In this document: positions 1-64,000 of the stretch, in pieces
Numbering within the stretch: the stretch's first letter is position 1
How the letters are laid out: each line of letters begins with the position of its first letter
Origin: Microbulbifer flavimaris
Lineage (GTDB): Bacteria; Pseudomonadota; Gammaproteobacteria; Pseudomonadales; Cellvibrionaceae
Direction of reading: 5' to 3'
Length of the DNA stretch: 64,000 bases
Assembly: GCF_001641755.2 (NCBI RefSeq)
Contig: NZ_LRFG02000001.1
Coordinates: 496,001 to 560,000 of the forward strand
The notes under the pieces: generated by a model
What the model was told of the DNA's origin: nothing
What the model saw: only the letters and a program-made list of their open reading frames with translations
Databases searched by the model: none
Program-made: the position numbers and the translations under genes

Positions 1-1988
1 CTCAAGGGACGCTGTATGGTGCCGGAAGCCTCGGCGGCACTATTCGCTACATCACCAATGAGCCCAAGCTCGATGAATTCGAATTTACTGCCAATACAGC
101 GGCTTATCAGGTAGATGGTGGTGGCATCAGCAGCGATACCGACTTTGTGGTGAACCTGCCGGTCTCTGATACCTTTGCGGTCCGTGCCTCTGCTGCCTAC
201 CTGGATGAAGCGGGCTACATTGACCGTGCGGCAAATCCGCCGTGGCGCACTGGTGATGATGCCTATCTCAGTGACCCGAACCCAAGTCAGGCTATTTACG
301 AAGACGATAACTGGCAGGAAGTAACCACTGCTAAGATCGCCGCACTCTGGGCGCCGACGGACAACATTGACATCAAGCTGACGCACATGGAGCAGGATCA
401 GCTGGCGCATGGCACTCGTGGCGCGAACCGCTTGCCGCTGTCAGAGGCGGACCCGCGATATGCAGAGGTGGACTTTGGCGATTTTAAGACTCCCTATGCG
501 ATCAACGACCGAACTATTATCTCGCCACACGAAGAGTATGCCGATAAGGATTTCTCTCTTGATGTGCTGGATGTGACCGTTGATCTAGGCTTTGCGACCC
601 TGACTTCCAGCACTTCAAACTTTGAAGACACCAGTCAGGGAGAGGCCGATTATACTAGCCAGGGTTACGCATACTATGGATGGGCTGGTTTTGGGCCGGC
701 CGACACCAACATCACGGCTTACATGACGTTTGACAATTCTTATGAAGGATTTAGTCACGAAACCCGTTTGGTCTCGGCTCCCAATGACAGCTATGAGTGG
801 ATTCTTGGTTTCTACACCACCGAGCAGGAAAGCTCGATTGCGTTCAGGGAAATCATCCCTACCATTGATCAGGAGCTCTCCTGGAAGCGTGTCGCGAGTG
901 TAACGGACGTGGGCTATGAGGAAGATTATCGTGGCACCTATTCTGAGGATGCCGTGTTTGGTGAATTTTCTTACAACGTCACTGAAAAGTTGACGTTGAC
1001 AGCGGGGGCGCGGCTTTTTAGCTACGAAGACAAGCGTCACACCATTCTGCTTGACCATACATTTGCCCTTCCAGACCAGGACCTCAGAACAGAGGGCGGC
1101 GATGACAACAAGAGCTTCTTCAAGCTGAATGCCTCTTATGATCTCAACGAGGATATCCTGGCCTACGCAACCTTATCCCAGGGATTCCGCCGGGGTGGGC
1201 GCAACAGCTTCCGTGATTTCGGTGGTTACGAGGTGGCGGACGACTCCAAGTTCTATGAGCCGGACTCCATTGACAACTTCGAGCTGGGCCTGAAGGGTTA
1301 CTTTTTTGACCAGCAGTTGTACCTCCAGACCAATGTTTACCAGATGGTTTGGAATGATCCGCAGACCTACCGCTCGCAAGCAGTTGAGTTTGGTTTTCCG
1401 ATCAATGGCACCGAAAATGGTCCTGATGCAGAGACCAAGGGTTGGGAATTTTCTTCACGCTACAGGCTGAATGATAATTGGTCCCTGACTTACTCTACTG
1501 CAACCACTGAAGGTCGCTTCACGGATACTCTGACTCACTGTATGTACAAGAACACCGGCGGTGATACCGGTGATGACTACGCTTGTCGGACTTGGGTCGA
1601 AGGGGATCTGCTCGGCGGCTCTCCGAAGTGGAAGCACAACGTGGGTGTGAATTTCAGTGGTGAGCTGGTCGGCTTCCCCGTATGGGCATCCCTGCGAGGC
1701 CGTTATGTCAGTGAGACAAACACCGATCGTGAGGACAGTGTCCTGATTACCGACCCTGTGACTGGTGAAGAGAGCAAATCCACCTGGACTCCATGGGTGC
1801 GTCCCGCCTACACCCTGGTCCACGCTAATGCTGGCATGCAATTCGACAAAGTGGCGGCAGGTCTATGGGTGAGCAACCTGCTGAATGACGATCCCATCGT
1901 TTCAAGCCAGTCCGGTGGCGTGCTCGGTCGTCGGATCTTCAATGCCACGCCGCGTACCATAGGTCTCAATCTCTCCTATGACTTCTAA
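1..1988 (+). CDS. TonB-dependent outer-membrane receptor (5' end missing)
   Basis: The reading frame is already open at base 3 and contains the plug-domain signature LYGAGSLGGTIRYI before the first in-window Met, so the gene begins upstream of the window. The rest is a beta-barrel rich in alternating aromatic and polar strands and ends in SYDF, the usual terminal aromatic of an outer-membrane protein. TonB receptors import ligands across the outer membrane at the expense of proton motive force. It is followed by a strong terminator and then by the murein-degradation genes. Uptake of a murein fragment is therefore a possible role, but this is inference only: the terminator separates it from nagZ, and a siderophore or other ligand is equally possible. 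Confidence 0.9.
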   Translation, partial: QGTLYGAGSLGGTIRYITNEPKLDEFEFTANTAAYQVDGGGISSDTDFVVNLPVSDTFAVRASAAYLDEAGYIDRAANPPWRTGDDAYLSDPNPSQAIYEDDNWQEVTTAKIAALWAPTDNIDIKLTHMEQDQLAHGTRGANRLPLSEADPRYAEVDFGDFKTPYAINDRTIISPHEEYADKDFSLDVLDVTVDLGFATLTSSTSNFEDTSQGEADYTSQGYAYYGWAGFGPADTNITAYMTFDNSYEGFSHETRLVSAPNDSYEWILGFYTTEQESSIAFREIIPTIDQELSWKRVASVTDVGYEEDYRGTYSEDAVFGEFSYNVTEKLTLTAGARLFSYEDKRHTILLDHTFALPDQDLRTEGGDDNKSFFKLNASYDLNEDILAYATLSQGFRRGGRNSFRDFGGYEVADDSKFYEPDSIDNFELGLKGYFFDQQLYLQTNVYQMVWNDPQTYRSQAVEFGFPINGTENGPDAETKGWEFSSRYRLNDNWSLTYSTATTEGRFTDTLTHCMYKNTGGDTGDDYACRTWVEGDLLGGSPKWKHNVGVNFSGELVGFPVWASLRGRYVSETNTDREDSVLITDPVTGEESKSTWTPWVRPAYTLVHANAGMQFDKVAAGLWVSNLLNDDPIVSSQSGGVLGRRIFNATPRTIGLNLSYDF

Positions 1989-2103
1989 ACACGCCTGATA
2001 TCCGTCCGGTGTGAAGTGGGCTCGATCCTTCCTGGGTAGGAGGTTTCTACTCAGGGAGGGTGCCCGGAAGTCTTGGCAGTTGAGCGGAACTCTCCTTGCA
2101 ATG

Positions 2104-2128
2104 GGGCCGGTATGTCCGGCCCTTTTTT
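2104..2128 (+). terminator. Rho-independent terminator after the TonB receptor
   Basis: Perfect 7-bp stem GGGCCGG/CCGGCCC with a 5-nt loop TATGT, followed directly by six T residues. It ends receptor transcription, so the next gene needs its own promoter. Confidence 0.9.
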
Positions 2129-2187
2129 ATATGGCCGGTGACTCACGACAAGTGTGAACCAGGTGCTTGCCCAGCGCTTGTGCGGAC

Positions 2188-2216
2188 TTTACTTCTCCGG
2201 CAGAATAAAATATTCC
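2188..2216 (+). promoter_or_regulatory. Promoter with overlapping GAATA-N3-TATTC operator, nagZ
   Basis: A perfect palindrome GAATA-AAA-TATTC lies at 2203-2215. A plausible sigma-70 promoter overlaps it: TTTACT at 2188, 17 bp, TATTCC at 2211. A second, degraded copy, GAATA-ATG-GATTA, lies at 2232-2244. The same palindrome occurs in other intergenic regions of the island, so it is a candidate site for the RpiR/MurR-type regulators encoded here. Direct binding is inferred, not shown. Confidence 0.6.
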
Positions 2217-2250
2217 TAGTTTTCCAAGAATGAATAATGGATTATCCGCA

Positions 2251-4179
2251 ATGATGCCCACACGTATTCTCCGCTTTGTGCGCCGATCCGCAGCGCTTGT
2301 TTCGACTGCCGCACTGCTGACTTCCCTCAGTGCCTGCGGCACCGATGCAACCGAACAGCGCACCCAGGTCCTGCGGGACAAGATTGCCCAGAAGATCATG
2401 CTGGACCTCCGCTACTTCTGCCCTGACCAGCAACGCAATGAGGAGAACCGGGGCCGCTGTGGGGAGCCGGTGACCGAGCTGCCCGAAACGCTTGGGCAGA
2501 TGATCAGTGACACCGGCATCGGCGGCATTATCCTGTTTGCGGATAACCTGGAATCTACGGAGCAGATCATTGCCCTGAATAGCGACCTGCAGTCTGCCGC
2601 CGCGGGATCCCACCACGGCAGTCCGCTCCTGATCGGTATCGACCAGGAGGGGGGCAGGGTGCACCGCCTGCCGCGGGCTGAGGCCACGGCCTTTGCCGGC
2701 AATATGGCCATCGGCGCCACTTATCCGCTGCACGGTGACCGCTTTGCCGGTGAAACCGCCGCGGCCATGGCGGAGCAACTGCGGGTGCTGGGCTTCAATG
2801 TGAATTTCGCCCCGACCCTCGATGTAAACAGCAACCCGGAAAACCCGGTGATCAACGTGCGCTCCTACTCTGAAAACCCGGAAGTGGTGGCGGAGCTGGG
2901 CGTTGCGGCAATCCGGGCTTTCCAGGAAAAGCAGGTAGCGGCCACGGTCAAGCACTTTCCCGGTCACGGTGATACTTCGGTCGACAGCCACACGGGCCTT
3001 CCGCGGGTAGACCGTTCCATCGAGCAGGCCCGGGCCATGGACCTGCTGCCGTTTACCCGTGCATTCGAGCAGGCTCAGCCGGCACTGACCATGACGGCAC
3101 ATATCCAGTACCCGGCCCTGGATGACACCACTCTGCCGGCGCAAGACGGTGAGGAGATCGTGGTGCCGGCGACGCTGTCGCGCCGCATCCTCACCGACCT
3201 GTTGCGCGGCGAGATGGGCTATGAAGGGGTGATTGTCACAGATTCCCTCGGCATGGCGGGCATCAGTGACTATTTCTCGGTGGAAGATGCGGTGGTGAAA
3301 ACCTTTGCCGCCGGTGCCGATATTGCGCTGATGCCGCTGAAGATCCGCTTCCCCGGGGATATTGCACAGCTTGATGAAATTATTGATCGGGCGGTGCAGG
3401 CGGTGCAGCACGGGGAGCTGTCAGAAGCGGAAATTGACGCTTCTATCGCTCGCATCGATGCCCTGAAGCAGCGCTATATCGATACCAGCTGGATCGCCGC
3501 CAGCGCGGCCGAGAAGCTAGAAGCAGCAGCTGCCGTGCTTGCCGAACCCAAACACGCGCAACTGGCGGAAGAGCTTGCCAGCGCTGCTGTCAGCGCCATC
3601 TATCCGCCTGCTGACGGCGTTCTGCCGGTGCTGGATGCCGATGCCAAGCGAATTCAGGTCATCGCCCCGAGTCCTGCCGTGGGAGAGGCTTTCCGGCTGG
3701 CGCTGGCGGGAGTAACGGGAGCCACCGTCGAAGTGCTTGAGACCCACACCGCGCTGGATAAGCTGCAGGAGGCGACCGGGGATGTCCTGATTGTCGCCAG
3801 CATCGTGCCCGGTGAAAGTGCCGTGGAACTGGGGGGCATGGAGGACCTGGGTAGACTGCGGCGCCCGCCGCTGCCTCTGGACGAACTCTACGGCGTCTAC
3901 GAGCGCAGTCTTGCGGTTGCCCGCGAGCGAGGCCAGAAGACTGTATTCGTGAGCATGCGTTCGCCCTATGAGGCGGCCCAGTTCCAGCGGCTGGCCGACT
4001 TGCATCTGGCCAGCTTCGACTACAAGGCCTACATCGGCGGCGACGATGTTTTCGAGGGTCCCATTTACCGTGCGCTGGCGCTGGCACTGGTCAGCGAAAT
4101 GGTTCCCGCTGGCAGCTTGCCCGTGACAGTGCAACCGGCCGAGGGCACTGCCGTAATTGAGGCAACAAGCGAGGGCTGA
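2251..4179 (+). CDS. nagZ: Beta-N-acetylhexosaminidase NagZ, lipoprotein form (GH3)
   Basis: GH3 glycosidase expected to remove non-reducing-end GlcNAc from murein saccharides or muropeptides. The NagZ signature KHFPGHGDTSVDSH lies near residues 233-246 and supplies the Asp/His pair typical of this family. The N terminus is a basic signal peptide ending in a lipobox (LSAC), so the enzyme is an envelope lipoprotein, unlike the short cytosolic NagZ of E. coli. At over 640 residues it carries an extra C-terminal domain, as in the long Bacillus type. I prefer the ATG at 2251 because the operator region extends to about 2244; an in-frame ATG at 2230 is possible. It opens the murein island. Confidence 0.88.
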   Translation: MMPTRILRFVRRSAALVSTAALLTSLSACGTDATEQRTQVLRDKIAQKIMLDLRYFCPDQQRNEENRGRCGEPVTELPETLGQMISDTGIGGIILFADNLESTEQIIALNSDLQSAAAGSHHGSPLLIGIDQEGGRVHRLPRAEATAFAGNMAIGATYPLHGDRFAGETAAAMAEQLRVLGFNVNFAPTLDVNSNPENPVINVRSYSENPEVVAELGVAAIRAFQEKQVAATVKHFPGHGDTSVDSHTGLPRVDRSIEQARAMDLLPFTRAFEQAQPALTMTAHIQYPALDDTTLPAQDGEEIVVPATLSRRILTDLLRGEMGYEGVIVTDSLGMAGISDYFSVEDAVVKTFAAGADIALMPLKIRFPGDIAQLDEIIDRAVQAVQHGELSEAEIDASIARIDALKQRYIDTSWIAASAAEKLEAAAAVLAEPKHAQLAEELASAAVSAIYPPADGVLPVLDADAKRIQVIAPSPAVGEAFRLALAGVTGATVEVLETHTALDKLQEATGDVLIVASIVPGESAVELGGMEDLGRLRRPPLPLDELYGVYERSLAVARERGQKTVFVSMRSPYEAAQFQRLADLHLASFDYKAYIGGDDVFEGPIYRALALALVSEMVPAGSLPVTVQPAEGTAVIEATSEG

Positions 4180-4191
4180 GTCATTTTGGTA

Positions 4192-4243
4192 GCGCCAATA
4201 TCGGGGAAGGTTGCGATGTTGGCGCGCGCCTATCGGTCGCGCC
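4192..4243 (+). other. Overlapping stem-loops between nagZ and the amidase operon
   Basis: GCGCCAA (4192-4198) can pair with TTGGCGC (4219-4225), and GGCGCG (4221-4226) with CGCGCC (4238-4243), so the two stems are mutually exclusive. There is no T-run, so this is not a clear terminator. Confidence 0.35.
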
Positions 4244-4271
4244 ATTAGTTCGTCACTTAATCCGAACAAGT

Positions 4272-4285
4272 AGTTTGCGCAAACT
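4272..4285. promoter_or_regulatory. Perfect 14-bp palindrome upstream of the amidase/oxoprolinase operon
   Basis: AGTTTGCGCAAACT is a perfect dyad 37 bp before the amidase ATG. It is unlike the GAATA-N3-TATTC element, so this operon may answer to a different regulator, which I cannot identify in the window. Confidence 0.5.
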
Positions 4286-4322
4286 GGACTGAACCTTAAA
4301 AGAAAAAACAGCAGGGTGCCCA

Positions 4323-5795
4323 ATGTCCGAGGATTTGTGTTATCTCGAGGCCTGTGAAGCCATTCAGCTTTTCAGGAAAGGCGAAGTGTCGCCAGTGGAT
4401 ATCCTGCGGGCACAGGCAGAGCGCATCGAGTCCTGCGGGACTGAGATCAACGCTTTTACCGCGCTGCATTTTGAGCGGGCCCTGGAGCAGGCACGTAAGG
4501 CTGAAACTGCCTATTTGAGTGGCACGGCCCGGCCTCTTGAAGGGGTCAACAGTGTCATCAAGGATGAGACTTTCCTCGCCGGGGAAATCACTACCAACGG
4601 CTCCCGCTTGATGCGTGACCATCGCGCCGATGTCACCGACCCGGTACCCGAGCGCTTGATCGGTGGCGGTGCAGTCGTCAGTGGGCGTACGACGACGCCA
4701 GAGTTTTCGGTGGCGGCCTACACCTGGTCTGATTTGTGGGGCGTAACCCGCAACCCCTGGAACCAGGCGGTTACTCCCGGTGGTTCTTCCGGGGGCTCCG
4801 CGGCGGCGGTTGCGGCGGGCTTTTGCACAATCGCCAACGGAACCGACATGGGCGGCTCCGTGCGTATTCCCGCATCAATGTGTGGGCTGGTGGGCCTCAA
4901 GGCCTCATACGGACGTGTGCCGGAAATTCCCCCCTACAATATCGACCCGTATGTGCACCACAGCGTCCTGACACGCAGCGTCCGCGACACACTGCTACTC
5001 TACAACCTGATTGCAGGGCCTCACCCGGTGGACCTGATGTCACAACTGCCGAAGGAAGTCGTGGCTTCGGAGCCCCTGGACCTGCGCGGCATGCGCGTGG
5101 GCCTGTCCCTGGATCTGGGCTTCTACCCCGTGGAAGACGATGTGCGCGAGAACACCCTGCGGTTTACAGAACAGCTGCGGCATCTCGGGGCAGAAGTGGA
5201 TACCGTCTCCCTGGATTGGGACGAGCGCTGTATCCGCACGGCGCAGATTCACCAGGGGGCGCAGATGGGGCATATGCTCCGGCAAAAATTCGACCGGCCG
5301 GAGTACCACGACCAGCTGACGTCCTATGCGCGCCATTACTTTTCCCTCTCCGAACAGGCGACGCCGGAAGAAATTCTCTGGGCTCACAGCTATGCCCAGA
5401 GCATGTGGGAGTCGCTGGAACGGGTTTTCAGGGATTGTGATTTCCTGCTGTGCCCGACGGTGTGTACGACAAAAGTACCCGCGGACTTTGACTACAGTCG
5501 CGATCTGATCAGCGTAAACGGCCAGGCGGTCGATCCGGTCAAGGGCTGGTTCATGACCTATCCCTTCAATACGCTCAGCCGCTGCCCGGTATTGTCATTG
5601 CCCAGTGGTATGGCGTCGAACGGTGTGCCCACAGGCGCACAGCTGGTTGGCAGGCCTTACACCGATGCTGCCGTGCTGCGCGCCGGTCTGGCGCTGGAGC
5701 AGGCGGGCGGGCCATTTATCAACAAAAAGCATTACCCGCAGCTCCATACTGACCAGCAGCTGGCGGAAAAGATTGTGCAGCGAGTGGAAGCATGA
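4323..5795 (+). CDS. Amidase-signature family hydrolase
   Basis: 490-residue amidase-signature (AS) enzyme. The glycine/serine-rich core GGSSGGSAAAVAAG with the following GTDMGGSVRIP supplies the Ser-cisSer part of the Ser-cisSer-Lys triad; the Lys lies in the N-terminal NSVIKDET. There is no signal peptide, so it should be cytosolic. AS enzymes cleave amide bonds in very varied substrates and family membership does not fix the substrate. It is the first gene of the D-glutamate/5-oxoproline operon and overlaps the next gene by 4 bp, so a small amide from murein peptides (for example an amidated D-Glu) is a reasonable guess, but only that. Confidence 0.85.
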   Translation: MSEDLCYLEACEAIQLFRKGEVSPVDILRAQAERIESCGTEINAFTALHFERALEQARKAETAYLSGTARPLEGVNSVIKDETFLAGEITTNGSRLMRDHRADVTDPVPERLIGGGAVVSGRTTTPEFSVAAYTWSDLWGVTRNPWNQAVTPGGSSGGSAAAVAAGFCTIANGTDMGGSVRIPASMCGLVGLKASYGRVPEIPPYNIDPYVHHSVLTRSVRDTLLLYNLIAGPHPVDLMSQLPKEVVASEPLDLRGMRVGLSLDLGFYPVEDDVRENTLRFTEQLRHLGAEVDTVSLDWDERCIRTAQIHQGAQMGHMLRQKFDRPEYHDQLTSYARHYFSLSEQATPEEILWAHSYAQSMWESLERVFRDCDFLLCPTVCTTKVPADFDYSRDLISVNGQAVDPVKGWFMTYPFNTLSRCPVLSLPSGMASNGVPTGAQLVGRPYTDAAVLRAGLALEQAGGPFINKKHYPQLHTDQQLAEKIVQRVEA

Positions 5796-6598
5796 ACCAG
5801 CGCAGTGCCAGCGAAATAAGATCAGCAATCCGGGCCGGGAAGTTTCAGGGGCCGACTTCCGGGCTCGCCCCGGGCCATGTGCAGGTCAATATCGCGATCG
5901 TGCCTGCGTCCGAGGCGGACGATTTTGAGGCTTTTTGTGATGCCAATGCCCGTGCATGTGCGCTGCTCTATCGCTCCCGCCCCGGCGAGTGCCTTCTACC
6001 GGCACTCGGTGCGGATATCGATATTCGCACTGATGTGCCGCGCTACCAGTTGCATTCCCCCGGTGGCGTGATCGAGGAAGTGACAGATATCCGCAAGCAC
6101 TGGCGGGATGATTTTGTGACTTTTGCGCTCGGTTGTTCTTTCTCTTTTGAGGAGGCGCTGATCAGCCACGGACTTGAAGTGCGCAATGTGAGTGACGGCT
6201 GTAATGTGCCGATGTACAGAACCGTACGCCGCTGCCAGTCTGTGGGCCGCTTCGCCGCGCGCCTGGTCGTCAGCATGCGCCCGTTTCCCTCCGAAACCCT
6301 TGATCAGGCTTACAGTGTCTGTGCGCGATATCCACTGGTCCATGGCGCGCCGGTTTTTGCGGGAGATCCGGCGGAGCTGGGCATTGCGAATATCCGTCGG
6401 CCGGATTTCGGCGATGCGGTGCAGATTGGCAGGGGCGAGGAGCCTGCTTTCTGGGCCTGCGGGGTCACGGCCATCGAGGCGGTGCGCAACGCGGGGCTCG
6501 ATTTCTGCATCACCCACAGTCCCGGCCATATGCTGATCACGGACAGACTCAATGAGTCCCTGGCTGGTATCACAGCTCGGGAGCAGCTGGGCTGGTAG
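5792..6598 (+). CDS. DUF1445 / D-glutamate cyclase family protein
   Basis: 268 residues with the conserved blocks of the DUF1445 (YcsI/PSRT, 'putative hydro-lyase') family: GCSFSFEEAL at 114-123, HGAPV at 184-188, FWACGVT at 220-226 and HSPGHM at 242-247. In the mammalian enzyme DGLUCY a DUF1445 domain is fused to DUF4392 and D-glutamate is converted to 5-oxo-D-proline. Here a separate DUF4392 protein is encoded four genes on. It overlaps the amidase by 4 bp and is followed by PxpB after 17 bp. Role inferred: dehydrative cyclisation of D-Glu from murein stem peptides, in the cytosol. Confidence 0.85.
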   Translation: MNQRSASEIRSAIRAGKFQGPTSGLAPGHVQVNIAIVPASEADDFEAFCDANARACALLYRSRPGECLLPALGADIDIRTDVPRYQLHSPGGVIEEVTDIRKHWRDDFVTFALGCSFSFEEALISHGLEVRNVSDGCNVPMYRTVRRCQSVGRFAARLVVSMRPFPSETLDQAYSVCARYPLVHGAPVFAGDPAELGIANIRRPDFGDAVQIGRGEEPAFWACGVTAIEAVRNAGLDFCITHSPGHMLITDRLNESLAGITAREQLGW

Positions 6599-6615
6599 GG
6601 AACAGGGCTGAATCC

Positions 6616-7329
6616 ATGTGGCGTTTACAGGACTCGGGGGACGAGTCAGTCACCATTTATCTTGCGGCGCATCCCAGTGAGCAGGTACTGCAGCGTATCA
6701 GTCAGCTGGTGGTATTGCTGCGGCGGTCGCTCGGCGACTGGCTGACGGATGTGGTGCCTTCCTATTGCAGTGTAACCATCTATTACGATTTGCTGCGATG
6801 TGATGGCCCGACAGTGGCCGCACGCCTGTCGTCGTTGATGGAAACTTTTGAGGCTGAACTTTCCGCTGACACAACAGGTACCGTCGCATCATCCGAGCGG
6901 GAGGTGGAGCTGCCGGTCTATTATGGCCGCGAAGTGGCGCCGGACCTGGAGCGCGTAGCGGATTTTGCGGGCCTGAAAGTCGAGGACGTCATCCGCTTGC
7001 ATGCGGACACAGAGTTTCGGGTTTACGCGCTGGGCTTCCGGCCGGGTTTTGCCTACATGGGTGAAACGCCGGAGCCGTTGCAAGTGCCGCGCCTGGAAAC
7101 CCCCAGGCGGAGTGTCCCCAGGGGCGCCGTCGCCATAGCCGGGCCGCAGGCCGCGGTCTATCCCTGCGTTTCCCCCGGTGGCTGGAACCTGATCGGGCGC
7201 TGCCCGATCGCGCTGTTCGATCGTTCGGAAAACCCGCCGCGTGTCATTTTGCAGGTGGGGGACCGGGTGCGTTTCAAGCCCGTGGATAAGAAGACTTTCC
7301 TGAAACTCGGCGGGGTGATGGATGAGTGA
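6616..7329 (+). CDS. pxpB: 5-oxoprolinase subunit PxpB (KipI-like)
   Basis: 237 residues of the KipI/allophanate-hydrolase-subunit-1 family. Diagnostic motifs are GFRPGFAYMGE near 140-150 and SPGGWNLIGR near 186-195. PxpB pairs with PxpC and works with PxpA in ATP-dependent opening of 5-oxoproline to glutamate. It overlaps pxpC by 8 bp, so the two are probably translationally coupled, and the DUF1445 gene lies directly upstream. Annotation as a kinase A inhibitor would be the older Bacillus-derived name. Confidence 0.9.
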   Translation: MWRLQDSGDESVTIYLAAHPSEQVLQRISQLVVLLRRSLGDWLTDVVPSYCSVTIYYDLLRCDGPTVAARLSSLMETFEAELSADTTGTVASSEREVELPVYYGREVAPDLERVADFAGLKVEDVIRLHADTEFRVYALGFRPGFAYMGETPEPLQVPRLETPRRSVPRGAVAIAGPQAAVYPCVSPGGWNLIGRCPIALFDRSENPPRVILQVGDRVRFKPVDKKTFLKLGGVMDE

Positions 7330-8266
7330 CATTGCCACGGTCGAAAAGGCTGGCCCGATGACGTTGATTCAGGATGTCGGCCGGCACGGGCAGCAGCATC
7401 TCGGTGTCAGTGTCGGTGGGGCCCTCGATCGACACGCCGCCGGTTGGGCCAACCACCTTTTAGGCAACGACCCCGCCGCGGCCGTGCTCGAGATTGTTCT
7501 CGGTCCTTTTGCGCTGCGCTTTGCGAGCGCTACCTGTATCGCCCTGAGTGGCGCGGACTGCGGCTGGCGACTCGATGGCGAACCGTTGCAGCTGTGGTCG
7601 TCGCACCGGGTGCCGGCGGGTGCTCTCCTGCAGGGAGGCATGGCCCGTAGTGGTCTGCGGGGATATCTGGCCGTCGCAGGTGGATTCCAGAGCACTCCGG
7701 TCTGGGGCAGTCGTGCCACGACCGTTGGCGAGGGGCTGGGGGGACTTTGTGGTGAGCCACTGCGGGTCGGCGATCAGTTGCCATATGTGGCGGATGACGA
7801 CGGTTTGCTTCGGCAAACACCGTGTGAATTTCAGCGTGAATATGGCGAGCAGACCGAGCCGCTCAATCTCCGGTTGGTGCCATCGAATCAGTTTGAAAAA
7901 TTCTCCCCATCTGCCCGGCAAAAACTGTTTTCGCAGAGTTACCAGATTGCACCGGATTCCGATCGTATGGGAGTCCGGTTGACGGGGGCTACCCTGGGGC
8001 AGGTGCCGGGCAATCTGGTATCGGAAGCGGTTTGTCCCGGGGCGGTTCAGGTACCCAGTAATGGTCAGCCCATCGTCTTGATGCGGGACTGCCAGACGAT
8101 CGGTGGTTATCCGAAAATTGGCCATGTTTACAGCGTCGATCTGGATTGGCTGGCGCAGGCGCGACCGGGCTCCCGGGTACGCTTTGAGCTTGGTTCACTG
8201 GCTGAGTCGCAGGCGCTGCTCAGGGAGCAACGCCAGTTTTTCCTCGGGGCGCGCCATGCCGACTGA
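7322..8266 (+). CDS. pxpC: 5-oxoprolinase subunit PxpC (KipA-like)
   Basis: 314-residue biotin-dependent-carboxylase-like/KipA domain protein, the normal partner of PxpB. The N-terminal GPMTLIQDVGRHGQ and the later DRMGVRLTG and VPSNGQPIVLM are typical family blocks. It has no signal peptide and should be cytosolic. It overlaps the DUF4392 gene by 11 bp. The overlaps on both sides show a tight operon in which D-glutamate cyclase and oxoprolinase functions are co-translated. Confidence 0.9.
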   Translation: MSDIATVEKAGPMTLIQDVGRHGQQHLGVSVGGALDRHAAGWANHLLGNDPAAAVLEIVLGPFALRFASATCIALSGADCGWRLDGEPLQLWSSHRVPAGALLQGGMARSGLRGYLAVAGGFQSTPVWGSRATTVGEGLGGLCGEPLRVGDQLPYVADDDGLLRQTPCEFQREYGEQTEPLNLRLVPSNQFEKFSPSARQKLFSQSYQIAPDSDRMGVRLTGATLGQVPGNLVSEAVCPGAVQVPSNGQPIVLMRDCQTIGGYPKIGHVYSVDLDWLAQARPGSRVRFELGSLAESQALLREQRQFFLGARHAD

Positions 8267-9233
8267 GTTTTTCCCAAGCGCGTCAACGCTCGTGCCTGCA
8301 CTTGCCGTCGAAATTGAGGAGCGACTGGTTCGCCTGGATCAGCGCGGCATGGAGCGCGTGCGCAAAGAGTGGCGCGCAGGCTATCTCCTTGAGGCCGTGG
8401 ATGCACTGTTACAGGAGCGGGCCCGGGTGTTGATTGTCAGTGGTTTTCCGATTGGCGAGACCTTCGAGACCGATGGTCCCGCAGGGGCGCTGGTACTGGC
8501 CTCGGCACTGCGAGAGCTCGGCTCCGAAGTGGCGCTGGCTGGCCTGCCGGCCTACCTTGCGCAATTGCGCGAGGGAGCGGCGTTACTGGGGTTGGAGAAC
8601 AATTTGCTCTACCAGTCTTCCAGCCTGGAATCAGGTGCGGACGTGAGCGCCCCGCTGCACCGGGCAGTTGAGCAATTCCGTCCCACCCTGCTGGTGTTTG
8701 TGGAAGTACCGGGGTCGGCCTCCGATGGTAATTATTACAACATGCGCCGGCAAAATATCAGCGCGCGGACTTTCGACTGGGAGCCACTGTTGTCTGTTTG
8801 CAACTGCCCGAGCATTGCCTTTGCCGACGGCGGCAATGAGTTGGGGATGGGACGTGTCGGGTCTGCGTTGCGGCAACTGGATATCGAGCCGGCGGTGTCG
8901 GTCACCGATCATCTGGTGATTTCCGACGTGTCCAACTGGGGTGTTTATGGCGCGGTCGCCCTGGCCTCCGCTCGCGTACACCGAGACCTGTTCCCGAGCC
9001 TTCCCCTCGAGACGTTGCTGCAGGCACTGAACCTGTCGGGCATTGTGGATGGCGTCACCGGCAGCACCACGCCCACGGAAGATGGCCTGCCGGCGGCGCG
9101 AGGGCAGAGCCTGATCAGGGAGTTGCGCCAGTTGGCGGCGTCCGCCATCGCGGGTTCGGACTTCCCGGAGCATTCTATACCGGAGCATTCCTCGTCCACT
9201 GTGGCTGAGGGCCTTGCGGAGTCAATTTCATGA
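8256..9233 (+). CDS. DUF4392 protein, D-glutamate cyclase C-terminal-type domain
   Basis: 325 residues starting at ATG 8256; the frame is open further upstream but that part lies inside pxpC. It carries the blocks expected of DUF4392: SGFPIGETFETDGPAGA at about 62-78, DGGNELGMG at 191-199 and SNWG at 226-229. In eukaryotic D-glutamate cyclase this domain is the C-terminal half and DUF1445 the N-terminal half. Finding both as separate proteins either side of pxpBC suggests a split cyclase or a two-step reaction. A distinct activity, such as handling the D/L configuration of 5-oxoproline, cannot be excluded. The stop overlaps the start of alr. Confidence 0.82.
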   Translation: MPTEFFPSASTLVPALAVEIEERLVRLDQRGMERVRKEWRAGYLLEAVDALLQERARVLIVSGFPIGETFETDGPAGALVLASALRELGSEVALAGLPAYLAQLREGAALLGLENNLLYQSSSLESGADVSAPLHRAVEQFRPTLLVFVEVPGSASDGNYYNMRRQNISARTFDWEPLLSVCNCPSIAFADGGNELGMGRVGSALRQLDIEPAVSVTDHLVISDVSNWGVYGAVALASARVHRDLFPSLPLETLLQALNLSGIVDGVTGSTTPTEDGLPAARGQSLIRELRQLAASAIAGSDFPEHSIPEHSSSTVAEGLAESIS

Positions 9234-10303
9234 GCCGTCCACTTCAGGCGAGAGTCAATCTGGCTGCCATTCGCCACAACTACCGTTTTGCCCGCTCCCT
9301 GACGGAGGGCCGCACCGTCGCCGTGATCAAGGCCAATGCCTACGGGCACGGGCTGGCCGTGGTCGGTGAGACGCTGGCGGGTGCCGATGCGCTGGGCGTG
9401 GCCACCATTGAAGAGGCGCTGGTTTTGAGAAGCGCCGGCGTGCGCGACCGCCTGCTGGTGCTAGAGGGGGTCTTTGACCGGGATGCCCTGCGAGTGGCGA
9501 TCGTGCAGCGGTTGGATATCGTCATTCACAGTGGCTATCAATTGGAGATGCTGGCGCAGGAGCCCGATGCCGCTGGACTTTCCCTCTGGCTGAAAATTGA
9601 TACCGGTATGGGGCGTCTCGGATTCTCCTGGCGCGAGGCCCGGGCGGTTTACGAAAAGCTGCGGTCTCTGGCCCCGCACAGCGAAATCACCCTGATGACT
9701 CACATGGCCTGTGCCGATGAGCCGCAGCAGGAGTTCAATCGCACTCAGCTGGAGCGCTTTGATGCCGCCCTGGACGGGGAATCGCTGCCACACAGTATCG
9801 CCAATTCAGCCGCCCTGCTGGCGCTGCCTGCCGCCCGTCGCGACTGGAGCCGCGTCGGCATTATGCTGTGGGGAGTGAATCCGCGGCTCGATGGTGTTGC
9901 ACATCCGCAGCTCCGAAGCAGTATGGAATTTGAGTCACGGTTGATTGCAGAGCGGCGTGTGGAGGCGGGGGAGAGTGTCGGCTACGGTTGCGATTACCAT
10001 TTCCCAGGGGAAGGGCGCTTCGGTATCGTGGCCTGTGGCTACGGTGACGGATACCCGCGCCATGCGCCTACCGGTACCCCGGTTCTGGTGGGCGGGCGCA
10101 GAACCCGCCTGGTGGGGCGGGTGTCCATGGACATGCTGGCGGTGGACCTGACGGCACTGCCGGATGCCCGGGTAGGTACGCCGGTAACCCTCTGGGGTAG
10201 TGCGCTACCTGTCGCAGAGGTTGCCACGCACGCGGGTACCATCGCCTACGAATTGTTGACCGGGCTTACCGGGCGGGTACCGCGGATTTATGAGAACGAT
10301 TAG
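9230..10303 (+). CDS. alr: Alanine racemase
   Basis: 357-residue fold-III PLP racemase. The PLP lysine is K34 in VIKANAYGHG, and VGYGCDY and CGYGDGYPR are the usual C-terminal barrel/active-site blocks. It has no signal peptide. It overlaps the DUF4392 gene by 4 bp and lies 18 bp before pxpA, so it belongs to the catabolic operon rather than to cell-wall synthesis. The simplest role is converting D-Ala released by DdpX and LdcA to L-Ala. Because it is embedded among D-glutamate/5-oxoproline genes its true substrate deserves a check, although a lactam such as 5-oxoproline lacks the free amine that PLP needs. Confidence 0.9.
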   Translation: MSRPLQARVNLAAIRHNYRFARSLTEGRTVAVIKANAYGHGLAVVGETLAGADALGVATIEEALVLRSAGVRDRLLVLEGVFDRDALRVAIVQRLDIVIHSGYQLEMLAQEPDAAGLSLWLKIDTGMGRLGFSWREARAVYEKLRSLAPHSEITLMTHMACADEPQQEFNRTQLERFDAALDGESLPHSIANSAALLALPAARRDWSRVGIMLWGVNPRLDGVAHPQLRSSMEFESRLIAERRVEAGESVGYGCDYHFPGEGRFGIVACGYGDGYPRHAPTGTPVLVGGRRTRLVGRVSMDMLAVDLTALPDARVGTPVTLWGSALPVAEVATHAGTIAYELLTGLTGRVPRIYEND

Positions 10304-10321
10304 GACGCACGGAGTAAAGGT

Positions 10322-11053
10322 GTGATAAAGCTCAACTGTGATCTCGGCGAGGGCTACGGCAACTGGCAGCTGGTGGACGAAGCGGAGGTCATGCCGCATA
10401 TCGACATGGCCAATGTGGCCTGTGGCTTTCATGCCGGCGATCCGTTGACCGTGCACCGAACCGTGCAGCTGGCGAAGGCCCATGGTGTCGCCATCGGTGC
10501 TCACCCGTCCTACCCGGACCTGGTGGGTTTCGGTCGGCGCTCGATGGCCTGCCCGCCGGAAGAGGTGACCGCCATGGTGCTCTATCAGGCCGGTGCGCTA
10601 CAGGGACTCTGCGCAGCGGAGGAAACCCGGCTTACCTACATCAAGCCTCACGGCGCCCTGTATCACGACATGATGGGTAAGGAGGAGGTTTACCGGGCCA
10701 TTCTGGAAGCCGTCAGGCGGATGGAGCAGGATATTCCGCTGATGCTGATGGCCACACCGGAGCGGGGCAGGTTCGAGGAGGTTGCCGCGGAATACGCGGT
10801 GCCGTTGCTGTTTGAAGCCTTCGCCGACCGTCGCTACCGCCCTGATGGCTCCCTCACGCCCCGCACTGAGGCAGGAGCGGTATTGCAGAATGCGGAGGCC
10901 GTGGTGGCGCAGGTGAAAGATATCGCTGCCGGCCATATAGTGGCCAGTGATGGCAAGCGTTACCCGCTAGAAGCGGATACCATCTGCGTGCACGGGGACA
11001 ATCCCCATGGGGTGGCAGTGATTCGGGAGATTCGCAAAGCGCTGAATAGTTGA
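10322..11053 (+). CDS. pxpA: 5-oxoprolinase subunit PxpA (LamB/YcsF family)
   Basis: 243 residues, GTG start with GGAG upstream. The family hallmark NCDLGEGYG is at residues 4-12, followed by NVACGFHAGDP and GAHPSYPD, which line the metal/substrate pocket of the YcsF fold. PxpA completes the PxpABC complex that converts 5-oxoproline plus ATP to glutamate. It is the last gene of the seven-gene plus-strand operon and meets the minus-strand peptidase operon head-on. Confidence 0.92.
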   Translation: MIKLNCDLGEGYGNWQLVDEAEVMPHIDMANVACGFHAGDPLTVHRTVQLAKAHGVAIGAHPSYPDLVGFGRRSMACPPEEVTAMVLYQAGALQGLCAAEETRLTYIKPHGALYHDMMGKEEVYRAILEAVRRMEQDIPLMLMATPERGRFEEVAAEYAVPLLFEAFADRRYRPDGSLTPRTEAGAVLQNAEAVVAQVKDIAAGHIVASDGKRYPLEADTICVHGDNPHGVAVIREIRKALNS

Positions 11054-11066
11054 AGGTCCCCGGCTC

Positions 11067-11092
11067 AGCCAGGTTTTGAGTGCGTCCTGGCT
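11067..11092. terminator. Stem-loop between convergent operons
   Basis: AGCCAGG (11067-11073) pairs with CCTGGCT (11086-11092). It sits at the junction of two convergent genes but has no T-run, so it is only a weak terminator candidate. Confidence 0.35.
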
Positions 11093-11720
11093 ACCGAAAA
11101 ATATGCAGCCACAAATCATCCCCAGTGCCGTTGTCATTAATGGCCAGCTCGAACGCGTCCTTCGGGTAGCGCAATTTTTCCCCTGAAACCGAAGTATCGT
11201 AGCCACCCCGTTTCTTCAGGTTCCAGCGACCGTTGGGATCGTTGACTGTGTAATGCTCGCCATCGAAGCCGGTCACCACAACGATGTGTCCGGACGGGGT
11301 AAACCAGCCGTGGACAATGGCCGGGTGACCCGCGGCCAGCGCCTGTTGCAGTTCTTGGATGGTGCCATCGGTTTTGCTGTAGGCGCGAAGTTCACTGCTG
11401 GCATGCTCTGCGATGGTATTGAAGCCTTCCTGCAGTGCCGGGACTGTCTGGCGCACACCGTCCAGTTGCTCGAACAAATAGTCCGGCGTGCGGCCGTGTT
11501 GGGCAGGATCTGTCAGCTGTAAATAATCGGTCACCATGGCCAGGGAGGTGAGGGAGCAGGTGCGTTCCGGTTCGTAGCGGTTTTCAGTCTGCTTCCAGTA
11601 GGGAAGCTCGAGGTGCGAGGCGCCTTCTGAGTCCGCCACTGACGCGCTGCTGAAGCTGAAGGCCGGCAGTAGCACAGTAGCAAAGGCGGAGGCCCGAAGG
11701 GCTGACAGAAAGGGCTTCAT
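11091..11720 (-). CDS. Secreted C39-like cysteine peptidase
   Basis: 209 residues with an N-terminal signal peptide ending near SSASVA. The papain-like C39 arrangement is visible: Cys55 in RTCSLTSLAM, His145 in SGHIVVVTGF and the following VNDPNG. There is no ABC-transporter part, so this is a free-standing C39_2-type hydrolase of the envelope. It is the last gene of a five-gene minus-strand operon with MFS permease, M1 peptidase, NlpC/P60 and AmiD-like amidase. A role in cutting murein stem peptides or cross-links fits the context but is inferred. Confidence 0.8.
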   Translation of the reverse strand: MKPFLSALRASAFATVLLPAFSFSSASVADSEGASHLELPYWKQTENRYEPERTCSLTSLAMVTDYLQLTDPAQHGRTPDYLFEQLDGVRQTVPALQEGFNTIAEHASSELRAYSKTDGTIQELQQALAAGHPAIVHGWFTPSGHIVVVTGFDGEHYTVNDPNGRWNLKKRGGYDTSVSGEKLRYPKDAFELAINDNGTGDDLWLHIFR

Positions 11721-11797
11721 GTTTTGATTCCTTCAGGGAAGTGGACCGGCATGCAGCGCGCAGAGGCCGGTCCCGATATTCGGTTAACGTGAAAGAT

Positions 11798-12775
11798 TCA
11801 GTCCTGCTCCTCCAGTTCTGCAATCAACGTGCCCTTGAGCTCCGGATAGCCACTCAACTTGTTCGGGAAATACTTCTCCAGCAGGGCCAGCATGATCGCG
11901 CGGGAGTGGTTGTCCACTTCACCGTCCACTTTCCAGGGGCGGAAGTGATACTGGAAGGCGCGTGTGTAAAGGGTGATGTCATCGTCGGTCGCCGTTTCCG
12001 GATTGATCCCGTAGCCGTAGTCGGCCAGCCACTGGGCGAAGCGCTGGCGAATACTCTCGCGGTCGCTGGTGGTATTGCCCTTCAGGTAGTCCATATGGCG
12101 TTTGACCGCTTCTTCTTCATACCAGGCGCCAATGCCTGCCTCAGCGAGCTTCTGCCAGGGGAAGCGGGGGCCCGGGTCGATTTTGTACTGGGGCACCACA
12201 TCACCGTGACCGACCACGCGCGTGGGAGAGATGTCCGGGTAGCGCGCGAGAATATCCTTGGAGAGGGCGATGACCAGCTCGATCTGCTCCGGGTCGAACT
12301 CCGGGAAGAAGCAGATTTCCTCGCCGATTTCCCCGGTAGAGGTTTCCACCGGCGGGTGACAGTGGGCCTTGTTGACGATTTCGATACCGATTGACTGGTC
12401 GTTGATCTGGTAGCGGTCCTCCCAGCGCGCCGGGCCGGCGTGCCAGGCGCGCCGGGTTTCATCCACCAGCTGGTACACCCTCAGATCGTCGTGAGGGTAG
12501 GTGGGGTCGTTGTTTTCGGGTACCAGATAATGGGAGCTAACCGGCGACGAACTCGGCTGCGTCAGCACACGCAGGGAGTGATCGAAGTCGATAGTGGTGA
12601 AGTGCATGACGAGAAAGCGCACGCGCTCGCTGGCATTCTGTGATTCCACCCACTCGAGTTTGTAATCACCGCGTTGGGCTTTTGTGGCACTGGAGGTACA
12701 TCCGGCGAGCGTGAGCACGCAGGAAGCAGCCAGCAGGGCCAGCTTGGCGAGCGAAGGGGTTATTCGGAATGACAT
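11798..12775 (-). CDS. N-acetylmuramoyl-L-alanine amidase, AmiD-like lipoprotein
   Basis: 325 residues. Signal peptide with lipobox LAGC (Cys26) places it in the envelope. The Amidase_2 domain shows the zinc ligands expected of AmpD/AmiD: His58 in MHFT, His190 in VVGHGDV and Asp200 in KIDPGP, with Glu132 in IGIEIV. A C-terminal region of about 90 residues (IRQRFAQWLADYGYG onward) resembles the peptidoglycan-binding domain of E. coli AmiD. It cleaves the bond between MurNAc and L-Ala, freeing stem peptides and unsubstituted sugars for NagZ/NamZ. It overlaps the NlpC/P60 gene by 16 bp. Confidence 0.9.
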   Translation of the reverse strand: MSFRITPSLAKLALLAASCVLTLAGCTSSATKAQRGDYKLEWVESQNASERVRFLVMHFTTIDFDHSLRVLTQPSSSPVSSHYLVPENNDPTYPHDDLRVYQLVDETRRAWHAGPARWEDRYQINDQSIGIEIVNKAHCHPPVETSTGEIGEEICFFPEFDPEQIELVIALSKDILARYPDISPTRVVGHGDVVPQYKIDPGPRFPWQKLAEAGIGAWYEEEAVKRHMDYLKGNTTSDRESIRQRFAQWLADYGYGINPETATDDDITLYTRAFQYHFRPWKVDGEVDNHSRAIMLALLEKYFPNKLSGYPELKGTLIAELEEQD

Positions 12776-13317
12776 AGTGACTCCTTCAGTCGGATGCCTG
12801 AATCAAAATCTGCGCTGGGTATTGGATCAACTTTCACGATGCCATCGTTGGAGGTCATGCGATGGATATAGGTGCCCTCACCGAGCGCTATACCCACGTG
12901 TGTCAGCACGCCATCCGCCCAGTTGCCATAGGTGTTTTTCAGGAATACCAGGTCACCGGGGCGCAAATCCTCGATCCTGGTAATTTTTTCACCAAACTCA
13001 TCTGCTGCCAGAGAGTCCACGTGCTCCGGCAGTAACTTGTCGTCTGCTCCCAGCAGGTGGCCGTCCCAGGGGTTTTGGGTTTCGAGTGTTGCAAAATGCG
13101 ATCCACAGGCAGCCACGAGTATTTCGCGTGTCCAGTTCATGCACTGCTCCGCCTTGCCTACGCGATATTCTCTGTCATCCCATTGCAGCGCTTTAGAGAC
13201 TACTTTGCTGGCCATGCTCTGCATGGGCACTGGCGACTCCGCGCTGGCGCCGAGAGGCAGCAGCAGGGCGGTCAGGACGCCCAGGATTGGCCGCTTGAAA
13301 TTTTTTTTGTCTTTCAT
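12760..13317 (-). CDS. Short secreted NlpC/P60-type peptidase
   Basis: 185 residues with a signal peptide ending at GASA. The NlpC/P60 triad is visible as Cys59 in EQCMNW, His140 in LTHVGIAL and His152 in TYIHRM, and the GDLVFLK block is typical. The Cys motif departs from the usual D-C-S/T-G form, so it is a divergent member. NlpC/P60 enzymes mostly cleave the gamma-D-Glu to diamino-acid bond of murein peptides. It overlaps both neighbours by a few bases in the minus-strand operon. Confidence 0.75.
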   Translation of the reverse strand: MKDKKNFKRPILGVLTALLLPLGASAESPVPMQSMASKVVSKALQWDDREYRVGKAEQCMNWTREILVAACGSHFATLETQNPWDGHLLGADDKLLPEHVDSLAADEFGEKITRIEDLRPGDLVFLKNTYGNWADGVLTHVGIALGEGTYIHRMTSNDGIVKVDPIPSADFDSGIRLKESLCHSE

Positions 13318-15506
13318 GACTGCTTGATCTCAATACAATTGTTGCTTCGGTCGGTATCCGGTGTCAGCCAGAGTGGGTCGATACAGAGCCCGCTCAGGGC
13401 GTCCTCCTCCGGCAGGGGCAGTTGCAGCTCCAGTGTCCCCCGCTGTGCGCGCATCCAGGTCTGCGGCGGTATACGCAATTGATAGCTGAGGCCCTTTTCG
13501 GTGGTTACTTGCAGGGGCAGTGGTAACACACCGCTACCAAGATTTTTCAGGGTGATGCTATACCAGCTTGTTCGCTCTGACGGTACCGGTAGCGTGCCAG
13601 TGCTTTCTGTCGGTGTGGTCCCGGCCTGAAGGGGCTGTGTATAGGCGTCCGCCATCGCAGGCTGCCGGTCCACCACAAACTCCTGTATGCCGCCGGCGGT
13701 GTAGGCGATCGCCGGCGGTTCACGCTGTTCCGTCATGTGCAGTGTGTGGGAAATTCCTTTGTGCTTGATTGCAGCAACGGCGAAATCCACCGAGTGCGCC
13801 TCGAAAAACCAGCTGCGCCAGAACCAGCTCAGGTCTTCGCCCGCCGCTGCCTCCATGGCCCGGAAAAAGTCGCCAGGCATCGGGCGCTTGCCCTGCCAGT
13901 TGATGGCAAAACGCCTCAGTGCCAGGTCGAAGTCTTCAGGGGTAAGCACCAGGTGCCGCAGCATATTCAGTACACTGGCGGTCTTGTTGTAGGCGTTGCC
14001 GATCTTGCGGTGCAGGCTGTCGGCAGAGGTCATGATCGGTTGGTGCACCTCCGAAGCCGTGTAGTCGGCAACGGAGCGAGGCTCACCATAGATCACATCG
14101 AAATTCGCTTCCCAGGCATGCTCTGCGTGATACTCGATAAAACTGACCAGCCCCTCGTCCAGCCAGGCCCATTCCCTTTCATCAGTATTGATCGCCATCG
14201 GCAGGTAGTTGTGACCTACCTCGTGAATGATACTGCCGATGAAATCGTACTTGGTCAGGGCATCCCAGGGTGGTTGATTGGTTCCTGTCTCTTCGGCCAT
14301 TGTCTCATCGCGCTCGGGTCGGGTTGCGATGGTGGCCAGCCCGGGATATTCCATGCCGATACCGGCGGCATTAACGACGCTGATGGTTTCAAGGGGCAGG
14401 GTAAAAGTGGCCTCGTCAAAGCTCTTCAGGGTGTGATCGATGGCCTCCAGGCCAAAGGTACGCCAGAGAGAGGCCGCTTCCTCAGGGAAGAAGAGCTGCA
14501 GTCGCCGGCCGGCGCTATCCCGTTTGACTTGCCACTGAAAACTTGGAGAAGCGGCAAAAGCAAAGTCCCTCAGGCTTTCTCCGGAAAATAACCACTGCTT
14601 CTGTTTCCGGGTGGTGCGACTCCTGTTGCGGTCTGCCTGCGATTCGTCGACGACCCAGCGGGGCCCGGGGGAGTCGCTCTGCCAGGCGCGCAGCTGTTGC
14701 CGATCCAGCACTTGCCGCGGGTTCTGCAGGTCACCGCTGGCCGCTACCACATAGTTTTCCGGGGCCGAGATCCGCACCCGGTAGCGACCGAATTCGGTGG
14801 AAAACTCCCCCTGTTGCAGGAAGGGTTTCAGTTGCCAGCCGGCATAATCTGTATAGGCGACCGCCCGGGGGAACCACTGAGCGGCGACAAAAATACGCTT
14901 GCCGTCGTCGAGCATTTCGTAGCCGCTGCGCACGGCGGTGGCACGCTTGTCGGTCAGCGGCAGTTGCCACTGCAGGGAGAGGTTGAGCTGTTCGCCGCTT
15001 TTCAGCGGATTTGACAGGCGGATTTGCAGCAGGGTGTCTTTGGTGCGCCATTCCAGCGCTTCACCGTTGGCCCGTTTCACGCTTTGAATGTTGAACCCGC
15101 TGGATGTGCCATTTCTGGCCGTTGCGATCTGTCGCGCTGTCTCGTCGCCGGTCAGTAAGCGGAACTCTGCGGCACTGCCATTTTTCAGGGCATCGTGATC
15201 GAGTGCGAAGTAGAGCGTGTCGAGGGTATCGGGGGAGCGGTTGTAGTAGCGCACAAGCGCGCTGGCTTCGAGTCGCTGTTCCCCGGGCTGCAGTGCCACT
15301 TCAATATCGTAATCCACCCGCTGTTGCCAGTAGTTTTCGGCTGGGGCGCCATTGGCGCTGCGAAACGCACCCAGTCCCAGCTCTGTCTGGGTCAGGCGTG
15401 CAAACGGGTCTCCCCCGGCAATGGTTTGCGCGCTGGCAGTGCTGGCGGAAAAGAGGATGGCAGCTGCGAAACCGAAGACTTTTCGTATCCGGCAAGAATC
15501 AATCAC
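13314..15506 (-). CDS. Secreted M1-family metallopeptidase
   Basis: 730 residues with an N-terminal signal peptide ending in STASA. The gluzincin zinc site is complete: H428-E-V-G-H432 and Glu451 in WLDEGL, the HExxH-X18-E spacing of family M1. The amino half is beta-rich like the M1 N-terminal saddle domain. M1 enzymes are aminopeptidases; with an export signal it would trim peptides in the periplasm or outside. It overlaps the MFS gene by 4 bp. Its presence in a murein operon suggests trimming of peptides before uptake, but ordinary protein-derived peptides are equally possible. Confidence 0.85.
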   Translation of the reverse strand: MIDSCRIRKVFGFAAAILFSASTASAQTIAGGDPFARLTQTELGLGAFRSANGAPAENYWQQRVDYDIEVALQPGEQRLEASALVRYYNRSPDTLDTLYFALDHDALKNGSAAEFRLLTGDETARQIATARNGTSSGFNIQSVKRANGEALEWRTKDTLLQIRLSNPLKSGEQLNLSLQWQLPLTDKRATAVRSGYEMLDDGKRIFVAAQWFPRAVAYTDYAGWQLKPFLQQGEFSTEFGRYRVRISAPENYVVAASGDLQNPRQVLDRQQLRAWQSDSPGPRWVVDESQADRNRSRTTRKQKQWLFSGESLRDFAFAASPSFQWQVKRDSAGRRLQLFFPEEAASLWRTFGLEAIDHTLKSFDEATFTLPLETISVVNAAGIGMEYPGLATIATRPERDETMAEETGTNQPPWDALTKYDFIGSIIHEVGHNYLPMAINTDEREWAWLDEGLVSFIEYHAEHAWEANFDVIYGEPRSVADYTASEVHQPIMTSADSLHRKIGNAYNKTASVLNMLRHLVLTPEDFDLALRRFAINWQGKRPMPGDFFRAMEAAAGEDLSWFWRSWFFEAHSVDFAVAAIKHKGISHTLHMTEQREPPAIAYTAGGIQEFVVDRQPAMADAYTQPLQAGTTPTESTGTLPVPSERTSWYSITLKNLGSGVLPLPLQVTTEKGLSYQLRIPPQTWMRAQRGTLELQLPLPEEDALSGLCIDPLWLTPDTDRSNNCIEIKQS

Positions 15507-16696
15507 AGGCTCCCCGCTGCCGGCACTCCTGCCGGCTCTTCGGCGCGTGTCTCGGTCACCAGCGCCATGCCAAGGGCCAGAATCACACTGCCGATGCCCA
15601 GTGAAAGCACCCCGGCATAGCCGAAGGGCTGTATCAGGCTGGCGGCCAGTGGAGGACCGATGATCTCTCCCACCTTGAAGGCACTGGCGCAGAGCACGAT
15701 AAAGCGGCCGGTGTCATCGACGCGATTGAACTGGTCCATCAACAGTGGAATTGTGAAGCTCCAGAAGAACTGGAAGACGATCGAAGTGACTGCGTACAGC
15801 AGGTAGGCATCTCCACTGTGCTGGCCGATGAGCAGGGACATGGTGCCGACCTGTATGGCAATGGAGATCACGAGGGAAAGTGCTCGCCCGAGATGGCGGG
15901 CAACCAGGGGCGTGGCCAGGGAGCCGAGACCACTGATGGCGAAGCCGATCCCCAGCAGATCGCCTACCTCGGCACCGGAGAGGCCCATGTCCACACCGAT
16001 TCTCTCCAGGTAAGCCCAGACCGCGGAGACGCCGCAGTAGTACACAACGGTAGTGGCGAAAACCAGCAGTGACCTCCCGCCAAGCAGGCTGAGAATGCCG
16101 ACGGCATCTGCTGCCTCACTGCCGCGCTGGGAGCGGGGGAAGGTGAGGGCGCAGAGTAGCAGTGTGACAGCCAGCCAACCGTTCAGATAGTGAAAGAAGC
16201 CGTTGACCTGCCACAACTCCATGATTCGGGGTACAGCAAAAAAACCGATCGTGCCGAAGGTTACCTGGGCGGTGACCATCATACCGAAAGCCAGCGGCGG
16301 TCGACGGTGGTCGCCGAGACCGGCGAGGGCGACGGCATAGGCGGCGCCACACCCCAACCCTGCCAGAATGCGCAGGCTCATTAATTGGATAAAGTCACTG
16401 GTGCCGAGGCTCAGCAGGTTGCCGATCAGGAAAACGGCCAGACCGGCGAGAGTGACCTGCTTCCAGGCAACGCGACGTACCCAGAAAATCGCCGAGGCGG
16501 AGCTGGCGAAAATCCCGATCACATCCGCTGCCGCCAGCCACCCGATCTGAGTTTCGGAGAAATTCCCCTGGTCGCTGAGACCGCCCACCCACAGAGGAAG
16601 GAGGGTAAGAACGGCGGCGCCCATCATGGAAACCATCAGTAGGCTGGCGAGGTTGGTCCAGCGATCGGGAGTCGGCTGCATGGTAATTTTCTTCAT
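15503..16696 (-). CDS. MFS permease, candidate murein-peptide or sugar transporter
   Basis: 397 residues with about 12 hydrophobic segments and the MFS-type loop after helix 2-3 (FWVRRVAWKQ). It is shorter than E. coli AmpG (about 490 residues) and I do not see clear AmpG motifs, so a substrate cannot be read from sequence. It is the first gene of a five-gene operon whose other members are all murein or peptide hydrolases, which makes a product of their action the most likely cargo. The start has AAGAAA-rich context; no strong ribosome site decides it. Confidence 0.78.
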   Translation of the reverse strand: MKKITMQPTPDRWTNLASLLMVSMMGAAVLTLLPLWVGGLSDQGNFSETQIGWLAAADVIGIFASSASAIFWVRRVAWKQVTLAGLAVFLIGNLLSLGTSDFIQLMSLRILAGLGCGAAYAVALAGLGDHRRPPLAFGMMVTAQVTFGTIGFFAVPRIMELWQVNGFFHYLNGWLAVTLLLCALTFPRSQRGSEAADAVGILSLLGGRSLLVFATTVVYYCGVSAVWAYLERIGVDMGLSGAEVGDLLGIGFAISGLGSLATPLVARHLGRALSLVISIAIQVGTMSLLIGQHSGDAYLLYAVTSIVFQFFWSFTIPLLMDQFNRVDDTGRFIVLCASAFKVGEIIGPPLAASLIQPFGYAGVLSLGIGSVILALGMALVTETRAEEPAGVPAAGSL

Positions 16697-16844
16697 TATT
16701 GTCTGGTTCGGGCCAGTTTAAGCCTTTGCCGCGGGCATTCTAGATACCGCCAATCGGCCCTGGCGATAGATCCCAAAAGATGAACTGTGCGCCCCGTGGC
16801 GTGCGAGATCAACCGTCTTCTGGAATATTAAAACTAAAAAATTC

Positions 16845-16877
16845 TTGACGGTCTACGGATCCAGAAATAGTTTATTC
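16845..16877 (+). promoter_or_regulatory. Rightward promoter with near-perfect GAATA-N3-TATTC operator
   Basis: TTGACG at 16845 and TAGTTT at 16868 are spaced 17 bp. AAATA-GTT-TATTC at 16865-16877 matches the island palindrome in 9 of 10 arm positions. The site lies upstream of the minus-strand MFS operon and also of a non-coding stretch on the plus strand that ends in a strong terminator at 17093. Confidence 0.5.
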
Positions 16878-16879
16878 CA

Positions 16880-17093
16880 TGCGGTTGGCTGAAGAGTTCG
16901 CTGGCGAGGTTCGCCGATAGGTGTCCCGCGACTGAGATCGTGTGGCACCGGGTCCGTGCCGCAACAGGCCGAGTGGCCTGCTGTCAGGGCAAATCCAGTG
17001 TTGATCGAGTTCCCACCGAGCAGGCTGGGGTAGCGGTATACCCCGTCGTCTTCTCACCATTGTTGATGCCGGCACTTTGTGCCGGCTTTTTTT
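16880..17093 (+). ncRNA. Candidate small RNA between the operator and a strong terminator
   Basis: About 214 nt from the predicted start to the terminator. I see no convincing coding sequence: short frames lack ribosome sites and similarity. Internal stems are possible, for example GGCACCGGGTCCGTGCC near 16942 and GGGGTAGCGGTATACCCC near 17027. The region between the MFS gene and the P60 gene (16697-17240) otherwise holds only regulatory sequence. Confidence 0.4.
17068..17093 (+). terminator. Rho-independent terminator with no gene upstream
   Basis: Perfect 8-bp stem GCCGGCAC/GTGCCGGC, 3-nt loop TTT, then seven T residues. No plus-strand gene precedes it, which is why a short non-coding transcript is proposed. 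Confidence 0.85.
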
Positions 17094-17116
17094 ATGGCTT
17101 ACAGTTTTATTCTTGG

Positions 17117-17145
17117 TTGTTAGGCGCTTGTGAATAATGTATTCT
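17117..17145 (+). promoter_or_regulatory. Promoter with perfect GAATA-N3-TATTC operator, P60 operon
   Basis: Perfect palindrome GAATA-ATG-TATTC at 17132-17144. TTGTTA at 17117 and TATTCT at 17140 are 17 bp apart, so the operator covers the -10 region. It lies about 95 bp before the ATG of the P60 endopeptidase gene. Confidence 0.6.
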
Positions 17146-17240
17146 CGGAGACATAACCCTACCGGACCTATGGTTTCGGGGAGTTGCAGGGGCTGGCCGT
17201 GCGGCGGTCGCACCTTCCGGGAGGGCAATGGAGTAATTGC

Positions 17241-18641
17241 ATGAGAATAACAACGATGTTGCGGGGGCTGCTGTTTGTCCTGTCGCTGCCCGTGCTTGCA
17301 AATGGGGTTGACCTGTCGGCGCCCGTTGGTGAGTCCACATTCATATCGGATGTGCCTGCTGTCCGGGAAGAAATGCTCTCTGCGGGCTTCTGGATCTCCC
17401 GACTGGAACAGGACTCCGTCCGGCTCAGCGCGGAAGAGATTCAGCAATTCAACGCGGCAAACCTGGCCCGAGACAAGCACCTGCACCGGCTGAGCCAGTT
17501 TCCTCAGACTCTCTCCAGATCGCGCGTTCTCGAGCTGATCGATGGCGTCAGTCGTCCGTCGTCATCACCGCGCTATCACGTCGATGGCCGCCTGGTTTCG
17601 GAGGCCGACTACGCTGAATGGCAGGCTGCCGTGCAGCGCCAGAAGTTGCCCGCCCAGGTTGACGTGCAGTGGGCCCTGGTGGTTCAGCGGGCCAGCATGC
17701 GCAGTTACCCGACCCATACCCGAATCTACAAGCACCCTGACGATACTGACCTCGACCGCCTGCAGGAAACCGGGGTTTTCCCCGGGCAGCGCCTGGCTCT
17801 GCTGCACGAGAGTGCTGACGGTAACTGGTGGTTTGCGGTCAATTACCACTACGCAGCCTGGTTGCCAAAATCTGCTGTTGCCCTGGGGGATCGGGAGGCG
17901 ATCGAACGCTGGCATGGCAGTGGCCCGCGCCTGACAGTGACCGGTGCCCAGGTGCGCACCAACTACAACCCGGTGGATCCGCGCACATCTGAAGTGACTC
18001 TGGATATGGGGGTTTCACTTCCGCTGATGACGGCGCGGGAAGTGGGGCATAACGTCAACGGCCAGAACCCCTACGCCAGCTACGTGGTCAAGCTGCCGGT
18101 GCGCGATGCCGGTGGGGCGCTTGAGTTTGTCCCGACCCTGATCGCCCGCAGCCGGGACGTTACCGTCGGTCTGCTTGAATACCGCCCGGCCCTGGTGCTG
18201 GAGCAGGCCTTCAAGTTCCTTGGTGAGCGCTACGGCTGGGGCCACGATTACAACGGCCGCGACTGCACAGGCTTTGTCGGTGAGGTTTACAAATCTTTCG
18301 GCATCCTGATGCCGCGCAATTCCGGCCAGCAGGGGCGCAGCGCCTTTGCGCCGACGCGGAAACTCGATGATGCCAGTCGCGAGCAAAAGCTGCAGGCTCT
18401 GGAAGAGTTGAATGTGGGTGATCTCGTTTATATTCCCGGCCACGTGATGATGTTTATCGGCCACGTGGATGGTGAGCCTTACGTGATTCACGATGTGACC
18501 GGCCTGAGCTACGAGGATGGCGAGGGCGATTTCTATAAAGGGACACTGTCTGGGGTTTCCGTGACGCCACTGACGCCGCTCTGGCTCGGACGGAGCAAAG
18601 ACTTCGTCGACAGTATCTACGCAATAAAAACCATTATCTGA
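17241..18641 (+). CDS. NlpC/P60 endopeptidase with SH3-like domains (YkfC-like)
   Basis: 466 residues from ATG 17241, which has GGAG upstream and a clean signal peptide (LPVLANG); an in-frame start at 17184 would add a poor leader. The middle contains two SH3-like segments (SMRSYPTHTRIY, then the NWWFAVNYHYAAWLP block). The C-terminal NlpC/P60 domain has YGWGHDYNGRDCTGF with Cys342, His401 in IPGHVMMFIGH and His417 in VIHDVTG. The architecture matches Bacillus YkfC, which cuts gamma-D-Glu to diamino acid after a free L-Ala. The dipeptide epimerase directly downstream, 11 bp away, supports that specificity, as ykfB/ykfC are also neighbours in Bacillus. Confidence 0.9.
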   Translation: MRITTMLRGLLFVLSLPVLANGVDLSAPVGESTFISDVPAVREEMLSAGFWISRLEQDSVRLSAEEIQQFNAANLARDKHLHRLSQFPQTLSRSRVLELIDGVSRPSSSPRYHVDGRLVSEADYAEWQAAVQRQKLPAQVDVQWALVVQRASMRSYPTHTRIYKHPDDTDLDRLQETGVFPGQRLALLHESADGNWWFAVNYHYAAWLPKSAVALGDREAIERWHGSGPRLTVTGAQVRTNYNPVDPRTSEVTLDMGVSLPLMTAREVGHNVNGQNPYASYVVKLPVRDAGGALEFVPTLIARSRDVTVGLLEYRPALVLEQAFKFLGERYGWGHDYNGRDCTGFVGEVYKSFGILMPRNSGQQGRSAFAPTRKLDDASREQKLQALEELNVGDLVYIPGHVMMFIGHVDGEPYVIHDVTGLSYEDGEGDFYKGTLSGVSVTPLTPLWLGRSKDFVDSIYAIKTII

Positions 18642-18652
18642 TCGGTACCGCC

Positions 18653-19747
18653 ATGAAAATTGTTGATGTGAAGCTGGGCATGCTGAGAGTGCCGTTGATC
18701 ACTCCATTCAAGACGGCGCTGCGCACTGTGGAGTGCGTGGAGGACGTAGTGGTGATGTTGGAGACGGATACCGGCCATATCGGTTACGGTAACGCGCCGG
18801 CCACGGCGGTTATTACCGGGGATACCCACGGCTCCGTGATCGAGGCGGTGCGCACCGTGTTCACCCCGTTGCTGTTGAACCGGCAAGTGGCAGACCTCAA
18901 CCGCCTGACGCGGGAGATCAGTGGGGCGATGATCAATAACACCAGCGCCAAGGCGGCGGTGGAGATTGCCCTCTACGATCTTTTTGCCCAGAGCTATAAA
19001 ACCCCTCTGTATCGCATCCTTGGTGGTGGCGAAAATTGCCTGACCACGGATATCACGATCAGTGTCGACTATATCGACAAGATGGTGGCCGACGCAGAGA
19101 GTGCTGTGGAGCGGGGTTTTGAAATCCTGAAGCTTAAGGTTGGTAAGGATATCCGTCTCGATATCGAGCGTATCAAGGCGGTTTACTCGGCGGTGAAGGG
19201 GCGGGCCCTGCTGCGACTGGATGCAAACCAGGGCTGGAGCCCCAAGCAGGCAGTCATGGCAATTCGCAGCCTGGAGGAGGCCGGTGTCATCCTCGAGCTG
19301 GTAGAGCAGCCGGTCAAGGCCAATAATCTGGAAGGGATGCGCTATATTTCCGAGCGCGTGAAGACGCCGATCATGGCCGATGAAAGTATCTTTGGCCCGC
19401 TGGAGGTGATGGATGTGATCCAGCGACACGCGGCCGAGATCATCAATATCAAACTGATGAAGACCGGTGGTATCTCCAGCGCACTCAAGATCGCTGATCT
19501 TGCGGGTCTCTATGATCTGGAGTGCATGGTGGGATGCATGCTGGAGACCAGTATCGGAGTTTCCGCCGCCGCACACATGGCTGCAGCCAAGTCCCCGGTA
19601 GTCTCCAAGCTGGATCTCGATGTGCCATCTCTGTGCCAGCATGATCCAGTGATCGGTGGCGCAACCTATACAGATGCGGATATCATTCTGAACGAAACCC
19701 CGGGACTGGGTATTGAAAAAATTGAAGGCCTGGAGCTGCTGGTTTAA
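18653..19747 (+). CDS. ykfB: L-Ala-D/L-Glu dipeptide epimerase
   Basis: 364-residue enolase-superfamily enzyme of the muconate-lactonizing subgroup. Catalytic acid/base lysines are K160 and K162 (KLKVG) and K267 (INIKLMKTG); metal ligands are D190 (LRLDAN), E218 (VEQP) and D243 (MADES). In E. coli (YcjG) and Bacillus (YkfB) this enzyme inverts D-Glu in L-Ala-D-Glu so ordinary dipeptidases can finish the job. It lies 11 bp after the P60 endopeptidase that would produce the dipeptide and before an RpiR regulator. Confidence 0.92.
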   Translation: MKIVDVKLGMLRVPLITPFKTALRTVECVEDVVVMLETDTGHIGYGNAPATAVITGDTHGSVIEAVRTVFTPLLLNRQVADLNRLTREISGAMINNTSAKAAVEIALYDLFAQSYKTPLYRILGGGENCLTTDITISVDYIDKMVADAESAVERGFEILKLKVGKDIRLDIERIKAVYSAVKGRALLRLDANQGWSPKQAVMAIRSLEEAGVILELVEQPVKANNLEGMRYISERVKTPIMADESIFGPLEVMDVIQRHAAEIINIKLMKTGGISSALKIADLAGLYDLECMVGCMLETSIGVSAAAHMAAAKSPVVSKLDLDVPSLCQHDPVIGGATYTDADIILNETPGLGIEKIEGLELLV

Positions 19748-19783
19748 TAACTGCCAGTACAGCTTCAGGCGGAGCCCCAGAAC

Positions 19784-20575
19784 ATGACATGTTTGTTAAA
19801 GATGCGCGCAATGCGCGACCAGATGTCGGTCAACGAGCGCAAGCTCGCTGATTTCATTCTGGAAAACACCAAGCTCTTGCGTGACTACTCCTCGCAACAG
19901 CTGGCAGATGTTGTGGGTGTGAGCCAGTCGAGCGTGGTGAAATTCTCACAGAAACTCGGTTACAAGGGTTATCCGAGCCTCAAGCTGGCGGTTTACGAGA
20001 CCTATGCCGAGGCTGCTCGCGCCCAGTCCGGGCAGAGCGAGGGTGAAGGGCATTTTTTCCGGCCGGATAACCCGCTGAGCCAGCTCGGGCAGAAAAAGTT
20101 GGAAGTTCTGGAGAATACTGCCGGAATCAACGAGGCAGAGCACATCGCCGCGGCGATTGCTGCCATCCGCGGGGCGCGCTGTATCCAGGTGTCCGCCTGC
20201 CCCGGCTCCATCGCCGTGGCCAAATACCTGACGTATCAGCTGCTGGAGCTTGGCTGCTGGGCTGTGTTTGTTGAGAGCGGGCAAGTGCAGCACCGCATGG
20301 CGAACTCGCTCCGGGAAGAAGACCTGCTCTGTATCATCTGCGACTTTGGTGGCGAAGAGACGCTGCTGGACGTGGCCAACAGTGCCCGGGAGCAGGGCGT
20401 GAAGGTGTTGAGCCTGACGCGCTACAACTACAATGCGGCCAGCATCCACTCGGATATTCGTCTTTTCGTCGTACCTGCCGACGAGGATGAGGGGATGCAG
20501 AAGCTGCTCTTCCGTTCTGGCCAGTTGCACCTGGTTGAAGGTCTGGTTAGCGGCCTGCTCGCGCAGGACTCATGA
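19784..20575 (+). CDS. RpiR/MurR-type regulator 1, with altered SIS site
   Basis: 263 residues: N-terminal HTH_6 domain followed by an SIS domain. The DNA-reading segment GVSQSSVVKFSQKLGYKGY at residues 45-63 is identical to that of the second RpiR protein at 39278. The SIS domain is divergent: where the paralogue has S189-E-S191-G, typical for sugar-phosphate binding, this one has C186-D-F188-G. It sits in the peptide branch of the island, after the dipeptide epimerase. A ligand other than a sugar phosphate is a reasonable inference. Confidence 0.9.
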   Translation: MTCLLKMRAMRDQMSVNERKLADFILENTKLLRDYSSQQLADVVGVSQSSVVKFSQKLGYKGYPSLKLAVYETYAEAARAQSGQSEGEGHFFRPDNPLSQLGQKKLEVLENTAGINEAEHIAAAIAAIRGARCIQVSACPGSIAVAKYLTYQLLELGCWAVFVESGQVQHRMANSLREEDLLCIICDFGGEETLLDVANSAREQGVKVLSLTRYNYNAASIHSDIRLFVVPADEDEGMQKLLFRSGQLHLVEGLVSGLLAQDS

Positions 20576-20607
20576 TACGCTCGAGTTTTTCCATGGGTTA
20601 AGCCCAC

Positions 20608-20645
20608 AAAAAAGGCCGAACACCAGCTGGCGTTCGGCCTTTTTC
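20608..20645. terminator. Bidirectional terminator between convergent genes
   Basis: Stem GGCCGAAC (20614-20621)/GTTCGGCC (20632-20639), flanked by a run of A residues on the left and TTTTT on the right, so it can act in both directions for the RpiR gene and the transglutaminase gene. Confidence 0.88.
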
Positions 20646-20664
20646 ATTTGTAAGCTCAGGGCGC

Positions 20665-22110
20665 TCAGCCCTGATCCACCACTTCCCACTCGAGGCTGTA
20701 GTCCCACTGATCGAAATACAGGTTGCCCCCGCGCCACTCAACTTCGCCCCGTTGGGAGTCAACGGTTTCAGAGCGAAAATATTCCTTGGCGGGATGGAAG
20801 GGTTGGCTGAAATCGCTGTTGAAGATCAGGCGGTAGGCATCGATCCCGCCCAGGTAAAACCAGGTCTCGCTCTCGCTGGAGCCCGCCAGCTTTCCGTGGG
20901 TGACGTCCATGGGCATCCAGCCGTAGGGTGCCAGGTAAAGCTGTCCCCAGTCGTGCATGGTGTCGAAGGTGGACGGGGAAAATTCCCAGCCGGATTCCCA
21001 GCGAGCGGGAATACCGTTCATCCGCAGCAGGGTAATCAGCAGCAATGTCTGCTGCCCGCAGTCAGCATGGCCCGCTTCCGCTGCGTACTGGCTGATATTG
21101 CGAATGGTGGAGTACTCCCGCGCGCCTGCCCAGGGAATGCTGTCCACGTAGGCAAACAGCTTCCGTGCGATGCGGTAGGGGTTGGTCTCATCGCCGACAA
21201 TGCGCTCCGACAACGCGCGCAGTGAAGGTGTGAACTGAATGTGAGGGGCGCGCTCCTGTAGATACGGTGCGAGCTTTTTGGTCGCTTTGACCGGGCTAAC
21301 ACGCTCGGGGTCAATGGGGATGTGCCGGGCAATGCTGTCGAATTCATAGCGCACCGCAAATTCTACCGGTTTGCCGGCCTCGGCCTGTTTCTCAAAGTAA
21401 ATGGTGCGCTGTGGCTGTGCTTCAGGTGCCAGAACATGCCGGGCAGGTGAAGAGGCGAGCAGGGCTATATTCTCCTGGCGTCCCTGCACCGGCTTGGGGA
21501 ACGGCAGCCATGCACGCACGGTTTCGCCGGCGGGCACCGCGTCCGGGTCGACGCTGAGGGAGTAACTGATGCGAATGCGGCGCCGCACCGGTTCTTCCGC
21601 GCTGATGATCTCCTGATGGTGTGGATGCAGCTCATACAGCGGTGCCCTGTCGGTAAAGCGGCGATAGTCCGGGGTTCGCGCCGCAGCCGCATCGGAGGTG
21701 TGAACCAGGTTATAGGCCGTTTTGCCAAAAAAGCGGCGTTCACCGTCGATCACCTTGGATTCCAGCAGTCCGGCCTTGTCCCAGCGCTCCACATCGGCCT
21801 CAGTGGCGTCGGGGATGTAGCGTTGGATCGAGGCCAGCAGCTCCCCCCTGCGCAGGGTAAATTCCATCTCGATACGGCGCATTCTTTCGACTTCAAACAG
21901 CAATTGCTGGCGCTCCGGCTTCTGCAGTGACTTCTCGAGCAGCTTGTCGATGTGCTGGCGTGCATCGCTGTAATGGCCGTTGTCGATCATTTTTTGTGCG
22001 TCCTGCAGTGTGTCAGCGGCACTGGCCCCCAACGACGAAAAGGTGAGCACGGCAGAAAACAGCAGGGGCAGTCTGCGGGATAGGTAGGGTGGGGACACTG
22101 TGCGCTCCAT
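20665..22110 (-). CDS. Secreted transglutaminase-fold protein
   Basis: 481 residues with a signal peptide (about residues 1-31, ending GASA). The C-terminal transglutaminase-like domain has the full triad: Cys351 in ADCGQQ, His386 in MHDWGQLY and Asp402 in MDVTHG. The first half is helical and then beta-rich, with no recognised domain. Such proteins may act as peptidases, amidases or transamidases. It is divergently transcribed from the beta-lactamase-fold gene across a region containing an island operator, so it probably belongs to the same regulon; its substrate is unknown. Confidence 0.8.
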   Translation of the reverse strand: MERTVSPPYLSRRLPLLFSAVLTFSSLGASAADTLQDAQKMIDNGHYSDARQHIDKLLEKSLQKPERQQLLFEVERMRRIEMEFTLRRGELLASIQRYIPDATEADVERWDKAGLLESKVIDGERRFFGKTAYNLVHTSDAAAARTPDYRRFTDRAPLYELHPHHQEIISAEEPVRRRIRISYSLSVDPDAVPAGETVRAWLPFPKPVQGRQENIALLASSPARHVLAPEAQPQRTIYFEKQAEAGKPVEFAVRYEFDSIARHIPIDPERVSPVKATKKLAPYLQERAPHIQFTPSLRALSERIVGDETNPYRIARKLFAYVDSIPWAGAREYSTIRNISQYAAEAGHADCGQQTLLLITLLRMNGIPARWESGWEFSPSTFDTMHDWGQLYLAPYGWMPMDVTHGKLAGSSESETWFYLGGIDAYRLIFNSDFSQPFHPAKEYFRSETVDSQRGEVEWRGGNLYFDQWDYSLEWEVVDQG

Positions 22111-22138
22111 TATTATTGGCCTTCCTGGCTGCGAGCCG

Positions 22139-22183
22139 GAATAAATTATATTTACACGGTTTTTGTGAGTTGATAAATTATTC
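22139..22183. promoter_or_regulatory. Divergent control region with degenerate GAATA-N3-TATTC sites
   Basis: GAATA-AAT-TATAT at 22139-22151 and TGATA-AAT-TATTC at 22171-22183 each have one perfect half-site and 3 of 5 matches in the other arm. They lie in the AT-rich gap between divergent genes and may control both. Confidence 0.4.
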
Positions 22184-22326
22184 TACCGCAAGGGGGGCGT
22201 CAAGGATGGCTTTGGCCGGGCGTGAATCCCGCTGGCGGGCTCTCCGGCCCTGAACCTGGGTCGCGGCTCGCCCGCATGTTGCTTCAATGCTCTGGCCCTG
22301 TGGGGCTTTTCTGTAGGGGTACCATA

Positions 22327-23919
22327 ATGACAACAAAAGCCTTCGGCCTGCTGACGGCTACAAGCTGTAGAAAGGCCATCACCGCCACCTTTGCCGCCGC
22401 ACTTTTTTTAGGTGGGTGCTCTGACTCTCCCCTCTCTTCTGGTGATGTTGAAAAACTGGTCGAGCGAGTGCTCGAAGAAGAGCAGGTGCCTGGCGCTGCC
22501 GTTGGGGTCTGGCACCAAGGCGAGCCGGTACTGCTTCGCGGTTTCGGAGTCACCAATGTGGAAGATCCGCGGCCGGTGGACAGTGAAACCCTGTTCAAGC
22601 TCGCATCGACCACCAAGGCATTTACCACAGCAGGCCTGGCGCTTCTGGTAGAGGAGGGCAAGCTGGAATGGGATAGCCGGGTCGTCGACTATTTGCCCCA
22701 GTTCAAGCTCGCTGACCCCTGGATTACCTCTGAATTTCAGGTCGTGGATCTTTTGACACACCGCTCGGGTCTGGGCCCCGGTGCGGGTGATCTGATGCTC
22801 TGGCCGCAACCCAATTCTTTTGATCGTGCCGACGTCTTGTCCGGACTCGAATACCTGCCGATCAGTCGCAGTTTTCGTGCCGATTATGCCTATGACAACT
22901 TGCTCTACATCATTGCCGGAGAGCTGATCGCTGCAGTTTCCGGTCAGACCTATGAAGATTTTGTTCAAGAGCGCTTGCTGAAAAGCCTTGGGCTGGAACA
23001 CTGTTACGCGGGGCCTGTGCCCGGCTCGGCGCGGGACAACCTGGCGGACCCCCATCGCCTGGAAGAGGCCGGGTTGGTGGTGGATACCCCCAACCTGGCC
23101 GGAGATGAACCCATTGTTCTCGCAGCCGCCGGGGGCATGCACTGTAGTGCCGGTGACATGATTACCTGGCTGCGCACTTTGCTGGACGGAGGTCTTTCCC
23201 CCGCTGGCGTTCGCCTGTTCAGTGAGCAAACCCGCGATCGCCTGTGGCGGCCAGTGACGCTGATGCCGCTCTCCAAATCGCGCTCTGAGCGGGATGCCGG
23301 GCACTTTTATGCTTACGCACTGGGCTGGCGGGTGCAGGATATGCACGGCAAGCGGGTGATCCACCACACCGGCTCACTCTCGGGTATGTATGCCTGGACG
23401 GCGCTGGTTCCAGAGGAAGAGCTGGCCATCGTCGTGCTGATGAACCGCAGCGCGGGTGTTGCCCGCCAGTCGCTGATTTATGGCCTCCTCAAGCCGTATC
23501 TGGGGGCGGAGGATCGGGACTGGCTGCAATATTTCCAGGAATTGTACGGGGGGGCGTCAGAGCCCTATGAGCCTGAACTTTTACCCGCGCCGGAAAGTTT
23601 GGTGGACATTTCCGATACCGATGTGATCGGCAGTTATCGCGATCCCTGGTTTGGTGCTGTCGAGATCCTTCAGGGTGATGACGGATTGCGCTGGCGGTCA
23701 CTGAAGTCACCCCGCCTGACCGGTAGTATGCATACCGCAGCGCCGGGAGTCTGGAGTGTGAAGTGGGATGACCGCAGTCTCGATGCGGATGCGTGGATGC
23801 GCGCAGAGCGCGATCAGGCCGGCACTCTGGTACTGACCATGCAGCCGCAATCCCGTGGCGTGGATTTTAGTTACGATTTTCAGGACCTGCGCTTTGAACG
23901 CGTGAGTGAAGACGGTTGA
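22327..23919 (+). CDS. Beta-lactamase-fold serine hydrolase, lipoprotein
   Basis: 530 residues from ATG 22327, chosen because it begins a signal peptide with lipobox LGGC; the frame is open further upstream without a signal. The penicillin-binding/class C fold is shown by S94-T-T-K97, Y189-D-N191 and HHTGSLSG (the KTG equivalent). Family members include AmpH-type DD-carboxypeptidases, D-aminopeptidases and esterases. A C-terminal beta domain of about 120 residues follows. In this island a D-Ala-specific peptidase is the favoured role. It is followed by ldcA after 22 bp. Confidence 0.85.
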   Translation: MTTKAFGLLTATSCRKAITATFAAALFLGGCSDSPLSSGDVEKLVERVLEEEQVPGAAVGVWHQGEPVLLRGFGVTNVEDPRPVDSETLFKLASTTKAFTTAGLALLVEEGKLEWDSRVVDYLPQFKLADPWITSEFQVVDLLTHRSGLGPGAGDLMLWPQPNSFDRADVLSGLEYLPISRSFRADYAYDNLLYIIAGELIAAVSGQTYEDFVQERLLKSLGLEHCYAGPVPGSARDNLADPHRLEEAGLVVDTPNLAGDEPIVLAAAGGMHCSAGDMITWLRTLLDGGLSPAGVRLFSEQTRDRLWRPVTLMPLSKSRSERDAGHFYAYALGWRVQDMHGKRVIHHTGSLSGMYAWTALVPEEELAIVVLMNRSAGVARQSLIYGLLKPYLGAEDRDWLQYFQELYGGASEPYEPELLPAPESLVDISDTDVIGSYRDPWFGAVEILQGDDGLRWRSLKSPRLTGSMHTAAPGVWSVKWDDRSLDADAWMRAERDQAGTLVLTMQPQSRGVDFSYDFQDLRFERVSEDG

Positions 23920-23941
23920 GGACAGGTGTAAGGAGCGCCCA

Positions 23942-24994
23942 ATGGAAAGAAGAACACTAATCAAATCCCTGGTGGCAGCACCGTTGATCGGGGGGCTCGC
24001 CGCTGCCGGCAGCGCCGGCGTCAGCGCGGCACCGTCCACGGGCGAATTATTGCGGCCGGCGCGGTTGCGCCGCGGCATGACCATCGGTCTGGTCACGCCG
24101 GCCAGTAATGCCTGGGAGGACGAGGATATCCGCTTTGCCATCGACGTGGTAAAGTCCCTCGGCTTCGAGGTGAAGGAGGGTGCAAACCTCTACCAGCGCA
24201 CACAATACCTGGCGGGGCCTGACGCGGCCCGGGCCGAGGATTTCAACCGGATGTTCGCCGATCCTGAGGTGGACGCGGTTTTCTGTCTGCGCGGTGGATA
24301 CGGCACCCCGCGCATTCTGCCAATGCTCGATTACGAGACCATTCGTCAGAACCCCAAAGTCCTGCTCGGTTACAGTGACATCACAGCACTGCTGAATGCG
24401 ATTCATGAGCGTTGCGGGTTGATCACCTTCCACGGCCCTATTGCCGCGCAGAATTTTACTGATTACACCCTGGAGGAATTCTCCAAGGTGCTGGTGCGGG
24501 GGGAGTACCCGGCGCGTTTGGGTGAGGCACCGCCCTTCGAGAGCAGTCCGGGCCGGGTGGAGCGACGCAACCGGGTGACCCGCTTCCGTGGGGGGCGCGC
24601 ACGCGGGCGACTGATCGGCGGCAACCTGACGTTGATGTGCAGTCTTCTGGGTACACCCTTCGAGCCCGACTTCCGCGACAAGATCCTGTTCCTGGAAGAT
24701 ATCGGGGAGGCGCCGTACCGGATTGATCGCATGCTGACTCAGCTTTGGCTGGCCGGGAAGCTGGATGAAGTGAACGGCATTGTGTTCGGAAAGTTCACCG
24801 ACGCGGAAACCAGCGGCAACACCTTCAGTGTGGAGCATGTATTGCGGGAGCGCAGCGCGGGCCTGGAAGTGCCGGTAGTGCGCGGCTTGATGATCGGCCA
24901 TGTAGACGACCAGACGGTAGTGCCGGTGGGAGCCATGGCAGAGCTTGACGGTGACACTGGCGCCCTGATTCTGCAGGAGCCGGTAGTGAGCTGA
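23942..24994 (+). CDS. ldcA: LD-carboxypeptidase (S66 family), exported
   Basis: 351 residues starting at ATG 23942, with an AGGAG-like site upstream. The N terminus MERRTLIKSLVAAPLIGG then a small-residue stretch is an export signal, unlike cytosolic E. coli LdcA. The S66 nucleophile is Ser145 in LLGYSDITAL; FHGP, LLGTPFEPDF and LFLEDIGEAPYRIDRML are family blocks. It removes the terminal D-Ala from tetrapeptides, cutting the meso-DAP to D-Ala bond. Its position after a beta-lactamase-fold enzyme suggests joint trimming of stem peptides in the periplasm. Confidence 0.9.
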   Translation: MERRTLIKSLVAAPLIGGLAAAGSAGVSAAPSTGELLRPARLRRGMTIGLVTPASNAWEDEDIRFAIDVVKSLGFEVKEGANLYQRTQYLAGPDAARAEDFNRMFADPEVDAVFCLRGGYGTPRILPMLDYETIRQNPKVLLGYSDITALLNAIHERCGLITFHGPIAAQNFTDYTLEEFSKVLVRGEYPARLGEAPPFESSPGRVERRNRVTRFRGGRARGRLIGGNLTLMCSLLGTPFEPDFRDKILFLEDIGEAPYRIDRMLTQLWLAGKLDEVNGIVFGKFTDAETSGNTFSVEHVLRERSAGLEVPVVRGLMIGHVDDQTVVPVGAMAELDGDTGALILQEPVVS

Positions 24995-25122
24995 GGTTCA
25001 CCCCGCGCTCGCCACGTTGGCCGAGAGCCGGAGTGAAGTTATCGGTCCCGGCGATAAAAGCTGTTTAGGCAGGCCCCCTGGGGCCTGTCAGCATATATAA
25101 AACAATAATGAAATGATGCTGT

Positions 25123-26517
25123 ATGACTGAATTATCCTGGATTACCCTGCTGCCACCTTTTCTCGCCATCGGTCTGGCACTTCTCACCCGACAGGTTTAC
25201 CTGGCACTGTTTGCCGGTATCTGGCTCGGTTATTTTCTGCTCAACCAGTCCGGTTTTCTCCCGTCGCTGGCCGAGGCCATCGATGCGGTTATCGCTGTAC
25301 TGGGCAACCCGGGCGACGCGCGGGTGGTGGTGTTCACGCTGATTATCGGTGCTTTCATCATTACCCTGGAACGTTCCGGTGCCGTCAGCGGTTTTGTGCG
25401 CTTTCTGGAGCGTAGCCGCTGGGTCACCAACGGCAAGCGCGCCCAGTGGATGGCCTGGCTGATCGGTATCGTGATTTTTATCGAGTCGAATATCACTGTA
25501 TTGGTGGCCGGTACGGTTTCCCGCCCGCTGTTTGATCGCTTTCGCGTGGCCCGGGAAAAGCTCGCCTATATCATTGACTCCACATCAGCGCCGATCTGCA
25601 TGCTGATTCCGCTCAATGCGTGGGGCGCGTTCAACCTCGGCCTGCTGGATGGCCTTGGTGTCCAGGACCCGCTCAAGGTGCTGCTCGCCAGCATTCCCCT
25701 GAATCTCTATGCCATTACCGCTGTCGCGCTGACCGCGTACACCATTTCCCGCAACTACAACCCGGGACCGATGGCCAGTGCGCAGGTGCGCACCCACAGC
25801 GGTGATGTGGACGGTATCGATATCGCCGCCTCAACCGGGGAACGCAAGCATGTCAAACCGCGGCTGATCAACATGCTGCTGCCGGTATTCACCCTGATCC
25901 TGGCGATGCCGCTGGGCCTCTGGATCACCGGTGACGGTGAGATCTTTGCCGGCTCCGGGTCCACCTCTGTTCTGTGGGCCTCCTTTGCGGCTTTGACCGT
26001 CATCTCTTTGCTGGTCATCTTTCAGCGCAGCATGACCCTGGAGGAATTGAGCCATACCTGGATGGAAGGGGCAGGGCGTATGTTGCCGCTGGCGGTCATC
26101 CTGGTGCTGGCGCTGGCCCTGGGGGCGATTTCCAAGACGCTGGGCACCGGTGATTACGTGGCCGGAATGGTGGGGGATGCCATTCCCATGGCCTTTTTGC
26201 CCCTGGTTATTTTCCTGGTTGCCGGCGTGATCGCTTTCTCAGTGGGGTCGAGTTGGGGTACCTTCTCCATTATGCTGCCCATCGCCATCCCTGTGGCGTC
26301 GGCATTGGGCGCCGAACCGGCGCTGTTTGTGGCGGCAGTGCTCTCCGGGGGGATTTTCGGGGACCACGCTTCGCCGATCTCAGATACAACCATTGTCTCG
26401 TCGCTGGCGGCGGGGACAGAACATATTGATCACGTGCGAACCCAGTTGCCGTACGCGCTGATAGCTGGTGCCATCAGTGCAGTCGGGTTTGTCGGCCTGG
26501 GTCTGCTCTTGCTGTAG
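25123..26517 (+). CDS. NhaC-family Na+/H+ antiporter-type transporter
   Basis: 464 residues, about 11-12 membrane segments, with the NhaC hallmarks VGSSWGTFSIMLP and GGIFGDHASPISDTT. This family includes Na+/H+ antiporters and also substrate/ion exchangers such as malate-lactate antiporters. It lies 3 bp before the decarboxylase gene, an arrangement seen with substrate/product exchangers. It may therefore export an amine or organic acid made by the island rather than serve plain sodium balance; this is inference. Confidence 0.88.
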   Translation: MTELSWITLLPPFLAIGLALLTRQVYLALFAGIWLGYFLLNQSGFLPSLAEAIDAVIAVLGNPGDARVVVFTLIIGAFIITLERSGAVSGFVRFLERSRWVTNGKRAQWMAWLIGIVIFIESNITVLVAGTVSRPLFDRFRVAREKLAYIIDSTSAPICMLIPLNAWGAFNLGLLDGLGVQDPLKVLLASIPLNLYAITAVALTAYTISRNYNPGPMASAQVRTHSGDVDGIDIAASTGERKHVKPRLINMLLPVFTLILAMPLGLWITGDGEIFAGSGSTSVLWASFAALTVISLLVIFQRSMTLEELSHTWMEGAGRMLPLAVILVLALALGAISKTLGTGDYVAGMVGDAIPMAFLPLVIFLVAGVIAFSVGSSWGTFSIMLPIAIPVASALGAEPALFVAAVLSGGIFGDHASPISDTTIVSSLAAGTEHIDHVRTQLPYALIAGAISAVGFVGLGLLLL

Positions 26518-26520
26518 TTT

Positions 26521-28455
26521 GTGAGTGCGTTGATGACGGAATGTAAGATTGTACTGGTCACTGCTGAACCCAAGTTTGGTGCCCGCTGGGTGTCGGAATT
26601 GGGCCTGGTGGCAGAGAGTGACCACGACTCCCCGGTACGGCTGTCTTTTTCCCATACCGGGTTGGGGGAGCTGGAGGATTTTCTCGGTCGCGGTGAGACA
26701 CAGATTGTCGCCCTGGACGATGGCAGCCTCGGGGCCGAGACCCTGACAGAGGCCTACGCCACCCTGCGTCGCTGGCGTGCGGAGATCGACTGTGTTTTGT
26801 TGACTGCTGATGGCAGTTCGGCCAGCGAAAGGGAATACGAAAGCGTTATTTCCCGCAGCGAATCCAACTACGGTGTGGTGTACCGCACCCTGCGGCGCAT
26901 CTTGCTCGAGCGCGTCGCTACACCGTTTGCCGACGCCCTGCGGGAGTATGTCTACGCGGCGCGGGACTCCTGGCACACGCCGGGTCATTCCAGCGGTGAC
27001 AGCCTCAGCTCCAGCCCCTGGGTGGTGGATTTTTACCGTTTTATGGGCGAGCACATTTTCAACACGGATCTGTCTGTGAGCGTGAAAATGCTTGACTCCC
27101 TGATGGACCCCATCAGTGTGATTCGGCAGTCCCAGCAACTGACAGCCAAAACCTTTGGTGCCGCACACAGTTATTTCGTCACCAACGGCACGTCTACCTC
27201 CAACAAGATCGTCCTGCAACACCTGCTGCGCAGTGGTGACCGGGTGATCGTGGATCGGAACTGCCACAAATCCGTTCACCATGCGATGATCATGAGCGGT
27301 GCGCTGCCGGTGTACCTGGAGTCCTCGGTCAACCAGCATTACGGCATCTACGGGCCTGTTTCCAAGGCGAAAATTTTCGATGCCATTGATCGCAATCCGT
27401 CGGCGCGCCTGCTGGTCCTCACTTCGTGCACATACGACGGCCTGCGCTACGACTTGAAGCCGATTATCGACTACGCCCACGACCACGGTGTCTACGTGCT
27501 GATCGATGAGGCCTGGTATGCCCACGGACGATTCCACCCGGAGCTACGCCCCACCGCCGTGGAATGCGGTGCTGACTTTGTTACCCAGTCCACCCACAAG
27601 ATGCTGTCTGCTTTCTCCCAGGCGAGCATGATCCACGTGGGTGACAGCGTAAAAGATTTTGATGCGGCGGGTTTCCGCGAAGACATCAATATGCATACCT
27701 CCACCAGCCCGCAATACGGGATGATCGCGAGCCTCGATGTGGCCCGCAAGCAGATGAGTATCGAGGGCTTTGAGGTGATGAGCCGGACCCTTGCGTTTGC
27801 CGAGGACATCCGCCAGTTCGTGCGTGAATCCACCCGCTTTGGCAGTCTCGCTGTTGAGGATCTCTGCAGCGAGGAGGTTGCCGGCGATGGCATCCTGCTG
27901 GATCCCACCAAGGTAACCATCGACGTGGGTTGCGCCGGGGTTTCAGCTCCCCACGCCCAGCAGGTGCTGTTCAGCAAGTACGGGATTCAGGTGGAGAAGA
28001 ACACCCACAATACCCTGTCTTTCCTGGTCACCATCGGTACCACCGAGAGCAAGGTACTGCGCCTCAAGGAAGCGCTGCGGCGGCTGTCGGAGGATTGCCT
28101 GGAGTCGGCGACGGCTGACAGCGGCCAGTCCCTGCCGGCGCTGAGCGCCATCCGCGTTCTGCCGCGGGCCGCCTATTACGCCCGGGGCGAAAAACTGGCT
28201 CTGGCTGGTGAAGACGCGGCCGCGCTACAAGGCCGTATCGCCTGTGACGAGATCGTGCCCTATCCTCCGGGCATTCCGCTGCTGGTGCCGGGGCAGGAGA
28301 TCACCGGGGAGATCCTCGATGCGATTCGTTCCTACGTGGAGGATCGGGATGATCTGGAGATGCACGGCCTGCGTTCAGTGAATGGCGTCCCTGCGATTCG
28401 TGTGATGTGCACTGATGAGGTAGAAGCCGGGATTCGCGAACTGGAAGCCCTGTAA
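26521..28455 (+). CDS. Orn/Lys/Arg-type PLP decarboxylase
   Basis: 644 residues, fold-I (aspartate aminotransferase fold) decarboxylase: an N-terminal wing-like region of about 125 residues, then the PLP domain from RDSWHTPGHSSGD. The PLP lysine is K360 in QSTHKMLSAFSQAS, preceded by DEAWYAHGRFHP. The family decarboxylates Lys, Arg or Orn. In a murein island the diamino acid on offer is meso-DAP or, from some prey walls, Lys or Orn, so the enzyme is a candidate for disposing of the third stem-peptide residue. Start is GTG 26521, or ATG 26533. It seems coupled to the NhaC-type transporter. Confidence 0.87.
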   Translation: MSALMTECKIVLVTAEPKFGARWVSELGLVAESDHDSPVRLSFSHTGLGELEDFLGRGETQIVALDDGSLGAETLTEAYATLRRWRAEIDCVLLTADGSSASEREYESVISRSESNYGVVYRTLRRILLERVATPFADALREYVYAARDSWHTPGHSSGDSLSSSPWVVDFYRFMGEHIFNTDLSVSVKMLDSLMDPISVIRQSQQLTAKTFGAAHSYFVTNGTSTSNKIVLQHLLRSGDRVIVDRNCHKSVHHAMIMSGALPVYLESSVNQHYGIYGPVSKAKIFDAIDRNPSARLLVLTSCTYDGLRYDLKPIIDYAHDHGVYVLIDEAWYAHGRFHPELRPTAVECGADFVTQSTHKMLSAFSQASMIHVGDSVKDFDAAGFREDINMHTSTSPQYGMIASLDVARKQMSIEGFEVMSRTLAFAEDIRQFVRESTRFGSLAVEDLCSEEVAGDGILLDPTKVTIDVGCAGVSAPHAQQVLFSKYGIQVEKNTHNTLSFLVTIGTTESKVLRLKEALRRLSEDCLESATADSGQSLPALSAIRVLPRAAYYARGEKLALAGEDAAALQGRIACDEIVPYPPGIPLLVPGQEITGEILDAIRSYVEDRDDLEMHGLRSVNGVPAIRVMCTDEVEAGIRELEAL

Positions 28456-28522
28456 AGATTTTCTGACACCAGAATAAAAAAGCCCGGCGTTCAGTCGGGC
28501 GAACGAGCCGGGAGACATCGCA

Positions 28523-29194
28523 ATGGATGCAAGACGAAGCTGGCTGGTGGCGCTGCTGATGCTCACTGCCTGTACCGCTGAAAACTCAGAGCCACCGGTG
28601 CGGATGGAAGCGGTAGCGGACCCGGCGATCCGTGTCGATATGAAGTATTTCAGCGGGGAAAACCTGGTCGGCGAGCCTCTTGACGGGTATGAATCCAATC
28701 GCTGCCTGTTGGCGCCGGAAGCTGCCAGCGCCCTGGAACTGGTGGCGAAAGATCTCTCTTCTCTAGGCCTCGGGCTGGTGGTGTTCGACTGCTACCGTCC
28801 ACAGCGGGCCGTCAATCATTTCGTGCGCTGGGCGGGCGAACCCGAGGACTTTTCCACCAAAGCGGCATTTTATCCGCGGGAGGAGAAGTCGCAGATGTTC
28901 GAGCGTGGTTATATCGCCGAGCGCTCCGGGCATAGCCGCGGCGCCACTGTGGACCTGGGGCTCTACCGGCTCGACGACGGTGAGCTTCTCGATATGGGTA
29001 CCGGCTTCGATTTCATGGACGAGCGTTCGGCTACCGAATTTCCGCTGGAAGATCACCGTGCGGTGCAAAACCGCCTCCTCCTTCGCGATGCAATGTCAGC
29101 TCATGGTTTCGTCAACTACGCCCAGGAGTGGTGGCATTACACCTTCAAGCCGGAACCCTGGCCCGAGCAATATTTCGATTTTCCTGTTCGCTAG
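28523..29194 (+). CDS. ddpX: D-Ala-D-Ala dipeptidase (VanX/DdpX type), lipoprotein
   Basis: 223 residues. Signal peptide with lipobox LTAC (Cys17). M15D zinc and catalytic residues are all visible: His137 and Asp144 in GHSRGATVDL, Glu202 and His205 in EWWHYTF, plus Arg92 in CYRPQ. It hydrolyses D-Ala-D-Ala freed from pentapeptide stems. The neighbours, none of them vancomycin-resistance genes, point to nutrition rather than resistance. Its D-Ala product would feed the alanine racemase of the island. Confidence 0.92.
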   Translation: MDARRSWLVALLMLTACTAENSEPPVRMEAVADPAIRVDMKYFSGENLVGEPLDGYESNRCLLAPEAASALELVAKDLSSLGLGLVVFDCYRPQRAVNHFVRWAGEPEDFSTKAAFYPREEKSQMFERGYIAERSGHSRGATVDLGLYRLDDGELLDMGTGFDFMDERSATEFPLEDHRAVQNRLLLRDAMSAHGFVNYAQEWWHYTFKPEPWPEQYFDFPVR

Positions 29195-29247
29195 GCGTTA
29201 GGCGTCGCGATCCAACCCATCAATTACACTAAAAAGACAGCGCTATC

Positions 29248-30441
29248 ATGAACACTTTTACTCTTCGCGCCCTTTTTTCCCCCATCGTGGCGTTGCTATG
29301 CCTGCTGCCGCTGTCCGGCTGCAGTGAAGACCAACCCGCGGAGATTCTGAACGGCGCAGAGCAGTCGCAGCGCTATCTGCCCCTGCTCGACCAGCAGAAG
29401 GTAGGTCTGGTGGTCAATCAGACCTCGCGGGTGAAGCAACAGCATCTGGTGGATTTTCTCGGTGATGCCGGAGTGGATATCGTCAGGATTTTTGCCCTGG
29501 AACACGGTATTCGCGGGGATGTGGAGAATGGGGGAAAGGTGGCGGATGGGGTAGACGCGCCCACCGGCCTGCCGATCGTATCTCTTTACGGCGGGCAGTA
29601 CGCGCCCTCACAGGAAAGTGTCGCCGATCTGGACTGGCTGCTGTTTGATATCCAGGACGTGGGTGTGCGCTTTTACACCTATATCAGTTCGCTCCATTAC
29701 CTGATGCAGGCCTGCGCCGATTACGATGTACCACTGATGGTGTTGGATCGCCCCAATCCTAATGGCGACTACATCGATGGCCCGGTGCTGGAACCGGAAT
29801 TTCGCAGTTTCGTTGGCATGCATCCAATTCCCCTGGTGCACGGCATGACGGTGGGCGAGCTGGCCCAGATGATCAATGGTGAGGGCTGGCTGGAAGAGGG
29901 TGCCCAGTGTGAGCTGACCGTGGTGCCAGTGGCCAATTACCGCAAGAGCGACCCCTACTCGCTGCCGGTGAAGCCGTCGCCAAACCTGCCCAATGACCTG
30001 TCCATTCGACTGTATCCGTCCCTGGCCCTGTTCGAGGGAACGACCGTGAGTATCGGCCGGGGAACGGCTTTCCCTTTCCAGGTGGTGGGACATCCGGCCG
30101 ATGAAAAGGGCAGTTTTCAATTTACTCCGCAGCCCATTCCCGGTGCCAGCGAAAACCCGAAGCATCGCGGAACGCTGGTCAAAGGTGACGACCTGCGGGC
30201 GCTGGAAGCCCAGCCGCGCTTTTCCCTGCAGTACCTGCTGGATTGGTCTGAGCGGACTGGTGAACCGACAGAGGAGTTTTTCTCCCGTGCGGCATTCTTC
30301 GACAAGCTGGCCGGCACTGATCGCCTGCGCGAGGCAATAATGGCCGGGCAGGGCGAAGAGGAGATCCGCCGCGGTTGGCAGGCAGAGCACCAGGCGTTTT
30401 TGGAGCAGCGCCAACCCTACCTGCTCTATCCGGAGGGTTGA
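29248..30441 (+). CDS. namZ: Exo-beta-N-acetylmuramidase NamZ (DUF1343, YbbC-like), lipoprotein
   Basis: 397 residues with a signal peptide and lipobox LSGC. The DUF1343 blocks GLVVNQTS, FALEHGIRGD, DTGLP-like APTGLPIVSLYG, DIQDVGVRFYTYISS and DRPNPNG are all present. Bacillus NamZ releases MurNAc from the non-reducing end of murein glycans, complementary to NagZ, which releases GlcNAc. Having both as lipoproteins means glycan strands can be taken fully to monosaccharides in the envelope. It is followed 3 bp later by a membrane acyltransferase-type gene. Confidence 0.92.
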   Translation: MNTFTLRALFSPIVALLCLLPLSGCSEDQPAEILNGAEQSQRYLPLLDQQKVGLVVNQTSRVKQQHLVDFLGDAGVDIVRIFALEHGIRGDVENGGKVADGVDAPTGLPIVSLYGGQYAPSQESVADLDWLLFDIQDVGVRFYTYISSLHYLMQACADYDVPLMVLDRPNPNGDYIDGPVLEPEFRSFVGMHPIPLVHGMTVGELAQMINGEGWLEEGAQCELTVVPVANYRKSDPYSLPVKPSPNLPNDLSIRLYPSLALFEGTTVSIGRGTAFPFQVVGHPADEKGSFQFTPQPIPGASENPKHRGTLVKGDDLRALEAQPRFSLQYLLDWSERTGEPTEEFFSRAAFFDKLAGTDRLREAIMAGQGEEEIRRGWQAEHQAFLEQRQPYLLYPEG

Positions 30442-30443
30442 GT

Positions 30444-31634
30444 ATGTTGCAGGGCCACAACGAGCATATCCTGTCTTTGAGCCCGCAGGGACGGTTGATG
30501 TCCGTCGACCTGCTGCGCGGCCTCGCCATCGCCGCCATGGTGCTGGTCAATAACCCCGGTAGCTGGTCTTATGTCTATGCGCCCATGGCGCACGCCGAGT
30601 GGCATGGCTGGACGCCCACGGACGTGATCTTCCCGCTGTTTTTGTTTGTCGTGGGTGTTTCGATGGTCCTGGCGAACGGTCGCCGTGAGCAGTTTCCCGC
30701 AGTGGGCTGGCAGCAGTGGTCCCGCGCCCTGAAATTATTTGGTCTGGGGTTGTTCCTTGCGATCTTTTTCTACAACTTTAGCGATCCTGCCTACGACTGG
30801 TTTGAAGACCGGCTCGCGGGCATCCGCTGGCTGGGCGTACTGCAGCGTATCGCACTGGTCTATATCTTCTGCTGCTATCTGGTTTCCTGGTTGTCCACCC
30901 GCGGTTTGATCGTGGCGGCGGTGCTCTGCACGCTGGTCCCGTGGTTGATGATGCTCTGGGTTCCCTACAGTGGTGACAGCGGCGAAGTTTTCCGCGGACA
31001 GTTGCTTTTTGGTAACCACTTTTCCGCCTGGCTGGATCACTGGCTGTTGGGCAGGGAGCACCTCTACTATCGCAGTGCCGAGCCTTTCCCGTTCGACCCG
31101 GAGGGTGTACTGACCACGCTGCTGGCGGTCTCTACCTGTTTGCTGGGTGTATTGGCGGGGCTGGCCTGGAAGGCCTGCGATGGCTCGACAGCCAGCAGGG
31201 TAAAGCTGTGCCAGGGTTGGCTTGCCGCCGGTGTCCTGCTGTTGGTGGTGGGGCAGCTCCTGCACCCCTGGGTACCGATCAACAAGGCACTGTGGTCGCC
31301 AAGCTTCGTCATGGTCACCGGTGGGGTTTCCCTGATCCTGCTGGCTACACTGTTCTATCTGGTGGATATTCGCGAGTTTCGCGGTCCGCTTGCGCCGCTG
31401 CTGGTCTTCGGCGTCAATGCCATTGCCTTGTTTATGCTGGCCGGTGTCGTTGGCCGGCTGCTGATCATGATTCCCGTCGGCGACACGACGTTGAAGGGAT
31501 GGCTGTTCAGCAGTGTGTTCCAGCCGTTATTCGGCAGCTATGGGGGCTCGCTGGCATTCTCGATCAGCTGCCTGGCATTGTTCTATCTGGTGATGTGGCA
31601 GATGTACCGCCGCAGGATAATCTGGAAGGTGTGA
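30444..31634 (+). CDS. Membrane acyltransferase of the HGSNAT/NagX (DUF5009) type
   Basis: 396 residues from ATG 30444, with about 10-11 membrane helices. The N-terminal RLMSVDLLRGLAIAAMVLVNNPGSW and WHGWTPTDVIFPLFLFVVGVSM are typical of the DUF5009/heparan-alpha-glucosaminide N-acetyltransferase family; bacterial members called NagX occur in GlcNAc-utilisation clusters. A role in transmembrane acetylation or transport of free amino sugars, such as GlcN released from de-N-acetylated murein, fits the position between namZ and the lactate oxidase genes but is unproven. The frame is open to 30375 but that part overlaps namZ. Confidence 0.85.
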   Translation: MLQGHNEHILSLSPQGRLMSVDLLRGLAIAAMVLVNNPGSWSYVYAPMAHAEWHGWTPTDVIFPLFLFVVGVSMVLANGRREQFPAVGWQQWSRALKLFGLGLFLAIFFYNFSDPAYDWFEDRLAGIRWLGVLQRIALVYIFCCYLVSWLSTRGLIVAAVLCTLVPWLMMLWVPYSGDSGEVFRGQLLFGNHFSAWLDHWLLGREHLYYRSAEPFPFDPEGVLTTLLAVSTCLLGVLAGLAWKACDGSTASRVKLCQGWLAAGVLLLVVGQLLHPWVPINKALWSPSFVMVTGGVSLILLATLFYLVDIREFRGPLAPLLVFGVNAIALFMLAGVVGRLLIMIPVGDTTLKGWLFSSVFQPLFGSYGGSLAFSISCLALFYLVMWQMYRRRIIWKV

Positions 31635-31638
31635 TCCG

Positions 31639-33063
31639 GTGTCTGCAGAAGCACTCTTGAGGGAGCTCCGCTCCCAACTTCCGTCGGAGCGCCTGCTGAC
31701 CGAGCGGGAGCAGATCGCCCCTTTCGAGTGTGACGCCTTGCCGGTTTACTGCGCCCGCCCGGTGGCGGTGGTGCTGGCCCAGAGCGAGGCGGATGTGGTT
31801 GCTGTTGCTGGCGCCTGCCACCGTCACCGAGTGCCCCTGGTTACCCGTGGTGCCGGCACTGGACTCTCTGCCGGTGCCAAGCCGATTGAGGCCGGGGTGC
31901 TTCTGGTGACCGCCGCCATGAACCGGATTCTCGAGCTGAACCAACACGCCATGACTGCGAGAGTGGAGCCGGGGGCTGTGAACCTGCAGGTTTCACGGGC
32001 TGCCGCGCCGCTGGGGCTCTATTACGCCCCGGATCCCTCGTCCCAGATTGCCTGCTCCATCGGAGGCAACGTGGCGGAGAACGCCGGCGGCGTGCACTGT
32101 CTCAAATACGGAGTGACCGTGCAGAATGTCGCTGCGTTGAGAGTCGTGACCAGCGAGGGGGAGGTGCTCAGTATCGGTAGCCAGTGCCTCGCCCAGCCCG
32201 GCTACGACTTGCTGGCTCTGTTGCACGGCTCCGAAGGTTGCCTCGGCATCATTACCGAGGTGACCGTCAAGCTCACCCCCCTGCCGGCAACCACGCGAAC
32301 CCTAATGGCTGACTTTGCCTGCGTGCGCGCGGCCTCCGACGCTGTGTCGGCCATCGTTCGTGCGGGGGTAATTCCCGCCGCTCTTGAAATGATGGACGCG
32401 CTGGCGATTTCGGCAACAGAGGCGTTTTGCCACGCGGGCTATGCGCTGGATGCGGCGGCGATACTGATCATCGACCTGGATGGTGATCCCCGCGAGGTGG
32501 AGGCGGAGCTCAAGCTGGTGGAGGGGGTTCTCGGAAGCTCAGGCGCAACCCGCGTGCAGCTTGCCGAGGATGATGCCCAGCGGGCACTCTGGTGGAAGGG
32601 GCGCAAGAGTGCCTTTCCCGCCATCGGTCGCCTGTCCCCGGACTATTACTGCATCGATGGTACTGTGCCGCGACACCGTATCGGCGATGTGCTTGAGGCG
32701 ATCCAGTCCTTTGCTGTTGATTACCAGTTGCGGGTCGCCAATGTCTTTCATGCCGGCGACGGCAACCTGCATCCCATTATCATGTTCGATGGCCGCGAAC
32801 CGGATGCTCTGGAGAGAGTGGAGGGGCTTGCGGCAGAGATTCTCGAGTACTGCATTGCCGTGGGCGGCAGTATTACCGGGGAGCACGGCGTCGGACTGGA
32901 AAAGATCAACCAGATGGCGGTGCAGTTCAGCGATGCAGAGATTGCCCAGTTTATTGCCGTCAAGGAGGCGCTGGATCCGGTCGGCCTGCTGAACCCCGAT
33001 AAACAGATTCCCGAGTTGGCTCGCTGTCAGGAATACCGCGCATTGAGGCACGCCCATGAGTGA
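31639..33063 (+). CDS. glcD: FAD-linked oxidase subunit GlcD-type, probable D-lactate dehydrogenase
   Basis: 474 residues, GTG start 4 bases after the previous stop. FAD-binding_4 domain (VTRGAGTGLSAGA, CSIGGNVAENAGGVHCLKYG) and the C-terminal FAD-oxidase domain with HAGDGNLHP and GEHGVGLEK. GlcD-type enzymes oxidise glycolate or D-lactate. With glcE and glcF following and murQ converging from the other side, D-lactate from the MurNAc lactyl ether is the likely substrate, giving pyruvate with electrons passed to the membrane quinone pool. Confidence 0.9.
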   Translation: MSAEALLRELRSQLPSERLLTEREQIAPFECDALPVYCARPVAVVLAQSEADVVAVAGACHRHRVPLVTRGAGTGLSAGAKPIEAGVLLVTAAMNRILELNQHAMTARVEPGAVNLQVSRAAAPLGLYYAPDPSSQIACSIGGNVAENAGGVHCLKYGVTVQNVAALRVVTSEGEVLSIGSQCLAQPGYDLLALLHGSEGCLGIITEVTVKLTPLPATTRTLMADFACVRAASDAVSAIVRAGVIPAALEMMDALAISATEAFCHAGYALDAAAILIIDLDGDPREVEAELKLVEGVLGSSGATRVQLAEDDAQRALWWKGRKSAFPAIGRLSPDYYCIDGTVPRHRIGDVLEAIQSFAVDYQLRVANVFHAGDGNLHPIIMFDGREPDALERVEGLAAEILEYCIAVGGSITGEHGVGLEKINQMAVQFSDAEIAQFIAVKEALDPVGLLNPDKQIPELARCQEYRALRHAHE

Positions 33064-34117
33064 TATCCCCGCTGAGCATGATCGCAGCGCCCGGCTGCAG
33101 GCGCAGGTGCAGGCAGCGCTGGCGGATCAAAGGCCGCTGGAGATTGTCGGCAGCGACAGCCGGTCTCTTCTCGGGCTGGCCCCTGACTCCGATGCAATCA
33201 GCGTTGGCGATCACCGCGGTGTCATCGACTACCAGTCGGACGAACTGGTGATTCGTGCCCGGGCCGGCACGCGGCTGGTCGACCTGGAGCATTTGCTCGC
33301 CAGTCACGGCCAGCGCTTCGCTGCCGAGATTCCTGCACCCAGCGCAGAAAGCACGCTGGGTGGGGCAATCGCCTGTGGCTGGGATGCGCCATCACGCTCG
33401 CTGGGCGTCTCTATACGCGACACCGTGCTCGGATGCCGGTTGATTAATGGTCGCGGTGAAATCGTCAATTTCGGCGGCCAGGTGATGAAGAATGTGGCCG
33501 GTTACGATCTCTCCAGGCTCCAGGTTGGCGCACTGGGGACGCTTGGTGTCATTCTCGATGTGGCACTGCGGCTGGCACCTTTGCCAGAAAGGCAGGTAAG
33601 CCGATCGTTTGCCGTTCCCGCCGATGCACTGGAAGACTGGTGGCTGCGTTGCAGGGAGCTGCGACCGTTGCTCAGTGCCAGCTGCTACCAGCAAGGCTAC
33701 CTGCACTTACACCTGAGCGGTCGCGCCGCTGCACTGGACGAGCTTCTGCCGACGCTGGGGGGCGAGGCGCTGGATTTCGACTGGGCAGCACTCAGGGATC
33801 TTCGCAGTGATTTTTTCTGCGCGGATCAACTGGCCTGCCTGTATCTGCCTGCGCAAACACCCGTTGAGATCACGCAGGGAGAGGCCCTGCTGGAATGGGA
33901 GGGCGCCCGGGTCTGGGTGCGGGATGGCAATCACGACGCGCTGCAGCGCGAGGCACAAGCGGCGGGAGGCTTTCTCCGGGTCCTGCGTGGCGACCCGGTT
34001 GCGCCGGCCGTCGCTGCACCACAGTGGCACCAGCGGCTTAAAGACGCCTTTGATCCCGAGGGCATTTTCAATTCCGCCATTTTCGGCAGCCACTTTGAAG
34101 GTGGGGGAGGGCGCTGA
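33056..34117 (+). CDS. glcE: FAD-binding oxidase subunit GlcE
   Basis: 353 residues. A shorter FAD-binding_4 protein with SAESTLGGAIACGWD, GQVMKNVAGYDLSRL and GALGTLGVI. GlcE is the second flavoprotein subunit of the GlcDEF complex. It overlaps glcD by 8 bp and its TGA overlaps the glcF ATG, so the three subunits are translationally coupled. The C-terminal half is weakly conserved, as usual. Confidence 0.9.
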   Translation: MSDIPAEHDRSARLQAQVQAALADQRPLEIVGSDSRSLLGLAPDSDAISVGDHRGVIDYQSDELVIRARAGTRLVDLEHLLASHGQRFAAEIPAPSAESTLGGAIACGWDAPSRSLGVSIRDTVLGCRLINGRGEIVNFGGQVMKNVAGYDLSRLQVGALGTLGVILDVALRLAPLPERQVSRSFAVPADALEDWWLRCRELRPLLSASCYQQGYLHLHLSGRAAALDELLPTLGGEALDFDWAALRDLRSDFFCADQLACLYLPAQTPVEITQGEALLEWEGARVWVRDGNHDALQREAQAAGGFLRVLRGDPVAPAVAAPQWHQRLKDAFDPEGIFNSAIFGSHFEGGGGR

Positions 34118-35409
34118 TGCAGGTCAGGATTATTGACGACTTGTTGCATCCGGGAGAGGCGAAGCGGGCCGAGGAAGTACTGAACGCCTGCGTTCACTGC
34201 GGCTTCTGTACCGCCACCTGTCCGACGTATTTACAGGCGGGCAATGAGCTCGATAGTCCCCGGGGGCGGATATACCTGATCAAGGAAATGCTGGAAACCG
34301 GCGAGGCCTCGCCGGTGACCCGCACCCACCTGGACCGCTGCCTGACGTGCCTCAGTTGTGAAACGACCTGTCCGTCCGGAGTGGAGTATCACAAGCTGGT
34401 TTCAGTGGGGCGTGCAACCAGCGAAAAGCTGGCACCGCGTGGCCCGCTGCAAAAAGGCCTGCGCTTTATCCTGCGCAGCCTGATGGTGACACCGGGGTTA
34501 TTCCGGGGGCTGATTGCCATGGGACGGCCGTTTGCCCCATTACTTCCCGACGCGCTGCGGCGAGTGTACTTTCCACCCCGGGCCAAGCTTAACCCGTCGG
34601 CGAAGACGATACCGCTCGCGGCAATATCCTCGGAAGCTGGTTCCGGCCGGGGCAAGGTATTACTGGTGCGGGGCTGCGTGCAGCCGGTGCTGCGACCGGA
34701 AACGGATGCGGCATTCGTGAGAATTCTGAATGCCCTGGGGGTGCCGGTGGAGGAGTCCACGGCGGCGCAATGTTGCGGGGCGGCCAGTTTCCATACCAGC
34801 GGCGAAGACCAGGCCAGGTCACTGGCCCGGAAACAGGTGGATTTCTGGTGGAAACGCCTCAGTGATGAACCGATTCGAGCAATCGTATCCACGGCCAGCG
34901 GTTGTGGTGTGCACCTCAAAGACTACGCCACAGTGCTGGCGGATGATCCGGATTATTGCCACAAGGCTGAGCAGATCGCATCCCTGATCAGGGACCCGGT
35001 TGAAATACTCGAGGAGGCGTTTGCGGAGCAATCGCTCCATATCCCCGGCAAAGCGCGCCAGAGTGACTTCGTATTTCACTGCCCCTGTACCCTTCAGCAC
35101 GGTCAGGGGCTGACCGGGCGCGTGGAGAGGCTCCTGACGAAGCTGGGGTTTGCCCTGCCCGCGATAGAAGACGCCCACCTCTGTTGCGGTTCCGCCGGCA
35201 CCTATTCGGTACTGCAGCCCGCCATGTCCCGGGATCTGCGTGCCGAGAAACTCCAGCGGCTGGAAGCTTCGAGCCCCGCAACCATTCTGACCGCCAATAT
35301 CGGCTGCCAGCTGCATTTGCAGGGGGGCACAGAGACGCCCGTCCGCCACTGGCTGGAAGTGGTCGCGGACCTGGTAGAAGAGGGTAGTGAGAACAAAAGC
35401 GGCCGCTAA
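34117..35409 (+). CDS. glcF: Iron-sulfur subunit GlcF of glycolate/D-lactate oxidase
   Basis: 430 residues. Two 4Fe-4S motifs near the N terminus, CVHCGFCTATCP and CLTCLSCETTCP, followed by two CCG domains (AQCCGAASFHT and HLCCGSAGTYS). This is the electron-transfer subunit that passes electrons from the flavin subunits to quinone at the inner membrane. It ends the plus-strand run that began with the beta-lactamase-fold gene and faces murQ tail to tail. Confidence 0.92.
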   Translation: MQVRIIDDLLHPGEAKRAEEVLNACVHCGFCTATCPTYLQAGNELDSPRGRIYLIKEMLETGEASPVTRTHLDRCLTCLSCETTCPSGVEYHKLVSVGRATSEKLAPRGPLQKGLRFILRSLMVTPGLFRGLIAMGRPFAPLLPDALRRVYFPPRAKLNPSAKTIPLAAISSEAGSGRGKVLLVRGCVQPVLRPETDAAFVRILNALGVPVEESTAAQCCGAASFHTSGEDQARSLARKQVDFWWKRLSDEPIRAIVSTASGCGVHLKDYATVLADDPDYCHKAEQIASLIRDPVEILEEAFAEQSLHIPGKARQSDFVFHCPCTLQHGQGLTGRVERLLTKLGFALPAIEDAHLCCGSAGTYSVLQPAMSRDLRAEKLQRLEASSPATILTANIGCQLHLQGGTETPVRHWLEVVADLVEEGSENKSGR

Positions 35410-35498
35410 GAGCTCAGGAGGTATGCGCCCAGGCAGGCGCTGTTGCTTCAGGGGGATGGTACGTCAAGACTGCATACGGTGAAGAGCAGAAACTGAAA

Positions 35499-35516
35499 CG
35501 GGGGCCTGGGCCCCCG
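35499..35516. terminator. GC-rich hairpin between glcF and murQ
   Basis: 8-bp stem CGGGGGCC/GGCCCCCG with a 2-nt loop between two convergent genes. It lacks a clear T-run in either direction, so it is only a probable terminator. Confidence 0.45.
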
Positions 35517-35537
35517 CAAAATGGATTCCTTTCCGGA

Positions 35538-36485
35538 TCAGGCAAGCGCCTCCTCAGCTTGCCTTTCTGGCTTTACCTCTTGTAACGCCAGCCTCAGGAA
35601 ACCGTTGGAGTGATCGATGGCCTGCTCGGCTGCAGCGCGGTCAAGCCCGCTCAAGATCATCATGATGGCGAGCTTGGCATTGTGGTCGCATTGCCCAAGA
35701 ACCCGATCGGCCTCATCGAGGTCAACCCCGGTGGCTTCCATCACGATTCGCCGGGTGCGCCCGATCAGTTTCGCGTTGGTGGCTTTCACGTCCACCATCA
35801 GGTTATAGAAGCTCTTGCCCAGTCGGATCATGCTGGCCGTGGTCAGCATGTTGAGTACCAGCTTCTGTGCAGTACCCGCTTTCATGCGGGTGGAGCCAGT
35901 AAGAATTTCCGGACCGACTTCCGGCAGAAGTGCGATATCCGCTTCGTTGGCAATGGCTGCTGCGCGATTGCAGGACAGGGCCACTGTGACACAGCCGAGC
36001 TCTCGCGCATATCTCAGGCCACCGATCACATAGGGGGTGCGGCCACTGGCTGCAATGCCAACCACCACGTCCTTGTTGCACAGTTTGATTTTCTCCAGAT
36101 CGGCGCGACCGAGGTCGGGGTTGTCCTCGGCACCTTCCTGGGCCCGGTACACTGCTTCGTCGCCACCGGCGATCAGGGCCACGACCATGTCTTCATCAAC
36201 TCCATAAGTCGGAGGGCACTCCACGGCGTCGAGGATTCCCAGCCGGCCACTGGTGCCGGCACCCATGTAAATGAGCCTGCCTCCGGACTTGAAAGCTTCG
36301 ACAATTTTATCGACCGCTTCGGCGATCTGCGGCAGGACGCGGTGCACTGCCACGGGCACCTCGCGGTCTGCAGTGTTGATTTTTTCCAGAATCGCCTCGG
36401 TGGGCAGCAGGTCAATGTCCTGCGTATCCGGATTACGTGCCTCGCTGGTGAGGCGACTCAGCTCCTGAATCAGGTCTTGGTTCAT
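35538..36485 (-). CDS. murQ: N-acetylmuramic acid 6-phosphate etherase MurQ
   Basis: 315 residues from the ATG at 36485. The SIS-domain phosphate site GAGTSGRLG is at 75-83 and the catalytic Glu89 is in [21 protein letters not shown] is also characteristic. MurQ cleaves the lactyl ether of MurNAc-6-P to GlcNAc-6-P and D-lactate in the cytosol. The kinase and transporter genes lie upstream on the same strand, and the GlcDEF genes converge from the other side. The frame stays open upstream to 36638, but that stretch reaches the kinase stop and shows no conserved residues. Confidence 0.95.
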
Positions 36486-36627
36486 CTTTGAATTCCAGAG
36501 TTTGGCGAGTGCGGGGTTTACGCCTGTTATAACGCCGGCGGCATCAAACCCAAATTCGCCCGTTTGCCACGTTTTTCCTGGAAAATTGGGCTCCAGGATC
36601 CTTCCTAATAAGACTAATTGACTAAGG

Positions 36628-37506
36628 TTAGAGCACACTCACCACATTGGACTCGCCCCTCGACAGAATGCAGGCGCCATCGAGCGCGGTACCCAGTGGC
36701 GGTATCAGGCGCTCCTGCAGGTCCGCAGACAGATAGGGCACCAGTTTGTCCGCGAGTCCGCCCAGCAGTGCCAGCGGCAGTGCTTCTGCGGCGGACGCAG
36801 CGCGAATCAGGCGCTCGACTTCCGCGGTGGTATTAGTGACGATTTCCCGCGCCAGGTCGCAGCCTGGCAGGTGGGAAAAAACCACTGGGGCCAGGGATCC
36901 GTACTCCAGCGAGCCCGCGCTCTGCAGCCAGCCCAGTATCGGTCCGCGATGCTGGCCAACCTCCGCCATAATCTGCTGGCAGAGCCGGGTGCGGGGGCTG
37001 CCGTAGATGTCCAGCTCCCAGAGCAGGGCGCGCACAGCGCTCTTGCCGATTGCCGCGCCGCTGCCCTCGTCACCGACGGCGAGTCCCCAACCACCAAACT
37101 GGCGGATTTCACCGGTGCTGGCGAGCCTCATGACCACCGATCCAGTGCCAATGGCGGCCATTACCAGCGGGCTACCGGCACCCGCGCCGATCAGGGAGGT
37201 TCGTGCGTCAGAGGTGACCGTTACCTCTGCAAACCCCAGGGACACCAGTCTCGCTGTCAGCTTAGCCGCGGCGGAGGGGTTGCCCGCGCCTGCGACACCG
37301 CAGACCAGGTGAACCTTTTCCGCTGGCAAGCCGCTGCGGCTCAGTAAATCGCGACAAAGCCCCATGGCATTGCCAATCGCGCCCTCGATGTCCTGGGTGA
37401 GGGAGCAGGGTCCGGCGCGCAGCTCCAGAGGTTCGACGCCCGGGCCGCCAATGCGCCCCAGGGTTTTCGTCCCTCCGCCATCAATGCCGAGAAAGTACTG
37501 GCTCAT
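36628..37506 (-). CDS. BadF-type amino-sugar kinase, probable MurNAc/GlcNAc kinase
   Basis: 292 residues of the BadF/BadG/BcrA/BcrD ATPase family, with the phosphate-binding GIDGGGTKT at 7-15, AIGTGSVV and [16 protein letters not shown]. The family includes eukaryotic-type GlcNAc kinases and the MurNAc/GlcNAc kinase MurK of clostridia. Because NamZ and NagZ would deliver free, non-anhydro sugars and no phosphotransferase system is present, this enzyme is the expected source of MurNAc-6-P for MurQ. It overlaps the symporter gene by 4 bp; 142 bp separate it from murQ. Confidence 0.88.
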
Positions 37507-39077
37507 GCCCGGGCTTCCTCGGAGACCCCACCCGCGACCTGTTCTGCGGGTTTACCGAGGCAACAGATGGAGAAGGCGATGGCGGTACCCAGACACAGCT
37601 GCCAGGTAAACGCCAGGTTGAGGGGTTCTTCATTGCCCGTCAGCAGGGTAATCATCCATGGCTGCAGCAGCAGGGTGACGATAAAGCCTCCCGCGAGTGC
37701 CAGGGTGACACTCAGGCCGTTGCCCCGGTTGGTAAACAGCACGGTAAAGAAAACACCGAGCAGGCCGGAGTAGGCAAAGACCATCACCGACAGGGCAAAG
37801 GTAATCAGCGGCAAATCACTGATTTGCTGCCAGTAGAAGCACAGTATTGCCATGCCGCTCAACGCCACACCGATGAGGGCCATCGCGCTGCGCCCGGCGA
37901 CCACGAAGTGATGGGCTGGCTTGCTGATATTCCGTTTCTCCAGCCAGTTGCGATACAGGTCCTCGGTGAGCACACTGGCCATGGAGTTCAAGCTCGAGTT
38001 CAGGGTCGACAGTGCTGCGGCGATAACGCCGATGGTCACCAGCCCGCGCAGGCCTGCTGGCATTTCGTTGAGCACGTAGTGCATGAACACGGTGATGTCG
38101 CCGCCGGCGGGTGTCGAGACGGCGGTTGCACCCATCAGCTCTGGTGCCTGGTAGAAGATATAGAGCAGCAGGCCAATCCCCATAAATACCGCCATCACCG
38201 GAGCCACCATCACAACGGACAGCAGCATGGCGCGGGCGCCATCGCGGGGGGTCTTGCAGGTGAGCAGTCTCTGGGTGACATCCTGGTCGAGGCCGAAGGC
38301 GGCAATATTCAGCAGTACAAATCCGGTAAATGTGGCCCAGATGTTGAAAGGGTCCTGCAGGTTCCAGCTGGTGTCTACCAGGGCAAGCTTCGAGCCGCTG
38401 CCATCGACGGGATTTTGCAGCGCCGAGACAATCGAAGCCAGGTCGGCGGGTATCTGCCACAGCAGGACTCCAACCACCGCAATGGCGGCGCTGACATAGA
38501 CAACGCACTGCAGTACGTCGCTCTGGATGACGGAGCGCACGCCGCCGATCAGGGTCTGCAGAAGGCCCGCAGCGGTCAACACCAGCACTGCCAGCACCAC
38601 GTGGTCTGCATCGATGTCCTGGAACAGGATCATCGAGACGGCGATCGCCGCCATATAAAGACGCGCGCCGCTGGCAAAGACCCGCCCGAGGAGATACATC
38701 GCCCCGGCCTTCTGCTTGGCACCCTCGCCAAACCGGGTCTGGAGCAGCTCGTAAACGGTGGTGACGCGCTGGGCATAAAAGCGGGGAATCAGGTGTCTGG
38801 CAACCAGGAAAGCTGCCAGAATGGCCCCCAGGTTGGTGAACAGGTAAGTCAGGTCGCCCCGGTAGCCGAGATCCGGGCCGCCGAGAAAAGTGGCTGCGGA
38901 TTGGGTGGTGGCCAGGGTGGATATGGCCACCATCCACATGGGCATACTGTTGTGCGCCAGGAAGTAGTCGCGGCTATCTGCGGAGCGGCTCCGACTGAAA
39001 TACCATCCGCTGGCCAGGAGAATGGCCCCGTAAATTGCAAAGATTGCCCAGTCGAGTCCCGTGAACTGCAATTCCAT
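37503..39077 (-). CDS. Sodium:solute symporter, candidate MurNAc transporter
   Basis: About 524 residues from ATG 39077 (a TTG 17 codons upstream is also open), with 13-14 membrane segments and the SSS features GGPDLGYRGDLTY, TTVYELLQTRFG and ALSTLNSSLNSMASVL. SSS proteins co-transport sugars and related solutes with sodium. Its 4-bp overlap with an amino-sugar kinase and linkage to murQ make MurNAc and/or GlcNAc the likely cargo, replacing the PTS permease MurP of E. coli. A comparable transporter-kinase-etherase arrangement is known for MurNAc use in Tannerella. Confidence 0.87.
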   Translation of the reverse strand: MELQFTGLDWAIFAIYGAILLASGWYFSRSRSADSRDYFLAHNSMPMWMVAISTLATTQSAATFLGGPDLGYRGDLTYLFTNLGAILAAFLVARHLIPRFYAQRVTTVYELLQTRFGEGAKQKAGAMYLLGRVFASGARLYMAAIAVSMILFQDIDADHVVLAVLVLTAAGLLQTLIGGVRSVIQSDVLQCVVYVSAAIAVVGVLLWQIPADLASIVSALQNPVDGSGSKLALVDTSWNLQDPFNIWATFTGFVLLNIAAFGLDQDVTQRLLTCKTPRDGARAMLLSVVMVAPVMAVFMGIGLLLYIFYQAPELMGATAVSTPAGGDITVFMHYVLNEMPAGLRGLVTIGVIAAALSTLNSSLNSMASVLTEDLYRNWLEKRNISKPAHHFVVAGRSAMALIGVALSGMAILCFYWQQISDLPLITFALSVMVFAYSGLLGVFFTVLFTNRGNGLSVTLALAGGFIVTLLLQPWMITLLTGNEEPLNLAFTWQLCLGTAIAFSICCLGKPAEQVAGGVSEEARA

Positions 39078-39277
39078 CAGTGCCCACCCATTGTTATTCT
39101 TCTGTGCGCCGTAAGCGACAGTACTCAATTATTCCTAATATTATTGCATATTGGTATCATTTATTCTTTCGCGGGGCAAAAGGTTTGCCATCGGCAGAAC
39201 CGATTGCCGCATCCAGCCTTGCCCTCGCGAGCTAAATGGCGTGTTAGTAGAGAGCGAGAGGTCTGCGCTCTGAACGA

Positions 39278-40162
39278 GTGAAAGCTATGGGATCGATCGC
39301 AAAAATCCGCGCCATGCGCGACTCAATGTCCAATCACGAGCAGCGTATCGCGGATTTTCTCCTTGATAATGTGGAAGAGGTGCGCGAGCAATCCTCCAAG
39401 GCTCTGGCTGAACGGATTGGTGTTTCCCAGTCCAGCGTGGTCAAGTTCAGCCAGAAGCTCGGCTATAAAGGCTACTCAGACCTCAAGCTATCGCTCACTG
39501 AATCCCTCGCCCGCACCGCGCTGCTGCCAAAAGCAATCCACGGTGACATCGCAATCGGCGATGACGTCACCACGGTGGCGCAGAAGCTCATTGCTCGTAA
39601 GACGGTATCCCTGAACGAGACTCTGGCGGTGAACCCCGAAGCCCGGCTGCTTGAGGCAGTGGGCCTGCTGGCCGGCGCCGGGCGGATTCTGATGGCTGGT
39701 GTGGGTGCGTCTTCGCTGGTGGGCAAGGACCTGGCATTCAAGCTGATGAAGCTGGGCAAGCCGGTGCTGGTAGAGAGTGATACCCATGTGCAGATGGCCA
39801 ATGCGGCCACCCTCGGAGAGGGGGACGTTGTATTTGCCATCTCCGAGTCGGGCCAGACGCAGGAAATCGTTCGAGTGGCAGAGGCGGGGCTGGCACAGGG
39901 TGCGGTGGTGATTTCCCTGACCAGTTTTTCCCGCAACCCCCTGGTTGAGGTTGCCGGCGTGAATCTGTTCTGTGTAGCCGATGAGGCCGGCACCCGCAGT
40001 TCCTCGATACTTGCCCGCACCGCACAGCTAATGGTGACCGATCTTTTATTCCTGCTGATGTCCCAGCGAGATGAAAAGGCCAAGGATCTCTTCGAGCGCA
40101 GTCGCGAAGCGGTGGCGGTTTTTCGAGAGCAAAGCCAGCAAAAAAAGCCCCGCGCCAACTGA
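39278..40162 (+). CDS. RpiR/MurR-type regulator 2, sugar-phosphate SIS domain
   Basis: 294 residues from GTG 39278; ATG 39287 is an alternative. HTH_6 domain with GVSQSSVVKFSQKLGYKGY at 48-66, identical to regulator 1, followed by a canonical SIS domain with GVGASS and S189-E-S191-GQT. It is transcribed divergently from the symporter-kinase-murQ operon, the same layout as MurR and MurQP in E. coli, so MurNAc-6-P is the expected effector. The 39129-39277 gap is AT-rich and has a degraded GAATA/TATTC-like element (39154-39166). Confidence 0.92.
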   Translation: MKAMGSIAKIRAMRDSMSNHEQRIADFLLDNVEEVREQSSKALAERIGVSQSSVVKFSQKLGYKGYSDLKLSLTESLARTALLPKAIHGDIAIGDDVTTVAQKLIARKTVSLNETLAVNPEARLLEAVGLLAGAGRILMAGVGASSLVGKDLAFKLMKLGKPVLVESDTHVQMANAATLGEGDVVFAISESGQTQEIVRVAEAGLAQGAVVISLTSFSRNPLVEVAGVNLFCVADEAGTRSSSILARTAQLMVTDLLFLLMSQRDEKAKDLFERSREAVAVFREQSQQKKPRAN

Positions 40163-40229
40163 CTTAAATGCCAATTAAGCCCTAACTGACGTCATCTGCA
40201 TGAATTTTTGGCTGAATGGATGACGGTAC

Positions 40230-40259
40230 TTGCTTCAATCGAGAAGGAATAATATATTC
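40230..40259 (+). promoter_or_regulatory. Strong promoter with perfect GAATA-N3-TATTC operator
   Basis: TTGCTT at 40230 and TATATT at 40253 are exactly 17 bp apart. The perfect palindrome GAATA-ATA-TATTC at 40247-40259 covers the -10. It lies after regulator 2 and drives rightwards into a stretch with no visible gene before a strong terminator. Confidence 0.65.
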
Positions 40260-40264
40260 TTAAT

Positions 40265-40449
40265 CGCTCCCTGCTTTGCAATAAACGGTTTTAGCATCGA
40301 GTCGTTCTGGAAAGTCGGGAGTGGCGGGCTCATCCAGTCCATCGGTATTTGACGGGCTGAGTCGGCATTTTCACCTTGAACTTCCAATTCCGGATTTCCC
40401 TTCCGCAAGAATTGGCTTTCAGGGGGTGGGTTCTCCCACCCCCTTTTTT
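40265..40449 (+). ncRNA. Candidate operator-controlled small RNA
   Basis: About 185 nt from the predicted start to a strong terminator. Open frames inside it have no ribosome site or recognisable product. A long 3' UTR of the regulator gene, or an attenuated leader for the small gene at 40554, are the alternatives. The 40163-40553 intergenic region otherwise holds only this promoter and terminator. Confidence 0.45.
40422..40449 (+). terminator. Rho-independent terminator
   Basis: Perfect 9-bp stem GGGGGTGGG/CCCACCCCC with a 4-nt loop TTCT and six T residues. Confidence 0.92.
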
Positions 40450-40553
40450 CTACCCCAAAAAAAGATTTACGCGCCAACTTCCTGTGCAAGAGGAAACTCG
40501 CGCAAGCCGTTGCTATGCTGCTTTTATCAGATTGATGAAGTGCGAGTGTAGTT

Positions 40554-40859
40554 ATGCGGTGGTTACTCGCGTCGATGCTGGCTTTGCCATTGAGCGTTTT
40601 TGCCCTCCCGAATAGCGAGGAGGAGGGTGCCGAGCAGGCCGGCGGTGGTGCCAGCCCCTATCTTTCCTTCTGCCAGCAGCGCTTTTATGAGGAGGAGGAC
40701 GGGCGACTGCTCTGCAACTGGGCGGTGAATTTCAATTTCGCCTGTTTCGTTTCCTATCCATCAAAAAAAATCATTCAGGCAGGGGCGAAAATATCTGAGC
40801 CGGAAGTGGTTGGCGAGTGTGATAACGGCGAGCCGATCATCAAGCTTTTCCATTACTGA
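40554..40859 (+). CDS. Small secreted protein of unknown function
   Basis: 101 residues with a clear signal peptide (MRWLLASMLALPLSVFA). The mature part is acidic and has four Cys (in SFCQQ, LLCNW, FACFV and GECDN), compatible with two disulfides in the periplasm. I do not recognise the family. It lies after the terminator that ends the murein island. Confidence 0.65.
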   Translation: MRWLLASMLALPLSVFALPNSEEEGAEQAGGGASPYLSFCQQRFYEEEDGRLLCNWAVNFNFACFVSYPSKKIIQAGAKISEPEVVGECDNGEPIIKLFHY

Positions 40860-40906
40860 GCTTTGCTCGCAGCCAGGGCGGGCCCTGCGCATGCAGGCTC
40901 TCCTCA

Positions 40907-42541
40907 CTACCCCTCCGGTTCCGATCGTAACAGGTGTTCGGGCAGGCGCCCCTCCGCAGCGAGGTTTTGCAGTCGCTCTTCCAGCTGACTGTAGGTAAAC
41001 GGCTTCTGGATACAGTCGACGATGCCGTCCTCGAGAATCCCCTCAATCTTGCTCTCCAGGCTGTAGCCGGTCGACAGGATAGCGTTGATACCCGGGTTGA
41101 TGGCCTTCAGATGTGAGAACAATTCCTGGCCGTCCATGCCGGGCATGATCATATCCAGCAGCACCAGGTCAATAGAAGCATGACCGCTGCGGTAAAATTC
41201 AATCGCGCTTTCTGCTGACTCGAATGTCACGACACGGTGGCCATACATCTCAAACAGGGTCTTTGAGTAATTGCGTACCATTGCTTCATCATCCACCACC
41301 ATGATACCGATGCCATTTCGATGCCGGCGCTGCTGAGACTGCTTGCGCTCCTGCCTGGCAGATGTCCGGCTGATTGGCAGAAACAGTTCAAAACTGCTGC
41401 CCCGGCCCTCCTGGCTGCGGCAGCGGATTGCTCCCTGGTGCATGTGGGTTGTGCCATAGACTGCCGCAAGGCCGAGGCCGGCCCCGCGGCCACTGTCCTT
41501 GGTGGTGAAAAACGGCTCAAAAATCCGGCTGCGGACGGCTTCCGTCATGCCGGTACCGTTGTCGCTGATGGTGATCAGAAGATACTGGCCTGCCTGCAGG
41601 TCAAATTCTGAAATGGAGGTAGTGCTATCCACTGATAAATTGCGGGTCGAAAAGTGCAGGTCACCGCCGCCGGGCATCGCATCCTTGGCGTTGATCCCCA
41701 GGTTGAGAAGGGCGCTCTTCAATTGTGTGGGGTCCCCCAGCACATGGGGGCGAGCGGCCTGCAGGTTCTGTTCGATAGTGATGCGTCGGTCAATGGTTCG
41801 CGCGAGCATGGCGCAGACATCGCGGATGATTTCATGGGTGTTGCACTCTTTCAGCTGGTACTTTCCCTTGCGCGCGAAGGTGAGCAGCTGCTGGGTGAGT
41901 TCTGCGGCGTGCTGTGCGGTGGTGAGGATGTGTGTGGCGTAATCGTCGATCCGCGGGTGGTCGCTTAATTCGCGGATGACCTCGGCATAACCACTGATCC
42001 CGTGGATCATATTGTTGAAGTCATGGGCGATCCCCCCAGCGAGCTCACCGATTGCCTGCATTTTCTGGGCCTGGCGAAGCTCTTCCTCGAGTCTTCTCTG
42101 CTTGGTGATGTCGGAGCCGATACTGAGGACCCCCACAGGGGTGCCATCCTCTCCCCTGAGCACCTTGTTGGTCCAGGCAATCCAGACGCGCCTTCCGGAG
42201 CGGGTAATGTTTTCGTTGACGTTGTAGCGGTGTGCTTCGGGATCCCTGCAGATCTCATCCATCAGAGGCCGTAGATCGCGACCGGTGCTTTCACTCTGTG
42301 GGACGATGGTGCCTACTACATGCCTGCCAATAATCTCTTCTTCGGTGAAACCAAAGAAATGCTGGGCGTACTCGTTGAAGAAGGTGATAACGCCGTGGCG
42401 ATCCCAGCGGAGGATAATGGAATTGGCATGCTCTACCAGCTCCCGGTAACGCTCCTCACTTTTACGCAGTGCTTCGTAAATGACCCGGGTTTCTCCATCC
42501 ACCGCCAGCGGTGAATCCTGATCCTCATCACTGTCATTCAT
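40907..42541 (-). CDS. PAS histidine kinase with C-terminal receiver domain
   Basis: 544 residues, soluble (no membrane segments). A PAS domain lies near 29-145 (SIILRWDRHGVITFFN, then the PAC block), the phospho-acceptor is His173 in GGIAHDFNNM, the HATPase region includes GTGMTEAVRSRIFEPFF and GAGLGLAAVYG, and the receiver domain starts at IMVVDDEA with the acceptor Asp in LLDMIMPGMDG. It is a hybrid sensor kinase of the HDFNN type. The neighbouring XRE gene is transcribed in the opposite direction. The stimulus and output are unknown. Confidence 0.9.
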   Translation of the reverse strand: MNDSDEDQDSPLAVDGETRVIYEALRKSEERYRELVEHANSIILRWDRHGVITFFNEYAQHFFGFTEEEIIGRHVVGTIVPQSESTGRDLRPLMDEICRDPEAHRYNVNENITRSGRRVWIAWTNKVLRGEDGTPVGVLSIGSDITKQRRLEEELRQAQKMQAIGELAGGIAHDFNNMIHGISGYAEVIRELSDHPRIDDYATHILTTAQHAAELTQQLLTFARKGKYQLKECNTHEIIRDVCAMLARTIDRRITIEQNLQAARPHVLGDPTQLKSALLNLGINAKDAMPGGGDLHFSTRNLSVDSTTSISEFDLQAGQYLLITISDNGTGMTEAVRSRIFEPFFTTKDSGRGAGLGLAAVYGTTHMHQGAIRCRSQEGRGSSFELFLPISRTSARQERKQSQQRRHRNGIGIMVVDDEAMVRNYSKTLFEMYGHRVVTFESAESAIEFYRSGHASIDLVLLDMIMPGMDGQELFSHLKAINPGINAILSTGYSLESKIEGILEDGIVDCIQKPFTYSQLEERLQNLAAEGRLPEHLLRSEPEG

Positions 42542-42723
42542 GGGTCTTCCCTGTTAGCGTACCGGTGCCTGATTCTTCGACCACTTCCCATCCCTGTCGC
42601 GCGGGAAATTGCAGCATGCGGGCAGGGCAAAGTCCAGTTGCGGTGCAATCCGGTAAGCTTGGGGGTAGATTGCGAACGTTATAATTCATCCACCTTCATT
42701 GGTGGGCATTGAGGAGGGGGATA

Positions 42724-43047
42724 ATGCAGGAGACAGGGGAGTCCGGAGAGGCCCGGCGGGAGGCAGAGCGGCTGATGCGCGTGCTGGGAGACCAGTTGCG
42801 TCGACTGCGTTTGGCTGGCAATCGCTCTCAGGAGGAAGTTGCCGCTGCGAGTGGGATCGGGATGAGTACGCTGAAACGACTGGAGAGCGGGCGGGGCTGC
42901 CATCTTTCTGCCCTGGCTGAGGTGCTCTTGCAACTGGATGTTGCAGAGCCGCTCGAGGAATTTATCGAGGAATTCGTGCAAAGCGCACAAGCCGACGATG
43001 CGGCGCGGCGCCGGGCAACCGGATCCAGAAAGCAACCCCCTGCGTAG
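42724..43047 (+). CDS. XRE-family HTH regulator
   Basis: 107 residues from ATG 42724, chosen over an upstream TTG because GAGGAGGGG lies just ahead of it. HTH_3 domain: LGDQLRRLRLAGNRSQEEVAAASGIGMSTLKRLESGRG. There is no other domain, only a basic tail. A TATAAT at 42680 probably marks its -10. Target genes are unknown. Confidence 0.8.
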   Translation: MQETGESGEARREAERLMRVLGDQLRRLRLAGNRSQEEVAAASGIGMSTLKRLESGRGCHLSALAEVLLQLDVAEPLEEFIEEFVQSAQADDAARRRATGSRKQPPA

Positions 43048-43210
43048 AAAGGCAGAGATTACCGCGGGTGAATAAAAAATAACCGCAGGTGCGCTTACAT
43101 TTTTCTTTATCCCGGCGAGTACGCTTCAGGCACTGCTGAATTCCCGCAGTGCTGGTAGCATAGATGCCGAATCCAATAAACAATCAGTCAACAGAAACCG
43201 GGAAATAACA

Positions 43211-44614
43211 ATGCAGCATCACTTTCGCTGTTTGGCAGCCCTGCTGGGCGCCGCAATTCTGGTGACCGCCTGTGGCGGGGATGATAGTGGGGATGACAAA
43301 AAGCAGGCGAAAAGCTTTGCGCAGCTGGATGCATTCCCTTCCACCTATTCCATCGAGCAGAGTAAACCCGTCATTATCCGCAATGCGATCGTACTGACTG
43401 GGACAGGTGAGCGCCTCGACAATACCGATCTGGTGTTGGAGGAGGGGAGGATCGCCAAGATCGGTGAGAAACTGCGCGCACCCCGTGATGCGCTGGAGAT
43501 CGATGCGAAGGGCAAGTGGGTCACCCCGGGCCTTGTGGATGTTCATTCCCATCTCGGCAATTACCCGGCGCCGGCTATTGAGTCCTCCCAGGACGGCAAT
43601 GAAATGACCTCGCCCAATACCGCAGAAGTATGGACCGAGCACTCGGTCTGGACCCAGGACCCGCAATTTGCCCTGGCCCTTGCCGGCGGGGTGACCACCC
43701 TGCAGATATTGCCCGGTTCCGCAAACCTGTTCGGTGGCCGCAGTGTGACCTTGAAAAACGTGCCTGGCCGCAGTGTCCAGGATATGAAGTTTCCCGGCGC
43801 CCCTTATGGGCTGAAAATGGCCTGCGGCGAAAACCCGAAACGGGTCTATGGCGGCAAGGGCACAGCCCCATCCACGCGGATGGGCAACGTTGCCGGGTAC
43901 CGCAGCGCCTGGATCGCGGCCAGTCAATACAAGGAAAAGTGGGAAAGCTACTGGGAAAACGGCGGCGAAGCCCCGGAGCGCAACCTGCAGCTGGAAACCC
44001 TCGCCGGTGTGCTCAATGACGAGATCCTCGTGCACAACCACTGCTATCGCGGTGAGGAAATGGCCATCATGATGGACATTGCCGAGGAGTTCGACTTCGA
44101 GATCACGGCGTTTCACCACGCCGTAGAGGCCTACAAGGTCGCTGACCTGCTGGCCGAGCAAGGGGTCTGCGCAGCCATGTGGGCGGACTGGTGGGGCTTC
44201 AAGCACGAGGCTTTCGACATGACTGAGGCCAATATCGCCATCGTCGACCAGGCCGGTGCCTGCGCCATGATTCACTCGGATTCCGCCATTGGAATCCAGC
44301 ACCTGAACGAGGAAGTGGCCAAGGCCATGACTGCCGGGCAGCGCGCCGGCTTCGATATCACGCCGGAGTACGCGGTAACCTGGATGACCCTGAATCCCGC
44401 CAGGGCTCTGGGTGTTGAAGAAGAGACCGGCAGTATCGAGAAGGGCAAGATGGCAGATGTGGTGCTCTGGTCCGGCAACCCATTCAGTGTCTACAGCAAG
44501 GCAGAGAAGGTCTTTATCGACGGTGAGCTGATGTTCGATTTGCACGATCCGGCACGCCAGCCACGTAGTGATTTTGAACTGGGTATCCTGAATCCGGAAG
44601 GAGAGCGCTCGTGA
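43211..44614 (+). CDS. Amidohydrolase lipoprotein with intact metal site
   Basis: 467 residues. Signal peptide and lipobox VTAC (Cys21). Imidazolonepropionase-like amidohydrolase: H112-S-H114 after VTPGLVDV, later histidines in VHNHCY and AFHHAVEA, and His355/Asp357 in IHSDSAIG; all metal ligands of the family can be located. It overlaps the next amidohydrolase by 4 bp. Such lipoprotein pairs are common in marine gammaproteobacteria, but the substrate cannot be told from sequence; peptide-like or cyclic amide substrates are possible. Confidence 0.88.
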   Translation: MQHHFRCLAALLGAAILVTACGGDDSGDDKKQAKSFAQLDAFPSTYSIEQSKPVIIRNAIVLTGTGERLDNTDLVLEEGRIAKIGEKLRAPRDALEIDAKGKWVTPGLVDVHSHLGNYPAPAIESSQDGNEMTSPNTAEVWTEHSVWTQDPQFALALAGGVTTLQILPGSANLFGGRSVTLKNVPGRSVQDMKFPGAPYGLKMACGENPKRVYGGKGTAPSTRMGNVAGYRSAWIAASQYKEKWESYWENGGEAPERNLQLETLAGVLNDEILVHNHCYRGEEMAIMMDIAEEFDFEITAFHHAVEAYKVADLLAEQGVCAAMWADWWGFKHEAFDMTEANIAIVDQAGACAMIHSDSAIGIQHLNEEVAKAMTAGQRAGFDITPEYAVTWMTLNPARALGVEEETGSIEKGKMADVVLWSGNPFSVYSKAEKVFIDGELMFDLHDPARQPRSDFELGILNPEGERS

Positions 44615-45924
44615 ATACGTTGAACAAACTGATTTGCCCGGCGCTCGCACTGGTATTGAGTGCCGCGGTGCCGAATGTCGTTGCCGAAACCCTGCTGATC
44701 AAGGGGGGGCGTGTGCACACCCTCGCCGAGGCCGGCACACTGCCAACCGGCGACGTGCTGATTCGTGATGGTCGGGTGGAAAAGGTTGCTCCCTCCATTG
44801 CCGTGAAGGCAGACCGGGAGATCGATGCCCGCGGTAAAATTGTAACGCCGGGTGTGATCGCACCGGTGTCTGAAATCGGCCTGGTGGAAATCGGGGCTGC
44901 CAGCAGTACCAATGACTACGCCGTTAGTGGTGACAGCATCGGAGCGGCCTTCGATCCGCTGCCGGCGTACAACCCCAAGTCCACATTGATCCCTTTCAAC
45001 CGGGCAGGCGGTGTCACCCGTGCACTGGTGTTTCCCGGGATCAAAATGTGGGGTGAGGGGGTCGGCGACCCGCAGCGGGTTTTCGCCGGCCGCAGCTTCG
45101 CCATCACCCTGAACGGCGAGTTTGACAGTGTCGTGGCAACGGACCTGGCTCAAAAGGCGTACACCGGTGAAGCGGGCAGCCTGCTGGCCGGCGGAAGTCG
45201 CGCCAATGCCATTGCCAAGGTCCGCAATGCCTTGGAGGAGGCCCGCGAATACCGCCAGAACCGCGATGCAATCCGCAGCGGCCAGTGGCGAGAGCTCAAT
45301 CACTCTATCGATGACCTGGAGGCTCTTCAGCCGCTGATCGACGGTAAGCAGCCCTTGCTGCTCACGGCCAACCGTGCCAGCGATATTATCGCCGCGCTCG
45401 ATCTCGCCCGGCAGTTCCAGTTGCAACTGGTGATCCTCGGGGCCGCCGAAGGCTGGATGGTGGCGGATCGCATTGCCGCTGCGAAAGTGCCGGTGATTAT
45501 CGATGCTATCAACAATCTGCCGACTGCGTTCGAATCCCTGGGGGCCCGACTGGACAATGCGGCGCTGCTGCAGCGGGCCGGAGTCAAGGTGGTGATCAGC
45601 GGTCCCGGTTATGCTTCCACCCATAATGTGTATCTCGCACGCCAGTCTGCCGGCAATGCGGTCGCTGCCGGCCTGCCGTATGAGGAGGCGCTGAAAAGCA
45701 TTAGCCGCAACGTGGCAGAGGTTTTCCGGATCGGTGGTGGCAGTGTAGAGCCCGGCCGGGTGGCGGACCTGGTGATATGGAGTGGCGATCCGCTGGAGGT
45801 GACCAGTTATGCGGAGGCGGTGTTGATCAATGGTGAACCACAATCACTGGTCAACCGGTCCACGCGACTGCGCGATCGCTACCTGAAACCTCAGGCAGGC
45901 CATGAATTTGGCTTCAAGCGCTGA
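44611..45924 (+). CDS. Amidohydrolase paralogue lacking metal ligands
   Basis: 437 residues with a signal peptide ending VVA. The fold and the C-terminal block (GRVADLVIWSGDPLE) match the upstream gene, but the HxH motif after VTPG is replaced by V86-S-E88, and the other His and the HSD motifs are also missing (VILGAAEGW, VISGPGYAS). It is therefore probably not a normal metal hydrolase. Coupling by a 4-bp overlap suggests it forms a complex with, or regulates, the active paralogue. Confidence 0.85.
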   Translation: MNTLNKLICPALALVLSAAVPNVVAETLLIKGGRVHTLAEAGTLPTGDVLIRDGRVEKVAPSIAVKADREIDARGKIVTPGVIAPVSEIGLVEIGAASSTNDYAVSGDSIGAAFDPLPAYNPKSTLIPFNRAGGVTRALVFPGIKMWGEGVGDPQRVFAGRSFAITLNGEFDSVVATDLAQKAYTGEAGSLLAGGSRANAIAKVRNALEEAREYRQNRDAIRSGQWRELNHSIDDLEALQPLIDGKQPLLLTANRASDIIAALDLARQFQLQLVILGAAEGWMVADRIAAAKVPVIIDAINNLPTAFESLGARLDNAALLQRAGVKVVISGPGYASTHNVYLARQSAGNAVAAGLPYEEALKSISRNVAEVFRIGGGSVEPGRVADLVIWSGDPLEVTSYAEAVLINGEPQSLVNRSTRLRDRYLKPQAGHEFGFKR

Positions 45925-45965
45925 GGTCGCCGCCCCAGTTCGGGCACATTGATAGGGATTTGAGT

Positions 45966-46367
45966 ATGGCAACTGTTACGGCTTTTTATGCGGCACTCTG
46001 TGCCCTGTTGATCATAGCCCTGGCATTTCGTGTGGTCAGGTTTCGTCGGAGTCAGAAGGTGGGTCTGGGCAGCGGGGGTAAACACGCTGCGGAAATTCTG
46101 ATCCGGACCCACGCCAATGCGGTGGAATATGTACCGCTCGCGCTGCTTCTTTTACTCCTGTCGGAGCTGAACGGCCTGGCTGCAACCTGGCTTCACGTGC
46201 TGGGCAGCACCCTGGTGATTGCACGACTGTTGCATGCGATTGGTCTGACTGCAGGCAAGGGCGGTTACCACCCGGGGCGCTTCTGGGGCACCGCGCTGAC
46301 CTGGATCGTAATTCTCGTGCTGGCGCTTGTCCTTTTAGCGGGGGCTCTCGGCTCGCTGAACCTCTAG
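45966..46367 (+). CDS. MAPEG-family membrane protein
   Basis: 133 residues with four membrane helices and the MAPEG block RTHANAVEYVPLALLLLLL. ATG 45966 is used; TTG 45960 is possible. The family includes glutathione-dependent membrane enzymes and uncharacterised bacterial proteins of the YecN type. It follows the amidohydrolase pair by 41 bp and may share their transcript. Confidence 0.85.
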   Translation: MATVTAFYAALCALLIIALAFRVVRFRRSQKVGLGSGGKHAAEILIRTHANAVEYVPLALLLLLLSELNGLAATWLHVLGSTLVIARLLHAIGLTAGKGGYHPGRFWGTALTWIVILVLALVLLAGALGSLNL

Positions 46368-46496
46368 CCGTTTACTCAGTCCGTCTGCCATAGCCATTTG
46401 CCTTGGGTGGCCTTTTTCGCGACTTGCAGCCAGTGCTGTAGAGGGCGGGAGGTGTTGGAAGCTTTCGCGGAATAGGTTTGCGCCCGAATGGCAGCT

Positions 46497-46521
46497 ATAA
46501 AAAAGCCCGGCCAGGCCGGGC
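46497..46521 (-). terminator. Terminator of yebG
   Basis: Stem GCCCGGC (46505-46511)/GCCGGGC (46515-46521) preceded on the plus strand by a run of A residues, which is a T-run for the minus-strand yebG. Confidence 0.85.
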
Positions 46522-46553
46522 GGAGTACAGGGATGGTAATCGTACAGGGAGTG

Positions 46554-46865
46554 CTACTGATTGGCTGCCAGCGGCGTTACGGTGTCATCGGCTGAGGGCT
46601 CTTCAGCGGCCTGGGCCGGTGCTTCATCCTCTTCCAGCAGCATTTCAGGCTTGCCCTTACAGGCTTTGGCCAGTACTTCGCGTCGCTTCGCCAGCAGCAG
46701 GCCGATCTCCTCGCCGACTTCCTCGCTGATGCCATCTACGTGGCGCTCGATCAGGGAAGTGATGTTGGCGGCGAGCTCCAGCATCTTGTCGTGTTCTTCT
46801 GCGTCTTTTTTGTTGTCGAACATTGCTCCGTCTCTATCGCATTTCCATACAGCTACAACGGCCAT
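46554..46865 (-). CDS. yebG: SOS-regulated YebG-family protein
   Basis: 103 residues from ATG 46865. The core FDNKKDAEEHDKMLELAAN and the following acidic helices match E. coli YebG, a small DNA-damage-inducible protein of unclear function. The C terminus is acidic and Ala-rich. Two LexA-type boxes lie 37-71 bp upstream, which supports both the identity and this start. The frame is open further upstream but that part would cover the LexA boxes. Confidence 0.9.
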   Translation of the reverse strand: MAVVAVWKCDRDGAMFDNKKDAEEHDKMLELAANITSLIERHVDGISEEVGEEIGLLLAKRREVLAKACKGKPEMLLEEDEAPAQAAEEPSADDTVTPLAANQ

Positions 46866-46901
46866 GGTTGCCTCCGGTTTTTCTTGAAGCGAGTTGGTTA
46901 T

Positions 46902-46936
46902 CTGTATGCCTGTACAGTAAGTGTATATCTGTACAG
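46902..46936 (-). promoter_or_regulatory. Tandem LexA (SOS) boxes upstream of yebG
   Basis: CTGT-N8-ACAG is perfect at 46902-46917. A second box with one mismatch, GTGT-N8-ACAG, is at 46921-46936. LexA boxes are palindromic and could also act on a plus-strand transcript. Confidence 0.85.
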
Positions 46937-46939
46937 TGT

Positions 46940-47106
46940 CAAGACCTTTGGATGCGGCGAGTTGAGCTGATATTGCGTCTTGCTGTAGCAGCGGCGAGGC
47001 AAAAGGAAGCGATAATAAAAACAGGCAACGCATCCTGCTCCCCCCATAGGGTGCGTTGTCTCAACCCCGCAGTAGAGTTTGAGAGCCCGCAATGCGGGCT
47101 TTTTTT
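46940..47106 (+). ncRNA. Candidate small RNA divergent from yebG
   Basis: No gene is visible, yet the stretch has a stem CAACGCA (47026-47032)/TGCGTTG (47052-47058) and ends in a strong plus-strand terminator. Its left end is at the LexA boxes, so it could be SOS-controlled. The start is only approximate. Confidence 0.35.
47084..47106 (+). terminator. Rho-independent terminator with no plus-strand gene upstream
   Basis: Perfect 7-bp stem AGCCCGC/GCGGGCT, 3-nt loop AAT, then six T residues. Confidence 0.85.
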
Positions 47107-47147
47107 ATGCGCTGGGTGTAGCAGGGCCGGTGGTTTGCAATCGCTGG

Positions 47148-47768
47148 TTACAGGCTCAGGACCAGGCGTGCAGCCAGCCCCAGTAACAGAACGCCAAATA
47201 ACTGCTGGAGGCGGTGCGCAGCCTTGGCTCCGAGCCAACCGCGACCGCTCCCCAGGGTCACGACAAGCGAGATCAGGGCGTACCAGGCCGCGTCGATTCC
47301 CGCGGCAAGTCCCGCCATGCCCAGTTTGGTCCCGAGAGCCTGTTCTGCTGACACGAACTGACTGAACAGGGCGGTGAAGAAGATCGCTACCTTGGGGTTA
47401 AAGAATGCAATACCAAACCCCTGTAAGGCTGCCCGCTGAACTGAGATTGGTTCTGAGGCAGGACGGTTATTCACTGCGCTGCCCGGTGCCGGGGCCCGCA
47501 GTGCTTTCCAGCCCAGGTAGACCAGCATCGCGGCACCACCCCACTGCAGCAGGGAAAAGAGCAGTGGCGTATGGGTAACCAGTACCGCCAGCCCGAAAGC
47601 GGTCAGGCCAGCGTAGAGGGCGATGGCCACGCCATGGGCGATGGCACTGGCCAACCCCTGTCGCGGGCCGGAGGCGGCACAGCGCAGGACGATCAGCAGG
47701 CTCGGGCCCGGACTCATGGCGCCCAGGGCGCAGATTCCCGCGAGTGAGAGCCAGGACAGCAGATCCAT
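47148..47768 (-). CDS. LysE/RhtB-family amino-acid exporter
   Basis: 206 residues, about six membrane segments, with the LysE hallmark GAMSPGPSLLIVLRCA near residues 17-32 and the block FNPKVAIFFTALFSQF. Exports small amino acids or related compounds at the inner membrane; the substrate is not predictable. It directly follows the DUF924 gene, with their end and start touching at 47768. Confidence 0.9.
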   Translation of the reverse strand: MDLLSWLSLAGICALGAMSPGPSLLIVLRCAASGPRQGLASAIAHGVAIALYAGLTAFGLAVLVTHTPLLFSLLQWGGAAMLVYLGWKALRAPAPGSAVNNRPASEPISVQRAALQGFGIAFFNPKVAIFFTALFSQFVSAEQALGTKLGMAGLAAGIDAAWYALISLVVTLGSGRGWLGAKAAHRLQQLFGVLLLGLAARLVLSL

Positions 47769-48370
47769 CAGAAACCGCCCCCTTGTTCCAGCCAGGCTTC
47801 TTCCGCAGCAGTGGATTCGCGGCCGAGGGGTGCATTGCGATGGGGATAGCGACCAAACTCGTCGATGACCCTCTGGTGGGCCAGGGCGTACTGGTAGAAA
47901 CTCTCGGCCTGGGCCGCCCCGATGGCGCCATCGAGGTAGTCCATACGCAGGCGGTTGAAGTGTTCTACGGAGCGACGCTGCATTTCCTCGCTCTCGGCAT
48001 GCTCCAGGGGGATACCCAGGAAGGCCCGCTGGAACAGTCCCAGCTTGCTGTCGTCACCGCGGCCGATCACCGCCAGCGCCACTTCCAGGGCCAGGTTGTC
48101 ACCGGCAAATGCCCGCCCGGTACCCCGGTAAATGTTGCGGGTGAACTGGTCACACAGGAGCACCAGGGCCAGCTCTCCAGCCAGTGAGTCCCGCCACGGG
48201 TGGAGTTCCCCGGCCAAAGCGGATTCAACCAGGTGGCCAAAGCGCTCCTCGATCTCGCCATCGAAGGCCGTGCTGCGGGTAAACCAGAGTTGCTGGTGGA
48301 GTTCGTCGGATGGGGCGTCCAGTTGGTCGGTGCCAAACCAGAACTTGAGGACATCTGCAGGGTGAGCCAT
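47768..48370 (-). CDS. DUF924 family protein
   Basis: 200 residues from ATG 48370, with GGGAG upstream. The start VLKFWFG, the block LVLLCDQFTRNIYRGTGRAFAGD and the later FGRYPHRNAPLGR are family signatures of DUF924, a helical TPR-like fold. Function unknown. An open frame runs upstream to 48502 but lacks conservation. Confidence 0.88.
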   Translation of the reverse strand: MAHPADVLKFWFGTDQLDAPSDELHQQLWFTRSTAFDGEIEERFGHLVESALAGELHPWRDSLAGELALVLLCDQFTRNIYRGTGRAFAGDNLALEVALAVIGRGDDSKLGLFQRAFLGIPLEHAESEEMQRRSVEHFNRLRMDYLDGAIGAAQAESFYQYALAHQRVIDEFGRYPHRNAPLGRESTAAEEAWLEQGGGF

Positions 48371-48463
48371 GGATTCTCCCGATTTTTTTATCACCGGTGC
48401 ATCCAATCGGTGATTTCGCCTCATCTTACTGGTGTACAAGGAAATCAGCCAGGAGGCGAAATC

Positions 48464-48760
48464 ATGAAAAGCACTGAAACAGGACGTTCCAACAGGGTAC
48501 AATTTTACGCCGCGCTTGCCTTATTGCTGGGCGCGCTGCCGGCCACAGCCAGTGAGCTCTCCCTCCCCATGGAGCAGGTAGAGCGCGAGCTTGCACAGAA
48601 GACCGAGGAGGTCTTCTCCCGCAAACTCAATGAATGTCGCCGGGCGGGAGAGGAAGAAAAGGCCAGCAAGCCCGCATTTCCCGTGCGAATCGCCGACCGC
48701 CCCGATGTGAAGGGAGGTGGCTTGGGCCATCTGGAAGGCCTGCCCCTGACGGCGCTGTAA
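48464..48760 (+). CDS. Small secreted protein of unknown function
   Basis: 98 residues starting at ATG 48464 behind a very good ribosome site (AGGAGG). Signal peptide ends at ATAS; the mature part is charged and helical (ELAQKTEEVFSRKLNECRRAGEEEK) with a single Cys. I do not recognise the family. It may be co-transcribed with the DUF6249 gene 39 bp downstream. Confidence 0.65.
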   Translation: MKSTETGRSNRVQFYAALALLLGALPATASELSLPMEQVERELAQKTEEVFSRKLNECRRAGEEEKASKPAFPVRIADRPDVKGGGLGHLEGLPLTAL

Positions 48761-48799
48761 AGAGTTCGACAACACGTAACACAGGTTGAGAGCACCATA

Positions 48800-49729
48800 A
48801 TGAGAGCGAGAAACAATAACACTAGCGCGGTCGGCTCCCGGCTGCTGTTTGGCCTGCTGGCGACCCTGTCGCTGTCCGGCTGGGCCCAGCAGGCACCGGA
48901 GCCGCCACCTTCGCCAGCCTCGGCGCCGGTCGAGGCACCACAGGCTGCTGAGAAGCAGGACCACCAGCAGGAGATGGAGCGCCTGCAACAGGAAATGGAA
49001 ATCCAGGCGCGGGAGATGGAGAGTCGTGCCCGTGAGATGGAGAGCCATGCCCGGCAACTCCAGCAGGTCGAGGACCAGGTCGAAAAGCAGGTACGGATCC
49101 TCCGTGGCGATGACGGCACCCTGCGTATCACCACTCGTGATGAGACCGGCGAGCGCAGCGAAGTCCAGGTGGACCTGGGTGAGGAGTTCGGTGGCGCCGT
49201 TACCCGGCGGATCTACGAGAAGCTGGAGAAGCAGGGCATCCTCGATGAGAAGGGCCTGATTGTAGAAGAGTCCCTGGATGGTGTGCCCAAGAATATCCAG
49301 ATTGGTATCTCGGGTGACCTGGATCGGCATGAACTTCGCGGAGTTAGGGTAAAGGATGAGATTGATATGGACTGGCTGATCGCAATTGTCTCGGTACTCG
49401 CGGTGTTCGGCACCCCGGTACTCATCGTGTGGCTGGTGACACGTAATAGCTACCGCAAGAAGCAGCTGCTGATGGACAACATCAATCGCATGGTGGCAGA
49501 AGGTCGGGACATTCCGCCAGAGCTGCTGGATGCAATGGAAGGGGAATCACCGAGTAAGGCGCGTGACCGAGGCTTCACCCTGATCGCGGTCGGTCTGGCC
49601 CTCTTTATCTGGTTGACCATCGCTGTGGGCGCTGGTGTGGGTAGCCTGGGCCTGATCCCGCTCTTTATCGGTGTGGCCCGGTTTATCAACTGGAAGCTGG
49701 ATCACCGTTCCGAAGGCCAGGTGGGTTAA
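48800..49729 (+). CDS. DUF6249-type membrane protein with coiled coil
   Basis: 309 residues. Signal peptide, then a Gln/Glu/Met-rich heptad region (about residues 50-95: QQEMERLQQEMEIQAREM and following), a soluble middle part, and three C-terminal membrane helices at about 193-215 and 255-295. The C-terminal part with DNINRMVAEGRDIPPELL resembles DUF6249. It lies 12 bp upstream of an ECF sigma factor gene and may be its sensor or anti-sigma partner, which is inferred from position. Confidence 0.75.
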   Translation: MRARNNNTSAVGSRLLFGLLATLSLSGWAQQAPEPPPSPASAPVEAPQAAEKQDHQQEMERLQQEMEIQAREMESRAREMESHARQLQQVEDQVEKQVRILRGDDGTLRITTRDETGERSEVQVDLGEEFGGAVTRRIYEKLEKQGILDEKGLIVEESLDGVPKNIQIGISGDLDRHELRGVRVKDEIDMDWLIAIVSVLAVFGTPVLIVWLVTRNSYRKKQLLMDNINRMVAEGRDIPPELLDAMEGESPSKARDRGFTLIAVGLALFIWLTIAVGAGVGSLGLIPLFIGVARFINWKLDHRSEGQVG

Positions 49730-49741
49730 GGGCAGGGACTT

Positions 49742-50296
49742 ATGGACCTCAATGACGAGGAACTGATCCGCAGGATCGTCGAGGATGGGGACCAGCGGGC
49801 ATACGCCCAGCTGGTCCGCCGCTATCAGTCACAGCTGCGTTTCTCGCTCCGTCAGCTGTGCGATGGCGACCAGGGCCTCGCTGACGATATGGCGCAGGAG
49901 GCTTTCATCAAGGCCTACAAAGCGCTGCCTGCGTTTCGCGGCGACGCGCGTTTCAGCACCTGGCTGTACCGCATCGCCTATAACCTTGTCATGAGCCACA
50001 AGCGCAAGAATGCCCCGGAGGTGAACCAGGAACTGGTGGACCGGGCGCAGGCGGAAGAATCCGTGGAGGAATCACAGCAGTTGGGCATGGCCCGTGACCT
50101 TCACTCCGCCATGGAGGAATTGAGCGAAGCCCAGCGGCAGGCAGTGCATCTGTGCATGCAGCGGGGCTTTTCCCACGAGGAGGCGGCCAGTATTATGAAG
50201 TTGCCGCTAGGTACGGTAAAATCCCACGTTAACCGCGCGCGGGCGAAGCTGCAGTCTCTACTGCAGGCGTGGCGCGAGGAGGTAGTCAGTGGATAG
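49742..50296 (+). CDS. ECF sigma-70 factor
   Basis: 184 residues with region 2 (YQSQLRFSLRQLCDGDQGLADDMAQEAFIKAY, WLYRIAYNL) and region 4 (LSEAQRQAVHLCMQRGFSHEEAASIMKLPLGTVKSHVNRARAKL). It resembles the RpoE-like group of extracytoplasmic sigma factors. It overlaps the following small membrane-protein gene by 8 bp, the usual layout for a sigma/anti-sigma pair. Confidence 0.92.
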   Translation: MDLNDEELIRRIVEDGDQRAYAQLVRRYQSQLRFSLRQLCDGDQGLADDMAQEAFIKAYKALPAFRGDARFSTWLYRIAYNLVMSHKRKNAPEVNQELVDRAQAEESVEESQQLGMARDLHSAMEELSEAQRQAVHLCMQRGFSHEEAASIMKLPLGTVKSHVNRARAKLQSLLQAWREEVVSG

Positions 50297-50663
50297 CTTT
50301 GATCAAAAACTCAGCAAGAACGATGGCATGACAGATTCGGCCCTTTTGGGGAGCGACCCGGAGTTCGATACCTGGCTCAGTCGCCAGCTGCAGTTCGACG
50401 AGCCCTATCTCGACGACGATGGCTTCTGTGAGCAGGTGATGGCGAAGCTTCCCGCTCCGTCCAAACGCTCCGAGAAACGGGCCACCCGGATGCAGTACGC
50501 CGCTGTGGTTGCCGCCTCTGCCATCGTGGCGTGGCAGTTCCCCTTCGGCGAGGTGCTGAATGAAGCGGTGCGCCAGTCCGTCAGCCTGTACTCCCTGGTG
50601 GGAGCGGGCCTGCTGGCATCCCTGGCGGCCATGACCGGCGGAATTCTCGCCGCCCGCCGCTAA
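50289..50663 (+). CDS. Small membrane protein, probable anti-sigma partner
   Basis: 124 residues from GTG 50289. A soluble acidic N-terminal half (about 60 residues) is followed by two hydrophobic segments (AAVVAASAIVAWQF and YSLVGAGLLASLAAMTGGIL). Overlap with the ECF sigma gene and the topology of cytosolic N terminus then membrane anchor suggest an anti-sigma factor. I see no ZAS zinc motif, so this rests on context. The stretch 50664-50886 after it holds nothing I can identify. Confidence 0.6.
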   Translation: MDSFDQKLSKNDGMTDSALLGSDPEFDTWLSRQLQFDEPYLDDDGFCEQVMAKLPAPSKRSEKRATRMQYAAVVAASAIVAWQFPFGEVLNEAVRQSVSLYSLVGAGLLASLAAMTGGILAARR

Positions 50664-50886
50664 GAGGCCCCTCGTTCCTTTCAGCCTCTCTCATTCATGA
50701 CGTGGCCGCCGCCCGGCGGCCCGATTTCCCCACAATATTCCTTGTCTGTAACCGCTAAACCCGCCTGCTATCGTCTTCGCAGCCAGCGAGAGCTGTCCAT
50801 TGGTCAGGGGCTGTGGCCCTCGGCTGCAGGGCGCGGTGCCCGGGCGTTACGCCGCCACGGATGTGCCCCTGGTGAACTGGGACGCC

Positions 50887-51363
50887 CTAGCGGGCGTCGT
50901 ACTGGTTGAGGTTGATCTCGCCCCGCTTGGTGACGCGGAGAGCGGGCAGGATTGAGCGGCGCAGCCCCAGCTTGGCCTCCAGCTCGTAGGGTACGGTATT
51001 CCTTTGCCGCCCCAGCAGGTCCGCCGCTGCCATCAGTGAACCAACGAGGCTGGCAGTGGCATCGACCGTAATATCCTCCTGTCCATAAGCGGCCACCGGC
51101 TGGAGATCGCTGGCGGTGCCGGTGACCACCTTGTGCCCGGCAAGCCGCAGGGTGTAGTAGAGCCCGGAGAGTGCCAGCTCTGAGTTGTTGGGGTTGAATA
51201 CCCGCAAGCGAATTCGAAAGCGCAATTCGTTACCGGATGAGGGGAGCGGTTCCAGGCCCACCACTTCTACTTCGGGCTCCTGGAATGATGGCGACAGCAC
51301 CGCACAGCCCGTCATGCTCAATAGCATGCAGAAAGCGAATATCAGCGGAAAAGCTCTGGGCAT
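50887..51363 (-). CDS. LEA14-like (WHy domain) lipoprotein
   Basis: 158 residues from ATG 51363; ATG 51378 is also open. Signal peptide with lipobox MTGC. The mature part matches the LEA type 2/WHy beta-sandwich: FRIRLRVFNPNNSELALSGLYYTLRLAGHKV, then VDATASLVGSL. Such lipoproteins are widespread in gammaproteobacteria and have no clear function. It is divergent from the M19 dipeptidase gene. Confidence 0.8.
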   Translation of the reverse strand: MPRAFPLIFAFCMLLSMTGCAVLSPSFQEPEVEVVGLEPLPSSGNELRFRIRLRVFNPNNSELALSGLYYTLRLAGHKVVTGTASDLQPVAAYGQEDITVDATASLVGSLMAAADLLGRQRNTVPYELEAKLGLRRSILPALRVTKRGEINLNQYDAR

Positions 51364-51517
51364 CGATGATCTCCCCAATGGGTTGGCTTACAATTCCTGT
51401 CAGTAGTGGTAGACCGCGCCATCTCTGATTGGTTTACCGCAGGCAAGGGTTGTGTCCCTCAAACGGGCCACAGCACTGAGCGAATCAAAAATCATAATAA
51501 TCCGGTGCACATCATCC

Positions 51518-52687
51518 ATGAAGAAAATGCTCGCCTTGATATCCCTGCTAATGTTGACACTGTTTGCTTCCTGGCGCTGGCTGCTGTTGCCGGCGGTGGA
51601 TGCGGGCCTCAATCAGTACCTGGGTGATGGTCAACCGCCGCTCTCCGCCAGGGCCGAGCAGCTGCATGGTTCCTTGTTGGTTGGGGATCTGCACGCAGAC
51701 AGCTTCCTCTGGGCCCGGGATCTGGCTGATACATCTGATTATGGCCACCTGGACCTGCCCCGTGCCCGCGCCGGTAACCTTGGTATTCAGGTCTTCACCG
51801 CAGTCACCAAGTCGCCCCGGGGGCTCAACTATGAAGAGAATGCCGCGGATAGCGGGGACAATATTACCCTTCTCGCCGTGGCCCAGGGGTGGCCACCGCG
51901 AACCTGGGACAGCCTGCTGCAGCGGGCGCTTTTCCAGGCGCAGCGACTCCATCAGCTGGCGTCGCAGCACCCGTCGGCTATTGCGCCAGTGAGGACTGCC
52001 GGGGAGCTGCGCGACCTGCTCACATTGCGTGGGGAGGGCGCGGCGCCTCCAGCGGCCGTGCTGGGTATTGAGGGGGCTCATCCGCTGGAAGGAAAGCTGG
52101 AAAATATTGATGTGCTGTATGACGCCGGTTTCCGGGTGATGGGCCTGCAGCATTTCTTCGACAACGAATTGGGCGGCTCCCTGCATGGCGAGAGCGGTGC
52201 AGGGCTGACCGATTTCGGTCGCCGGGCGGTGGTGGAAATGGCGCGCCGTTCCATCATTATCGATGTGGCGCACTCCTCGGAGCAGGTGGTCCGGGATGTG
52301 TTGTCTCTCACCGAGCGCCCGCTGATGGTTTCCCACACCGGCCTCAAGGGACATTGCGATTCTGCGCGCAATATCAGTGATTCGCTGATGCAGGAAATCG
52401 CCGCCGCCGGCGGTCTGGTTGGTGTTGGCTTCTGGGATGGTGCCGTCTGTGACCCGAGCCCCCGGAGCGTGGTGGAGGCGATTCGCTATGCCATCGATCT
52501 GCTCGGTGTTGAGCACGTGGCACTGGGGTCGGATTACGACGGGACCGTTGCCGTTACTTTTGATGCCGGTGAGCTGGGGGTGCTGACCGAGGAAATGCTG
52601 CGCCAGGGTTTCACTGAGGCGGAGATTCGCCGGGTCATGGGGGAAAACCTGAGGGATTTCCTGCTCACCCAGTTGCCTGCGAGCTGA
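51518..52687 (+). CDS. Membrane dipeptidase, M19 family
   Basis: 389 residues from ATG 51518, where a signal or anchor helix begins (MKKMLALISLLMLTLF). M19 zinc ligands: His and Asp in GDLHADSF, Glu in LGIEGAHPL, and histidines in DVAHSSEQV and SHTGLKGHC. M19 enzymes cleave a wide range of dipeptides including those with a C-terminal D-residue. It is outside the murein island but could process its dipeptide products. Confidence 0.9.
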   Translation: MKKMLALISLLMLTLFASWRWLLLPAVDAGLNQYLGDGQPPLSARAEQLHGSLLVGDLHADSFLWARDLADTSDYGHLDLPRARAGNLGIQVFTAVTKSPRGLNYEENAADSGDNITLLAVAQGWPPRTWDSLLQRALFQAQRLHQLASQHPSAIAPVRTAGELRDLLTLRGEGAAPPAAVLGIEGAHPLEGKLENIDVLYDAGFRVMGLQHFFDNELGGSLHGESGAGLTDFGRRAVVEMARRSIIIDVAHSSEQVVRDVLSLTERPLMVSHTGLKGHCDSARNISDSLMQEIAAAGGLVGVGFWDGAVCDPSPRSVVEAIRYAIDLLGVEHVALGSDYDGTVAVTFDAGELGVLTEEMLRQGFTEAEIRRVMGENLRDFLLTQLPAS

Positions 52688-52757
52688 TTGTCAGTCCAGA
52701 GCCGGGAGACGCGCCGTCGACTATACCTGATGTTGGTGTGCGTAATGGAGCCTCCCG

Positions 52758-53744
52758 GTGTTTCCCGATCTGGACAATTCACTGCATTTACTGCGTCGAC
52801 TACTCGCCAGCAGCCAGTCCGAAGGCGAAGAAAAGGATACGTCGGCGCTGGAGGGGCTCGAAGAGATTGCCCCGGAGCCGGTATCAGAGGCGGCGCAGAC
52901 AGTCGCTGAGTCCCTGGGTGAGGTATGGAAAGACTTCCTCGCCCACACACCATTTGTGATTGCCAGTTTTATGGTGCTGCTGGCGACCTGGCTGATCGTT
53001 GTGCTGGTCCGCCGCTTTGGCTGGCACCTCTTCCAGCGCACTACCTCACGCAAGTCCCTGAGAGACCTTTTTGTCCGCCTGCTTACTATCGTGATCTGGG
53101 TGCTCGGCCTGCTGTTTGCCGCCATGGTGCTCTTTCCGGGCCTCACCCCCGCCAAAGCGCTGGGTGCCGTCGGGCTGTTATCCGTGGCCATCGGTCTTGC
53201 CTTCAAGGATATGTTCGAGAATTTTTTCGCCGGTATCCTGATTCTGTGGCGCTTCCCCTTTGAGGAGGGGGATGTCATTGCCTGTGAGAATATCACCGGT
53301 CGTGTGGAGTCGGTGGAGGTGCGCAACACCACCATTCGCCGCATGACCGGCGAGCTTGTCGTCGTGCCCAACCTGTTTTTATTCAAGAATCCCTGTGAGG
53401 TTCTTACCAATCGGGTGAAACGCCGCGTCAGCATTACCGCGGGGGTGGCCTACGGCGAGGATGTGGAGGAGTCGGTCAAGGTCATCGAGACAGCGGTCAA
53501 GGCTTGCCGAACCGTCCGCGACGATGAACAGGTCCAGGTATACCCGGAGGGTTTCGGGGACAGCAGTATCGATATCGAGGTCACCTGGTGGACCGGCTCT
53601 ACGCCGGGGCAGGTGCGAGAGTCCATCGGTGAGGTTGTCACCGTAATCAAGAAAGCGCTGGATGAAGCAGGTATTGAGATTCCGTTCCCTTACCGCACGC
53701 TCACATTCAAAGAGCCCTTGAAGCTGAGAGAAGAGAAGGGCTGA
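52758..53744 (+). CDS. MscS-family mechanosensitive channel
   Basis: 328 residues with TM helices at about 70-95, 110-135 and 140-165, the pore-lining helix with ALGAVGLLSVAIGLAFKDMFENFFAG, and the cytoplasmic beta domain (FPFEEGDVIACENITGRVESVEVRNTTIRRM). The start at 52758 (GTG) is followed by a charged leader. Opens on membrane tension to protect against hypo-osmotic shock. Confidence 0.92.
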   Translation: MFPDLDNSLHLLRRLLASSQSEGEEKDTSALEGLEEIAPEPVSEAAQTVAESLGEVWKDFLAHTPFVIASFMVLLATWLIVVLVRRFGWHLFQRTTSRKSLRDLFVRLLTIVIWVLGLLFAAMVLFPGLTPAKALGAVGLLSVAIGLAFKDMFENFFAGILILWRFPFEEGDVIACENITGRVESVEVRNTTIRRMTGELVVVPNLFLFKNPCEVLTNRVKRRVSITAGVAYGEDVEESVKVIETAVKACRTVRDDEQVQVYPEGFGDSSIDIEVTWWTGSTPGQVRESIGEVVTVIKKALDEAGIEIPFPYRTLTFKEPLKLREEKG

Positions 53745-53851
53745 CGCGATTTCCGTTTTGACGCTACGGAACGCCACAGGGCGGGCTGGAGTGCCGCTCG
53801 CCTGAGAGCACCGAATTAAGATCGTTACTGCAGACGTCGGATCATTGAGCC

Positions 53852-53884
53852 AAAAAGCCCCCCGGAGTGAGGGGGCGATCTTTT
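53852..53884. terminator. Bidirectional terminator
   Basis: Stem GCCCCC/GGGGGC with A-run on the left and TTTT on the right between the convergent mscS-type and maiA genes. Confidence 0.75.
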
Positions 53885-53888
53885 CGCT

Positions 53889-54518
53889 TCAGAGGGTGCT
53901 GTCCGGCTGATTCTCAGGCCGCGCCTCGATAAATGCCGGTATCTCGTTGCAGGCCTGCGTGATGCGCTGAATGGCAGGGTACTCGGCGATGTCCATCCCG
54001 AATCGCTCGGCACTGTAGACCTGTGGCATCAGGCAGCACTCGAACAGACCCGGCTTGTCGCCGGCCGCGAAGGGCGCCGGTTTCAGCTGGTTTTCCAGTG
54101 CGGCAAAGCCCTCGTGAATCCAGTGGCGAATCCAGCCTGCTTTCTGTTCATCATTCAGCCCGTATTCCGATTGCAGATAGCGCAGGATGCGCAGGTTCTG
54201 GATCGGCTGGATGTCACTGGCGATGCCGTAGGCCAGCGCTCTGATCCGGGCGCGCCCTGTGGGGGTGGCCGGTAGCAGCGCCGGCTCCGGGTGCGTTTCG
54301 TCGAGCCATTCCAGAATGGCCAGTGACTGAGTCAGAACCTGCCCATCGTCGACCAGCGCGGGGACCAGCCCCTGTGGGTTCAGGCGGGTGTACTCATCGG
54401 CCCGCTGCTCGTTTTTCAGCAGGTTGACCGCCTTGTAGTCGTATTCGAGTCCCTTCAGGTTGAGCCCGATACGGACCCGATAGCTGGCAGAGGAGCGAAA
54501 ATAGCCGTGTAGTTCCAT
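53889..54518 (-). CDS. maiA: Maleylacetoacetate isomerase / zeta-class GST
   Basis: 209 residues. The glutathione-binding SSASYRVRIGLNLKG at residues 9-23 is the zeta-class (MaiA) signature, followed by NPQGLVPALVDDGQ and QSLAILEWLDE. It isomerises maleylacetoacetate in tyrosine/homogentisate breakdown; no other gene of that pathway is next to it here. Divergent from a MarR gene. Confidence 0.85.
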   Translation of the reverse strand: MELHGYFRSSASYRVRIGLNLKGLEYDYKAVNLLKNEQRADEYTRLNPQGLVPALVDDGQVLTQSLAILEWLDETHPEPALLPATPTGRARIRALAYGIASDIQPIQNLRILRYLQSEYGLNDEQKAGWIRHWIHEGFAALENQLKPAPFAAGDKPGLFECCLMPQVYSAERFGMDIAEYPAIQRITQACNEIPAFIEARPENQPDSTL

Positions 54519-54772
54519 GGTGCTTCTTTTCCCGAATCCTGTTGAGCGTGCAGTCCGCGCAATTCGATCCCCACACGCCTGGCATCGCTTGTCGGGCTGC
54601 GGGCACTCAAGCCTGACTGATGCGCAAATAAAGTGCGCGAAGAGGGCTTTGACGTGTCAAAAATGGCGCGCAAGCCCGTATAATGCGCCACCGTTTATCT
54701 CCGGACAGAGCCCGGCCGGGCAGGGCCGATGGAATGTTCCGCGGGAATTCCACTCCGGGTGCCCTCTATAGT

Positions 54773-54810
54773 GGTTACAATTGAAACCAATGTTAGTTAC
54801 ATTTGTAACC
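54773..54810. promoter_or_regulatory. Two palindromes, probable MarR operator
   Basis: GGTTACAATTGAAACC (54773-54788, 7 of 8 paired) and GTTACATTTGTAAC (54796-54809, perfect arms) lie between maiA and marR. Their presence argues for translation starting at 54877 rather than at the upstream ATG 54781. Confidence 0.55.
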
Positions 54811-54876
54811 TCAGACAACCCGGGTGCCTGCAGAGTTGGCGCCGGAGAGGCAAGCAGGAGAGGCAGAGCAACTGCG

Positions 54877-55374
54877 ATGAACAGTGAAATAAACCGGTCC
54901 GAAGAAACCGGAACCCCGGACGACCTGCGTCTGGAAAAGTTTTTACCCTACCGGCTCTCGGTGCTCTCCAACCGTGTGAGCAATGCCATTGCGCAGGCCT
55001 ATGGCCAGCGGTTTGAGCTGACAATACCGGCCTGGCGTGTGATGGCAATCCTGGGCCGCTTCCCGGATCTTTCCGCTGCCGAACTGGTAGAGCAGACAGC
55101 GATGGACAAGGTGGCCATCAGCCGGGCGGTATCCGTGTTGTTCAAGAATGACTACATCACCCGCAGTGAAGACCCCGCGGACCGTCGCCGCCAGGTGCTG
55201 AACCTGTCACCCCTGGGGCGTGAGGTATACGAACGCATCGTGCCGCTGGCCCAGCAGTATGAGAATGACCTGATGGCGTCACTCAGCTCCGATGAGCGCC
55301 AGCAGCTGGACAGCATTATTGAGAAACTGATGGATCGCGCGCAGGCCTGGGCTGAGCGCGGGCTGATCGATTGA
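54877..55374 (+). CDS. MarR-family regulator
   Basis: 165 residues from ATG 54877. Winged-helix domain: LTIPAWRVMAILGRFPDLSAAELVEQTAMDKVAISRAVSVL with the wing DPADRRRQVLNLSPLG. It lies 27 bp upstream of an aromatic aminotransferase gene and divergent from maiA, so it may control aromatic amino-acid metabolism; the operator-like palindromes upstream suggest autoregulation. Confidence 0.88.
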   Translation: MNSEINRSEETGTPDDLRLEKFLPYRLSVLSNRVSNAIAQAYGQRFELTIPAWRVMAILGRFPDLSAAELVEQTAMDKVAISRAVSVLFKNDYITRSEDPADRRRQVLNLSPLGREVYERIVPLAQQYENDLMASLSSDERQQLDSIIEKLMDRAQAWAERGLID

Positions 55375-55401
55375 AGCGAATGAAATTGAAGGAGAAGTCC
55401 C

Positions 55402-56592
55402 ATGTTTGAGAAGTTCACCAGCCTGCCGCCAGATCCCATCCTCGGCCTTCTTGCCAGTTACAGGGCGGACGATAACCCGAACAAGATCGACCTGGGTGTT
55501 GGTGTCTACAAAGATGAAAGTGGCCACACGCCGGTTCTCCAGGCGGTGAAAGAGGCAGAGACGCGCCTCCTGCGCAGTGAAGAGACCAAGGCCTATATTG
55601 GTCCGGCTGGCACTCCGGGGTTTAACAGCACCATGCAGGAACTGGCATTGGGTGAAGGTCACCCGGCGCTGGTGGCAAACCGGGTGCGGTCCGTACAGAC
55701 CCCGGGCGGCTGCGGCGCACTGCGGGTGCTGGCGGAAATGGTCAACCGGGCCCGCCCTGGAGCGCGGGTCTGGGTGAGCGATCCCACTTGGGCCAACCAT
55801 GTTCCCCTGCTGGGCAACGCCGGACTCAAGATCGAAACTTACCCCTACTACGATCGTGCGAGCAGCAGTCTCCGTTTTGATGAGATGGTGGAGACTCTCA
55901 AAGGCGTTGGTGAAGGTGACCTGGTTCTCCTGCACGCCTGCTGTCACAACCCCTGTGGTGCCGACCTGAGTCGTGACCAGTGGAAAGTCATTGTCGAGAT
56001 GGCGCAGAAGCAGGGCTTCACACCGTTTATTGATATGGCCTACCAGGGCTTCGGTGACAGCCTCAGCGATGATGCCTGGGGGCTGCGTTTGATGGCTGAA
56101 TCTGTTCCGGAAATGCTGCTGGCGGTCTCCTGCTCGAAGAATTTCGGACTCTACCGGGAACGTGTCGGCATGGCGCTGGCGATCTACAACGATGCAGCGG
56201 CCGCCGATAATGGTCAGAGCCAGCTGCTGAATGTAGTGCGTGGCAACTACTCGATGCCACCGTCCCACGGTGCCGCGATTGTGGAATCCATCCTTACGGA
56301 TGCCGGCCTGCGCGCAAACTGGGAGGCGGAGCTGACCGAGATGCGTGAGCGGATCAACAGCCTGCGCACCGGAGTGGTGGAAAACCTGGCTGCGGCCGGC
56401 GCACCGGGGGATTTCTCGTTTATCCAGCGTCAGAAGGGTATGTTCTCGTTCCTGGGTATTTCCGCTGAACAGGTCCAGCAGCTGCAGGATGAATACTCCA
56501 TCTACATGGTGGACTCCAGCCGAATCAGTATTGCCGGCCTCAGTCAGGGCAATATGGAATACTTCTGTAAGGCGGTGGCTGCCGTTCTCTGA
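55402..56592 (+). CDS. Aromatic/aspartate aminotransferase (class I)
   Basis: 396 residues, fold-I aminotransferase of the AspC/TyrB type. NPCGADLSRDQW and the PLP lysine in SCSKNFGLYRERVG, with RISIAGLSQGN at the C terminus for the carboxylate arginine. It interconverts aromatic or dicarboxylic amino acids and 2-oxo acids. The GAAGGAGAAG site precedes its ATG. The MarR gene upstream and DAHP synthase downstream suggest aromatic amino-acid metabolism. Confidence 0.92.
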   Translation: MFEKFTSLPPDPILGLLASYRADDNPNKIDLGVGVYKDESGHTPVLQAVKEAETRLLRSEETKAYIGPAGTPGFNSTMQELALGEGHPALVANRVRSVQTPGGCGALRVLAEMVNRARPGARVWVSDPTWANHVPLLGNAGLKIETYPYYDRASSSLRFDEMVETLKGVGEGDLVLLHACCHNPCGADLSRDQWKVIVEMAQKQGFTPFIDMAYQGFGDSLSDDAWGLRLMAESVPEMLLAVSCSKNFGLYRERVGMALAIYNDAAAADNGQSQLLNVVRGNYSMPPSHGAAIVESILTDAGLRANWEAELTEMRERINSLRTGVVENLAAAGAPGDFSFIQRQKGMFSFLGISAEQVQQLQDEYSIYMVDSSRISIAGLSQGNMEYFCKAVAAVL

Positions 56593-56621
56593 TTGTTCCC
56601 ATCGCGGGTTACAATCACCAG

Positions 56622-56641
56622 TGCGGGCAGATCAGCCCGCA
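56622..56641 (+). other. Stem-loop in the leader between aminotransferase and DAHP synthase
   Basis: TGCGGGC/GCCCGCA with a 6-nt loop, placed before the terminator-like stem at 56660. The pair might form an attenuator for the DAHP synthase gene, but no leader peptide is clear. Confidence 0.35.
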
Positions 56642-56659
56642 GTCAAACACCTGGAAAAG

Positions 56660-56690
56660 TCCCGTGCAATTTGGCCGGGATTTTTCTTTT
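56660..56690 (+). terminator. Terminator-like stem before the DAHP synthase gene
   Basis: TCCCG pairs with CGGGA at 56676-56680 and is followed by TTTTTCTTTT. Confidence 0.6.
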
Positions 56691-56726
56691 ACTGGCAACC
56701 AAATGGAATTTTGAGGTACGCAACCC

Positions 56727-58091
56727 GTGTCAAATGCTGCGAAAAACTGGGCCCCCGCGAGCTGGCGGGAACTGGAAGCCCGTCAGCAGCCAGCTTACGA
56801 ATCACCAGAGCGTGTTGAGCAGGTTCGCAACGAGCTGTCAGGCTATCCGCCGCTGGTATTTGCCCAGGAGGCGAGGGATCTGCGTCGCCAGCTGGCACAG
56901 GTAGCAGAGGGCAAGGCCTTCCTGTTGCAGGGAGGGGACTGCGCGGAATCTTTCGCGGATTTCAACGCAAACCGCATTCGCGACACCTTCAAGGTGCTTC
57001 TGCAGATGGCGGTTGTGCTGACCTTTGCCGGTAACCTGCCGGTAGTGAAGGTGGCGCGTATGGCGGGGCAGTATGCCAAGCCCCGCTCGGCAGATACGGA
57101 GACCGTCGGTGGCGTGGAGTTGCCCAGTTACCGCGGCGATATCATCAATGGCATCGATTTCACAGATGCAGCACGGCGCCCTGACCCACAGCGCATGCTC
57201 ACTGCCTACAACCAGTCGGCCGCCACCCTGAACCTGCTTCGTGCGTTCGCGCAGGGCGGCCTCGCCGACCTCCACCAGGTGCATGGCTGGAACCTGAGCT
57301 TCCTGGAAAACAATCCCCAGCGGGAAAATTACGCCCAGCTGGCCGAGCGCCTTCAGGACGCTTTGGAGTTCATGGCCGTTTGTGGAGTGACTTCGGAGAA
57401 TACCCCGGCGATCCGCGAGACGGTGCTCTACACCTCCCATGAAGCGCTGTTACTGGAATACGAACAGGCGCTCACCCGTACCGACAGCCAGACCGGCAAG
57501 TGGTACGACTGCTCTGCCCATATGCTGTGGATTGGTGAGCGGACCCGACAGCTCGACGGCGCCCATGTAGAGTTCCTGTCGGGTGTCTGGAATCCCATCG
57601 GTGTGAAGGTGGGCCCGGGCATGCAACCGGATGAGCTGCTGCGCCTGATCGACCGTCTCAACCCCGCTAATGAAGCCGGGCGACTCACCCTGATTACCCG
57701 CATGGGCGCCGATACCCTGGGTGATAAGCTGCCAGCCCTGGTACAGGCGGTGCAGAGAGAGGGGCGCAAGGTGGTCTGGAGTGCTGATCCCATGCACGGC
57801 AATACGGTGAAGGCCAGCAGTGGTTATAAGACCCGTGATTTCGACAAGATCCTGCGGGAGATTCGCGATTTCTTCGCCGTGCATCGCGCCGAGGGAAGCC
57901 ACCCCGGCGGTATTCACCTGGAGATGACCGGTCAGCATGTCACCGAGTGTACTGGGGGTGCCTGGAAAATTTCCGAGGAGGATCTCGCCACCTGTTATGA
58001 AACGCAGTGCGACCCGCGCCTGAACGCCGACCAGGTACTGGAGTTGGCTTTCCGGGTATCGGACTGGTTGCGCAGCGGGCGGACTTCCTGA
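56727..58091 (+). CDS. DAHP synthase, class II
   Basis: 454 residues from GTG 56727. Class II (plant/mycobacterial-type) features: [64 protein letters not shown] and [15 protein letters not shown]. It condenses phosphoenolpyruvate and erythrose-4-phosphate, the first step of the shikimate pathway. Many gammaproteobacteria use the unrelated class I type. Confidence 0.95.
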
Positions 58092-58125
58092 AACTGTAAA
58101 ACGTGATCCTGGCGGGGGAGGGGAT

Positions 58126-58815
58126 ATGTACCGGCTTTTCATTGGCAACAAGAACTACTCGTCGTGGTCTTTGCGGCCGTGGATCCTGCTCCGCCAGCTG
58201 AGTATTCCTTTTGACGAGCAACTGGTGCCGTTCGACGAAGGAAACAGCTGGGAGAAGTTCCGTAACTTTGCCCCGAATGGCCTGGTGCCCTGCCTCGAGG
58301 ATGGTGATGTCACGGTATGGGACTCTCTGGCAATCGTTGAATATATTGCCGAGCGCTATCCGCAGGTGTGGCCCCAGTCCGCCGTGGCCCGTGCCTGGGC
58401 TCGCTGTGCGACGGCAGAGATGCATTCCGGCTTTGCCGCCCTCCGCGAGCAGTGCCCGATGAACTGTGGTGCCACCGTCTCATTGGATGCGCAGACTCCC
58501 GCACTGCAGAAGGATCTGCATCGTATCGCTGAACTCTGGCAGCAGGGTCTGCAACGGTTTGGAGGTCCCTTCCTCGCGGGCGATCAGTTTACCGCGGTGG
58601 ATGCTTTTTTCGCTCCGGTGGCTCTGCGGGTGAAGGGCTTTGGTCTCCCCCTACCCGAAGGCGCAGCGGCCTATGCCCAGCGTCTGCTCCAGTTGCCCGC
58701 GATGGACGAGTGGGTGGGCGAGGCTCTGCGCGAGCCCTGGCGTGAATCCGGCCACGAAGGGGAATTGCTGCAGTCCGGCACCCTGATCGAAGACCGCCGC
58801 GTCCCGCGCCTCTGA
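58126..58815 (+). CDS. Glutathione S-transferase family protein
   Basis: 229 residues. Thioredoxin-fold N-terminal domain with NKNYSSWSLRPWILLRQ, NGLVPCLEDGD and DSLAIVEYIAE, and a helical C-terminal domain. Substrate unknown. It lies 34 bp after the DAHP synthase gene. Confidence 0.88.
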   Translation: MYRLFIGNKNYSSWSLRPWILLRQLSIPFDEQLVPFDEGNSWEKFRNFAPNGLVPCLEDGDVTVWDSLAIVEYIAERYPQVWPQSAVARAWARCATAEMHSGFAALREQCPMNCGATVSLDAQTPALQKDLHRIAELWQQGLQRFGGPFLAGDQFTAVDAFFAPVALRVKGFGLPLPEGAAAYAQRLLQLPAMDEWVGEALREPWRESGHEGELLQSGTLIEDRRVPRL

Positions 58816-58938
58816 AGCCCATCGCTGCCATTACCCCAACGGCTGTGTTACAAGCGCAATTCGGGCAGTCAGGCGCTGGCTAGTGTCATCGCGGCAGCGT
58901 GCCCATGATTTCAACATTACCCTTTTTTTTAAATATCC

Positions 58939-59079
58939 TAATAAGTCGTTATCAAGCTGATTGATTTCTTTTCGTAGCTAACCCTTTGTGGTGTTAAGCG
59001 CCATTAGTTGGCTCTCGCCAGGTGGGGGAGGGTAAGCGCCGGGCGGCAGGTGGCATTTCGCGCAAGAATCCGGTTAAAT
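58939..59079 (+). promoter_or_regulatory. Control region, copy 1 of a repeated module
   Basis: TAATAAGTCGTTATCAA at 58939-58955 (a near-palindrome around GTCG) and GCGCAAGAATCCGGTTAAA at 59060-59078. The latter contains TTAAAT, 17 bp after TGGCAT at 59051. Both elements recur at 62164 and 62305. The 58816-59122 gap holds nothing else I can identify. Confidence 0.55.
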
Positions 59080-59122
59080 CAGCCCAAGGATTGCACTTTC
59101 AGCCGTATAGGGATCACGGTTT

Positions 59123-60160
59123 ATGCGCGTACTCCACATCGCGTACCAACAACTTCGCCGGTATGGCAAGACACGGATCAGTTGGGCCCAGAAGCTTACC
59201 AATGGCCTGATCAAGAACGATCATTTCGTCCACACTTTTAGTGACCGTGATGTGGCCGCTTTTGAGGCGCCGCTTGGGATTCGCGACCTGGGCAAGGCCA
59301 AAGCCAATCGTCGACTTCTGGAAACGGTGGAGGCGGTAGAGCCCGATCTGGTGATCGCCGGGCATTGCGACATGATCAGCAATGAAACGCTGGCTGAGAT
59401 TCGCAAGCGCAATTCCTCCGTAACCATCGCTCACTGCAATAACGACCCCCTGTTTGTACCCAGCAATGTGGAGCGGATCAAGCACCGTGCCCGTGTTGCG
59501 GATGCTGTCTTTGTCTCAACTGGACGTCCGGAGCTGACTCAGTTTGAAGGTCTCGGGGCGAGGATCTACCACATGCCCAACCCGGTTGACCCGGCAAAGG
59601 AAGGCATGAACAACGCTGGTAGAACGGACCTTGAAACGGACCTCCTCTTCTGCAGTAACAGTACCAACCTGACCCAACGGCTTGAGCTGGTAAAGTGGCT
59701 TAAACAATCCCTGCAAGGTGAGCTCAACTTCAGAACGTATGGCAGTTTCGGGGAGCCGCCGGTCTGGGGGCGGGATTACGACCGGGCCCTGGCTAACACG
59801 CGTATGGGGCTCAACCTGAATCGCCAGGAGGGGCATTACTGGTACTCCTCAGCCCGCATGGCACAGTTGGCAGGTAACGGTATTCTCCAGTTCACGCACA
59901 GCAGCCCGCGTTTTGACGAATTGTTGCCTGCGGAATCCGTTGTCTATTTTGAGGATCAGGAAGACCTGTTGCGCAAGGTGCGCGAGTTCCACAATGACGA
60001 TGCCAAACGTCGCTCCTGGGCTGCGCGGGCCCGGGATTTCTTCCACAAAGAAATCAATTCACGGCTGTATGCGCAATATATTGTCGAGGCCTCTCTACTG
60101 CAGCCATATTCGCACGAATATGTGTGGGCCCGCGACACGATACCGGCTGGAGCCAGCTAA
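59123..60160 (+). CDS. Glycosyltransferase, CgeB-like
   Basis: 345 residues, GT-B fold. Rossmann-like N-terminal half with HIAYQQLRRYGKTRISW and IAGHCDMISNE, and a C-terminal half with TYGSFGEPPVWGRDY, TRMGLNLNRQEGHYWYSSARMAQLAGNGILQ typical of the CgeB/Glyco_trans_1_2 group. Its stop overlaps the ATG of the kinase-like gene. Probably adds a sugar to a surface glycolipid or LPS core; the acceptor is unknown. Confidence 0.82.
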   Translation: MRVLHIAYQQLRRYGKTRISWAQKLTNGLIKNDHFVHTFSDRDVAAFEAPLGIRDLGKAKANRRLLETVEAVEPDLVIAGHCDMISNETLAEIRKRNSSVTIAHCNNDPLFVPSNVERIKHRARVADAVFVSTGRPELTQFEGLGARIYHMPNPVDPAKEGMNNAGRTDLETDLLFCSNSTNLTQRLELVKWLKQSLQGELNFRTYGSFGEPPVWGRDYDRALANTRMGLNLNRQEGHYWYSSARMAQLAGNGILQFTHSSPRFDELLPAESVVYFEDQEDLLRKVREFHNDDAKRRSWAARARDFFHKEINSRLYAQYIVEASLLQPYSHEYVWARDTIPAGAS

Positions 60161-60852
60161 TGACCATCTACCTGGCCGCTGAAAAACCATTCGCTCGGGG
60201 CGGTAATCGACTTTGCTACGTGCACCCCGGGGATGATGGGCTTTGCATCAAGGTTCGGCGACCGGATTTCACCCTGGCGGATCGCCGTCGCAAGAAGGGG
60301 TTTCCCAAGAACCTGAAGCCGCTTTCCTCGTTCGACGACAATCTCGAGGAGGCAAGGGTGATGGCATCCCTGCAGGCGCGATACGGTGAGCTTGTATTCC
60401 TGCATGTCAGTCAGTGCTATGGCTTTGTCGACACCGACATGGGGCGGGGGCTTGTTTCACAGTTGGTCAGGGATGACAGCGGGGCTATCTCCCAGACACT
60501 GAAAAAAGTCATCTGGGACGAGGGCTTCACTGAAGAGTGCCGCCAGGCGGTAGGGGAGCTGGGTCAGTTCTGGATGAACAACCTTGTGCCCTCAAGGCAT
60601 CTGCTGCTTCACAATATCGTGGTCCAGCGGGACAGTCAGGGCAGGATAAAACGGCTAGTGGTGATCGATGGGTTGGGCAGCCCCGGACTGCTGCCCATGC
60701 GGCTCCTACCACCTCTGGTACAGCGAAGAAAAATTGAAAAGAAAATTGCCGTTATGCACGAGCGCATCCAGACGTTGCTCGGTCAGAGGCACTTGGCCAG
60801 CTTTCCCGGATATCACGGGTTGCTGATGCATGATGGCTTGTCCTCCCAATGA
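60160..60852 (+). CDS. YrbL-family (PhoP-regulated) kinase-like protein
   Basis: 230 residues from ATG 60160 (ATGA overlap). YrbL/PF10707-like protein kinase fold: RGGNRLCYVHP as the glycine loop, CIKVRRPD with the lysine, the NLVPSRHLLLHNIVV catalytic-loop region and VVIDGLGSPGLLP as the metal loop. Related proteins such as the WaaP/RfaP group phosphorylate LPS core heptose. Between two glycosyltransferases, a lipid-core kinase role is plausible but unproven. Confidence 0.78.
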   Translation: MTIYLAAEKPFARGGNRLCYVHPGDDGLCIKVRRPDFTLADRRRKKGFPKNLKPLSSFDDNLEEARVMASLQARYGELVFLHVSQCYGFVDTDMGRGLVSQLVRDDSGAISQTLKKVIWDEGFTEECRQAVGELGQFWMNNLVPSRHLLLHNIVVQRDSQGRIKRLVVIDGLGSPGLLPMRLLPPLVQRRKIEKKIAVMHERIQTLLGQRHLASFPGYHGLLMHDGLSSQ

Positions 60853-60865
60853 TACGGAAATCATT

Positions 60866-61918
60866 ATGGCTACTGATACGGAATCACTGCGGGTCGCCCA
60901 GACCCTTGCCGGCGCCTACCAGGGCGGGGCTGAGAATTTCTTTGCGCGCCTGGCAACGGGTCTGCAGCAGACCGGTACCATTACCCAGAAAGCCTTTATC
61001 CGCGGCCATGAGCATCGTCTCCAGTCACTGAAAAGTGGCGGTGTTACGGCGGAAGGCTTCCGCTTTGGTGGCCCACTCAACCAGGTGGATCGTTTCCGAT
61101 TCCGGCGAGCGTTGCGCGCCTTCCGGCCAGACATTGTTCTCAGCTGGATGAGTCGTGCCAGCAAGCTGACCCCGAAGGGGGATTACACCCTCGTCAGTCG
61201 CCTCGGGCACTACTACAACCTTAAATATTACCGGCATTGTGATTACTGGCTTGGTATTTCCCGTGGGATATGCGATTACCTGGTCCGTGGAGGGATGCCG
61301 GCTGATCGTGTTTTCCATATCCCCAATTTTGCGGATGAGGCGGAGGTGCAGCCTCTGCCGCGCGACAGTTTCAATACCCCTGCTGATCGTCCATTACTGC
61401 TCGCCGCTGGTCGCCTTCATCCAAACAAGGGGTTCGATACTTTGTTGCAGGCACTGGAAAAGGTGCCTGACGCCATTCTCTGGCTGGCCGGTGCCGGACC
61501 GGAGGAAGATTCGCTGAAGGAATTGTGCCGGCAGCTCGGGCTCCGCGAGCGTGTGCGCTTCCTCGGCTGGCGATCCGAAGTGACCGCATTGATGCGGACT
61601 GCTGATATGTTTATCTGTCCTTCGCGGCACGAGGGGCTGGGTTCTGTGATTATGGAATCCTGGGCCCACGGTTGCCCCGTGATTGCGACGGACTCGCAGG
61701 GCCCGGGGGAGTTAATCGAGCCGGGTGTCACCGGCATTATCACCCCAGTGGATCAACCGGGGCCCCTGGCGGAGACAATCAACGGCCTGATCGCCGATGA
61801 CGCGGGGCGGAAGCAATTGTCAGAAGCGGCCCAGTCCCACTACCGCAAGCACTTCAGCCGCGCGGTGATTGTCGATCAGTATGTGAACCTCTTCGATTGG
61901 CTCAAGCGCAGGTCCTGA
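60866..61918 (+). CDS. Glycosyltransferase family 4
   Basis: 350 residues from ATG 60866; ATG 60830 in the same frame is also possible and overlaps the previous gene. GT4 features: QTLAGAYQGGAENFFARLA at the N terminus, AAGRLHPNKGFDTLLQAL, and the E-x7-E region CPSRHEGLGSVIMESWAHG with sugar-nucleotide contacts. Most similar in layout to LPS-core transferases. It completes the GT/kinase/GT cassette. Confidence 0.9.
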   Translation: MATDTESLRVAQTLAGAYQGGAENFFARLATGLQQTGTITQKAFIRGHEHRLQSLKSGGVTAEGFRFGGPLNQVDRFRFRRALRAFRPDIVLSWMSRASKLTPKGDYTLVSRLGHYYNLKYYRHCDYWLGISRGICDYLVRGGMPADRVFHIPNFADEAEVQPLPRDSFNTPADRPLLLAAGRLHPNKGFDTLLQALEKVPDAILWLAGAGPEEDSLKELCRQLGLRERVRFLGWRSEVTALMRTADMFICPSRHEGLGSVIMESWAHGCPVIATDSQGPGELIEPGVTGIITPVDQPGPLAETINGLIADDAGRKQLSEAAQSHYRKHFSRAVIVDQYVNLFDWLKRRS

Positions 61919-62163
61919 CCCGGCCTCCGTTTATGCACGCGAGCGCCTTTTTGCGAGGAGGCACCTGCTATCCGGGTACGTCAGGCATATGCGGGTTTCG
62001 CCGGGAGCGAGCTTTGCCGGGGCCGAGTGGTGGACGCAGATCCTGGGACTTTTACGATCCTGCAGCGCAACGACCGGTCCTGGTCTCGCCGGACACTGGT
62101 GCTACACCGTCCCTGAACTGGTCATTACGCGACCAGTATTGCCAGGTGGTTTATTTAACCCCT

Positions 62164-62324
62164 TAATAAGTCGTTATCAAATGGCGCAATTACTAACAAA
62201 AGAACCCTCCCGCGCAATTGTTCACCAGCACAGGGGGAGTCATCCTGAAAAAGTGTCGTTTTGGACTGTAGAAAGGGGGAGCGGGTCCTGCTTAATGGCA
62301 GTTGGCGCAAAAATCCGGTTAAAC
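62164..62324 (+). promoter_or_regulatory. Control region, copy 2 of a repeated module
   Basis: The same TAATAAGTCGTTATCAA at 62164-62180 and GCGCAAAAATCCGGTTAAA at 62305-62323 (18 of 19 identical to copy 1), with TGGCAG, 17 bp, TTAAAC. The rest of the 61919-62373 gap shows no gene that I can support. Confidence 0.55.
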
Positions 62325-62373
62325 TCGGGGGTTTACATGTGACGGTATTCTAACAAGAGAGAGGAATTAGCCG

Positions 62374-64000
62374 ATGCGCCAATCACTGATCGCGCTTTCC
62401 GTAGCCGCAGCCATGGCCGCTGCCGCGGGTTGTAGCAAGGAGGCCGCGCAGGCCCCGTCTGCGGACGACAAGATGCAGGTCCAGGCGAGCGCTACCGCCG
62501 ATGCCAAGGGCTCCGTGGTCGCCAGCAATCCGCTGTTGGCCGAGTGGACTGGCCCCTATGGCGGTGTGCCGGCGTTCGACAAGATGCGTGTTGAGGACCT
62601 GAAGCCGGCGATGGAATTCGCCATGGCAGAAAACCTGCGCGAGATCGACGCCATTGCAGCAAATCCGGAACCGGCCACCTTCGCCAACACCATCGCCGAG
62701 CTGGAGCGCAGCGGCGCCGAGCTGGACCGAGTGTTCTCGTACTACGGTATCTGGGCAGCCAATATGTCCTCCCCGGAGTTCCGCGAGGTGCAGGGCGAGC
62801 TGGCACCGAAGCTGGCCTCTTTCCAGTCCAAAATCATCCAGAACGACGCTCTGTTCCAGCGGGTCAAGGCCGTCTATGACGCCCGTGAAGCTTCCGATCT
62901 GGATGCCGAGCAGAAGCGTGTTGTCGAGCTGATCTACAACCAGTTCGCCAACAATGGTGCGACCCTGAAGGGTGAGGCCAAGGAGCGTTACGCCGAGATC
63001 AACAAGCGCCTGGCTGAACTGCACACCAAGTTTGCCAACAATGTGCTGGCGGATGAGGAGGGTTACACCCTGTTCCTGCGCAGCGATCAGCTGAGCGGCC
63101 TGCCGGAGTCCTTTGTCAATGCGGCTGCGGCACTGGCGGAAGAGAAGGGCCAGAAGGGCAATTACGCCATTACCAATACCCGCTCTTCCATGGACCCGTT
63201 CCTGACTTACTCCGACAACCGCGAGCTGCGCGAGAAAGTCTGGAACAACTACTACAGCCGTGGTGACAACGGCGGCGAGCATGACAACAACGCGATCATT
63301 GCCGAAATCCTGAAGCTCCGCGACGAGCGTGTTGAACTGCTGGGCTTCGACAACTACGCCCAGTGGCGTCTGCAGGACCGTATGGCCAAGACCCCCGAGC
63401 GCGCCATGGAACTGATGGAGGCCGTTTGGCCGGCAGCAGTGGCCCGTGTCGAGGAAGAAGTTGCGGATATGCAGGCCCTGGCGGACGAGGAAGGTGCGGA
63501 TATCACCATCAAGCCGTGGGATTACCGTTACTACGCCGAGAAAGTGCGCAAGGCCAAGTACGACCTGAACTCCGACGAGGTGAAGCAGTACCTGCAGCTG
63601 GACAAGCTGCGTGAGGCGATGTTTTACGTTGCCGGTGAGCTGTTTAACTTTGAGTTCAGTCCGGTAGAGGAGGGCAGTGTGCCGGTCTTCCATGAAGACG
63701 TGAAAGTCTGGGAAGTGACCGACAAGACTTCCGGTGAGCATATCGGCCTCTGGTACCTGGATCCCTTTGCCCGTGCCGGTAAGCGTTCTGGTGCTTGGGC
63801 GACCATGTATCGCGATCACACCACTTTCGATGGCAAGACCAACGTACTGTCTTCCAACAACTCCAACTTCATCAAGGGTGCCCCGGGCGAGCCAGTGCTG
63901 GTGAGCTGGGACGATGCGTCCACCTTCTTCCATGAGTTCGGCCACGCGCTGCACTTCCTGGCATCCAACGTCACTTACCCGACCCTGAACGGCGGTGTGC
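62374..64000 (+). CDS. M3-family oligopeptidase lipoprotein (3' end missing)
   Basis: Starts at ATG 62374 behind GAGAGAGG; 542 residues are in the window and no stop is reached. Signal peptide with lipobox AAGC (Cys20). The M3 zinc motif H520-E-F-G-H524 is present near the right end, and the long helical N-terminal half is typical of Dcp-like peptidyl-dipeptidases. It would degrade peptides in the periplasm or on the surface. Confidence 0.93.
   Translation, partial: MRQSLIALSVAAAMAAAAGCSKEAAQAPSADDKMQVQASATADAKGSVVASNPLLAEWTGPYGGVPAFDKMRVEDLKPAMEFAMAENLREIDAIAANPEPATFANTIAELERSGAELDRVFSYYGIWAANMSSPEFREVQGELAPKLASFQSKIIQNDALFQRVKAVYDAREASDLDAEQKRVVELIYNQFANNGATLKGEAKERYAEINKRLAELHTKFANNVLADEEGYTLFLRSDQLSGLPESFVNAAAALAEEKGQKGNYAITNTRSSMDPFLTYSDNRELREKVWNNYYSRGDNGGEHDNNAIIAEILKLRDERVELLGFDNYAQWRLQDRMAKTPERAMELMEAVWPAAVARVEEEVADMQALADEEGADITIKPWDYRYYAEKVRKAKYDLNSDEVKQYLQLDKLREAMFYVAGELFNFEFSPVEEGSVPVFHEDVKVWEVTDKTSGEHIGLWYLDPFARAGKRSGAWATMYRDHTTFDGKTNVLSSNNSNFIKGAPGEPVLVSWDDASTFFHEFGHALHFLASNVTYPTLNGGV

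Follow-up and report, generated by a model that had tools for sequence, protein, structure and literature searches.

A block of 31 genes (2230 to 40162) in Microbulbifer flavimaris is probably the core of a murein-catabolic regulon that would serve the cell with both sugars and peptides as food. The window, the whole stretch of DNA analysed, is 64,000 nucleotides of contig NZ_LRFG02000001.1 (positions 496,001 to 560,000). Assignment of the block to murein catabolism, made from sequence, is well supported: Pfam and NCBIfam profile scans find the murein-enzyme families claimed in the first-pass annotation, which had also counted about 31 genes. All the enzymes that it named are present where it had placed them, with Pfam matches above curated cut-offs, that of the NlpC/P60 protein at 12760-13317 being weak. 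The block joins two modules, one for sugars and one for stem peptides, and each also occurs separately.

Gene content

The genes for sugars, with the receptor next to the block, are as follows.

1..1988, plus strand, TonB-dependent receptor, 3′ part (PF00593; Plug domain in L082:15475-16998)
2230..4179, plus, NagZ-type GH3 lipoprotein of ybbD type (PF00933; lipobox LSAC)
29248..30441, plus, NamZ exo-beta-N-acetylmuramidase lipoprotein (PF07075/PF20732; lipobox LSGC)
30444..31634, plus, NagX-type membrane glucosamine N-acetyltransferase (PF07786; start chosen by reading)
31639..35409, plus, GlcD-GlcE-GlcF 2-hydroxyacid oxidase, three subunits, proposed D-lactate oxidase (Pfam/NCBIfam)
35538..36638, minus, MurQ MurNAc-6P etherase (SIS domain; TIGR00274 above cut-off)
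36628..37506, minus, BadF-type sugar kinase, proposed MurNAc/GlcNAc kinase (PF01869)
37503..39128, minus, sodium:solute symporter, proposed MurNAc importer (PF00474; solved match 5nv9)

The receptor gene begins at C1:495475, 526 bases before the window. Nine of the 21 other genomes have a similar receptor, three of them at 69-90% identity and six at only 43-45%. The best solved match of NagZ is ybbD (3bmx, E 6e-96); the NagX-type protein scores 163 bits against NF046061, short of the cut-off of 480. The BadF-type kinase, absent from the first-pass annotation, would supply the substrate of MurQ. Its solved matches are a GlcNAc kinase (1zc6), to which it is nearer, and a MurNAc/GlcNAc kinase (8zo3). 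The phmmer alignment puts GGW at the lactyl position as in the dual kinase 8zo3, with no bulky Glu or His, and a Ser before the catalytic Asp (residues placed by eye on the alignment alone); Tannerella MurK has S-P-L and Thr at the corresponding positions (passages of PMC10465942).

The stem-peptide and D-amino acid genes, with their neighbours, are these.

4323..5795, plus, amidase-signature enzyme (PF01425)
5792..6598, plus, D-glutamate cyclase family, DUF1445 half (PF07286; NF003969 above cut-off)
6616..7329, plus, 5-oxoprolinase PxpB (PF02682; TIGR00370 above cut-off)
7322..8266, plus, 5-oxoprolinase PxpC (PF02626; TIGR00724 above cut-off)
8256..9233, plus, D-glutamate cyclase family, DUF4392 half (PF14336 in ORF 8103-9233; start chosen by reading)
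9230..10303, plus, alanine racemase (PF01168/PF00842; TIGR00492 above cut-off)
10322..11053, plus, 5-oxoprolinase PxpA (PF03746; NF003816 above cut-off)
11091..11720, minus, exported C39-like cysteine peptidase (PF13529)
11798..12775, minus, AmiD-type N-acetylmuramoyl-L-alanine amidase lipoprotein (PF01510, Amidase_2; lipobox LAGC)
12760..13317, minus, exported NlpC/P60-like protein (PF00877, weak: 26.6 bits against 23)
13314..15506, minus, exported M1-like metallopeptidase (PF01433; motif HEVGH)
15503..16696, minus, MFS transporter (PF07690)
17241..18641, plus, SH3-NlpC/P60 gamma-D-Glu-diamino acid endopeptidase, YkfC type (PF12913+PF00877; start chosen by reading)
18653..19747, plus, L-Ala-D/L-Glu epimerase, YkfB type, mandelate-racemase family (PF13378; solved match 1jpm, E 8e-100)
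20665..22110, minus, exported transglutaminase-like protein (PF01841)
22222..23919, plus, beta-lactamase-family protein, D-Ala peptidase type (PF00144)
23906..24994, plus, LdcA S66 LD-carboxypeptidase (PF02016/PF17676; twin-arginine-like leader by reading)
25123..26517, plus, NhaC/ArcD-type antiporter, peptide module (PF03553)
26521..28455, plus, Orn/Lys/Arg-type decarboxylase (PF01276; lysine decarboxylase models below cut-off)
28523..29194, plus, VanX/DdpX-type D-Ala-D-Ala dipeptidase lipoprotein, M15 (PF01427; NF033115 below cut-off; lipobox LTAC)

Of 21 genomes, nine have the amidase-signature gene, and it is these nine that also have the PF14336 gene. Solved matches are AmpDh3 (E 4e-53) and AmiD (E 4e-52) for the AmiD-type amidase, and 3m1u (E 7e-24) for the SH3-NlpC/P60 endopeptidase. 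NCBIfam cut-offs are reached by MurQ, PxpA, PxpB, Alr, GlcE, GlcF and the PF07286 protein. Because NagZ (185 against 207), PxpC on its own model (242 against 500), GlcD (651 against 897), DdpX (226 against 320) and LdcA (194 against 378) miss theirs, these five names hold at family level only. Motifs are intact in NagZ (KHFPGHG and DSH), LdcA (GYSD), MurQ (GTSGRL), the decarboxylase (STHK), the beta-lactamase-family protein (STTK) and P60 (DCTG), and the DdpX protein reads SGHSRGATVD at the motif position, where we take SxHxxGxAxD to be the expected form. The substrates given for the kinase, the symporter, the amidase, the MFS transporter and GlcDEF are guesses from gene context.

The exported hydrolases are numerous, as they would be in a bacteriolytic weapon that kills neighbours and leaves the catabolic genes to harvest the products. 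We consider such a weapon highly improbable: the glycosidases are exo-acting types, several hydrolases are lipoproteins, and Pfam scans recognise neither an endo-acting glycosidase or lysozyme nor a dedicated secretion system in the block.

Nutrition and self-recycling

Gram-negative murein recycling through AnmK, AmgK and MurU acts on the same polymer and partly on the same bonds, but its genes lie outside the block: AnmK, present in 48 of 48 genus genomes, is here at C3:3422, and AmgK-MurU at about C3:43-44 kb. Nine SLT-type domains are also all elsewhere in the genome, which, with the position of AnmK, fits the purely hydrolytic route that had been proposed. The block holds no AnmK, anhydro-sugar route or reuse enzymes. 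It might still recycle the cell's own murein, its exported hydrolases acting on the cell's turnover products, since recycling elsewhere uses the same enzyme families and this genome has no second strong MurQ match. That explanation is unlikely, given the positions of AnmK and AmgK-MurU; moreover, 26 of the 48 genus genomes are without NamZ and 15 without a strong MurQ match, yet AnmK is present, and the catabolic end steps GlcDEF and PxpABC are unnecessary for reuse. The earlier proposal of a hydrolytic route for feeding on murein, separate from self-recycling, is supported by the recycling genes lying elsewhere and by the patchiness of the block, the sequence being equally compatible with prey murein and with dissolved or debris murein.

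The description of the locus as self-contained was overstated. NagA is on another contig (C2:118571), so the steps to central metabolism are not all within the locus; genes for a TonB receptor and a receptor-like protein, both tagged by the palindrome described below, are on contig C4; no endo-acting glycosidase is recognised in the block; and the two modules that make it up are also found apart.

Distribution in the genus

NamZ occurs in 22 of 48 genus genomes, making the block patchy. MurQ is at most 16 kb from NamZ in all 21 other NamZ genomes, whose loci contain MurQ (21), the symporter (20) and the kinase (19). In the window, NamZ, MurQ, a sugar kinase and a transporter cluster together, as in a MurNAc catabolic module, and the P60 gamma-D-Glu endopeptidase, L-Ala-D/L-Glu epimerase and S66 carboxypeptidase co-occur, as in a ykf-type stem-peptide module. 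The epimerase is found in 21 of 22 NamZ genomes against 4 of 26 others (25/48 at E 1e-60; raw counts that ignore kinship). Since gene order is preserved across the loci of the 21 other genomes, with losses, insertions and a C39-like gene that changes place, the composition of the block is more than chance. Scattered and independently regulated genes in relatives, the outcome set against the first-pass proposal, are not the pattern here: the block is largely syntenic, and one palindrome marks the promoters of both modules.

The block could instead be a chance neighbourhood of two or three nutrient clusters with no relation to each other (GlcNAc/chitin, D-amino acid and glycolate). The modules are indeed found apart, the peptide module as a unit away from NamZ and without the sugar module in five loci, and MurQ with GlcDEF in two NamZ-free genomes; NagX and the kinase resemble GlcNAc-pathway proteins. 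Even so, the palindrome marks both modules, also when they are on different contigs (genome G042), and the core enzymes suit a single polymer, which makes chance neighbourhood quite improbable.

Palindrome, regulators and small-RNA candidate

2203..2215, operator-like palindrome before NagZ (1 mismatch to GAATAAnTTATTC)
17132..17144, operator-like palindrome before P60 (1 mismatch to GAATAAnTTATTC)
19784..20575, plus, RpiR-family regulator, peptide module (PF01418; SIS sugar-phosphate motif degenerate)
22139..22183, two operator-like sites spaced by 32 bases, in the gap between divergent genes
39154..39166, operator-like site between symporter and MurR (2 mismatches)
39278..40162, plus, MurR, RpiR family with SIS domain (Pfam/NCBIfam)
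40247..40259, operator-like site ahead of small-RNA candidate (1 mismatch)
40265..40450, plus, small-RNA candidate ending in a terminator (terminator call; fold z -5.0)

The palindrome GAATAAnTTATTC tags both the sugar and the peptide modules, as would be expected of an RpiR/MurR regulon. With at most one mismatch it stands ahead of NagZ in 21/21 upstream regions and ahead of P60 in 19/19, the regions used for the first counts being the same that yielded the palindrome; with at most two, there are two sites in 20/20 transglutaminase upstream regions and a site in 19/20 symporter upstream regions. The window has seven operator sites against 0.52 expected, a number reached in 0 of 100 shuffles. 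By position, 23 of 24 exact sites in NamZ genomes fall within the block or peptide-module loci; NamZ-free genomes have six exact sites. The 3.6-Mb genome has 10 sites with at most one mismatch, against two in a 4-Mb simulation and none for the reversed pattern. In a Bowmanella cluster (L024), 2-mismatch sites coincide with or lie close to the starts of P60, MurR and NagZ/AmiD. The recognition stretch VSQSSVVKFSQKLGYKGY is identical in MurR and the peptide-module regulator, from which we infer that the RpiR proteins bind GAATAAnTTATTC.

Five of the 10 near-exact sites precede four off-block genes, three of which have relatives inside the block in other genomes. Support from these genes is uneven. 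Of 13 genomes with relatives of the large receptor-like gene, 11 have them between NagZ and MurQ, and each of these relatives is preceded, at 51-61 bases, by the same tag GAATATCTTATTC; three of five close in-block relatives of the 902-aa receptor are tagged, as against none of two for the beta-lactamase-family gene; and the M14 gene adjoins the block in other genomes, never lying inside it. Two further near-exact sites seem unrelated: C3:21694 is close to a copper chaperone gene, and C5:233786 falls inside an NhaA-family ORF.

A tagged small-RNA candidate lies 3′ of MurR in 19 of the 22 genomes with NamZ and in none of the 26 without; both it and the palindrome are new relative to the first-pass annotation. 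Rfam gives no match above gathering score in 40342-40450, the best being AniS (25 bits against 50, E 0.16). The site at 40247..40259 overlaps a -10-like TATATT with TTGCTT 17 bases upstream, read by eye, though the promoter scan lists no promoter there. As the operator overlaps -10-like sequence, some of the resemblance between its sites may come from promoters.

Comparison with known systems

In Bacillus subtilis, the operon murQ-murR-murP-amiE-nagZ-namZ relies on PTS uptake, and ykfABCD forms an operon of its own that includes an ABC transporter. The block has in common with the former a secreted ybbD-type NagZ, NamZ, an amidase, MurQ and MurR, but has a symporter and BadF kinase in place of the PTS; with the latter it shares an LD-carboxypeptidase family member, the L-Ala-D/L-Glu epimerase (1jpm) and the SH3-NlpC/P60 endopeptidase together, but here the peptide module is joined to a sugar module and adjoins an RpiR regulator. 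The D-glutamate cyclase described in passages of PMC5339696, PMC5132392 and PMC11580864 shares both its domains, DUF1445 and DUF4392, with the pair of proteins here. Split forms were known before, a table in PMC11580864 already counting six split homologs in gut microbes; here the two genes sit inside the oxoprolinase gene run, within a murein locus. Tannerella forsythia murTKQ, with an inner-membrane MurNAc transporter, ATP-dependent MurNAc kinase, MurQ and NamZ muramidases, likewise scavenges external MurNAc, but serves a MurNAc auxotroph and contains AmpG; the passages of PMC7670621 and PMC10465942 that describe it mention no stem-peptide module, D-lactate oxidase or common palindrome.

Proposed pathway and significance

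Outside the cytoplasm, AmiD would separate peptide from glycan, NamZ and NagZ would shorten the chains from their ends, freeing MurNAc and GlcNAc, and stem peptides would be cleaved by P60, LdcA, DdpX and the beta-lactamase-family enzyme. MurNAc, imported by the symporter and phosphorylated by the BadF kinase, would be split by MurQ into GlcNAc-6P, destined for the NagA encoded elsewhere, and D-lactate, to be oxidised by GlcDEF. The epimerase would turn L-Ala-D-Glu into L-Ala-L-Glu, and free D-Glu and D-Ala would pass to the split D-Glu cyclase, PxpABC and the racemase, though no enzyme is assigned that would convert 5-oxo-D-proline into the substrate of the oxoprolinase. We infer growth on murein, as we do these substrates and the direction of regulation.

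The two RpiR regulators, one per module, would bind GAATAAnTTATTC and so bring both modules, the off-block genes and the small RNA into one response. A more specific version is tentative, and we hold it somewhat less probable than even: two paralogous sensors with one DNA code, one for a sugar phosphate and one for a peptide-branch signal, might jointly switch the complete catabolism of sugars and stem peptides along with outer-membrane receptors, and also a new small RNA whose exposed CACCUU stretch would serve to silence other genes in trans.

To our knowledge, little is known of which sea bacteria consume whole murein, and by which genes. D-amino acids, largely derived from bacterial walls, are described as an important part of refractory marine dissolved organic matter (PMC6965332; PMC12363236). 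For murein eating, the locus provides a concrete set of genes, a DNA tag that can be searched for and a small RNA as marker; as the genus has cultured members, the murein-eating question becomes testable by knockouts.

Enzymes of the block

Pfam and NCBIfam scans bear out the murein enzymes claimed in the first-pass annotation, 31 genes of this 3.64-Mb genome (contigs C1-C5; the window is C1:496001-560000). They form a sugar module (NamZ, kinase, symporter, MurQ and MurR) and a stem-peptide module (P60, epimerase, RpiR, LdcA and others). The features discussed are:

2230-40162, block of murein-related genes, NagZ at left and MurR at right
2203, 17132, 22139/22171, 39154 and 40247, sites of the palindrome GAATAA-n-TTATTC
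19784-20575, RpiR regulator
26521-28455, Orn/Lys/Arg-type decarboxylase
39278-40162, MurR regulator
40265-40450 (+), small-RNA candidate
40421-40444, terminator
40554-40859, secreted 101-aa ORF

Identities were sharpened by matching the block proteins to sequences of solved structures. NagZ belongs to the two-domain ybbD type (3bmx, E 6e-96), the epimerase matches the L-Ala-D/L-Glu epimerase 1jpm over its full length (E 8e-100), the larger P60 protein matches the putative gamma-D-glutamyl-L-diamino acid endopeptidase 3m1u (E 7e-24), and the solved matches of the block amidase are AmpDh3 and AmiD. A BadF-type kinase, absent from the first-pass annotation, adjoins MurQ; its nearest solved match is the probable GlcNAc kinase 1zc6 (E 6e-28), and it also matches the MurNAc/GlcNAc kinase 8zo3 (E 3e-16). 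Set against Tannerella MurK as described in PMC10465942, its pocket is compatible with MurNAc, a fit that is not diagnostic. Its relatives listed are from Microbulbifer, then Simiduia and Neptunicella.

Export signals were read by us from the output of a simple script rather than a trained predictor. A lipobox lies near the N-terminal start in NagZ, AmiD, DdpX and NamZ, LdcA has a twin-arginine-like leader, and a start at an inner Met would give the beta-lactamase-family protein a GGC lipobox. The oxoprolinase run includes DUF1445 and DUF4392 as separate genes, in contrast to the animal D-glutamate cyclase, in which they are fused (PMC5132392, PMC5339696); split homologs are already recorded in PMC11580864. 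Among the loci compared, DUF1445 accompanies DUF4392 in all nine other genomes that have the latter, and occurs without it in two. The decarboxylase lies within the murein locus, and diaminopimelate as its substrate is offered as an idea only.

Separation from self-recycling

The block had been proposed to serve the use of external murein, and it is probably distinct from self-recycling, whose components are encoded elsewhere. AnmK (C3:3422 here) is present in 48/48 genomes of the genus, AmgK and MurU are paired at about C3:43-44 kb (MurU at 258 bits, above its cut-off of 250; AmgK at 262 bits, below its cut-off of 550), and all nine SLT domains are outside the block. Strong MurQ matches (E below 1e-100) were found in 33 of the 48 genomes, so 15 have AnmK with no strong MurQ match. 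The description of the island as self-contained does not hold, since NagA is at C2:118571 and the later sugar steps are thus encoded outside. About 0.7 kb from NagA is a SIS-domain frame of 354 aa (C2:120221, in stretch L187) with a weak MurQ match, which may be the deaminase.

Conservation and modules

NamZ is present in 22 of the 48 genomes. We fetched the NamZ loci of the 21 others and compared them with the block proteins; the gene set that the first-pass annotation proposed to seek in relatives is largely there, as these loci share most block genes.

Block genes in 21 other Microbulbifer NamZ loci (lower bounds, some stretches being short)
21/21: MurQ
20/21 each: NagZ, NhaC, symporter, beta-lactamase family (only 28% identity in G042)
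19/21 each: kinase, AmiD, NagX, LdcA, transglutaminase
18/21 each: epimerase, RpiR, MurR, larger P60
17/21: decarboxylase
16/21: GlcD/E/F
14/21: DdpX
11/21 each: DUF1445 cyclase, PxpB, PxpC
9/21, all five in the same loci: amidase, DUF4392, small P60, M1, MFS
6/21 each: PxpA, C39-like
5/21: alanine racemase

Only 20 kb was compared for G014, the G037 stretch stopped short of MurR, and a further 16 kb of G046, scanned separately, had no block-gene match. The nine loci with the five-gene set also have a TonB receptor, close in three and distant (43-45%) in six.

The modules also occur apart. In G042 the sugar module has no peptide module beside it, the latter being on a different contig, and the peptide module is found in four NamZ-free genomes (G015, G023, G031 and G035), with AmiD adjoining it in G031. 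Given this and the variable genes, the block appears to be two modules joined together, to which exchangeable genes have been added. GlcDEF adjoins MurQ in two NamZ-free genomes (G035 and G036), which favours D-lactate as its substrate. Among the 73 NamZ loci from outside the genus that were compared, some of them short, a comparable gene set was found only in Bowmanella (L024), where it comprises P60, epimerase, symporter, kinase, MurQ, NamZ, MurR, NagZ, AmiD and the beta-lactamase family. Two loci have other contents: in G001 (L125:6710-9986) two tryptophan-halogenase-family genes lie within the block between a TonB receptor and a receptor-like gene, and in G006 (L118:7339-11050) MacB-type and HlyD-type export genes take the place of the window's NagX and GlcDEF.

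Recent arrival as foreign DNA is unsupported, G+C being 0.58-0.62 in the block versus 0.56-0.61 in its surroundings. The best NamZ relatives among the matches listed are from Microbulbifer (seven loci, 70-76% identity), which come first among the 80, followed mostly by Bacteroidota; this predominance makes an older acquisition of NamZ from Bacteroidota possible. In the order, NamZ occurs in 8/293 genomes, three of them members of the genus. For four of the five non-genus genomes (all but G162, whose NamZ is split in two) we searched the neighbourhood, and no other block gene was found in 40 kb of G074, 20 kb of G075, 14 kb of G263 or the whole 22-kb contig of G282, one weak beta-lactamase-family match being the sole exception.

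A shared palindrome

Exact gapped palindromes were counted upstream of 15 block genes in 22 genomes, and GAATAA-n-TTATTC stood out, upstream of NagZ in 10 genomes and of P60 in 11. Allowing one mismatch, it is found in 21/21 NagZ and 19/19 P60 upstream regions; allowing two, it precedes the symporter in 19/20, and two copies 32-33 bases apart occupy the divergent gap between the transglutaminase and beta-lactamase-family genes in 20/20. It was not found upstream of NamZ in block genomes, G042 excepted, and had no regular occurrence there upstream of NhaC, DdpX or MurQ. The window has seven sites at up to two mismatches (0.52 expected; 0/100 shuffles reached seven), with none in 42600-64000; among the genes of that part are a member of an amino-acid exporter family, an aromatic transaminase and a class II DAHP synthase.

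Across the genus, 14 of the 22 NamZ genomes hold 24 exact copies, 23 of them positioned within the block or peptide-module loci and one outside (G012, C3:55624); the 26 NamZ-free genomes hold six. In 4.0 Mb of sequence simulated with a first-order Markov model there were no exact and two one-mismatch sites. The NamZ-free peptide modules have a one-mismatch site upstream of P60 in three of four, G015 being without. The Bowmanella cluster has two-mismatch sites within P60 (20 bases past its predicted start), ahead of MurR and in the NagZ-AmiD interval.

RpiR and MurR share the identical stretch VSQSSVVKFSQKLGYKGY. The SIS-type motif is kept in MurR (SESGQTQEI) and lost in RpiR (CDFGGEETL), so the two may sense different signals. 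The 32-base spacing of paired sites would suit a dimer of dimers, by analogy with NanR, a tetrameric RpiR protein whose site is unlike the palindrome of the block (PMC12713135).

Tagged genes outside the block

The whole genome has 10 sites at up to one mismatch: three in the block or at its end, five upstream of four off-block genes that played no part in motif discovery, and two that look like chance.

Off-block genes with the palindrome upstream
5 kb left of the window: M14 zinc carboxypeptidase
C4: receptor-like protein, 1053 aa, two sites
C4: TonB-dependent receptor, 902 aa
C2: beta-lactamase-family gene

The 1053-aa protein has only carboxypeptidase-regulatory-like and similar domains, with no TonB barrel recognised. 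It has relatives in the loci of 13 other NamZ genomes (one match covering half its length); 11 lie between NagZ and MurQ, all tagged with GAATATCTTATTC 51-61 bases upstream, and those of G017 and G042 lie outside this interval, untagged. Close relatives of the 902-aa receptor (75-79%) lie between NagZ and MurQ in five genomes, three with a one-mismatch tag; five more genomes have distant relatives (35-37%), which are untagged. Relatives of the beta-lactamase-family gene are in the block of two genomes, both untagged. The M14 gene has relatives in three, situated as in this genome to the left of NagZ and beyond the block, and those of G004 and G012 carry the same tag; the M14 row for G013 was excluded because the upstream slice ran past the stretch and its sites were distant. 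Here the tagged M14 gene is followed by a class-III aminotransferase (L082:11054-14102, that is C1:491054-494102). An aminotransferase of this class also lies left of NagZ in eight other loci, so the regulon may extend 5 kb or more past the window's left end.

A conserved RNA candidate after MurR

By our own reading, the site at 40247 shares bases with a -10-like TATATT, which has TTGCTT 17 bases before it, a pair missing from the list of a promoter scan. About 110 bases downstream of the site are the conserved TCACCTTG and a hairpin, CCAATTC/GAATTGG, and then the terminator. Of the 21 loci with a MurR match, 17, the window included, have a palindrome site 46-153 bases after MurR; none was seen after MurR in G025, where MurR gave two matches. 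The seven hairpin pairs are intact in 17/17 sequences and nearly invariant, with no covariation. In the terminator stem, four pairs have both bases replaced in 4-6 sequences and are disrupted or fall in gaps in 3-5, the alignment being poor there. The 186-base stretch folds with a z of -5.0 (0/200 shuffles equally low).

A model of the 17 sequences, which include neither G025 nor G037, gave a single match per genome in 19/48 genomes, NamZ being present in all 19 (Fisher p 1e-10, ignoring phylogeny). Under its strict filters, which can miss weak matches, the NamZ genomes G006, G042 and G046 had none. Rfam gave nothing above gathering score in 39000-41000 of the window. We claim no cis targets in the block: two 7-base complements of the conserved stretch were sought near block-gene starts, and one occurred in 3/17 GlcD upstream regions, every other gene having fewer than three. 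The secreted ORF beyond the terminator was rejected as the tagged gene, being present in just 3/21 other loci.

Relation to known systems

A MurR regulon is named in lactic acid bacteria (PMC3616900), and MurQ has served to predict the use of MurNAc by other aquatic bacteria (PMC5507952). A murein-catabolic regulon in Microbulbifer was not found among the matches listed in the open-licence literature (titles and abstract starts). The enzymes are of recognised types, and counterparts of the modules are known; what seems to be new is that one palindrome unites the sugar branch with the peptide branch, together with members outside the block and a conserved RNA.
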